A stretch of 33,481 nucleotides of DNA. Source: a virus. This document shows positions 1-33,481 of this stretch, in pieces. Location: the IMG/VR virus record IMGVR_UViG_3300005510_000010, positions 1 to 33,481 of that record. The stretch is one strand, 5' to 3'. Below the pieces are notes generated by a model. That model had not been told where the DNA came from, did not search any database, and was given only the letters and a program-made list of their open reading frames with translations. Positions within the stretch are counted from its first letter, which is position 1; every line of letters begins with the position of its first letter. A program made the position numbers and the translations under genes.

Positions 1-72
1 ATGGTTGGTACATACATCAACCCACGCAAAGGCTTTCGCCAATTTAAATTTAATCAACCAAAAGGAGTTTAA
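1..72 (+). CDS. 3' end of an unidentified gene (partial)
   Basis: The frame is open from the window edge to a TAA at 70-72 and shows 23 residues, MVGTYINPRKGFRQFKFNQP followed by KGV. The first codon in the window is ATG, but upstream sequence is missing, so it could be internal. The last codons carry AAAGGAG, which serves as ribosome binding site for recT three bases downstream, so the two genes are probably co-transcribed. A phage exonuclease often precedes recT, but 23 residues do not allow an assignment. Confidence 0.45.
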   Translation: MVGTYINPRKGFRQFKFNQPKGV

Positions 73-75
73 CTA

Positions 76-876
76 ATGACCTCATCAATCACACCACTTG
101 TAGCCATGCAGGGAACACTTGAAAAAATGGCGGACAAATTTACAGAAGCTTTGCCAAAGCAAATGGATGTAAACAAATTTATTAGTGTAGCCAAGTTAAC
201 GCTAAATAAAAATCCAAGATTGCTACAAGCAGATAAAACTAGTTTGATGCAAACCTTCATGAAAGCTGCACAAGATGGTTTATATCTAGATGGCAAAGAA
301 GCAGCAGCAGTTCAGTATGGCAACTCAGTTCAATACATTCCTATGGTCGAAGGAATCATTAAGGTATTACATAACAGTGGATTAATAAAAACTTTATGTG
401 CTGAAGTTGTATACGAAAATGATTTATTTGATTATGAGTTAGGCACTAAACAACATATAACTCATAAGCCATTAATTACTGGTGATAAGGGTCAACCTGT
501 ATGTGTTTATGCGATTGCTGTAACAAGTAACGATGGTCAATACATAGAGATTATGAACATGGCAGAAATAGAAAAATGCCGTCAGGTATCAAAAGCTAGT
601 TCATCACCTCATAGTCCTTGGGCAAAATGGTTTGACCAGATGGCTAAAAAAACTGTTATTCATCGTATTGCAAAACGACTACCAAAGAACGATGCAATTA
701 ACTCTGTTGTAAGAATAGATGAAGAAACTAATTTTAAAGAGCCAGTAAACGTTACTCCTAATCCTGATAAACAAGATAAACCACTGTCTAGATTAAAAGA
801 AGCTATGGGTATGGCTAACGAAGAAGTAGATCAGGCAGCAGATAACGTAATTAATAACTACCGCAAGGAGGAGTAA
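76..876 (+). CDS. recT: RecT-family single-strand DNA annealing protein
   Basis: A 266-aa protein matching the RecT/Bet annealing family in length and pattern. Seen: the mid-region block YGNSVQYIPMVEGIIKVL (about residues 81-98) and the C-terminal helical block MAKKTVIHRIAKRLP (about 193-207), both typical of RecT, followed by a polar tail. RecT proteins coat single-stranded DNA and anneal complementary strands during phage recombination and end repair, usually with a partner exonuclease; that partner may lie just left of the window. The start is ATG with AAAGGAG about 8 nt upstream. The stop overlaps the next start by one base (TAATG). RusA and the SSB-like protein downstream fit the same recombination role. 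The family call is from sequence pattern only. Confidence 0.93.
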   Translation: MTSSITPLVAMQGTLEKMADKFTEALPKQMDVNKFISVAKLTLNKNPRLLQADKTSLMQTFMKAAQDGLYLDGKEAAAVQYGNSVQYIPMVEGIIKVLHNSGLIKTLCAEVVYENDLFDYELGTKQHITHKPLITGDKGQPVCVYAIAVTSNDGQYIEIMNMAEIEKCRQVSKASSSPHSPWAKWFDQMAKKTVIHRIAKRLPKNDAINSVVRIDEETNFKEPVNVTPNPDKQDKPLSRLKEAMGMANEEVDQAADNVINNYRKEE

Positions 877-1529
877 TGCATTACTTCTCTTTTCACATTA
901 GTGATTACATGAGCCACACTGCACACCTCACGCCAATTGAGGACATTGCATACATCAGATGCATGATGATCTATTACCTGCATGAGAAACCATTGCTGGA
1001 AGATATAGGAGAAGTGGCTCGTGAAATTAGAATGCCTGACAACATACCCGAAGTTACCTATGTGTTGAATAAATATTTTACACATGATGTTGGTAAGGGA
1101 TGGACACTTGCAAGAGCAGATGAAGAAATACAGAAATATAAAAACAAATTGGCAGCTTCTTCTAGGGGTGGTAAGAGTGCAGCGTTAGTGAACCGCAAGT
1201 CCACTAGCGGTGGACAACTGCCAACCAATAACCATAAACCAATAACCAATAACCATAAACCAATTAAGGATACGCTAAAGCGTCCAAACAATGTAACTAA
1301 AAAAACATGGGAGGATTTTCTTATTCACAGAAAAAATTTAAAAAAACCATTAACAGAAACTGCCTTAAAAGGTATAAAAAAAGAAGTTAGTAAAACTTCT
1401 ATTAGCTTGGAGGATGCATTGGTTATGGTGCAAGCAAGGGGATGGCAAAGTTTTAAATCTGATTGGATTGAAAAAGAACAAAAATCTTTTGCTACTACTA
1501 ACTACGGTGAGGGAGTACAAAAGATATGA
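876..1529 (+). CDS. DUF1376 (YdaU-like) phage replication protein
   Basis: A 217-aa protein. The N-terminal 90 residues have the DUF1376/YdaU pattern: YFSFHISDYMSHTAHLTPIE, then AYIRCMMIYYLHEKPL, then a WTLARADEEI segment near residue 80. This domain is common in lambdoid and other phages next to a DnaC-type helicase loader and is taken to act in replication initiation. A polar linker carries a perfect 7-residue tandem repeat (TNNHKPI). The C-terminal part ends in ARGWQSFKSDW, a motif frequent in phage replication initiators. The start overlaps the recT stop by one base, with GGAGG close upstream. The end overlaps the next ORF (ATGA). DNA binding is inferred, not seen. Confidence 0.85.
   Translation: MHYFSFHISDYMSHTAHLTPIEDIAYIRCMMIYYLHEKPLLEDIGEVAREIRMPDNIPEVTYVLNKYFTHDVGKGWTLARADEEIQKYKNKLAASSRGGKSAALVNRKSTSGGQLPTNNHKPITNNHKPIKDTLKRPNNVTKKTWEDFLIHRKNLKKPLTETALKGIKKEVSKTSISLEDALVMVQARGWQSFKSDWIEKEQKSFATTNYGEGVQKI
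1224..1265 (+). repeat. 21-nt tandem repeat in the DUF1376 gene linker
   Basis: Two adjacent 21-nt units, 1224-1244 and 1245-1265, identical except for the last base. In frame they encode TNNHKPI twice, in the linker between the N-terminal DUF1376 domain and the C-terminal domain. Slipped-strand duplication is the simple explanation. Confidence 0.9.
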
Positions 1530-1699
1530 TTTTCCAAACACTAAAAGAATACGAAGCAATGCTTCAAGTTAAAAAAAGTGTTGATTATTTATTAAATCAA
1601 TTTCGTACTAGCCAAATAATAGATAGAAAAGCGTGGATTCTAAGCTTAGAAACAATTCAAAAACAAATTGAAACTTGGGAGACAGGAGGAGAATGTTAG
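1526..1699 (+). CDS. 57-aa hypothetical protein
   Basis: Starts in an ATGA overlap with the DUF1376 gene and ends at TAG 1697-1699, overlapping the ATG of the helicase loader at 1693. The product is MIFQTLKEYEAMLQVKKSVD and onward, mostly helical, ending WETGGEC. The last codons contain the AGGAGG that serves as ribosome binding site for the next gene, so translation of the two may be coupled. I recognise no family. The tight overlaps on both sides, in a gap otherwise empty, support it as a real gene. Confidence 0.6.
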   Translation: MIFQTLKEYEAMLQVKKSVDYLLNQFRTSQIIDRKAWILSLETIQKQIETWETGGEC

Positions 1700-2478
1700 A
1701 AGATCTAATTAACAAAGACAGGCCGACAGAAGAACGCACTTGTTCTATACACAATGTTGCGTATACTTCAACAAACTTTATTGGCGAGCATTGGACAGAG
1801 TGTCCTAAATGCATGATGGAACGTAAGCAAAAGGAAGCCTTAGAGCAAATCAAAGCTGACAAACTTCGTGAACAAGAGCGTGAGCAACGTATATGGGCAG
1901 CGAAGATAGGCAGTGCAGCTATTCCAGAACGATTTAAGGATCGGACATTGGATAGCTATGTAGCAAAGACAAGTGGTCAACAGAAGGCATTAGCTTTTGC
2001 TAAAGAGTATGCAGAAGACTTTGACCAAGTAATAAAAACAGGACGTTCTGCAATCTTTGTTGGCAAAGTGGGTACAGGCAAAACCCATTTGGCAGTAGGC
2101 ATTGCGTTGAGCATTATGCAACAACAACGGTCACCAGTATTTGTCACCGTACAGCGTCTTATAAGAAGAGTTAAGGACAGTTGGAGAACAAAAGAAGAAA
2201 CGGAAAGCGATGTGATCAATGCCTTTGCATCGCCTGATTTATTAATACTGGATGAGGTGGGCGTACAATTTGGATCAGAGTTTGAAAAACAAATATTGTT
2301 TGATGTATTAAATGAGAGATATGAAAAACTTAAACCATCTATTTTGTTATCAAATATTCCTAGTGACCAATTGTCGGATTACCTTGGTGAACGTGTAACC
2401 GATAGGTTGCGTGAAAACGGAGGGGCATTGATTGGATTTAATTGGGATAGTTACAGGAGAAATAATGACAATACCTAG
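1693..2478 (+). CDS. DnaC-like AAA+ helicase loader
   Basis: A 261-aa protein from the ATG at 1693, chosen because AGGAGG lies 4-9 nt upstream; an in-frame TTG at 1675 is less likely. An N-terminal zinc-finger-like set is visible (C17, H20, C37, C40, the last two as CPKC). It is followed by a charged helical linker and a AAA+ ATPase core with Walker A GKVGTGKT (124-131) and Walker B LLILDE ending at D187-E188. This is the layout of DnaC/DnaI-type loaders, which place the host replicative helicase at the phage origin. Pairing with a DUF1376 protein immediately upstream supports that role. No helicase or polymerase is encoded here, so host enzymes, or genes outside the window, would be recruited. 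Confidence 0.88.
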   Translation: MLEDLINKDRPTEERTCSIHNVAYTSTNFIGEHWTECPKCMMERKQKEALEQIKADKLREQEREQRIWAAKIGSAAIPERFKDRTLDSYVAKTSGQQKALAFAKEYAEDFDQVIKTGRSAIFVGKVGTGKTHLAVGIALSIMQQQRSPVFVTVQRLIRRVKDSWRTKEETESDVINAFASPDLLILDEVGVQFGSEFEKQILFDVLNERYEKLKPSILLSNIPSDQLSDYLGERVTDRLRENGGALIGFNWDSYRRNNDNT

Positions 2479-3412
2479 TACTTATATGGTTAAACAAATT
2501 ATGACTATTGAATGCCGTGATTGGTTTTTAAAAAAGCATTACGCAAAAAGAATACCATCAATTACCATTGCGTTTGGTTTATATAAAGATCATGCATTAC
2601 AAGGAGTTTGCACTTATGGAATGCCAGCTAGTCCAACTCTGTGTGAAAGTATAGCAGGGAGAAAATATAAGGATAAAGTCATAGAGCTTAATAGACTTTG
2701 TGTTAGTGAAGGATTACCAAGAAATTGTTTATCTTTTTTTGTAAGTAAAACAATAAAATCATTAAAAAATTTTGACATTATTATTAGTTTTAGTGACACT
2801 AACATGAACCATCACGGTTACATATATCAAGCTTGTAATTTTTTATATACAGGCACAACAGCTAATCAAAAAAAATTAATAGATAAAGAAGGAAACGAAT
2901 TTCATTTTAGAAACTTAGCTCATGTGTTAGACAGATTAAAAGGTAGAAAAGACATTAAGCATAGAAAACGAAGAATAAATGAACTGAATATAGATAGGGT
3001 CTTAATAGCTAATTTTCTTAGAAAAAATAAAGGTGAGTTTACAGCTAATCAATTAGATAAAATCTTTGGATATAAAGATACCGCTGCACATTGGTTTCGA
3101 TTAGACAAAGGTTTTAGTTTTCCAACAGTTGACGATTGGATAAAATTAAAAAAAATACTAAATTTTGATGACTCATTAGATAATCTTATGACTAATTTTG
3201 AATGGTATCCAGACAGGCAAGATGTTATTAGGCAATTGCATTTACAAGAAAGGTATGAACCACGCCCAAAACATCGTTATTTATTTATAAAAGGTAAGGA
3301 CAAGAATAAAATACATAAAGATTTGAACTTAAAAATTCAACCTTATCCAAAAGGTAAAAACAAAAGATATGATGCGTCATATGAACCAACTACACAAGGA
3401 GTACTATTTTAA
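2465..3412 (+). CDS. mom: Mom-like DNA modification protein with an inserted domain
   Basis: A 315-aa protein starting at ATG 2465 inside the dnaC 3' end (14-nt overlap), with AGGAGA upstream. Residues 16-130 fit the Mom family, a GNAT-related fold: FLKKHYAKRIP (21-31), ELNRLCV (74-80) and FSDTNMNHHGYIYQACNFLY (109-128). Mu Mom converts adenine in DNA to a methylcarbamoylated form that blocks restriction. Residues about 172-262 form a separate segment (KIFGYKDTAAHWFRLDKGFS, then DDWIKLKKIL, then FEWYPDRQDV) that I recall from phage DNA methyltransferases. After it comes KHRYLFIKG and PYPKGKNKRYD, which resembles the usual Mom C-terminus. The insert may help recognise DNA. Family is fairly sure; chemistry and target are unknown. 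Confidence 0.8.
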   Translation: MTIPSTYMVKQIMTIECRDWFLKKHYAKRIPSITIAFGLYKDHALQGVCTYGMPASPTLCESIAGRKYKDKVIELNRLCVSEGLPRNCLSFFVSKTIKSLKNFDIIISFSDTNMNHHGYIYQACNFLYTGTTANQKKLIDKEGNEFHFRNLAHVLDRLKGRKDIKHRKRRINELNIDRVLIANFLRKNKGEFTANQLDKIFGYKDTAAHWFRLDKGFSFPTVDDWIKLKKILNFDDSLDNLMTNFEWYPDRQDVIRQLHLQERYEPRPKHRYLFIKGKDKNKIHKDLNLKIQPYPKGKNKRYDASYEPTTQGVLF

Positions 3413-3492
3413 TGACAACTGAACAAAAGATTGCAGCAGCTAAAACACGCATCAAAGAACTAGAATTATTAATTAAACTATGGAGCAAGTAA
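3412..3492 (+). CDS. 26-aa hypothetical peptide
   Basis: The ATG at 3412 shares its A with the TAA of the mom-like gene. The product MTTEQKIAAAKTRIKELELL plus six residues (IKLWSK) is one short amphipathic helix. An upstream ACAAGGAG precedes the start. It fills the gap before the next small ORF. Too short for family assignment; the good ribosome binding site and the one-base overlap are the only support. Confidence 0.4.
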   Translation: MTTEQKIAAAKTRIKELELLIKLWSK

Positions 3493-3494
3493 CT

Positions 3495-3647
3495 ATGAAG
3501 GAAGAAACTATTTTAAAAATTGCAAGGTACAAATGCCAACTTGCAGAATTAGATAGGCAATGGTGGTTTGAAGATTTAGATAGTAGGTTTTGGCAGGTTA
3601 ACCATGACCGTATTAAGGCAGAAATAAAGAGGTTAGAAAATGATTGA
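3495..3647 (+). CDS. 50-aa hypothetical protein
   Basis: The ATG at 3495 follows the preceding stop by 2 nt. The 50-residue product (MKEETILKIARYKCQLAELD, then RQWWFEDLDSRFWQ) is helical and rich in Trp and charge. Its end overlaps the rusA start by 8 nt. Size and position between replication genes are typical of small phage early proteins. No family recognised. Confidence 0.5.
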   Translation: MKEETILKIARYKCQLAELDRQWWFEDLDSRFWQVNHDRIKAEIKRLEND

Positions 3648-4056
3648 GATAGTATTGGGTTGGCCGCCAACAGATCTCTCCCCAAACGCAAGAAAGCACT
3701 GGGCACAAGTAGCTAGAGCGAAGAAACAATACAGACAAAACTGTCATACTGCTACAAAATTACAACTAAAAAAATATAAATATGATTCTTTGCCAGAAAA
3801 ATTAGTATTAGAAATGACGTTTATACCACCAGACAGACGAAGTTATGACCGAGACAATTTAGTTGCTAGAATGAAGGCAGGTATTGACGGACTCGCAGAT
3901 GCACTACGCATAAACGATAAACGTTTTAATACTGTTATATCAACAATGGATCAAGACTACCTTGGTGGTTTTGTCCGCATACGCATACTACAGGAAATTC
4001 CTTATGGCACGAAAGATCAAGAACCTATCCGTCAAGACACGAGAGTACAAAGATAG
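3640..4056 (+). CDS. rusA: RusA-family Holliday junction endonuclease
   Basis: A 138-aa protein matching RusA in length and motifs: N-terminal GWPPTDLSPNARKHW, then PPDRRSYDRDNLVARMKAGI with acidic residues at 70 and 72, then DGLADAL and INDKRF with D93. In E. coli RusA the acidic residues at 70, 72 and 91 bind the metal. RusA dimers resolve Holliday junctions and branched replication intermediates before packaging. The C-terminal tail after about residue 120 is translated from DNA that also encodes the start of the next gene (53-nt overlap). GAGG lies upstream of the start. Confidence 0.92.
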   Translation: MIEIVLGWPPTDLSPNARKHWAQVARAKKQYRQNCHTATKLQLKKYKYDSLPEKLVLEMTFIPPDRRSYDRDNLVARMKAGIDGLADALRINDKRFNTVISTMDQDYLGGFVRIRILQEIPYGTKDQEPIRQDTRVQR

Positions 4057-4294
4057 GGATGGTAATCCCAAGGCAAATTGGGTTAACATTGGAGTCATTA
4101 TGGAGAATGACCAAGGCAAACAATTTATGCTGTTAGATAAATGGATAAACTTTGCAGGGATACCTGACTTTAGTGGCAAAGAAAATTCTGGATCAATAAT
4201 GGTAAATATGTTTGATGTAGATAATGACTACCAAGCTAACCGCAAAGACATACCTCCATCGTATAAAGGAAACGATAACGATATACCTTTTTAA
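4004..4294 (+). CDS. Small SSB-like protein with acidic C-terminal tip
   Basis: A 96-aa protein; ATG 4004 is preferred over non-ATG starts farther up because the recognisable sequence begins MARKIKNLSVKTREYKDRDG. The body (NWVNIGVIM, then KQFMLLDKWINFAG, then GSIMVNMFDV) looks like one small beta-rich domain, consistent with an OB fold, though I cannot prove it. The protein ends in GNDNDIPF, nearly the same as the DDDIPF tip by which bacterial SSB docks replication and repair proteins. Its place after recT and rusA fits single-strand DNA binding. The first 53 nt overlap rusA in another frame. It could instead be a non-SSB protein that mimics the tip. Confidence 0.65.
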   Translation: MARKIKNLSVKTREYKDRDGNPKANWVNIGVIMENDQGKQFMLLDKWINFAGIPDFSGKENSGSIMVNMFDVDNDYQANRKDIPPSYKGNDNDIPF

Positions 4295-4300
4295 ATAAAA

Positions 4301-4339
4301 TACCCCAGAGTGAGCAGACCAGAAGAACACTCTGAGGTA
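4301..4339. terminator. Convergent intergenic terminator hairpin
   Basis: A 12-bp inverted repeat with one mismatch: arms 4301-4312 (TACCCCAGAGTG) and 4328-4339 (CACTCTGAGGTA), with a 15-nt loop. On the minus strand the stem is followed by TTTTATTT, a good Rho-independent pattern for the small minus-strand operon. On the plus strand it sits just after the stop at 4294, but the downstream T run is poor. It separates the convergent early and small-gene operons. Confidence 0.65.
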
Positions 4340-4374
4340 TCGACTCTAGATTTTGGGGAAGAGACTAGAGCCTA

Positions 4375-4408
4375 GTAGACCACGCTTACTTTTTCTTTGG
4401 TGGTCTAC
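4375..4408. repeat. Perfect 9-bp inverted repeat at the 3' end of the AT-hook-like peptide gene
   Basis: GTAGACCAC at 4375-4383 pairs with GTGGTCTAC at 4400-4408 around a 16-nt loop. The right arm lies inside the minus-strand peptide gene and the left arm just past its stop. No T run follows on either strand, so it is more likely an mRNA 3'-end stabiliser than a terminator by itself. Confidence 0.4.
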
Positions 4409-4445
4409 CAACTTTAGTTCCGTAAGTACCTTTTCCTTTTGGCAT
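4386..4445 (-). CDS. 19-aa basic peptide with AT-hook-like core
   Basis: The minus-strand ORF reads MPKGKGTYGTKVGRPPKKK. A strong AAAGGAG stands about 7 nt upstream of the ATG, which is the main support for translation. GRPPKKK resembles the GRP core plus basic flank of an AT-hook, which binds the minor groove of AT-rich DNA. I recall near-identical tiny ORFs (MPxGKGTYG...GRPPKK) in other marine phages, but have not searched. It is the last gene of a minus-strand cluster that ends at the 4301-4339 hairpin. Confidence 0.6.
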   Translation of the reverse strand: MPKGKGTYGTKVGRPPKKK

Positions 4446-4463
4446 AATAAAACTCCTTTTATT

Positions 4464-4739
4464 TTAATTATGAAAGAATTTTCTTATTCTGTCCATAGTA
4501 GTAAATTCATCTGCCCTGTATTTTTTATCAAGTGCTGCTTCTAATTCAATAACTCTACCTAATAGACTTGCTAAAAATACATCTTGTTTCATCTGATGTC
4601 TTATTAAGTGTGTGCAATATTTTTTTATTCCAACTACATCATCACTTTTTAAAATTTCTCTTATTCGCATTTCAACCGATAACTGCAACTCTACAGGTGG
4701 CTCTTCAATTTCAATGTTGAGAAATTTTTCTTTAGTCAT
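4464..4739 (-). CDS. 91-aa hypothetical protein
   Basis: Encodes MTKEKFLNIEIEEPPVELQL and onward, with predicted long helices (IREILKSDDVVGIKKYCTHL; VIELEAALDKKYRADEF). The ATG shares one base with the preceding gene's TAA, so it is probably translated by coupling; no clear Shine-Dalgarno is seen. No signal peptide or membrane segment. No family recognised. It belongs to the small minus-strand cluster 5096-4386. Confidence 0.65.
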   Translation of the reverse strand: MTKEKFLNIEIEEPPVELQLSVEMRIREILKSDDVVGIKKYCTHLIRHQMKQDVFLASLLGRVIELEAALDKKYRADEFTTMDRIRKFFHN

Positions 4740-4903
4740 TAGTTTAATTTAGGAAACAACTGTTGCTCAAGCAGATCTACTGCACGGTCATCTAATGTGT
4801 TCGAGGTCTGCTTACAAATTGTCCGTAATAAATCTACAATTAACCTCTTGCATCCTGTCGTAGAAAGGAAGCGTAATAATATAGGTTTTAGTATTTTGTA
4901 CAT
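4739..4903 (-). CDS. 54-aa helical basic protein
   Basis: From ATG 4903 the product is MYKILKPILLRFLSTTGCKR, then LIVDLLRTICKQT and LDDRAVDLLEQQLFPKLN: two amphipathic or moderately hydrophobic helices. A GTG at 4933 would add ten residues (start MCYVWKNKQT), but the ATG gives the more natural N-terminus. I recall similar short proteins in marine phages near holin-like genes; function unknown. It could attach peripherally to the membrane. The stop overlaps the next gene's start. Confidence 0.55.
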   Translation of the reverse strand: MYKILKPILLRFLSTTGCKRLIVDLLRTICKQTSNTLDDRAVDLLEQQLFPKLN

Positions 4904-4934
4904 AGTTTGTTTGTTTTTCCAAACATAGCACACG

Positions 4935-5096
4935 TTATTGGATCTTGCCTTCTATTTTGCTAACCGCTTCTGATAACTTGTTTAGTCTAAAGTATATGTC
5001 TCGTATGTCTCGTTCTCTACGACTACTTATATTAGATAACACCATAACAAGTGCAGTAACAGATGCTCCTATAAGTGCTGCATATACATCTGGCAT
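4935..5096 (-). CDS. 53-aa one-pass membrane protein
   Basis: Starts at ATG 5096 and ends at TAA 4935. The N-terminal MPDVYAALIGASVTALVMVL is one transmembrane segment, followed by the basic SSRRERDIRD and a coiled-coil-like tail (YFRLNKLSEAVSKIEGKIQ). The size and layout (short periplasmic end, one helix, charged cytoplasmic tail) resemble small holin or antiholin-type phage membrane proteins; a lysis role is inference only. It is the first gene of the minus-strand cluster, diverging from the holin-like gene at 5144. Confidence 0.6.
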   Translation of the reverse strand: MPDVYAALIGASVTALVMVLSNISSRRERDIRDIYFRLNKLSEAVSKIEGKIQ

Positions 5097-5143
5097 TTGC
5101 GTAAATAGGTAATTATGTATAGTATGACTAATAAATCCTTATT
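5097..5143 (+). promoter_or_regulatory. Divergent promoter region (weak candidate)
   Basis: This 47-nt gap separates two divergent operons and so must hold any promoter for either. On the plus strand TTGCGT (5097-5102) and TAGTAT (5120-5125) have a 17-nt spacer, a poor to moderate match to a sigma-70 promoter. No copy of the GTGTGACCGTAA late motif is present. Neither first gene has a clear Shine-Dalgarno. Confidence 0.25.
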
Positions 5144-5542
5144 ATGACAGAGGAAAAGAAAGGAGTTCTACAAAAACTCAAAGAAAATATTACTGACAAA
5201 GAAGAACAACTAACTTTTATATCTGTTGTTGTCCGACTTGTAGTTGTTGCATGGAGTGGTTTTATAGTATCCCTTAACTACATATCGCTACCCGGATACA
5301 GCAACGAACCCAAAGATATAACTTTCCCTGCAAGTTTGCTGACAGGTGCATTAGCAAGTTTTGGTTTGGAAGGTGCTAAGAAAAGAGGTGACGGTACATT
5401 TAAACCAGAAGACAAACCATTAAACAAAAAAGAAGTAGAAGAGTTACTAGCATCACAATCTGGCAGCTATCAAACAGTTAGAATTGAAACGCCAATTAAA
5501 ATTATTGGTGCAGAAATTGTTGATCCTAAACAAAAAAAATGA
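5144..5542 (+). CDS. Holin-like two-helix membrane protein
   Basis: 132 residues. A charged N-terminus (MTEEKKGVLQKLKENITDKE) is followed by a strong hydrophobic helix (about 25-46, FISVVVRLVVVAWSGFIVSL) and a weaker one (about 62-76, FPASLLTGALASFGL). A long polar tail ends in KQKK. This matches small phage holins or holin-like membrane proteins, which would make pores in the inner membrane, but no endolysin is in the window to support it. The end overlaps the next gene (ATGA). It heads a plus-strand set of envelope-directed genes. Confidence 0.55.
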   Translation: MTEEKKGVLQKLKENITDKEEQLTFISVVVRLVVVAWSGFIVSLNYISLPGYSNEPKDITFPASLLTGALASFGLEGAKKRGDGTFKPEDKPLNKKEVEELLASQSGSYQTVRIETPIKIIGAEIVDPKQKK

Positions 5543-6060
5543 AAAAACTACTAGCACTACTTTTACTGTTTAGTCCTTCTGTAGCATTAGCAGACATTAC
5601 CCAGAAGTTCACGACATCTGCTCAGATCTCGGTAGATATGCCGTACTCTGTTACCAATAAATTAGGCACGACATATTCAATATCAGGTACAAATATAACT
5701 CCATCTGTAACTAGTGGGGGATCTACAACATCTAATGCCATAGGTGGTTTAAATATAGGCAGCTTGACCGCAGGTGTACCTGCCATGATTCAAACAGACA
5801 AAGCGGTAACAACAGCGGGATCAGCTTTTTCTCTTACTGAATCAGTTACTATGGGTGACGCAACTCCAAGTGCGATCACGCCATCGTCAGGCATAGCAGC
5901 ATTACCACATCTTGGTGGACAGACAACTATAGGATCTGGGGGTACTTTGGGAAGTGGGGTGATGACGAGTTTGAGTAGTGGGGTGCATACCTGTTCAGGT
6001 GCATTTGGATCTGGTTCTAGTTGCATAGGATCGACAACAGTAACAATAACCATTGACTAA
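5539..6060 (+). CDS. Secreted low-complexity protein, signal peptide 1
   Basis: 173 residues with a clear signal peptide MKKLLALLLLFSPSVALA, cleavage likely after ALA at 18. The mature part is Ser/Thr/Gly-rich with little charge: TTYSISGTNITPSVTSGG, GLNIGSLTAGVP, GSAFSLTESVTMGD, and a C-terminal pair of cysteines (HTCSGAFGSGSSC) that could form a disulfide in the periplasm. It shares the SGTNI and FSLxES motifs with the next gene, so the two look like tandem paralogues. Overlaps both neighbours (ATGA upstream, 8 nt downstream). Similar proteins occur, to my memory, in marine cyanophages; function unknown. Confidence 0.75.
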   Translation: MKKLLALLLLFSPSVALADITQKFTTSAQISVDMPYSVTNKLGTTYSISGTNITPSVTSGGSTTSNAIGGLNIGSLTAGVPAMIQTDKAVTTAGSAFSLTESVTMGDATPSAITPSSGIAALPHLGGQTTIGSGGTLGSGVMTSLSSGVHTCSGAFGSGSSCIGSTTVTITID

Positions 6061-6490
6061 ATTTTGGCTGCTATTCATAATATTATTTCCTGTCAAAACC
6101 CTTGCAAATCCAGTAATACCTACCTTCCGTACAGGAAGTTCAAGCACAAATTCCCAGACTCAAAGTGTTATAACGGAATCCGTGGTATCTCATCAGTTTC
6201 GGACAGGGTATTCTTTAAGTGTCTCAGGCACGAACATAGAAAGTGCAGATGTTAATGGCTATATTAATTCAATCCCTACAGCAGATGCTGAACAAACAGT
6301 TAATGGCATTAAGTTTTCATATACAAGTCCTACGTTGGAAGGTGTGCCTAGATGGAAAATAGTAAACGAAGGTCAGCCTTTCAGCTTGGTCGAATCAATA
6401 ATTTCTCCCGGTTTAGACACAATTACCACAATCAACAGAGTAATAAACACCACTACAACAACCACCGTAGAAACCACGTTTGGGCAGTAG
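6053..6490 (+). CDS. Secreted protein, signal peptide 2, TTG start
   Basis: 145 residues from a TTG start at 6053, inside the previous gene's last codons. No in-frame ATG precedes the signal peptide MTKFWLLFIILFPVKTLA, so TTG is the natural start and translation is probably coupled. The mature part contains GYSLSVSGTNI, GYINSIPTADAEQTVNGI and GQPFSLVESI, paralogous to SGTNI and GSAFSLTES in the gene before, and ends in a Thr-rich run. It is likely periplasmic or envelope-associated. Its last 139 nt also encode the N-terminal part of the next gene. Confidence 0.7.
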   Translation: MTKFWLLFIILFPVKTLANPVIPTFRTGSSSTNSQTQSVITESVVSHQFRTGYSLSVSGTNIESADVNGYINSIPTADAEQTVNGIKFSYTSPTLEGVPRWKIVNEGQPFSLVESIISPGLDTITTINRVINTTTTTTVETTFGQ

Positions 6491-7065
6491 TTTTACTTTG
6501 TCTATGTCCAACTAAGGTATTTGCTAATACAACTGTAGCAAGCCCATCTAGTAACGCACAGGGAACGGTAAATAACAATGCCACCATGATTGCCCCACAA
6601 TCAACCCCTCAATTTAGAATGTCACAGGGTATAGTTTGTAGTTCACCTAGCCTTACCATTACACCTTTTCTTACTGACTCATGGTCATTTAACCGACCTA
6701 TATCAACAGAAACTGTACAACCAATTTACAACGAAGACACTGGTGAGATCAAATATTATCAGCGTACACCAAGGTTTGAGAAGGATAACTACAATTTAAA
6801 CTACGGTATATCAGCACAGTTTACTATTCCATTAGGCAAATCACCTGCACTATGTCATCAGGCAACAGAAATAAATATAAAAAACCAAGAATTATTGTAT
6901 AAGAAAACTGAACTAGAGGTCGCTCTGTTTCGGCTAAAAGTATGTGGTGAACAAGCTAAACTTGGTGTTCAATTTACAGGTAAGTTTGCAACAATATGCG
7001 AGGGGATTGCAGTTACTGTTCCTCCCGGTCAGGTGATACCTCACTCTCATTCTTTGAAACCTTAG
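6352..7065 (+). CDS. Secreted protein with C-terminal helix, signal peptide 3
   Basis: 237 residues if translation begins at ATG 6352, the only in-frame standard start upstream of the signal sequence; GGAAGG lies about 9 nt before it. The result is an unusual 43-residue basic, His/Asn-rich leader before the hydrophobic core VWAVVLLCLCPTKVFA. The mature part has GIVCSSPSLTITPF, NYNLNYGISAQFTIPLGKS, then a long helix with LFRLKVCGEQAKLGV and ICEGIAV. I recall this pattern (VC..PSL.ITPF, RLK.CGE) from cyanophage hypothetical proteins. Its last 53 nt overlap the convergent gene at 7013. Confidence 0.65.
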   Translation: MENSKRRSAFQLGRINNFSRFRHNYHNQQSNKHHYNNHRRNHVWAVVLLCLCPTKVFANTTVASPSSNAQGTVNNNATMIAPQSTPQFRMSQGIVCSSPSLTITPFLTDSWSFNRPISTETVQPIYNEDTGEIKYYQRTPRFEKDNYNLNYGISAQFTIPLGKSPALCHQATEINIKNQELLYKKTELEVALFRLKVCGEQAKLGVQFTGKFATICEGIAVTVPPGQVIPHSHSLKP

Positions 7066-7666
7066 ATTTACTTAGACGTTTACCTAATTGTTTTATAGTT
7101 GACTTCGCCGCCCCCTGTATCAAGGGTACAAGAGCCGCAGAGCCACCGGCAACCAGACCGATAACAGTAGTAGAAACGAGAACTTCAGGAGTACCAATAA
7201 GACTTTCTCTGAATGGTACGTCTTCCCAGATCGGGTCACAAGAGCCATCTATACTTCTTTCATATTTTACCAATCTTTCAATTTTTTTATCATTTCTGTA
7301 ATCTCCTTCCCTAAATGGTGCGTTCTTTGGAGGGCAAGGTTTGTATTCTTCTTCTTTTTTTTCATTGTTTGTTGTCTCAGTTTTAGGTGGCTCACTAGTT
7401 GGCATCTCACTATCGTTAGCAAGATTAGGCATCTCTTCTGTAATTGTTAATTGATCTGGTACATAGTTCAATGGGTTAAAACTAGGGTACGGACAATTTG
7501 TCACAACCCCATTTGGATCTTCTATTATTAAATTTCTATTGCCTGTATTTTTTGTATCTCTGTGGTAGTAAGTGCAACCTATAATTTGTACATTTGAATG
7601 CCCATAGTCAGGCACATAAGTGTATGGGATATGAACATCAGGTATATGTATCTCAGGTATTTCCAA
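7013..7666 (-). CDS. Pro/Glu-rich membrane-associated protein of marine-phage type
   Basis: 217 residues. The N-terminal MEIPEIHIPDVHIPYTYVPD is a Pro-rich repeat of the type IP-x-x. It is followed by GCTYYHRDTKNTGNRNL, IEDPNGVVTNCPYPSF and PDQLTITEE, a block I recall in cyanophage hypothetical proteins. A charged PT/EK-rich linker (about 80-112), a second Cys pair and a hydrophobic segment near 160-180 (VLVSTTVIGLVAGGSAALVP) lead to a basic tail. It probably attaches to the membrane near the C-terminus. It follows the 7667 gene directly, and the pair appears to be a conserved neighbourhood. Function unknown. Confidence 0.7.
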   Translation of the reverse strand: MEIPEIHIPDVHIPYTYVPDYGHSNVQIIGCTYYHRDTKNTGNRNLIIEDPNGVVTNCPYPSFNPLNYVPDQLTITEEMPNLANDSEMPTSEPPKTETTNNEKKEEEYKPCPPKNAPFREGDYRNDKKIERLVKYERSIDGSCDPIWEDVPFRESLIGTPEVLVSTTVIGLVAGGSAALVPLIQGAAKSTIKQLGKRLSKSKVSKNESEVSPDREEQ

Positions 7667-7888
7667 TTATTTTTTTGGAAGTGTTGGTATAGATATGCCA
7701 GTTGTTTTTGGTAATGCGTTATCCATGACGTTAGGTAATAGCCCCTTTACCTCGCCAAGTATAGAGTTCATAATCTTAGCTTTGAATTGTTCGCTGCTTA
7801 CAAATTTGTATGTATAAAATCCTGTACCAACAATGCCCAAAGTTAGGATCGTGGTTAAGATTGTTAAAGCATCAAGAATTTTTCTCAT
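7667..7888 (-). CDS. 73-aa one-pass membrane protein
   Basis: From ATG 7888 the protein is MRKILDALTILTTILTLGIV and onward: an N-terminal signal anchor of about 20 hydrophobic residues, then KFVSSEQFKAKIMNSILGEV and a Pro-rich end (GISIPTLPKK). An upstream ATG at 7930 would add 14 polar residues; MRKI is preferred because the anchor then lies at the terminus, as in similar proteins I recall from marine phages. The stop abuts the ATG of the 7013-7666 gene, so the two are co-translated. Function unknown. Confidence 0.6.
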   Translation of the reverse strand: MRKILDALTILTTILTLGIVGTGFYTYKFVSSEQFKAKIMNSILGEVKGLLPNVMDNALPKTTGISIPTLPKK

Positions 7889-7922
7889 GATTAAAGAGTC
7901 AATAATACGAGCTTGCTCAGTA

Positions 7923-8018
7923 ATGAGCATAGTCGTTCTGCTTCTTATAGTAGCAATCAGTCCTCTTTACGTCACTATGGGTATAATGACAAGGCAATTG
8001 CGAGAACAGGTAAAGTAA
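7923..8018 (+). CDS. Possible 31-aa membrane peptide (plus strand)
   Basis: A short plus-strand ORF between two minus-strand genes reads MSIVVLLLIVAISPLYVTMG and ends IMTRQLREQVK: one hydrophobic helix and a charged tail. It fills an otherwise non-coding 130-nt gap, lies between other membrane-protein genes, and stops exactly next to the 8019 gene. No Shine-Dalgarno is evident and chance is possible at this length. Confidence 0.3.
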   Translation: MSIVVLLLIVAISPLYVTMGIMTRQLREQVK

Positions 8019-9701
8019 TTATGGATTGTTTTGATTATATGTTTTAACTAAAGTAACTTCTTGTGACCAGCTACCATACTGCCCAGCGTATCCCGACATT
8101 ATAAAATACCTTACTTGACCTTGATCTTGTGAAGGTATGGTATAAGTATGCAGTCCTGTACTAGGGTTGCTCATTAAATTACCAAACGCACCAGTACCTG
8201 TGCTGTTACCACTTGGTTGTGTTGAAGTCCATTGGTTACCATTTGAATAGTTATATCTAGCAATAGCACTTATATAAATATCACATCTGTCGTGTCCTAC
8301 AGGTATTGTAATACCATTTGTATATCCAGTTTGTCTAAAGCCAGCGTATGTACCGCTATTACCTTGACCATAGTTATACAATCTATCTGCGTTAGCGTTA
8401 GATCCACCAGTAGCATTAGGATAATAACCTGTATGACTCCAAGTTACGCCACTTGCTAAACCATTACCACCTTGTGATGTTCCTCTAAACCAATAGCTAG
8501 GAGGTGGTGCAGCTTGTACAATAATATAAAAGTTTCTGTCTGAAAAGTTAGTAGCAGTATCAGTTGCTCTAAGTGTAAAGTTATATGTTGTGTCTGCGGA
8601 TACGTTAGGAGATGTACCAGAAATTACACCTGTCGAACTGTTTAACGATAAGTTCATAGTAGCAGCAGGTGTATTGCTATTAGATGTTAAAACACTTGTT
8701 GTCTCAGAGTATGTAATAGCTTGTCCATCTGCGTCTGACGCTGCAACAGTTATATTTACAGCAGCATTTTTTTGTATACTACCACCACCTAATTGACCTT
8801 GGGCTGTTGTCCAGTTTGGTGCACTACCCGCAGTAACTTCTACTTCTGGTGCTGCTATTATTAACCCACCATCTGGGTTAGTTACTTTTATAGCGTAAGG
8901 TGCTTTAGCTACAGTCAATGCTGGACTCACAATAGTAAGTTGCGTAGAACTATTAAACGTTACTGAACCTGCTGCAATATTAGTGCCATCATTTCCAACA
9001 TAGTGAACAGTACAACCACTAACAAAACCTTCGCCTTTAATAACCATAGTAGTACCAGCAGCACCATTAGTAGTTTGATTAGTTACGCTTACAATTTGTG
9101 GTGTACTTTTGCCAACTCCTACCCATGTAGTTCCATTATGTATTTCTAACATAGATGTCTGGGTGTTATATCTAATAGAACCAGCTTGACCTGTACCTCT
9201 TTGACTTGTATCTCCAGCAGGTAATATAAGATTACCAGTACCTAAAATTTTTGCTCCGTCCTGTGTAGTTTGGAATTTTGGTGTACCATTATGTGAAAGT
9301 TCTACTTCAGCATCTGAATCAGATTTTATTTGTGTATGGTTAGCACCAGCATTTTGTAAATAAAAATCATCTGACTTAACAACTAAACTACCACCACCTG
9401 ATTCTTCTACATAAGAATTGTTGTCACTATTACTGTGACGTACAACTAAATCTTGACTAGCACCAAAAGTTGCTTTATCGCCATCAGCAAAATCAATATC
9501 ATTACCATTCGTATCTAGATCAGCACCTAATTGAGGTGAACTGTCAGCACTTAAATCAGTATTAACAGTTTCATATGTAGGGTCTGCACCGTTATTAGCT
9601 CGTAAAAATTTACCATCATTATTACTATCGCCATGTGGCAATTTAGTAAGATCAACATTTTGATCTTTTACACCATCAGTAGAAATTTTTGTTAATCCCA
9701 T
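8019..9701 (-). CDS. Fibre-like structural protein with IPT/TIG and Ig/cadherin-like domains
   Basis: 560 residues. The N-terminal 1-195 is fibre-type sequence (DSSPQLGADLDTNGNDIDF; SIRYNTQTSMLEIHNGTTWV) also found at the C-terminus of the 10428-13691 fibre. Residues about 201-290 are an IPT/TIG-like domain (MVIKGEGFVSGCTVHYVG; YAIKVTNPDGG). Residues about 300-397 are a putative Ig/cadherin-like domain (AASDADGQAITYS; LNSSTGVISGTSP; YNFTLRATDTATN). The 403-560 tail is Gly/Asn/Tyr-rich and may be the receptor-facing tip. It is the last gene of the fibre module. A host-binding or tail-tip role is inferred from domains and position. Confidence 0.8.
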   Translation of the reverse strand: MGLTKISTDGVKDQNVDLTKLPHGDSNNDGKFLRANNGADPTYETVNTDLSADSSPQLGADLDTNGNDIDFADGDKATFGASQDLVVRHSNSDNNSYVEESGGGSLVVKSDDFYLQNAGANHTQIKSDSDAEVELSHNGTPKFQTTQDGAKILGTGNLILPAGDTSQRGTGQAGSIRYNTQTSMLEIHNGTTWVGVGKSTPQIVSVTNQTTNGAAGTTMVIKGEGFVSGCTVHYVGNDGTNIAAGSVTFNSSTQLTIVSPALTVAKAPYAIKVTNPDGGLIIAAPEVEVTAGSAPNWTTAQGQLGGGSIQKNAAVNITVAASDADGQAITYSETTSVLTSNSNTPAATMNLSLNSSTGVISGTSPNVSADTTYNFTLRATDTATNFSDRNFYIIVQAAPPPSYWFRGTSQGGNGLASGVTWSHTGYYPNATGGSNANADRLYNYGQGNSGTYAGFRQTGYTNGITIPVGHDRCDIYISAIARYNYSNGNQWTSTQPSGNSTGTGAFGNLMSNPSTGLHTYTIPSQDQGQVRYFIMSGYAGQYGSWSQEVTLVKTYNQNNP

Positions 9702-9703
9702 AA

Positions 9704-9994
9704 TTAGTTAGGTTTTGGGTATTTGGCTTTGACAGGATCGACTATATCTGCCTTCCATTTGTCAATTCCGTTATGGTAAATATAGTCTAACTGTGTACCC
9801 CAATCTGGATACTCCATTTGCCTGTTATTTTTATATTCTTGTTTAGCAAATTCTGTATCTACTGCACTTTGATCTATAGCTACAACTGTGCCATCAATTT
9901 TAGTTGCAGTAAATGAGCCATCTTCATTTCCGTAAACAACTTCGACACCTTTGTCTTTATATAGATCACAAATAATTTGATGTTTAGTAATCAT
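9704..9994 (-). CDS. Tail fibre assembly / XkdW-like protein
   Basis: 96 residues from ATG 9994, which forms an ATGA overlap with the preceding gene; a start ten codons earlier is unlikely. The end (MEYPDWGTQLDYIYHNGIDK, then VDPVKAKYPKPN) matches the short C-terminal motif of tail-assembly or XkdW-type proteins that follow fibre genes. The N-terminal part (ITKHQIICDLYKDKGVEVVY) is unassigned. Placed between two fibre-type genes, it is probably a fibre chaperone or a small tip component. Confidence 0.6.
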   Translation of the reverse strand: MITKHQIICDLYKDKGVEVVYGNEDGSFTATKIDGTVVAIDQSAVDTEFAKQEYKNNRQMEYPDWGTQLDYIYHNGIDKWKADIVDPVKAKYPKPN

Positions 9995-10428
9995 GCTGCA
10001 TACTCCGTTGCTTTCATAAACCAAGATAAGTTACCACCATTACTATTATTAGGAAAATAACCTCTTGTAAACCAAATTTTATAAGTAAGGGCTGAAGTAG
10101 TATTGTGTGAAGTATGTGTGTATAGCCAATAGCCAGCGTACGAAACACCACTACCATAAACATCAGCGTATGTACCTATGTCGTTATTTGTAGTACCACC
10201 TGTACATCTTAATTGTTGTTTATGGTAAACATTACCACTTATCCATTGCATACAATTAACTTCAATAATAATTGTACTATTTGATTCTAAAGGAGTTATA
10301 GCTACATTGCATTGGCTTTCTGCAAAAGTATTGCTGTTATTATAAACATTATTATTAGCAAAATTAAATTGTGTTTGCAAAATTCTATTTCTGTAATTTT
10401 GTGTACCTTCTGGAAAAACAATAGCCAT
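9991..10428 (-). CDS. 145-aa short fibre/tip-type structural protein
   Basis: Begins MAIVFPEGTQNYRNRILQTQ; Asn/Thr/Tyr-rich and beta-type throughout, ending NLSWFMKATEYAA. The pattern (MAIVFPEGTQ..., a middle block with STIIIEVNC) is one I recall in marine phage structural proteins encoded beside fibres; it may be a jelly-roll tip domain. The ATG shares its A with the fibre gene's TAA, and GGAGGT inside the fibre's last codons is its ribosome binding site, so it is made together with the fibre. No enzymatic motif. Confidence 0.6.
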   Translation of the reverse strand: MAIVFPEGTQNYRNRILQTQFNFANNNVYNNSNTFAESQCNVAITPLESNSTIIIEVNCMQWISGNVYHKQQLRCTGGTTNNDIGTYADVYGSGVSYAGYWLYTHTSHNTTSALTYKIWFTRGYFPNNSNGGNLSWFMKATEYAA

Positions 10429-13400
10429 TATGTTACCTCCGTTAAATTAAATTTATATTTTTTACCATTGCGTTTGTTCACCAAGAAAAGATCTTCTGCT
10501 CCTTCTTGTATAGTATAACTTCCCCAAGTTCCGTCAACGTCATTAGAAGAACCTTCGTTAGATAAGTTAAGGTCATTAGTGTAAACATTTCTCCAACGAT
10601 AATTTGTATCTCCTAAATCGTAGGAATTGTTGGCTGATGGAATTAAATGACCGCCATCACTAATTTGAAATCTACTTGCATCACTCGTAGCAAATACTAT
10701 TGCTTTATTAGAATTGACATTAGTAATTCTTAAATGTCCACCGCTATTACCATTTGTTAGGTAACTGTCTGTACCATTATGATAGATTTGTAAATCATTA
10801 CCTGTACCATATCTAGATTTTGCATTATCAACAAAGTCAAAAGAGTCAGCGGCAACGTCATATTCTATTTGTACATTACCTCCACCACTCTTAAATTGAA
10901 CACTTTGACCATTACAATCAAGTGTCCCGCCTAGCTGTGGTGAACTGTCACCGACTAGATCTGTGCTTATACCTGTAAGATTTGATCCGTCTATGGCGGG
11001 CAAAGCACCTGTTAATTTTGATGCTGTTAAACTTGTGATACGAGCATCTGCTACTGTGCCTGTTAAATTACCTGCTGGTAAATTAGTTAGATTTGCTCCA
11101 CTAACTGCTGGCAATGTTGCAGGGAATCTAGCATTAGGTAAAGTACCAGAAGTTAAATTGCTTGCACTTAGATTAGTAAGATCTACAGCAGCCCAAGTTA
11201 AACCACCTGCTGCACCAGATTGTGCTTGTAAAAAATATCCATTAACAGGATTGTTACTAGCATTTAATTTGGCTTCTGTAATAGTGCCATCGCTAGGCGT
11301 ACCAATACTTACAGACGCACCAATAGTAACTATAAAATAATCAGCCCCGGCTGGAGGTGGAGCAGCAAAAACAATGTTTGCACCATCTAAAGCAAACCCT
11401 TCACTAGGTTGTCCTGTGCCTGTATTTGGTTTTTGTACTACACCAGCAACACTTACCAACATTTGTTGAGCAAACTGACCTGCATTGCTTAATGTAAATT
11501 TGTATGCAGATCCATTAAACGTTGCACTATTACCACCAGTGCCACTAAAACTGCTAATAGTATTTATAAAAAAGTTACCAACAGATTGTGTTTCTTCCCA
11601 TGCAGAAGTGTTAGCGTTATAAACAAGTAATTTACCGCTTGCTTGGTTAAAAAATAAATCACCACCATCATTATTAGTTGATGGATTATTACCACTATTA
11701 TCTGTTCTATATCTTTCAGCAAATGCATTAACACCACTTAAATTACTAGCAACAGAGTTAACATTTGCAATACTACCACCAACATTATTTACGTTAGAGA
11801 TTGAACCTGCAACAGTATTAACGTTATTTATATCACCTGCTACAACACCAATATTGTCATCACCAACTGTAATAGTATTACCCATACCATTACCATGTTG
11901 TGTACAGTAATAACGCATTGATGCAGGGGCATTTGAAGGTACAACAAAAGTTACATTTGCATTTGATTGACCTGCCGTACCGTTAACAGTTACTCCAGTT
12001 GTATAAGCATTGCCACTTCCATCTTTAAAAGCTAATGGATGTCCAGCATTTGAATTGTTTGATTGGTCAAATATATATGTAAACCCTCTAATAATACTTA
12101 GAGTTGGATTAGCAGCACCATCAATATAGAAAACACCATTAGCAACAGTTACTGCATATGTAGTTTGACCTGCAAGAATAGTACCTATTGCATTGATATT
12201 ACTTATATTATTTCCTACTAGGTTTACATTAGTAATTGCATTAGCAACAGTATCTATTTCTGAAGTTGTTTCTTGTAAATCTGCTGCTGCTGTTTCTATT
12301 TCTGAAACAGTTTCATTTAAATCATTAGCGACAGTAACTACTTTAGCGATATCCGCTGCTACTGTATTGACGTTGGATATATTGCTTGCCACAGTATTTA
12401 CGTTTGCAATACTGCCAGCTACAGAATTAACATTTGTATTAGCTGCTGCAACTGTATTAATATTGCTGTTATTTCCAGCTACAGCGTTAATATTACTAGA
12501 ATTACTAGCAACTGCATTTACATTAGAAATGTTGCTGCTTACTGTATTAACGTTACTAATCGCACCAGCAACTGTATTTGTATTTGTTAGATCAGTACCA
12601 GTTATATTTACAACTAACCAAGATGTTGTACCTAAATCATAAACTTTAGTTATGTTAGATGTTGTGTTGTAATATAACGCTCCATCTATAAGTGCATTAC
12701 CGTCATTATCCGTAGCCGGGTCGCTTTGTTTTGCTCCTAAATATCTGTCATCAAAAGTATCAAGTGCAAGTTCCGCTGCGGCTTGCGCAGTTTGGGCGGC
12801 TGTTTTAGATGCGTCTGCTTGTGTCGCTTTTGTAGATGCAGTAGTTGCAGAATTACTTGCATTTGTTTCAGACGTTGCTGCGGCCGTCGCACTATTTGCT
12901 GCTGCCGTTTGAGATGAAGCTGCGGCAGTGGCAGAATTTGCGGATGCAGTAGCGGATGCCGCTGCATTATTTTGTGCAGTAGTAGATGATGCTGCGTCTA
13001 CTATTAAATCCCAATTTGCAGAGTTAGTATTAGTTGTTAATGGCTGTGCACCTTGTGAAGTATGTGCTGTATTACAAAAGAAAATATTATTTGTAGATGT
13101 ATCTTTAACAAGATCTCTTACTGCATAAGAAGTACCAGCAGCCCAATTACCACGATATGTTCCTAGTTCTTTTAATACTTCAAACTCACCTAAATTGTCA
13201 AAACCTAATACTCTGTTTTTACGAGCGTTAGCGTTTTCTGTAATTTCTAAACTACCAATAGTATTAGTTAATGAAAATTTAATTGATCTATCTAATTCAT
13301 CTTGCTGTTGTTGGTGCAATATAACTGCTTGATCTAAAGCGTCATTAATAACCTCTGGGTAAAATCCACCTTGGTTAGTAAGATCTGTTCCTTGTAATGG

Positions 13401-13691
13401 TTCTACAGCAGATGTAATAACAAGTTGAAAACCAGAAGGTAAATTAAAATTGTTACCACCTGATTTTAAGGTTATGCTTCCACCGGGATTACCATTTTGA
13501 TCTGAATTTAAAGTAACTATATAATCATTGTTAGCACCTAGAGTTAAGGTAGTTTCTATACTTGTACTAACTTCTAATTTTTTTACAACTACATCTGCGT
13601 CTGTAAAAACTTTAAAGGCAAACGGATATGTATGAGTATTGCCATTTCCGGCCAAATTACTAGTCTTTCGTGTAGTCGAATTTATCGTCAT
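10428..13691 (-). CDS. T7 gp17-like tail fibre with cupredoxin-like domain
   Basis: 1087 residues. Residues 1-140 are the T7-type fibre N-terminal domain that binds the tail (RKTSNLAGNGNTHTYPFAFK; GGFYPEVINDALDQAVILHQ). An Ala-rich helical segment (about 230-310) follows, then DDRYLGAKQSDPATDNDG, then 10-residue repeats (379-448). A cupredoxin-like domain spans about 512-612 with possible type-1 copper ligands H551, C596, H599 and M603. A second 10-residue repeat block (622-651), LTSGTLPNARFP/LTGTVADARI-type fibre repeats and a C-terminal DSSPQLGGTLDCNG module complete it. T7 gp17 has 553 residues, so this one is about twice as long. Late motif C lies upstream. Confidence 0.88.
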   Translation of the reverse strand: MTINSTTRKTSNLAGNGNTHTYPFAFKVFTDADVVVKKLEVSTSIETTLTLGANNDYIVTLNSDQNGNPGGSITLKSGGNNFNLPSGFQLVITSAVEPLQGTDLTNQGGFYPEVINDALDQAVILHQQQQDELDRSIKFSLTNTIGSLEITENANARKNRVLGFDNLGEFEVLKELGTYRGNWAAGTSYAVRDLVKDTSTNNIFFCNTAHTSQGAQPLTTNTNSANWDLIVDAASSTTAQNNAAASATASANSATAAASSQTAAANSATAAATSETNASNSATTASTKATQADASKTAAQTAQAAAELALDTFDDRYLGAKQSDPATDNDGNALIDGALYYNTTSNITKVYDLGTTSWLVVNITGTDLTNTNTVAGAISNVNTVSSNISNVNAVASNSSNINAVAGNNSNINTVAAANTNVNSVAGSIANVNTVASNISNVNTVAADIAKVVTVANDLNETVSEIETAAADLQETTSEIDTVANAITNVNLVGNNISNINAIGTILAGQTTYAVTVANGVFYIDGAANPTLSIIRGFTYIFDQSNNSNAGHPLAFKDGSGNAYTTGVTVNGTAGQSNANVTFVVPSNAPASMRYYCTQHGNGMGNTITVGDDNIGVVAGDINNVNTVAGSISNVNNVGGSIANVNSVASNLSGVNAFAERYRTDNSGNNPSTNNDGGDLFFNQASGKLLVYNANTSAWEETQSVGNFFINTISSFSGTGGNSATFNGSAYKFTLSNAGQFAQQMLVSVAGVVQKPNTGTGQPSEGFALDGANIVFAAPPPAGADYFIVTIGASVSIGTPSDGTITEAKLNASNNPVNGYFLQAQSGAAGGLTWAAVDLTNLSASNLTSGTLPNARFPATLPAVSGANLTNLPAGNLTGTVADARITSLTASKLTGALPAIDGSNLTGISTDLVGDSSPQLGGTLDCNGQSVQFKSGGGNVQIEYDVAADSFDFVDNAKSRYGTGNDLQIYHNGTDSYLTNGNSGGHLRITNVNSNKAIVFATSDASRFQISDGGHLIPSANNSYDLGDTNYRWRNVYTNDLNLSNEGSSNDVDGTWGSYTIQEGAEDLFLVNKRNGKKYKFNLTEVT
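11739..11828 (-). repeat. Second block of 10-residue fibre repeats (3 units)
   Basis: Three 30-nt units on the minus strand encode NNVNTVAGSI, SNVNNVGGSI and ANVNSVASNL (residues 622-651), after the cupredoxin-like domain. They match the larger block at 12348-12557 in period and motif but differ at synonymous sites, so the protein motif rather than the DNA is conserved. Confidence 0.8.
12348..12557 (-). repeat. Seven 10-residue tail-fibre repeats
   Basis: Seven consecutive 30-nt units on the minus strand (residues 379-448) encode [SAT]N[VI]N-x-V-[AS]-x3, for example SNVNTVSSNI, SNINAVAGNN and ANVNTVASNI. Degenerate units continue to about residue 500. The strict decad with Asn at positions 2 and 4 and Val at 6 suggests a regular shaft structure in the fibre trimer. 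Confidence 0.85.
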
Positions 13692-13718
13692 TAACTAGAC
13701 ATTTTCACTATCTTATTA

Positions 13719-13752
13719 AGGTTATCAATAACTTTATAGATTACGGTCACAC
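13719..13752 (-). promoter_or_regulatory. Late promoter-like motif, copy C (fibre module)
   Basis: On the minus strand GTGTGACCGTAA occupies 13752-13741. After 12 nt comes TTGATAACCT (13728-13719), which holds the weak -10-like TAACCT. The block begins 5 nt after the polyvalent gene's stop and the fibre ATG is at 13691, leaving room for a leader of about 20 nt. The 12-nt block is identical in the copies at 25489-25500 and 31559-31570. Confidence 0.6.
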
Positions 13753-13757
13753 TTTTA

Positions 13758-16700
13758 TTATCTTGTACCTGTTTTACCTGTAACAACACCTCTTATAAAA
13801 TCAACTGGTCCTTTAGGTTTAGCATAGCCACGTTGTACATCTCGTAAATAACCAAATGTTCTACCTAATGGTGTAAATGGAATGCCAGTTCTTAATGTAA
13901 CCAAGGTAGAAACATCTCTTATTTGTTTTCCTGTTGTACCTTCTAAACCTTCTTGGAATATTGTTATGGGAAGATCTAGTATTACACGAGCCGAATCTTG
14001 CAATGCTTCAATACTTGGGCTAGAAACTATATCGTCATCCCAAGGCAGATCATTTTGAGCATTTATTGGGATAAGTGCAAGTTGTCCTACTACAGGTATT
14101 AAACCTGCCTTGTAACCCATAATATCTCCTAAAAATGCTTTAGCTACATCATCATGTATATAGCCATCATCATCTTTGTCTTCTCCTAATCTGCCACCTA
14201 AACCACGCATAATAAGACCTGAGATTATTGCTGGCATAAGAATAGTGTACAGATATAAATAAAATCCTTGCTCTGTTCCTATACCTTTATTTTTATAACC
14301 TATTTCATCTTTAACTAACTTTTGATATTGCGTAAAATCTAAATTTGCAATCATATTAAAGTAACCAGTAAATTGTGTTAATGATTGAATTATGGGGTCC
14401 ATGTTTTGAAATGCTGCTCTGTCTTCTGGCAATAAACTATCTTGTGTCATACGAACATTTGCATCTGCTTGTTTAATAGCTTCAGCCATTACCTCTTCAT
14501 TGCTCATAGTTACAGGCATTCTTTCAGTTACTTGGTTAACAGTTCCAATCCAGACAATAGCGTCAGTTATACCTTGAAATGTTTGTTGTAAAAAATAACC
14601 ATGAGCTTTACTCCACTCTTGCATTTTTTGAAAATTATCCGGATTTATAATTAAATCGTTTAACCTGCCTTGAATATCAAATATTAAATTCTGTTGTCTA
14701 TCTGCCATGAAAGGTGATGCTGCGGCAATTTTTTGCATTGTGCCTTCTCTATCTTTCATGTATTCAATTATGCCTTCTATTAAATGTCTAGGTTTTACTT
14801 TTATAAGTGCAGGGAATAAACCTGTAAGTTGTGTAAATGCGTTTGTTAAATTTCCAAACATTATTCCCATACCAGTTCTACGTTTACCAATTTGTATAAG
14901 TGCGTCAGCTTTTGGACCAAGCACACTAGGTGAATATGTTTTTTGACTAGCTGCTGATTTTAACCAAGGCATTATCATTTCATCTTTAATAGTTGGATCT
15001 ATAATTTTTAATAACTTTGTAAATTCTTTATCGTCTATTATTTTTAATAAATCTTTGATTACTGGTTGTATATGGGCATAACGTAGTGTGTCATCTATAT
15101 GTTTTGTCATATAGCCTAAATGCAATGATAGTGGTTGTGCAAACTGCTCATTACGTTTTTTTGTCATACCGTTTTCAACTTTTGGTAATGAATTTTTAAA
15201 CTCCATTTTTGCGGTACTTATTTCATCTTTAATATTTACATCTGTCATATTTGGATCACCTTTAGCAGGTACATAACCTCCTTCAAATTCGCCAAATCTA
15301 TTCACAATTGGCGTTGGTTTAACTATTTTAAAATAATATCCTTCAGTTTCTTTATGTGCTTTTTGCAAAAGAGGTAACATCTTTTTATTTAAATCCCATA
15401 CTGACTGTAAAAATATAAAATCTTGTTTTGTTAAATGTCCCTCGTTAATCATACGTTCTACAAACGCATCCCAATGAGTTGAATCTAATGACCCATCTTC
15501 GTTAAGTTTGCCCCATTTTCTGCCAAGTAATAATTTCTTTTTATTGCTGTCGTTACCTGTATGCAGCATAGCTCCAAGCAATTCAACTTTTCCTCTGCCA
15601 TTACTTTCTGCTCCAAATTTATATGCTTGAGACTCTTCAGAAACCATTGCAAATTCATTTGCCATAATTTCTGTATTACCAAAATCAACAGCACCAACTA
15701 ATTCTGCATATTCTTTTGTATAAATAGTTTGATCTACTCTGTATTCATCTAATGCTGATCGCATTGGAAACCATAACGTATTATAAAAATCACCTAATTT
15801 GCCATCTTTTAATTCTAATACTGCTGAAAGAAATCCCGGATTTACACCTTGTGCTCCATCCATCATGTCAACCCACGGTTCCATTCTTCTCAGTTTTGCT
15901 CCAAATCCTAACAACCCTAAAAAATCGCCATATGATGTTGGTACAGCTTCCGTTGTTCCAATAGGTGTTGCTGCTCTAGCACTTAATCTTTTACTTCTAG
16001 ATATCATTACTTTCATACGATTATTTAAAGTATCTTTTAATGGCTGTATATCTACTAATTCACCTTGTATTCTCATTTGATTTTGACGTAAAGATTGATG
16101 CCATAAAGACTCCATCAAATCATTTAAATTTAAAAATTCTTCATAAGTTAAATCTGTAATATCTGCCTGACCTTCGGCTGCTTGTGTGTCCTCAATCATA
16201 GGCTTAAGTTCTTCATACATATATTTGTCATATTCTTTCATATTTTCTACATACACCATTGGATTTTCTACTATTGGTCCAATACCATAAGAAGATAATA
16301 TTGCTCTACCCGCACTTACTAAATCTGAATTTCGTTGACTTTTGCCTTTTTTAAATAATTTTTTATCAGATCCAAAAAACTTGTTAAATAAAGAATCTCT
16401 ATTTGTAACTTGTTTTCTATATTGTTTTTGTATTTCTATAGCTTCTTTTGCTAGTTGATTGTTTAAAAGTTGTGATCGTTTTGCTTGTACAACATCTCTA
16501 ATAGAATCAGCATCTTTTCTTTTCATTGCTTTTTCAGCTTCTTTTAACGCATTAGCTTCTGCTCTTGTAAATACTGACGGTCTTATTTCTGATAATTTCA
16601 TTTCTGCCAATATATCTTGAGCAACTTGTTTTGCAGCAGCAACTTGATATCTTACTGGTTGCATAGCTTTTGTTAAAAATCCTAGTTCAACTGCTATAAA

Positions 16701-19700
16701 TCTTGCTCTTGCTTCGTTATGTATTGCTTCTTGTACTTGTAATTCTAATTGTCTGTCATCAATTAAATCACTATGTTCTTCTAACATACGATGATCTGTA
16801 CGTTCTTTTACAACATCTTGTATAGGTCTTATTTCTAATAATGCATTTACCAATGATTCTCCTGATGGAAACCCAAACATATCTGCTACAACTTTTGCGT
16901 CTAAACCGTTTTTTCTAACCATGCCATTTTGACCAGTACCTAGTTTTTTTATATCTGCTTTTGCTACGTCTTCGTCATAAAATGGTATTAAATTTTTGAT
17001 GCTATTAATAGATAATTTATGAATACCTTTTGTTTTTACTAATTCACCTTTTTCATTATAAGTTTCACCACGTTTTAAAAATGATTGGACTTTATAAACT
17101 GGATCTTGTTTTAATTTTTCAAGTTCTTCTTGTTCTATTTTTTGACGCAATTTAAGAACTTTTTTATCAAATTGTTTTTTGACTTTTTCTCTTTTGTTAT
17201 TTAACCAACGCACTTGTCTCATGCTTTGCCGTGTCATTATTTCTATTGATTCGTTTTCTGCTTCTTCTAATGCTGCTGTATATTCTGCCCACTCTGTATC
17301 ATTCATCCCACTTTGTTCTTGTGTTTGGAACATACCTTTCATGTCATATATTGCATTTGCTTGTACTATGTCTTCATCAACAGCTAACATTCTGTCCATT
17401 ACGTTTCTTACTTCGTCAGTAAGCATAGGCAAGTCTTGACCAGTTTCTTGTTTATAAGCAGCGTTAACTTTGTAAATAACATCTGTATAAACTCTTTTAA
17501 TAAATCTACTAAATTTCCTAAACATTTCTTGTAATGCCGTGCTTGGAGCTTTACCTTCAAACAGATAAATTTCAAAGTTATATGCAAATGATTCGTGGTA
17601 CTTTCTTTTTTGATCAATGTCAAAAGATTTCCATGTTTCTAAATCTTTTACACCCCAAAAATCTAATAAAATATTAAAATCATTTATTAGTTCTAATGGG
17701 GCATTTTCTCCTGTAACTATATTTTCTAATACAGTTAACATATAGTGAGCACTCTCATGTGCAAAAGTTGAGAAATCTGCTTGTGTAGTAAATAATGCTG
17801 TTAATGTATCCGGTTGAAAACGACCTCTAGCACCGTCAGAATCTTGTTGCTGTGCAAACTCTCCAACGTTTACTCGAATAGATCCTCCGTAGACAAGATT
17901 TCCTTCAGCATCTGTAAGTCTGATGTTGAAATCTCTTCGTCCGTTAGGGAATTCATCATTTGGTTCAAGGATTTTTGGGTCAACCCTGATGGGAACTGCT
18001 GTATCACCATAGCCAGTATCCGTGATAGCTCTGGTGGTAACGTAGACATCAGGTTCTCCAGCACTTCTAAGTTCACCTGTCGCTCTGATTCGTTCTGCGT
18101 TTCTTCTACTGGTGTGGTGGTAGACGGTGACAGTTCCATCTGGGTTGAGAGGGAGTCCTGTGGTTTCGTCAATTCTTCCTTGTTGTTGGAAAGTTCCATC
18201 ATCTCCTCGTACCTCTCCTCTTCCTCCAGCATCAGGTTGTGTTCCTCTTGATTGCTCAACGGCCTGTAACTCATCATCCACCTCCTGTATTGCAGATTGT
18301 ATGTCTTCATCTGGTATACCTATTCTAGCAGCAAATTCAACAGCAGCATTGGCATAATCAGGTGCTTCATTATCTTCGTAATTTGTTTCTACTACTGCTT
18401 CTTTTAATTTTGCAGAATCATATAATTTTTTTTCTGGATACCAAACAAGTGCTTGCAAATCTGCCATTGTTAAAGAAGGATAATCTTTTTGCAAAACTTC
18501 TAATACTTGTGCAAAAACTTTTTCTATATTTCTTCTTTCTGGAGCACCACTTGGTGCTTCTTTTTGACCATCATTATCTTTAGCTAATAAATTACCTCTT
18601 TTACGCAAGTAGTCACCAAGAGAAACTGTGGCATCATCTTTTCTTGGCTTACCATTAATTTCTACATATATTTCTTTATGTTTTGGATCTTCTTTAAAAG
18701 TAGCTATTTGTGCCATTAATTTACGATTTTCTTCTGTAGTAGATGCTTTTTCAATATCAATAGCTAATTGATCAAGGTCACCTATTGTAAGTTTTCTGCC
18801 AATAATTGTTTCAAACGCTTTTTTCTGTGTCTTAGTTAAAGCTTTAATTATTTGTTTTATTTGCCCTCTTTTTATTTTTGCTTGTTTTTGTTTGTTTAAA
18901 ACTAACGTACCTGTCATGCGACCCCATGTACGCATAGCCCATCTATCTAAAGTTAATTGGTCATAGTTGCCATTTAAATTTGCAAAAAATCCATTACCAA
19001 TTTTTGGACCCATTATTGCAGCACCATAAACCATTTCATCTAATCCATAACCACCGCCTACTTTTATTTGTCTTCCATTTTTATATGTTCCTACAAACTC
19101 ATGCACTTCTCTTACAGTATGCATAGTTCTCATAAATTCTTCTATTTCTTTAAAAGATTTTCTATCAAATAATAAATTTAATATTTTAAAAGATTTTTCC
19201 ATTGCTGCTCTTGCAGTACCACCTGTCTTTTCGCCTTGTGCATTTAACATTTTTTCTGGCAATCTGCCTTTACCTTCACCTAGTTCTTCTTCTGACCTCA
19301 ACCATTTTTCATATACATCTGCTGCATACTCATAATTTTTATCTACTTTTATACCGTTAGATGTAGCTGCTAATGCCCATTTAAATACAAATTCATGTCT
19401 TTTATCAGTAGCAACTTTTGGATATACAAGAGAAAGTATTCGTACTGCTTTAGATACTTTTTCGTCATACCAACCAACAGCATTTGCATTTTCTGTCAAA
19501 GCAAATCGTGCGTCTTCCAATAAAGTTCTTACAAGATATTTTTCTGTTTCTACACTAAAATCTGCTAAATTTACACCTGCTTTTTTAGCAGCAGCTTGTA
19601 TACGACCTTGTATTTCTAATTTAAAATCACGATTAGTTGCAAAAGGTTTACTCTTTGCAAAATCAAAATTTTCTAAAATTCTTGCTAATTGAAATACTTC

Positions 19701-22421
19701 TTCTGATACTGGCTTGCCTTGTTTTTGTGTTGCTTTTTGTTCAAAGGATTCTGTAACTTGTTGTTTATATATGTCATTTATTTCGTTAGACCAGTTACCA
19801 CTATTGTCTACAGACTTAACAGCATTTGCATCAAAAACAGCTACCTCTACTATTTCTCCAGAATTATTAACCATAATGACACCATCATGTCCTTCGTTAA
19901 TTAATTTATCTTTGTATGCATTTGCCGCTGCTTTACCACCATCTTTATTTTGTGATTTAATCCCACTATTTACATTTACTGTTTTTGGATTTTCTAGACG
20001 TACATACAATTCTAATATTTTTTTATCTTCTGTTTTTTTTCTAAATCTACTTTTTTTAATGTCAGCATAAATCTTTGCCAATCCTTTGTTAGGAGTAACG
20101 TATATGCCTTTGCCTAAATACCCTGTGTCTAATCTGTTTGGGTGTTCTAAATCAAACTGTCTTATATTGTCTGTAGTTCCGTGGTAAAAAACCATTGGTG
20201 TACCATCTTTATTAACCATTTTCGATTTACGAAACCAGTTTTTAAATAATGGCGAATCTGTTTTTATTGTTCCGTCTTGATTAAAATATTGTTGACCAAA
20301 ATTTTTACTTTTAGTGTCTAATTGAATGTTATAAAAATGATCGTTTATAAATTGTGAAGGTGTTTGATTTGTGTATTGAGAATATGTTTTTGCAAAATTT
20401 CCTATTAGTCGTGATAAAAACCGGGCATTATGTGGTTTGTAAATATTTAAATTCTTTAATTGGTTTGTAATTTGTAATTCTATTTGTCTTGATTCTTCTT
20501 GATCTTGTAATAATTGGTCTTTTTGTTTACTAACTTCTTCTTTCATTGCTTTTAATATTTCTGGCTGGTCTTTAAAAAATTGATTAGCTTCTGTCAAACT
20601 CATTTGGTCACTACCAAATTTTATATGTGGTTTTAATGACTCATCAAATTTTGTACCAGAAATATTTGCTAAATAATCACCAGTTTTTATTTGTATAGTT
20701 GTTCCTGATAAACCTTGTTTTTCTGCATTTTTTAATTGATTAGCAAGTTCTGGTGAAAACAATTCTAATTGCTGTTCTGTAATAGCATTGTTATCTAATT
20801 GTTGTTTGAATTCCTGTGCATTTATATGTATTGTGTCTGCATTATTTTGATCGGCTAATTGTTGTACCCAGTTTTGCCATGCAGTTTTATTTCTTTTTTT
20901 TGTTACGTCATCTTTAGATATTTGACTTAACTTAGATAATATTGCGGTATCTTTTTTTGCTTTGCTCGCCGCTGTAAAATCAGTTGCAAAACTACCTATT
21001 GACGGCAATAAACCAAATAAAACCATACTTCTAAAAGTCATATCCATTGTGTTATAAATTCTGTCTCCTATTTCTACTGCACTAATTGGAGTTACTCCAT
21101 CTTCAAATTCAGCAAATAAATTTATACCTGCAATTGCATTTAATTCTTGTAATAATTCTGTAGTAAGTTCTACTCCTACGTTAGACATATATTGTGTTGC
21201 ACCTCTAAATAATGCTGCTTTATATGTAAGTTTGCGTCCACCGTTACTTAAAACATTTTTTGCAAATACTCTGTTTATTGCTTTATCTAATCCAGATTTT
21301 TTCATTAATGGACTAGTTAATGGGTCAATAAGTTTTAAGTAACCCGGTGCACTTTTTTTTAAAACACGAGAAAAATATTCTATTCCTACTCTTTCAATAG
21401 CAGCTTCACTCCATCCAGTTATTTCTGCTAATACTTGTGCTCTTTCTACACTTATACCTCTACTTCTTGCTTCCATATATTGATGACCAGATGCTATTTG
21501 TTTCATGTCTAAAGTCATTTTGTTGGTATAAGCATTCATACCAGTAAAGAGACTTATAAATGGTGAAACTACCTGACCAATTGCGTAACCAACTCCGTAG
21601 CCCATAAAATTGCCACCGCCATCATTACCAAATAATTGAGAGAAAAAAGTTGAAGTAAGTGCTTTTGTTGCAACATCTGTTCCCTTGGCTGTTACTAAAC
21701 CTGCTGTGATTGCTTCAATTTGACCACCACGCAATAAACCCGGCATATATGCGAAACCTTCAAGAAGACCAATACCATTATTGTCGTATTCTCTTAATCT
21801 TTCTTCCATTACTCTTAATGCTTCTAAGTCATCTAAATCTTGTTGAGTGGGCACATATCCTTCTTCAAATCCTCTTTTTGTATCTAAAAACGGTACACCG
21901 TTTGTTTTTAAACGATCTCCAATGTCTCCCATTTCTCTTGCGATAGTTCCCCTTGCATCACCTTCGTAATAGTTTTGTGCTAACTTTTTAAAACCGGGAA
22001 ATAAACCTTCAGTTTTTTGTAGTCTGGGAATATTGTCATATGCTATTGCTGCAAAGTTAGGATCACGCAATTGTTTTGCCAACAATGGATTTACTAATGC
22101 TAAATCTCGTGCATTAAGATTTTGTATTTCTTGTTGTTTTTTTCTTTCCTCTAATATTTCTAATACACCTTCATTATCTAGTGCCATGTCAGGTGGTATG
22201 CCTAATTCTTCAGCTAATATCTGTGCTTTTCCAATTCTGTTTGGATCTTTTTTTTGTGCAAGACTAAGAACTTGTTTTAGTACTTCTTCTTTTTGTTTGT
22301 CTTGTACTTTAAAATAAGTATCAAACGGATTGTCATCTACATAATTATTTTGATTAGATCCGTAGCTTTCACCTAAAAATTGATCGTTTCCAACATTATC
22401 AAAAGGATTTGATGAACTCAT
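13758..22421 (-). CDS. 2887-aa polyvalent ejected protein (ART, zincin and LPD domains), gp16 position
   Basis: 2887 residues, far longer than T7 gp16 (1318), which sits at this point of the T7 order. Seen: a helical N-terminal part with a hydrophobic stretch (about 271-295). An ART-PolyVal-like ADP-ribosyltransferase domain at about 735-880 carries YHGTT (H747), LGKGIYVTP and EVAVFDANAVKS. A helical block near 1138-1170 has MGPKIGNGFFANLNG and QLTLDRWAMRTWGRMTG. A second ART-like domain at about 1430-1520 has VYHHTSRRNAERI and DVYVTTR. A zincin motif HESAH (1555-1559) is followed by DRMLAVDEDI. The C-terminus (2480-2887) resembles LPD38-type domains and ends FIRGVVTGKTGTR. Such polyvalent proteins are thought to enter the host with the DNA and act on host targets. 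GGAGG precedes the ATG. No transglycosylase motif recognised. Confidence 0.85.
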   Translation of the reverse strand: MSSSNPFDNVGNDQFLGESYGSNQNNYVDDNPFDTYFKVQDKQKEEVLKQVLSLAQKKDPNRIGKAQILAEELGIPPDMALDNEGVLEILEERKKQQEIQNLNARDLALVNPLLAKQLRDPNFAAIAYDNIPRLQKTEGLFPGFKKLAQNYYEGDARGTIAREMGDIGDRLKTNGVPFLDTKRGFEEGYVPTQQDLDDLEALRVMEERLREYDNNGIGLLEGFAYMPGLLRGGQIEAITAGLVTAKGTDVATKALTSTFFSQLFGNDGGGNFMGYGVGYAIGQVVSPFISLFTGMNAYTNKMTLDMKQIASGHQYMEARSRGISVERAQVLAEITGWSEAAIERVGIEYFSRVLKKSAPGYLKLIDPLTSPLMKKSGLDKAINRVFAKNVLSNGGRKLTYKAALFRGATQYMSNVGVELTTELLQELNAIAGINLFAEFEDGVTPISAVEIGDRIYNTMDMTFRSMVLFGLLPSIGSFATDFTAASKAKKDTAILSKLSQISKDDVTKKRNKTAWQNWVQQLADQNNADTIHINAQEFKQQLDNNAITEQQLELFSPELANQLKNAEKQGLSGTTIQIKTGDYLANISGTKFDESLKPHIKFGSDQMSLTEANQFFKDQPEILKAMKEEVSKQKDQLLQDQEESRQIELQITNQLKNLNIYKPHNARFLSRLIGNFAKTYSQYTNQTPSQFINDHFYNIQLDTKSKNFGQQYFNQDGTIKTDSPLFKNWFRKSKMVNKDGTPMVFYHGTTDNIRQFDLEHPNRLDTGYLGKGIYVTPNKGLAKIYADIKKSRFRKKTEDKKILELYVRLENPKTVNVNSGIKSQNKDGGKAAANAYKDKLINEGHDGVIMVNNSGEIVEVAVFDANAVKSVDNSGNWSNEINDIYKQQVTESFEQKATQKQGKPVSEEVFQLARILENFDFAKSKPFATNRDFKLEIQGRIQAAAKKAGVNLADFSVETEKYLVRTLLEDARFALTENANAVGWYDEKVSKAVRILSLVYPKVATDKRHEFVFKWALAATSNGIKVDKNYEYAADVYEKWLRSEEELGEGKGRLPEKMLNAQGEKTGGTARAAMEKSFKILNLLFDRKSFKEIEEFMRTMHTVREVHEFVGTYKNGRQIKVGGGYGLDEMVYGAAIMGPKIGNGFFANLNGNYDQLTLDRWAMRTWGRMTGTLVLNKQKQAKIKRGQIKQIIKALTKTQKKAFETIIGRKLTIGDLDQLAIDIEKASTTEENRKLMAQIATFKEDPKHKEIYVEINGKPRKDDATVSLGDYLRKRGNLLAKDNDGQKEAPSGAPERRNIEKVFAQVLEVLQKDYPSLTMADLQALVWYPEKKLYDSAKLKEAVVETNYEDNEAPDYANAAVEFAARIGIPDEDIQSAIQEVDDELQAVEQSRGTQPDAGGRGEVRGDDGTFQQQGRIDETTGLPLNPDGTVTVYHHTSRRNAERIRATGELRSAGEPDVYVTTRAITDTGYGDTAVPIRVDPKILEPNDEFPNGRRDFNIRLTDAEGNLVYGGSIRVNVGEFAQQQDSDGARGRFQPDTLTALFTTQADFSTFAHESAHYMLTVLENIVTGENAPLELINDFNILLDFWGVKDLETWKSFDIDQKRKYHESFAYNFEIYLFEGKAPSTALQEMFRKFSRFIKRVYTDVIYKVNAAYKQETGQDLPMLTDEVRNVMDRMLAVDEDIVQANAIYDMKGMFQTQEQSGMNDTEWAEYTAALEEAENESIEIMTRQSMRQVRWLNNKREKVKKQFDKKVLKLRQKIEQEELEKLKQDPVYKVQSFLKRGETYNEKGELVKTKGIHKLSINSIKNLIPFYDEDVAKADIKKLGTGQNGMVRKNGLDAKVVADMFGFPSGESLVNALLEIRPIQDVVKERTDHRMLEEHSDLIDDRQLELQVQEAIHNEARARFIAVELGFLTKAMQPVRYQVAAAKQVAQDILAEMKLSEIRPSVFTRAEANALKEAEKAMKRKDADSIRDVVQAKRSQLLNNQLAKEAIEIQKQYRKQVTNRDSLFNKFFGSDKKLFKKGKSQRNSDLVSAGRAILSSYGIGPIVENPMVYVENMKEYDKYMYEELKPMIEDTQAAEGQADITDLTYEEFLNLNDLMESLWHQSLRQNQMRIQGELVDIQPLKDTLNNRMKVMISRSKRLSARAATPIGTTEAVPTSYGDFLGLLGFGAKLRRMEPWVDMMDGAQGVNPGFLSAVLELKDGKLGDFYNTLWFPMRSALDEYRVDQTIYTKEYAELVGAVDFGNTEIMANEFAMVSEESQAYKFGAESNGRGKVELLGAMLHTGNDSNKKKLLLGRKWGKLNEDGSLDSTHWDAFVERMINEGHLTKQDFIFLQSVWDLNKKMLPLLQKAHKETEGYYFKIVKPTPIVNRFGEFEGGYVPAKGDPNMTDVNIKDEISTAKMEFKNSLPKVENGMTKKRNEQFAQPLSLHLGYMTKHIDDTLRYAHIQPVIKDLLKIIDDKEFTKLLKIIDPTIKDEMIMPWLKSAASQKTYSPSVLGPKADALIQIGKRRTGMGIMFGNLTNAFTQLTGLFPALIKVKPRHLIEGIIEYMKDREGTMQKIAAASPFMADRQQNLIFDIQGRLNDLIINPDNFQKMQEWSKAHGYFLQQTFQGITDAIVWIGTVNQVTERMPVTMSNEEVMAEAIKQADANVRMTQDSLLPEDRAAFQNMDPIIQSLTQFTGYFNMIANLDFTQYQKLVKDEIGYKNKGIGTEQGFYLYLYTILMPAIISGLIMRGLGGRLGEDKDDDGYIHDDVAKAFLGDIMGYKAGLIPVVGQLALIPINAQNDLPWDDDIVSSPSIEALQDSARVILDLPITIFQEGLEGTTGKQIRDVSTLVTLRTGIPFTPLGRTFGYLRDVQRGYAKPKGPVDFIRGVVTGKTGTR
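17821..18300 (-). other. GC-rich island over the second ART-like domain
   Basis: Counting by 60-nt lines gives about 47% GC across these 480 nt. Sampled flanks are lower: 33% at 17761-17820, 32% at 18361-18420, 27% at 17101-17160 and 13% at 19141-19200. The island encodes residues about 1375-1534 of the polyvalent protein, namely an acidic linker and the whole second ART-like domain, and stops just before the zincin. The composition suggests a recent domain acquisition from a higher-GC source. Confidence 0.75.
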
Positions 22422-22422
22422 A

Positions 22423-24849
22423 TTATTCCTCCATAGTTAATAATTCATAGTTTTTACTTGCTTTAATAAATTTATCCGCTTCTTCTAACGTTTCTGGCCT
22501 ACCCATGTTTTGCCATAGTTGTGCAATTTGTTGTTGATTCATAGGTTTTTTACGTTTATACAACGCAGCCATTATTGCAATATTTATATCTGGTGGAATC
22601 TCTGAATTAAATATCCGATCTTCTGTTTCAGTTCCATCAGCACGTTTTACTTTGACAAGGACAGATGTTTTATCTAACTTATCCTTTTCACCTGTCTCAA
22701 GAACAGTTGCAAAAGTAACCTGTTTTTTATATTTCTTGCCTACATTTACTTTGTCTAATAATACATTTACTAATAATTGTTCTTTTTCTGCTCTAGTTAA
22801 TTTTCTGCCTTCTACCCTTTGTGCATAATTTATTCTATCTCTCCATGCATCTTCAAGTTCATTATATATAGCTGCATCATCGCCTTTTAATTCTTCTTCT
22901 GGAAAAGCTAAATCTCCAAAACCATTTTTATATAAAACACTTTTAAACATTTTGTTATCAGTAGTTACTTCAAAAATTTTTGATTCTCCTCCTCCTTGCA
23001 ATTCTTTAGCGTATCTTTCTAATTCTAGATAATCAGATTTAGAAATTTTATGGCTGTATGACTCTAAATTATTAACGACTTCTTCTGGATTATCTTTTAA
23101 TTTAGCTATCGTTCCTTGATCAGAATCTACTGGCTGTCCATTTTTTAAAATCTCTTGATCTTTTGGACTAAAACTATCTATTTGTATTCCATTAGCTGCA
23201 AGATTCTTGTATCCGTTTGGCTCTGCAAATGCTATTTTTTTTGCAGCGTTTAAATTTTCATTATAAATTTGTGTTTTTTGATTTGCGATTTTTTCGTATT
23301 TAACTTCTAAATCTTTTATTGCGTGTTTTTGTGTTTCTTTATCTGTAATAGTTTCTTTAATTTCACGTTTTAAATCTTCTATAGGACGCAAACCTGTAAC
23401 AAAATCTACCTTAACTTCTTCGTTAGTATTTTTATAATTGTAATCAATACCTTTTTCTATAATTGCTAAATCGTTTTCTATAATGCTTACATATTCTCCA
23501 CCACCAAATTTATATTTTTTTGCTGCTTCTTGAACAATTAATTGATTGTATCTTTGTATAATTTTTTTATTTATTTTTTCAGCATATACAGGATCTTCTT
23601 TGTATTTTGCTTTATCAATCTCTATGTCTGATTTTGCTTTTGTGTACAATGAATCAGCTTTTTCTACTCCTATATGCTGTATTGCAAACAAGTGCGTAGT
23701 TTGATGTTCTGGTATAAGAGTACCTGCTTGTGAAGATTCAGGTGAATAAAATTTAGACGTATCTCTTATTTTTTGTAATGTTTCTATATTTTCTGTTGTT
23801 GTTGTACCTGATGTTTCGTTTTCATTTGAATGTAATCCATCTGTGACAACTCCTCCGTTTCCATCTTCATACGCATGGTTTGATTTTAAACACATTGTTT
23901 TATTAATTTGACTTAAAAATTCACCATCGTTTTGATTACCAGTATTAGCAAGAGTGGCATTAACACAGTTCTCACCTTTAAAATTCTCGTGTTTTTGTTC
24001 TTTGTCTGACGCTAATTCATTAAAAGTTTTATCAGATGTAAAAGGCTTCAAGCTTGCCAAAAAATCTTTAATGCCTTCTGTATCTTTGTCTTCATCTAAT
24101 TTATCTAATACATCTTTTGCTATTTCCTTATCAAGCTCACTTTTTTCTTTTAAATATTGTTCACTTATTCCAATTTTTTTACCGTTAGCATCAACGGCAT
24201 TAGGGTCAAGATTCCAACCTTTTAAAACTGCTTTTTGTTCTAATAATCTATGTGCCGCTATACGATTTTTATTAAATTCACCCTCTGGATCTCTAAAATC
24301 TTTATAATTATTTTTTGCTTTAGTTTTATGTATGTCAATACTCGCATTTGTTTCGTTTTCTAATGCTATACGTCCTTGTGTTAAGGAATGATTAATCATC
24401 TTATTTTGTGCAGATTTTATAGACGATGACATCATTTGTTCATACATATATTTAACAACGCCATTACTAGCTTTATCTGAACCAGTATCAAGAACTTTTT
24501 TTAATTTATTGTTGTTATATTCATCTAAGGTATATACCTGATCTTCTCCCTCTCCTTCTGTTGTTAATGGTTTTACTGCATCGTAACCTTGTAATTGTCC
24601 ATATTCGTTTACAACAGCTTCAACTTCATAATGAGCTTCGTTATACAAACGTTTAGCTTCAGAATCATTAAGCTGATCATCTATTCGATTTAACGTTTTT
24701 CCAAAAGCTATTTGAGCTTGTGACATACGTTTTATGTCATCAGAAACTACATCTTTTTGTGGTTCTACACTAGTAGCACCAAATTGCACTTCAGAACCTG
24801 TTTCTACTTGTTCTCCTAATTTGTAATTTTGAAAAGGAACTTTTGCCAT
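22423..24849 (-). CDS. Internal virion protein, T7 gp15-like
   Basis: 808 residues, mainly helical and highly charged, with Lys/Glu/Asn-rich stretches and no membrane segment or signal peptide. T7 gp15 has 747 residues and the same place between a gp14-like and a gp16-position protein; the assignment rests on size, composition and order, not on a motif. Such proteins form the ejection channel across the periplasm. Starts MAKVPFQNYKLGEQVETGSE. Its final codons hold the GGAGG used by the polyvalent gene two bases downstream, so the two are translationally linked. Confidence 0.6.
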   Translation of the reverse strand: MAKVPFQNYKLGEQVETGSEVQFGATSVEPQKDVVSDDIKRMSQAQIAFGKTLNRIDDQLNDSEAKRLYNEAHYEVEAVVNEYGQLQGYDAVKPLTTEGEGEDQVYTLDEYNNNKLKKVLDTGSDKASNGVVKYMYEQMMSSSIKSAQNKMINHSLTQGRIALENETNASIDIHKTKAKNNYKDFRDPEGEFNKNRIAAHRLLEQKAVLKGWNLDPNAVDANGKKIGISEQYLKEKSELDKEIAKDVLDKLDEDKDTEGIKDFLASLKPFTSDKTFNELASDKEQKHENFKGENCVNATLANTGNQNDGEFLSQINKTMCLKSNHAYEDGNGGVVTDGLHSNENETSGTTTTENIETLQKIRDTSKFYSPESSQAGTLIPEHQTTHLFAIQHIGVEKADSLYTKAKSDIEIDKAKYKEDPVYAEKINKKIIQRYNQLIVQEAAKKYKFGGGEYVSIIENDLAIIEKGIDYNYKNTNEEVKVDFVTGLRPIEDLKREIKETITDKETQKHAIKDLEVKYEKIANQKTQIYNENLNAAKKIAFAEPNGYKNLAANGIQIDSFSPKDQEILKNGQPVDSDQGTIAKLKDNPEEVVNNLESYSHKISKSDYLELERYAKELQGGGESKIFEVTTDNKMFKSVLYKNGFGDLAFPEEELKGDDAAIYNELEDAWRDRINYAQRVEGRKLTRAEKEQLLVNVLLDKVNVGKKYKKQVTFATVLETGEKDKLDKTSVLVKVKRADGTETEDRIFNSEIPPDINIAIMAALYKRKKPMNQQQIAQLWQNMGRPETLEEADKFIKASKNYELLTMEE

Positions 24850-24851
24850 AA

Positions 24852-25433
24852 TTATGCTCTTAACATTCCTTCTGGTAAGCTGCTAAGAACATTACCTGCA
24901 CCTGTTAACAAACTACTGCTCATATTCATAAACGGACTAATAGAAGACGCTGTAGCAAACATATTACTTGCACTCATTCCATACATATCTCCTTGTATTC
25001 CAAGACCTACACCTTCTAATCGTTTGTTTTGTACTGCTCGCACTTTATTAGAATTCATCGTTAATTTATCTATCTCTGCCAATATGTCATTACTAACCAT
25101 TGCATTTAAATTACTACCAACACCTCTTACACCACCTCTAGAAGCTATTGATACTATGTTTTTAGACTTTGCTGCTCCTTGCTTCAAACTCATTATTTGA
25201 AATCGTTTGTTATAAGCACGATTTATATGCTGTGCTTGACTTTCTTTTTGACGCATATTAAAAAGAGCCATATCTTTTTTATGCTGCAAACTTAAAGCTA
25301 AACTTTTTGTTTTATATTTTTCTGCACTTGCTGCGTAAAAAGAACCAACAGCACCACTTACCGCACCAAAACCCTGTGTAATTATCCCTGCTTTACCTAA
25401 ATTACTTAAGCCACTCCAACCTACTTGAGCCAT
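24852..25433 (-). CDS. Internal virion protein, T7 gp14-like
   Basis: 193 residues; T7 gp14 has 196. The N-terminal part has a hydrophobic Gly/Ala-rich segment (GIITQGFGAVSGAVGSFYAA, about 15-34). Then come Gln-rich helices (SLQHKKDMALFNMRQKESQA), SRGGVRGVGSNLNAMVSNDI in the middle and a Met/Ser-rich end. This is the usual layout of gp14-like proteins that insert into the outer membrane during DNA ejection. It is the first gene after late motif B, with GAGGT about 12 nt before the ATG. Confidence 0.7.
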   Translation of the reverse strand: MAQVGWSGLSNLGKAGIITQGFGAVSGAVGSFYAASAEKYKTKSLALSLQHKKDMALFNMRQKESQAQHINRAYNKRFQIMSLKQGAAKSKNIVSIASRGGVRGVGSNLNAMVSNDILAEIDKLTMNSNKVRAVQNKRLEGVGLGIQGDMYGMSASNMFATASSISPFMNMSSSLLTGAGNVLSSLPEGMLRA

Positions 25434-25466
25434 TGTTGTGCTTACCTCAACGCTTCTTTATTTTTT

Positions 25467-25500
25467 AGTATATCTACATAATATCTTTTTACGGTCACAC
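25467..25500 (-). promoter_or_regulatory. Late promoter-like motif, copy B (internal virion module)
   Basis: GTGTGACCGTAA at 25500-25489 (minus strand), then 12 nt, then TAGATATACT (25476-25467) containing TATACT, five of six matches to the sigma-70 -10 consensus. Its first G is the last base of the gp12-like TAG stop. A start about 7 nt below the -10 would give a leader near 27 nt carrying GAGGT before the gp14-like ATG at 25433. This is the best-formed of the three copies. Confidence 0.68.
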
Positions 25501-27968
25501 TATCCACCCATAGCTACTTCTAGTGTTAAACCTACAATAGTTAATGGTAATGGGTCAGTTTGACGTACAAACAATTGGCCGTTGTCTTGCCATTGTGGTG
25601 TAAGCATAATCTTTATGTCTTGCGTTTTTAAATTTGGCGGCGTTCCATATGGTTCTGTTGTACGTTGTTTTGCTTCTACTAATTTATCTGCACTAGGACC
25701 TGCAAAAATACCAGAAGATTCTAATACTCGTAACCATACATGATTTAAATTTTTGACTCTACCTTGTCCAAATGCTTCTACTTGTAATGCCATTGGTAAA
25801 GTTTGCAAATCAGCTTCTATAGGTAATCCAAGATGTACGATACTAGACGCACGTTCTAATGTAATAGAGCCATTAACAACTGTTCTTTGTGGATGTACAG
25901 CACCGTCCGCTAATATGTTTAATTTTTTACCTTCTAAAAAAGTAATACCTGATATTACATTTCTTGCAACTTCATATGTAGTTATTGCTGTATTGCGTAA
26001 ATTTACAGGCAAATCCCGATCAAGTTTTACTGTAGCTACTGTTTGACTTGTTGTAGCAGTAATATTGCAACGATAATAATTTGCACCATCAACCAATACA
26101 ATTGCATCACCTACATCATCAGTACTAGGTGGTGCGTTAAATAAATTATAGTTAGCAGTTATTGTAACGCTTTCTCCTTTAGTATAATTTGTACCACCAG
26201 ATATAGTTACGGTTTGACCTGTGTTTGTATTTGTACCATTGTAAGTTGCACCTGCATCTACAAAAAAGTTATCACGTTGAGTTGCATATAATCTTGTACC
26301 CATGCGTTCTACATATCTAACAAAAGCACCATCTATAAATCTTTTTACAATGCAATATGTAACGTCATCGTTTCCTTCAGACACGCAAGCTACACTTTCA
26401 AAAGTTCCATCTGTGTCATGTTGATGCCATGCTCCTATTTGTTGCTCTGGAACATATGTAAGACCTAATAATTTTCCACTACTACTTACTTGCCATACAA
26501 TAGGTATAGGTGATTTTGATAAAGCCATATCTACAATTGTGAAATTATCAAATAAATGCGGAGCACGAAGAGATAAATCACCTGTAATAAAACCATTTGC
26601 TTGCCAGTTATAACCTAGTTCTCTTATATGACCGCCACGAGCAGCAGCATATACCAAGCTATTATTAACTATTACTGGTTGTGCATTGTTTGCACCAACA
26701 TAAGATTGTGGTTTTACTGATATAGATGTAGGTGTTATTGCATCACTATTAACAGAAGTTACTCTCCATTCTGCTGATCCAGTAAGCATAAGTAAGTTTG
26801 TTAATGGAACAATATGTCTAATAGTATTAGCTTCACGTGCAGCTACTCTAAACTCAATGCGATCATCATCTCGTATTGGCAATCCAAAAGACATATTACT
26901 TTCAGTACCTGATTTAGTCATCCATATATTTTGTGGTGCATTATTTGTACCTGCAAACACTCTGCGTTGTTCAAAATAAGATACAGCACCGGGATAATTA
27001 CCAGAGCCTACAAAATCATTTTCATGAATTGGTGGTGTTCTAGAAAAATCAGGAGCAATATTATCATCTACAAGTGTTGTTGCAGTAGTTTCACCAAGAA
27101 ATCCATATATACCACCTTGTTGTTTGTAAACTCTATATCTACTAGCACCAGAAACTGCGTTCCATGTAATAGTATTTTTTGCTCCAGAAACAAAAATATT
27201 ATTATTTACAGATGCCGCAGTTGATTGGTTACTTTCATCTACTAAATTAGATTTAACAGCCGTAACAACATATTCGTGTGAAACATAAGTATCTGTGTTT
27301 GTAGAAGTAGATGATGGTATATACATAGATACTGCTACGTTTGTAGGAGCAGTTAATGGACTATTAAAATCAATTACACGCAATTCCCATTGTGTTGCAC
27401 TAAGTCTTCTTAATTCTCTAGGTGCATGGTTAGGATGCACTAATGTTATAACGTCAGCAGATTGCACATAATTAACATCAAACAATTCTGCTTCTAAATA
27501 TGGATGTGGTATTTCGTATATGTTGGGATTTGTTGGCATTGGATACCAATTTGTAGCATTAGGTGGTTGGCTGTTTTGGTTTGTAGTTTTAGCGTAATAA
27601 TTTATATTGTTATGTATAACTATTTCACCTACTGAATAAGTTCCATTACTATTCCATGCTGAACCATTGTTATAAAATAAAGTTTGTCCTTGTGTATGAA
27701 ACCTAAAATACTGATCACCAAACTCAAGTATCATAGTTTGAGTTGTATTAAATGTAAAAGACAATAATCTTGTAGATTTTGAACTATTTTTTACTTCTCT
27801 AACGAATGCAAAGCCGGGTCTGTTTTGAGCAGGTCCTTGGGGTTTAGCAATAAAATTACGCATTGTTGCTGCACCTTGTTGGAATTTATTATCAGCAATA
27901 CGTCCAAACATTTCTGGTGATATTTCTCCTCCAGAAAATGCTTGTTTAAAATTACGAGTTACTGGCAT
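25500..27968 (-). CDS. Tail nozzle protein, T7 gp12-like (tail tubular protein B)
   Basis: 822 residues; T7 gp12 has 794. The start MPVTRNFKQAFSGGEISPEM, then AATMRNFIAKPQGPAQNRPG (the first strands of the nozzle) and SFTFNTTQTMILEFGDQYFR, is characteristic of podovirus nozzle or stabilisation proteins. Later parts are beta-rich, with a fibronectin-like block (YVVTAVKSNLVDESNQST; WNAVSGASRYRVYKQQGG, about 230-310). It forms the tube below the adaptor through which DNA leaves. It lies 3 nt after the gp11-like gene. Its TAG stop overlaps late motif B. Confidence 0.88.
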   Translation of the reverse strand: MPVTRNFKQAFSGGEISPEMFGRIADNKFQQGAATMRNFIAKPQGPAQNRPGFAFVREVKNSSKSTRLLSFTFNTTQTMILEFGDQYFRFHTQGQTLFYNNGSAWNSNGTYSVGEIVIHNNINYYAKTTNQNSQPPNATNWYPMPTNPNIYEIPHPYLEAELFDVNYVQSADVITLVHPNHAPRELRRLSATQWELRVIDFNSPLTAPTNVAVSMYIPSSTSTNTDTYVSHEYVVTAVKSNLVDESNQSTAASVNNNIFVSGAKNTITWNAVSGASRYRVYKQQGGIYGFLGETTATTLVDDNIAPDFSRTPPIHENDFVGSGNYPGAVSYFEQRRVFAGTNNAPQNIWMTKSGTESNMSFGLPIRDDDRIEFRVAAREANTIRHIVPLTNLLMLTGSAEWRVTSVNSDAITPTSISVKPQSYVGANNAQPVIVNNSLVYAAARGGHIRELGYNWQANGFITGDLSLRAPHLFDNFTIVDMALSKSPIPIVWQVSSSGKLLGLTYVPEQQIGAWHQHDTDGTFESVACVSEGNDDVTYCIVKRFIDGAFVRYVERMGTRLYATQRDNFFVDAGATYNGTNTNTGQTVTISGGTNYTKGESVTITANYNLFNAPPSTDDVGDAIVLVDGANYYRCNITATTSQTVATVKLDRDLPVNLRNTAITTYEVARNVISGITFLEGKKLNILADGAVHPQRTVVNGSITLERASSIVHLGLPIEADLQTLPMALQVEAFGQGRVKNLNHVWLRVLESSGIFAGPSADKLVEAKQRTTEPYGTPPNLKTQDIKIMLTPQWQDNGQLFVRQTDPLPLTIVGLTLEVAMGG

Positions 27969-27971
27969 AAG

Positions 27972-28640
27972 TTACCTCCCAGATGTCCAAGGAACTATAT
28001 GCTCAACTGTAATATCTCTATGTAAATTATCTGATTGTTTTGCACTATTCAAATAATTAACCATCATTTGTGAACTACGTTTTGCTTCTGCCGCACCTTG
28101 ATCTCCTTTAATTACAGGACCAGCCAACATAGATGCTAAATGCCATGACAATGTAACTACAAATAAAGGTGAAAATAATGATGGATCAGTTACAAATGCT
28201 TGATATCTTAACATTGCGTTTTCTTGATTGGTATATATTAAATCGCCTTCTAATGAAAATTGTTGTGGTGTATATTGCCCTGCCACAATAGTAGGTGCAT
28301 AGTTGGATGTTATACCTCCGGGGGTATCACCGGCTGACATTCTTGTAGCGTAATCGTTTTGTGCTGTAGGAGATATGATTGCAACAGGACTCATCATGTC
28401 CGCAGGGGCTACATATGCATAATCCCACTGATCAAGAGTATTAGTTGTTAATGCAATATTTCCACGCTTTGATGCAAAATTCCATGTATGCATTTCTAAC
28501 AAACTGTTTCTTGCAATCGGATAAAAACGTGCAGCTTTTTCCGCCTGTGCAGATCCTTCTGGTGGATTTAGCGAAGCTATTGTTGCATCATCACCCAAAT
28601 GTGCTAGGGCAAGGTTGCAAATATCTACTTCAGTTGCCAT
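27972..28640 (-). CDS. Head-tail adaptor, T7 gp11-like (tail tubular protein A)
   Basis: 222 residues; T7 gp11 has 196. The start MATEVDICNLALAHLGDDAT, then EKAARFYPIARNSLLEMHTW and DYAYVAPADMM, is the standard pattern of gp11/gp4-type adaptors that ring the portal and seat the tail. Its ATG follows AGGAGAT, just past the hairpin terminator at 28653-28689, so its expression may depend on read-through from the capsid block. Stop and nozzle start are 3 nt apart. Confidence 0.9.
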   Translation of the reverse strand: MATEVDICNLALAHLGDDATIASLNPPEGSAQAEKAARFYPIARNSLLEMHTWNFASKRGNIALTTNTLDQWDYAYVAPADMMSPVAIISPTAQNDYATRMSAGDTPGGITSNYAPTIVAGQYTPQQFSLEGDLIYTNQENAMLRYQAFVTDPSLFSPLFVVTLSWHLASMLAGPVIKGDQGAAEAKRSSQMMVNYLNSAKQSDNLHRDITVEHIVPWTSGR

Positions 28641-28652
28641 GTTATCTCCTAT

Positions 28653-28689
28653 AAAAAGAGGAGGTTAGCAGTATTACTACTAGCCCCCC
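28653..28689 (-). terminator. Rho-independent terminator between capsid block and gp11
   Basis: On the minus strand GGGGGGCTAGTAG (28689-28677) pairs with CTGCTAACCTCCT (28671-28659) around TAATA: 12 of 13 positions pair, counting three G-U pairs. C and TTTTT (28657-28653) follow. It lies between the HeH-protein gene and the gp11-like gene. This would reduce tail-gene transcription relative to capsid genes. T7 has its T-phi terminator at the same gene boundary. Confidence 0.8.
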
Positions 28690-28692
28690 GGT

Positions 28693-28724
28693 AAATAAAT
28701 AAGGTTGTAAATGCCTATTTATTT
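28693..28724 (-). repeat. AT-only inverted repeat over the HeH-protein stop codon
   Basis: AAATAAATA at 28693-28701 and TATTTATTT at 28716-28724 are perfect inverted arms around a 14-nt loop. The arm on the gene side contains the TAG stop of the 28715-29026 gene. It lies directly upstream of the stronger hairpin and may cooperate with it. Confidence 0.5.
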
Positions 28725-29026
28725 GCTGCTTCAAGTTGACTAATAAGAGTTTCTTTAGTTTGTCTTCTATCAAGCTCTACACCAATAGAACGACCATAAA
28801 CTTCAAGTTCTGCTTTAGTCATTGATAAATAATCAATGGATTGAGTAGTTGGCTGAACATCCTCTGACACTACGGTTGGTGTGTTAGACGGCACAGGCAG
28901 ATCAGATTCAGTTCCACCAACTAATTCAATATTACTATTGAACTCTCCGTTGTATTCAAACTCTTCGTCAGCTTCTCGCATAGATTGACCGACAAAACAC
29001 TTGATTTTAGCTTTGTAAATAGGCAT
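28715..29026 (-). CDS. 103-aa protein with C-terminal HeH/Rho-N-like domain
   Basis: N-terminal about 40 residues form a small beta-type segment (MPIYKAKIKCFVGQSMREAD). Then a Pro/Thr/Ser linker and a 35-residue helical end (MTKAELEVYGRSIGVELDRR, then QTKETLISQLEAANK), which matches the HeH (LEM/SAP-like, Rho-N) fold found in many short phage proteins encoded next to capsid genes. Such domains bind nucleic acid or proteins; its role here, perhaps in head completion, is unknown. AAGGAAA precedes the ATG. Confidence 0.7.
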   Translation of the reverse strand: MPIYKAKIKCFVGQSMREADEEFEYNGEFNSNIELVGGTESDLPVPSNTPTVVSEDVQPTTQSIDYLSMTKAELEVYGRSIGVELDRRQTKETLISQLEAANK

Positions 29027-29038
29027 AAATTTTCCTTA

Positions 29039-29470
29039 TTAAACTACGGTAAAGCCAGAAGCATAGTACTTTTGACCATCACCAATTGTCTCTACTATAT
29101 CAGCAGTAACTTTACCTGCATTCATAGTACCAACAACAGTGTATCTAGCACCTAGATATCTCTGACCCTTGCCAGCGATGTCTGGATTTAAAGTAACAAC
29201 AATGTTTTTACCTAATGTAAGTGCTGCTGTAGCTAATGTTGTACTGCTACCAATAACAGTTGGTGTACCTAAGTTTGCACTAGCACTAGTAATAACTTCA
29301 AAAGTTACGCTAGTACCGTTAGCAAATGCTTCAGTAAGTGCAAAATTCATGTACAAAGTTTTACCTTCACCCATGTCTCTTGCAACACTTAAATCAACAG
29401 TGTTTGTAGATACAGCAGTTGTTGTTACCGCTTGATCTTCGCTCACTCTGAGCAGACTATCTGTAATCAT
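29039..29470 (-). CDS. Capsid cement/decoration protein, Bbp16-like
   Basis: 143 residues, beta-rich and Thr/Ala/Val-rich: SEDQAVTTTAVSTNTVDLSV, then ARDMGEGKTLYMNFALTEAF, then YLGARYTVVGTM and YYASGFTVV. This fits the Bbp16 cement protein of Bordetella phage BPP-1, which sits on the capsid surface and stabilises the shell. It directly follows the capsid gene, as in BPP-1. AGGAGAT precedes the ATG. Family assignment is by remembered pattern. Confidence 0.75.
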   Translation of the reverse strand: MITDSLLRVSEDQAVTTTAVSTNTVDLSVARDMGEGKTLYMNFALTEAFANGTSVTFEVITSASANLGTPTVIGSSTTLATAALTLGKNIVVTLNPDIAGKGQRYLGARYTVVGTMNAGKVTADIVETIGDGQKYYASGFTVV

Positions 29471-29497
29471 TTTAGATCTCCTTTAATAATAAACAAA

Positions 29498-30517
29498 TTA
29501 AACTACACGAGCTTCGCTGTTAATCAACGCATCTACTCTTCTTAGAGGTACTCCAAGGAATGATAAGTAGTTTTGTGCTGATCCAAACTGTGATAAACCT
29601 TCTTGTATGTTTAATACGTTTTGTGATTTATCAAGTGCTGCGATAGCCATGCCTGAGTGAACAGTTCTATTCATATAGAACGCTGCTCTTCCCATTGCCA
29701 TGTTTGGTATTCTGTACAATGCTCTAGCCATCAATTTAACTAAGTTAGTTGAAGCTGCTGCTGTTTGTGTACCAGTACTACCAAGGAGGTCAGAAATGTC
29801 GATGTTGCAAATACGAACAACGTATCTCCAATCTTTAACGACCAAACCGTTTTTCCACTGATAACGAGTAGCAAAAGCTTGTAGTCTTGTACCGTCACTG
29901 TTGTAAACAGTTTGCTCACCTAGATCTTCGTGAGTTAAACCTGCTTTTGATCCTTTAGGAAAAGGACAATAAACAGTATTGTCACCCCAAACAACTAGAT
30001 ATACAGAAGCGTTATCAGAACCTGATCCACCTGCATCAAGAATGTTGACAGCGTTGTCAGCAGATAAGTCACCATATCTTGGTGCTAATCCTAAAAACTT
30101 CTTAGGATCTGTTCCGGGATTACCGTAGAACATTGTTTCTGCTTGAGTCTGGTTCATTGCTTCCAAGAACGCAGTGTCTTCAGATAAACGGAACTGTGCA
30201 GTGTTACCATTTAACATTGCCAAGTCTTTGTCCACTTCAGAACGAGCTTCTAGAATTCCACAAGCTTCGTCAATCTGTGCTGTTGTTGACTTAGTTGATG
30301 GAATACCTTGGTTAAGTGCTCTCCAGTAAACACCGGGTAGACCTGTTCTAATAACTACACGTTCTCCAGTAGGTAAATTACCTTCCTTGAACACGCAATC
30401 ATCTAGTATTTCGTTGCTTTGTGATAATAATTCTGCAACAATTGGAACTCTACCGTCTGGGTCAGTTCTTTTTGCCCAATCCGCTAGTGTTAAATTTGAG
30501 GTTGATAGTGTAGCCAT
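29498..30517 (-). CDS. Major capsid protein, BPP-1 Bbp17-like
   Basis: 339 residues. The N-terminal part (LTLADWAKRTDPDGRVPIVA, ELLSQSNEILDDCVFKEGN) and the block GERVVIRTGLPGVYWRALNQ, STTAQIDEACGILEARSEVD match the HK97-fold capsid proteins of BPP-1-like podoviruses. Bbp17 itself has a similar length. The order scaffold, capsid, cement supports this. AAGGAGTT stands 6 nt before the ATG, a strong ribosome binding site as expected for the most abundant virion protein. The T7 gp10 type is excluded because that protein lacks this N-terminal pattern. Confidence 0.92.
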   Translation of the reverse strand: MATLSTSNLTLADWAKRTDPDGRVPIVAELLSQSNEILDDCVFKEGNLPTGERVVIRTGLPGVYWRALNQGIPSTKSTTAQIDEACGILEARSEVDKDLAMLNGNTAQFRLSEDTAFLEAMNQTQAETMFYGNPGTDPKKFLGLAPRYGDLSADNAVNILDAGGSGSDNASVYLVVWGDNTVYCPFPKGSKAGLTHEDLGEQTVYNSDGTRLQAFATRYQWKNGLVVKDWRYVVRICNIDISDLLGSTGTQTAAASTNLVKLMARALYRIPNMAMGRAAFYMNRTVHSGMAIAALDKSQNVLNIQEGLSQFGSAQNYLSFLGVPLRRVDALINSEARVV

Positions 30518-30528
30518 TTAATAACTCC

Positions 30529-31227
30529 TTACTTGTTTTGCTGATTTGAATATAGTGCGTTAGCTATGCCGTTAAAATCTTTAGGAACTTTACTGCCTTG
30601 TGCATTTGCTCCTTGTGAATTACCAACATAACTGTCTTCACTAATTGCCTTACCCGCTCGGTACATAAACCGAATTACTTCGGGATGATTTCCCAAGCCT
30701 GATTCTGACAGCAACTGTTTTAAAGGATCAGTACCAAACGCATCAAGGGCTGTTTTAGCAACTTCAAGATTGGCATCTAAGTTTTCTCCACCAAATTCAT
30801 CATCTGATTTTGAACTTTCTGCCCATTCTGTCCTTGCTTGTTCAACCTGTGCTGCTTGTCTCGCCTGTATTACAGGTGCGACTTTGTCTAATACCTTTTG
30901 TGCAGCTTCTTGTGGCAGGTCAAGTTCTTTAGCGACTTCACCGAATGCAGTTAAGACTTCGGGGTCGAGTACTTCTGGTGCGTCAGCCACCTTATCGTTG
31001 AACTCGTATTTCTCAGGAGCACCTTCTTTTTCGGGTTCCTGTTCGCTAGTTTCACTTTCAGCAGAGGATTCATCCGAATCTTGCTGATCTGCTACGGTTT
31101 CAGCTTGTTGCTGTGTTTCTTCAGTATTAGTTGCTTCAGCCGATTGCTCGGTTTTTGCTTCTTCTACTGGTTGCTGTGTGCTGCCTTCATTGGTTTGATC
31201 GGCTTCCGTCATCAGCGTTTCTGACAT
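30529..31227 (-). CDS. Scaffolding protein
   Basis: 232 residues. The first 75 are acidic and Glu/Gln/Ser/Thr-rich low complexity (EETQQQAETVADQQDSDESS). Then come helices (LTAFGEVAKELDLPQEAAQK; APVIQARQAAQVEQARTEWA) and a C-terminal part with GLGNHPEVIRFMYRAGKAIS, typical of podovirus scaffolds encoded just before the capsid protein. It guides procapsid assembly and then leaves. Its ATG lies inside the Bbp19-like gene (41-nt overlap), with AAGGAGC 7 nt upstream. Confidence 0.85.
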   Translation of the reverse strand: MSETLMTEADQTNEGSTQQPVEEAKTEQSAEATNTEETQQQAETVADQQDSDESSAESETSEQEPEKEGAPEKYEFNDKVADAPEVLDPEVLTAFGEVAKELDLPQEAAQKVLDKVAPVIQARQAAQVEQARTEWAESSKSDDEFGGENLDANLEVAKTALDAFGTDPLKQLLSESGLGNHPEVIRFMYRAGKAISEDSYVGNSQGANAQGSKVPKDFNGIANALYSNQQNK

Positions 31228-31531
31228 TTTTTTGCTCCTTAATCATTGTCGGGTATAACTCTGGGCAGAGAGTGTGAATTAAGTTTAGTATTTGCAAACC
31301 ATAGTTTCTGTTACCTTCGCTAAATGACATTGCCATTGCGTTAGTGTTAAACGATGATCGGTAAACACCTGCTTTTTCCAGAAGTCTCCAGATTAATCTG
31401 CGACCCCTCTTGCTGCTCATCAGCCATTTGATGTCCGACTCTTCATTTTGGCGGTCAATTCTTTCCTCAGACTTTTTATTGTCTTTGGTTTTTTGTTGAC
31501 TCTTGAGGTCGAGAGGATTGTATTCACTCAT
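31187..31531 (-). CDS. Bbp19-like head-module protein
   Basis: 114 residues. The core SDIKWLMSSKRGRRLIWRLL, then EKAGVYRSSFNTNAMAMSF, then EGNRNYGLQILNLI is the pattern of the Bbp19 family, found in BPP-1-like phages between portal and scaffold genes. Function in the family is unknown. The N-terminal 30 residues are Lys/Asp/Asn-rich and variable. The ATG lies only 5 nt after the -10-like element of late motif A and has no Shine-Dalgarno, so this gene may be read from a leaderless transcript. No other in-frame start precedes it because of an upstream TGA. Confidence 0.85.
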   Translation of the reverse strand: MSEYNPLDLKSQQKTKDNKKSEERIDRQNEESDIKWLMSSKRGRRLIWRLLEKAGVYRSSFNTNAMAMSFSEGNRNYGLQILNLIHTLCPELYPTMIKEQKNVRNADDGSRSNQ

Positions 31532-31536
31532 ACATC

Positions 31537-31570
31537 AATATATCTAGTCATAACTGGGTTACGGTCACAC
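31537..31570 (-). promoter_or_regulatory. Late promoter-like motif, copy A (head module)
   Basis: GTGTGACCGTAA at 31570-31559 (minus strand), then 12 nt, then TAGATATATT (31546-31537) with -10-like TATATT. The block begins two bases after the stop of the 47-aa gene at 31572. The next ATG (31531) is only 5 nt below TATATT. If this is a sigma-70-like promoter, the transcript would start at or beside the start codon. Confidence 0.65.
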
Positions 31571-31571
31571 C

Positions 31572-31715
31572 TTATGCCTTTTTGCTTTGACTATCTTTTA
31601 ATGCTTTGGCTGTTGGTGCTCCTTTTGAACCCGGCTTACGCATCTTTTCACCAGAACCTGCTTTAATTCTTTTTCGCTTGGCGTGGATGTTTGCCCATAA
31701 TCCTTGATTTTTCAT
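31572..31715 (-). CDS. 47-aa basic marine-phage-type protein
   Basis: Reads MKNQGLWANIHAKRKRIKAG, then SGEKMRKPGSKGAPTAKALK, then DSQSKKA; 14 Lys/Arg in 47 residues. I recall almost the same short protein (GLWANIHAKRKRIKAGSGE) in many marine phage genomes near portal or capsid genes. Strong conservation at this size suggests a structural or nucleic-acid-binding role; none is proven. Its ATG lies 2 nt after the previous stop. The late motif A begins two bases after its own stop. Confidence 0.72.
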   Translation of the reverse strand: MKNQGLWANIHAKRKRIKAGSGEKMRKPGSKGAPTAKALKDSQSKKA

Positions 31716-31717
31716 AA

Positions 31718-31867
31718 TTAAAACATTGAAGGATAAAGTTTTTTATACATTTCTAATTTTTCTTTATCTTTTTCTGTTGCTGAATCTGTTGCTATTTTCG
31801 TTTTTATAAGTTGAATATCTTTCATTTGTATTCTTTTGATAGTGCCATCTTTTTTTTTCTCAGCCAT
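31718..31867 (-). CDS. 49-aa charged hypothetical protein
   Basis: Reads MAEKKKDGTIKRIQMKDIQL, then IKTKIATDSATEKDKEKLEM, then YKKLYPSMF: Lys-rich and helical. The ATG shares its A with the TAA of the 53-aa ORF, and GGGAGGT in that ORF's last codons is its ribosome binding site. No family recognised. Part of a string of three small genes after the portal. Confidence 0.6.
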   Translation of the reverse strand: MAEKKKDGTIKRIQMKDIQLIKTKIATDSATEKDKEKLEMYKKLYPSMF

Positions 31868-32028
31868 TACTTACCTCCCATATTTGATTTATTATATAAT
31901 TTTTTTAATTTTTTTTCTTCTTCTTCTTTTGCTTTTTTTTCTCTCATTTTTAAAATTTTCATTCGTGCTTCTGCTGACAAATCACCAAATTTAATATTAT
32001 CTGGTGTTGTGATGTTTCTTTTTCCCAT
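31867..32028 (-). CDS. 53-aa Lys/Glu-rich helical protein
   Basis: Reads MGKRNITTPDNIKFGDLSAE, then ARMKILKMREKKAKEEEEKK, ending LKKLYNKSNMGGK. The middle is a single highly charged helix. Starts directly after the portal TAA, with GGAGGT in the portal's last codons. No family recognised; ribosome binding site and spacing support expression. Confidence 0.6.
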   Translation of the reverse strand: MGKRNITTPDNIKFGDLSAEARMKILKMREKKAKEEEEKKLKKLYNKSNMGGK

Positions 32029-33481
32029 TTATACCTCCAATGGTGATGGTGAGTTGTAACCACTAAACTGGTTCATCATGTCCAGCATAGATGGTTCACC
32101 AGTTTTACTGTTATTTAATTTAGTTGCATTCTCTACTGCTTGTTGTTGTGCTTCTTGTTGTGCCATTGCCTGTTGTTGTTCTGCTCTTGCTTGTCGTATC
32201 TTAGCTACTTTTTCGCCAGCAACTACTAATTTAGGATCTACGCCTAACATATCGGCATATCCATCGGCCCACGCATCAGAATCAAACTTATCTAATACAT
32301 CAGGTTTCATTTGTGCAACCATACCCATGTTATTTACATATCTATCAATGCTATTTGTACCGATAGCGCGTTGTGCTTGTGCCAACATAGATACAAATTC
32401 TACGTTTAATTCCATACCTTGCAACTCTTCTGGTGCAGGTGGCACTAAATTTGCTTCAATCATCCTATTAAATGTGTTATCAATTAACGGATCAAGCAAT
32501 TCGTTATGCAATCTTTCTAATACTGGACCTAACATTAACAATTTTTCTTCATGACGTTCTGCTACCTCTGTTGCAGTCATCCTTGTATCGGTAGCATTTG
32601 CCAACATTAAAAACAAATCAGCATAAAAACTACTATTAATACGCTGTCTTACGTCTTGTATGTCTGCCAATAAATGATTTAAATTAAGATTTACGTTAAA
32701 CGCTGTCTCAATTTTGCCTTGCTGACCATCAATAAACGTAACTCCACCCGGCAAACTATCTACATCTCTGTTTTTCATGTAGCTAGGCACTTGTAATGGT
32801 GGCTTTGTTTGGTAATCAATGCCTTGTGCCTTGCGTAATTGTTCATGTTGTAGCTGTTTTATGTCACCTAATGCTTCCATTCCGGGTGAATTACCATAAA
32901 TATCGCCACCTGCTATGCCCCATCTAGGTACAACAGCAGGGAATTCCTTATATCCACTTTCTCTAAGTACATCTTCGCCATCACCACCTTGTTCAAAATA
33001 ACAAGATTTGTATGCCATGTTCATATTGTCCTTCTTCTTAAAATCACGTTCTCTATCATCTCTTGGTTCTATCGCATGAATAATAGTTATCCATTGATCT
33101 AATGAACCTCTGTCATACAGATTTTTAACGGACGTTGAACATTGCTTATACCCAAATTCTCTTACTGTTTCCCCTACAGTTTTTTGAAATTCTCTATACA
33201 AAGTATTAACTCTACCTTGATAATCAGTAGCTATTGCATATTCGCCAACAGTTACAGGGTAATGATGTATGGCTGTTTTAGGATCAGGCAAAACAATAGA
33301 ACCTGCTGTACCAAATGCTCCTAATTCTTCGTATATTCCATGTAATGTACGGTATGTATTAGACTTCTGAAACACTAATTGCATACGTTCTGTAACGTCA
33401 TTAAGCCATAACTTAACAGGTGCGTACCTATTTAAGTCTGGATCAGCCGTTCCTAGCCTAAACCAAGGTCTTGCAGGGGAT
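32029..33481 (-). CDS. Portal (head-tail connector) protein, partial
   Basis: The frame stays open to the right edge: 483 residues visible before the stop, and the first residues seen, SPARPWFRLGTADPDLNRYA, lie upstream of an internal ATG at 33384. Portal features: KLWLNDVTERMQLVFQKSNT; DYQGRVNTLYREF; SPGMEALGDIKQLQHEQLRK; a barrel-type segment ending RMTATEVAERHEEKLLMLGP; and a Gln/Ala-rich C-terminal tail (RAEQQQAMAQQEAQQQ). This fits the podovirus head-tail connector family (T7 gp8/Bbp20-like). Such portals have roughly 500-560 residues, so little is missing. It forms the dodecameric DNA gate; terminase genes probably lie farther right. Confidence 0.9.
   Translation of the reverse strand, partial: SPARPWFRLGTADPDLNRYAPVKLWLNDVTERMQLVFQKSNTYRTLHGIYEELGAFGTAGSIVLPDPKTAIHHYPVTVGEYAIATDYQGRVNTLYREFQKTVGETVREFGYKQCSTSVKNLYDRGSLDQWITIIHAIEPRDDRERDFKKKDNMNMAYKSCYFEQGGDGEDVLRESGYKEFPAVVPRWGIAGGDIYGNSPGMEALGDIKQLQHEQLRKAQGIDYQTKPPLQVPSYMKNRDVDSLPGGVTFIDGQQGKIETAFNVNLNLNHLLADIQDVRQRINSSFYADLFLMLANATDTRMTATEVAERHEEKLLMLGPVLERLHNELLDPLIDNTFNRMIEANLVPPAPEELQGMELNVEFVSMLAQAQRAIGTNSIDRYVNNMGMVAQMKPDVLDKFDSDAWADGYADMLGVDPKLVVAGEKVAKIRQARAEQQQAMAQQEAQQQAVENATKLNNSKTGEPSMLDMMNQFSGYNSPSPLEV

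Follow-up and report, generated by a model that had tools for sequence, protein, structure and literature searches.

A repeated box with a −10 hexamer 17 bp away as a putative promoter set for the structural genes of BPP-1-like podophages, with a phage helix-turn-helix protein as its candidate reader

A short element that recurs between the structural gene modules of a marine podovirus and its relatives quite probably marks a set of four promoters for the structural genes, which would be read by a phage-encoded helix-turn-helix (HTH) protein together with the host RNA polymerase. The element consists of a box of 9–12 bp that has the core GTRMCCGTA and sits in the −35 region, a spacer of exactly 17 bp and a TANNNT −10 hexamer, and this combination stands at three structural gene gaps of the window, by which we mean the whole 33,481-nucleotide stretch of DNA analysed. 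What the sequences show directly is the box with its spacing and strand, the positions of the genes, the conservation and the joint occurrence with the protein; from these we infer promoter activity, start points, timing, protein binding and the use of host polymerase, and the genes driven are presumably late.

Judged by its gene content, the source phage is a podovirus with structural genes of the Bordetella phage BPP-1 and Salmonella phage epsilon15 type. Protein family matches assign to the minus strand the genes for the portal, the protease and the major head protein, together with those for tail tubular proteins, fibres and internal virion proteins of great length; RecT, RusA and a DnaC-like loader are encoded on the plus strand. 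The nearest annotated records are Limnohabitans phage DC33, the spring-water genomes ctQRb9 and ctEw122, zth2-2, BPP-1 and the Caulobacter Jess A group. Two of these records carry peculiarities of their own: GenBank files DC33 (L084, PQ492659.1) under Inoviridae, even though the phage has podoviral tail and portal genes that resemble those of BPP-1; the Jess A record (L192) has two annotated terminase large subunit genes, one per end (19–1662 and 42955–44598), a doubling that is perhaps a terminal repeat or an assembly effect. In the window itself, a plus-strand gene at 2432–3412 matches a Mom-like DNA modification family (phrog_1384, E 1.7e-56), and some 180–215 bp at 5422–5636 share 83–90% identity with Prochlorococcus podophages (the P-GSP1, P-RSP2 and P-SCSP1 group), an isolated match in a genome otherwise unrelated to them.

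The preliminary description of this DNA had reported three copies of GTGTGACCGTAA, each on or within 5 nt of an upstream stop codon and each ahead of a functional module, and a scan of the window bears this out. The three exact copies lie on the minus strand only (Table 1), and the window holds no further copy with up to two mismatches allowed. Stop codons lie 1–5 nt ahead of the block or overlap it (at site B the first G of the box doubles as the final base of the TAG codon that ends the tail gene), and the modules downstream, by protein family matches, are head, internal virion and fibre genes. Twelve nucleotides past the copies come TAGATATATT, TAGATATACT and TTGATAACCT, as described; the position of this second half of the element stands, but the −10 hexamer is better set at its last six bases (TATATT, TATACT and TAACCT). 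By chance, any one 12-mer would be expected to occur exactly about 0.004 times (67 kb over both strands, by our own arithmetic with equal base frequencies), which makes three exact copies remarkable; three matches at two mismatches or fewer also arose in 18 of 100 shuffles and are unremarkable for the window alone. The decisive support for the GTGTGACCGTAA elements is comparative rather than drawn from window counts.

Table 1. Putative promoter elements in the window and the genes that lie around them.
Feature	Position	Strand	Remarks
Site A box GTGTGACCGTAA	31559..31570	−	before head module; ACCGTA 31565–31560 in the −35 position
Site A −10 hexamer TATATT	31537..31542	−	17 bp past ACCGTA; 5 nt to the ATG of phrog_528
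Site B box GTGTGACCGTAA	25489..25500	−	before internal virion genes
Site B −10 hexamer TATACT	25467..25472	−	17 bp past ACCGTA; 33-nt gap to ATG at 25433
Site C box GTGTGACCGTAA	13741..13752	−	fibre module
Site C −10 hexamer TAACCT	13719..13724	−	17 bp past ACCGTA
Head genes behind site A	29498..31531	−	phrog_528 (bbp19-like), protease, major head protein
Internal virion protein genes behind site B	13758..25433	−	193, 808 and 2887 aa
Tail fibre gene behind site C	10428..13691	−	1087 aa
Portal (head–tail adaptor) gene	32029..33384	−	probably cut by contig end

Conservation is most readily followed in 80 marine relatives, which were gathered by a search with the tail protein. At site B, GTGTRACC coincides with the tail gene stop codon in 78 of the 78 relatives that are readable there, and at site A the spacing is identical in all 42 distinct relative sequences. 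The pattern GTGTRACCRTAA has 88 matches in 26 whole records, on one strand per record, and its reversed control has none. Near-complete relatives carry exactly four copies on the structural strand, namely A, B and C and a further site 0, found at a GNAT acetyltransferase gene between terminase and portal, some 3 kb upstream of site A; the four modules behind the sites are GNAT/portal, head, internal virion and fibre. The window is a genome fragment whose end falls within or just past the portal gene. From the spacing in the relatives, site 0 of the source phage would fall about 1 kb past the window end (base 33481), and the relatives' layout suggests that its small-terminase and bbp27-like regulator genes would also sit beyond that base; site 0 and the regulator gene are missing from the window because the contig ends. 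In marine relatives (L005 3427, L132 5561 and others) the site 0 box is part of the GNAT homologue's open reading frame, where it is read as SVTV after the start, and in the freshwater phages and BPP-1 it precedes the start codon.

The distance between box and hexamer is fixed. TANNNT lies 17 bp from the −35 position, as in a sigma-70-type promoter, in all 173 distinct strict sites of the relatives (these sites are kin by descent and do not amount to 173 independent trials), and in none at spacings of 12–16 or 18 bp. Anchored on CCGTA, the hexamer is characteristic of each site: TACTGT at site 0, TATATT at A, TATAYT at B and, in the window, TAACCT at C. Among viral contigs the pattern with its true spacing occurs in at least 120 stretches, against 10 when the spacer is made 2 bp shorter. 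The −35 position is of another kind: ACCGTA or CCCGTA stands where a TTGACA-like hexamer would be expected, and a sigma-70 consensus scan returned no pair joining the ACCGTA box to its own −10. The 17-bp spacer of site B (window 25473–25489, the region of consensus ACAGATATNNTGTATG) is itself strongly conserved in the marine relatives, beyond the spacer of site C.

The same arrangement recurs at homologous gaps well outside the marine group. Boxes with 17-bp spacing are found as GGTACCCGTA in DC33, ctQRb9 and zth2-2, as GGTGCCCGTA in ctEw122 and as GGGTGCCCGTG in BPP-1 and a Gallionella prophage. Twelve of the 13 genomes with GTRM boxes have four 17-bp-spaced sites on the structural strand, and the 13 together have nearly no matches at spacings of 13–16 or 18–21 bp; BPP-1 has three sites by the strict pattern and a fourth box, ahead of the small terminase, whose −10 position reads AAAACT. 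A fifth match in G005 (GTGCCCATG) is degenerate and was set aside as a chance match. In Jess A, GGTGCGCATG occurs at the gaps preceding the small terminase, head and fibre genes, with a less clear −10 (TANNNA at 17 bp at two sites, TANNNG at 19 bp at the third). No 17-bp-spaced box was found in the outgroups epsilon15 (e15), Tr60_Ab31, AF, Carin1, Skadi-4 and PfDIW6, whose structural gaps were checked. A scan of genome contigs for prophages returned two loci, the Gallionella one with boxes and one in Stutzerimonas with the HTH gene. The Stutzerimonas stutzeri locus (L110) contains no known box variant with a spaced −10 in the 20 kb examined; at 10001–10700 it has a bbp27-like HTH gene ahead of terminase-like genes, and behind this HTH gene comes another reading frame that carries a similar motif.

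Conservation between genes, the fixed −10 spacing, the restriction to the structural strand and the homologous gaps across hosts all support the reading as a promoter family that had been proposed from the window. Relatives with the same gene order that lacked the block between genes had been named as evidence against it, and where the lineage was checked for this the block is kept.

A candidate reader is a protein of 78–111 aa with an HTH core, whose gene (bbp27 in BPP-1) immediately precedes that of the small terminase. Its gene was found by tblastn in exactly 13 of 50,697 phage records, those of the BPP-1, Jess A, DC33, ctQRb9, ctEw122 and zth2-2 groups, and by profile search in every box-bearing genome that reaches its region, whereas the same search found it in no outgroup (six examined). 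The window and G003 stop short of this region, and the closest long relative (the contig of L005/L132) carries the gene. The protein has no Pfam assignment above the cut-off; an AlphaFold2 model (mean pLDDT 88.8) consists of a strand, three helices and a strand, and matches among solved structures are to generic HTH proteins at E above 0.2. The small terminase, a lipoprotein and the GNAT protein have largely the same phyletic pattern, and small terminases are also DNA-binding. Among the families common to the box-bearing genomes and missing from the outgroups, the HTH protein and the small terminase are the only likely DNA-binders. The HTH protein probably reads the boxes.

Three kinds of reader had been suggested at the outset, and of these a phage activator fits best. 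No phage sigma factor was found: none of 15 records has a sigma-70 region 2 domain (PF04542), which was detected in 10 control genomes. The third, a single-subunit RNA polymerase of T7 type (PF00940), likewise had no match in the 15 records, in a search that gave no match in the control genomes either. Two other candidates were rejected, a PrtN-like activator as in the pyocin system (PF11112 in 0 of 23 records) and a Cro-like protein of 84 aa that is common to many box phages and has no BLAST counterpart in ctQRb9 or BPP-1. One GenBank record does give the name PrtN to a small protein.

The pairing of box and protein can be followed in the contigs that hold both the HTH gene and boxes of the GTRC class. 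There the residue after KxC in the recognition helix is arginine with GTGC (20 of 20) and asparagine, lysine, glutamine or threonine with GTAC (40 of 40), a rule that was spotted post hoc from the alignment. On the portal tree the third base of the box switches five times, and the helix residue tracks it in two independent pairs on well-supported branches; with so few independent switches, a test of the covariation cannot reach significance. In the marine GTGA class both K and R occur at the residue, and the simple rule fails there. In Jess A the box differs in its 3′ half and the recognition helix differs too. The covariation as seen in these alignments is support for the pairing of box and protein and not proof of it.

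As a mechanism, it is proposed that the HTH protein would be made ahead of the late genes and would bind the box at about −40 to −30, replacing the −35 element, while the host RNA polymerase would read TANNNT through its sigma factor. The protein would in this way recruit the host polymerase to the four promoters, and the packaging/portal, head, internal virion and fibre/lysis genes would be switched on together. A further prediction concerns the head module. The ATG follows the −10 by 5 nt at site A in 42 of 42 distinct sequences and by 6 nt at the homologous sites of the freshwater phages, BPP-1 and Gallionella, with a range of 5–7 nt across all lineages. Because this ATG sits where a sigma-70 promoter would start transcription, a leaderless or near-leaderless head mRNA is predicted, the case being borderline in the marine lineage, where the 5-nt discriminator is short. 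That all of this amounts to a hitherto undescribed late system, in which a strand–HTH–strand protein of about 90 aa takes over sigma's −35 contact, box and helix co-evolve across phages of several proteobacterial hosts and the head mRNA is leaderless, is a tentative proposal that we would sooner doubt than assert in its entirety.

There are other ways to read the same elements. Given that TANNNT at a 17-bp spacing needs only a sigma-70-type holoenzyme, host RNA polymerase might be directed by a host sigma factor or activator, with the bbp27-like protein otherwise employed, for example in packaging. This seems unlikely, since ACCGTA and CCCGTA are far from TTGACA and the consensus scan yielded no such pair, phages of Bordetella, Caulobacter, Limnohabitans and Gallionella share one box core, and the box variants track the phage lineage and the helix residue of the phage protein. 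The promoters might also be read by some other phage factor, whether a divergent sigma factor, a polymerase or an unrelated activator, and there is some room for one among the many unannotated early genes and in a T7-type polymerase search that ran without a positive control. We hold this to be more unlikely still, given the lack of sigma region 2 in the 15 records with working controls and the standing of the HTH protein and small terminase as sole likely DNA-binders among the box-specific families.

The blocks need not be promoters at all. They lie at module borders, a few nucleotides from stop codons, as might be expected of module-boundary or recombination sequences or of some other DNA landmark for packaging or replication; such a role would leave unexplained the fixed 17 bp to TANNNT across otherwise divergent spacers, the 5–7 nt to the ATG of site A and the strict strand bias, and we regard it as very improbable. 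Equally improbable is a function in RNA, as processing, antitermination or translation signals, to which the position of several blocks in the intergenic leaders of long operons might point. The window has no Rfam match (nor did a tRNA search of it find anything), the marine site 0 lies within an open reading frame, and if the −10 is placed correctly, the mRNA downstream of site A would contain hardly any of the element.

A promoter set read by a phage HTH protein would have partial counterparts in several known systems. In T4 middle promoters a phage box takes the place of the −35 element and MotA and AsiA appropriate sigma (PMC6755090, PMC7403470), the MotA box being centred at about −30 (PMC6755090). 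Like these promoters, the elements described here combine a sigma-70 −10 with a phage box that would stand in for the −35 element, and their proposed reader is a small DNA-binding protein of the phage; they differ in box sequence and spacing, in a box placed near −35 and in serving structural rather than middle genes. It is the mechanism that may be likened to MotA; membership of a MotA type is not claimed for the box phages, nor is kinship with MotA for the HTH protein, whose matches are to generic HTH folds only.

In P2/186 and in Mu, a small phage activator (Ogr, and C/Mor, respectively) serves several dispersed late promoters, much as is proposed here for one small phage activator, but the Ogr and C/Mor sites, usually dyads, are placed further upstream; the present box covers −40 to −30 and has no obvious dyad symmetry. 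As with lambdoid Q antitermination, it is the late structural region that would be controlled, in the box phages from several start sites instead of by antitermination; the related podophages Tr60_Ab31 and PfDIW6 have an annotated Q-like gene and none of the boxes. Conserved promoters repeated ahead of structural modules also recall T7-like promoters, but the elements here are bipartite with a sigma-type −10, and no polymerase was found, in a search without a working control. BPP-1 (Rauchvirus) shares the structural gene order and the box core (GGGTGCCCGTG) with the source lineage, and the bbp27 HTH gene lies upstream of the small terminase in BPP-1 and in the relatives of the source phage alike. 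BPP-1 differs from the source phage in box sequence, and it has a box before the small terminase, while its internal virion genes lack one.

We found no paper on these elements or on the function of the HTH protein, and searches for BPP-1 late promoters turned up nothing relevant, in a survey of mostly open-access literature. Promoters go unmentioned in the papers on phages of Limnohabitans (PMC12195039) and of Caulobacter (PMC11053796). Within the literature covered, the set of boxes and its HTH reader appear not to have been described before. For BPP-1, the model phage for diversity-generating retroelements, the late-gene switch would gain a specific candidate regulator, exact predictions of start sites and a testable rule that links a residue to a base. 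If the proposal is true, it would provide a compact orthogonal pair of promoter and activator, and a readable regulatory code for abundant uncultured phages of marine and fresh waters.
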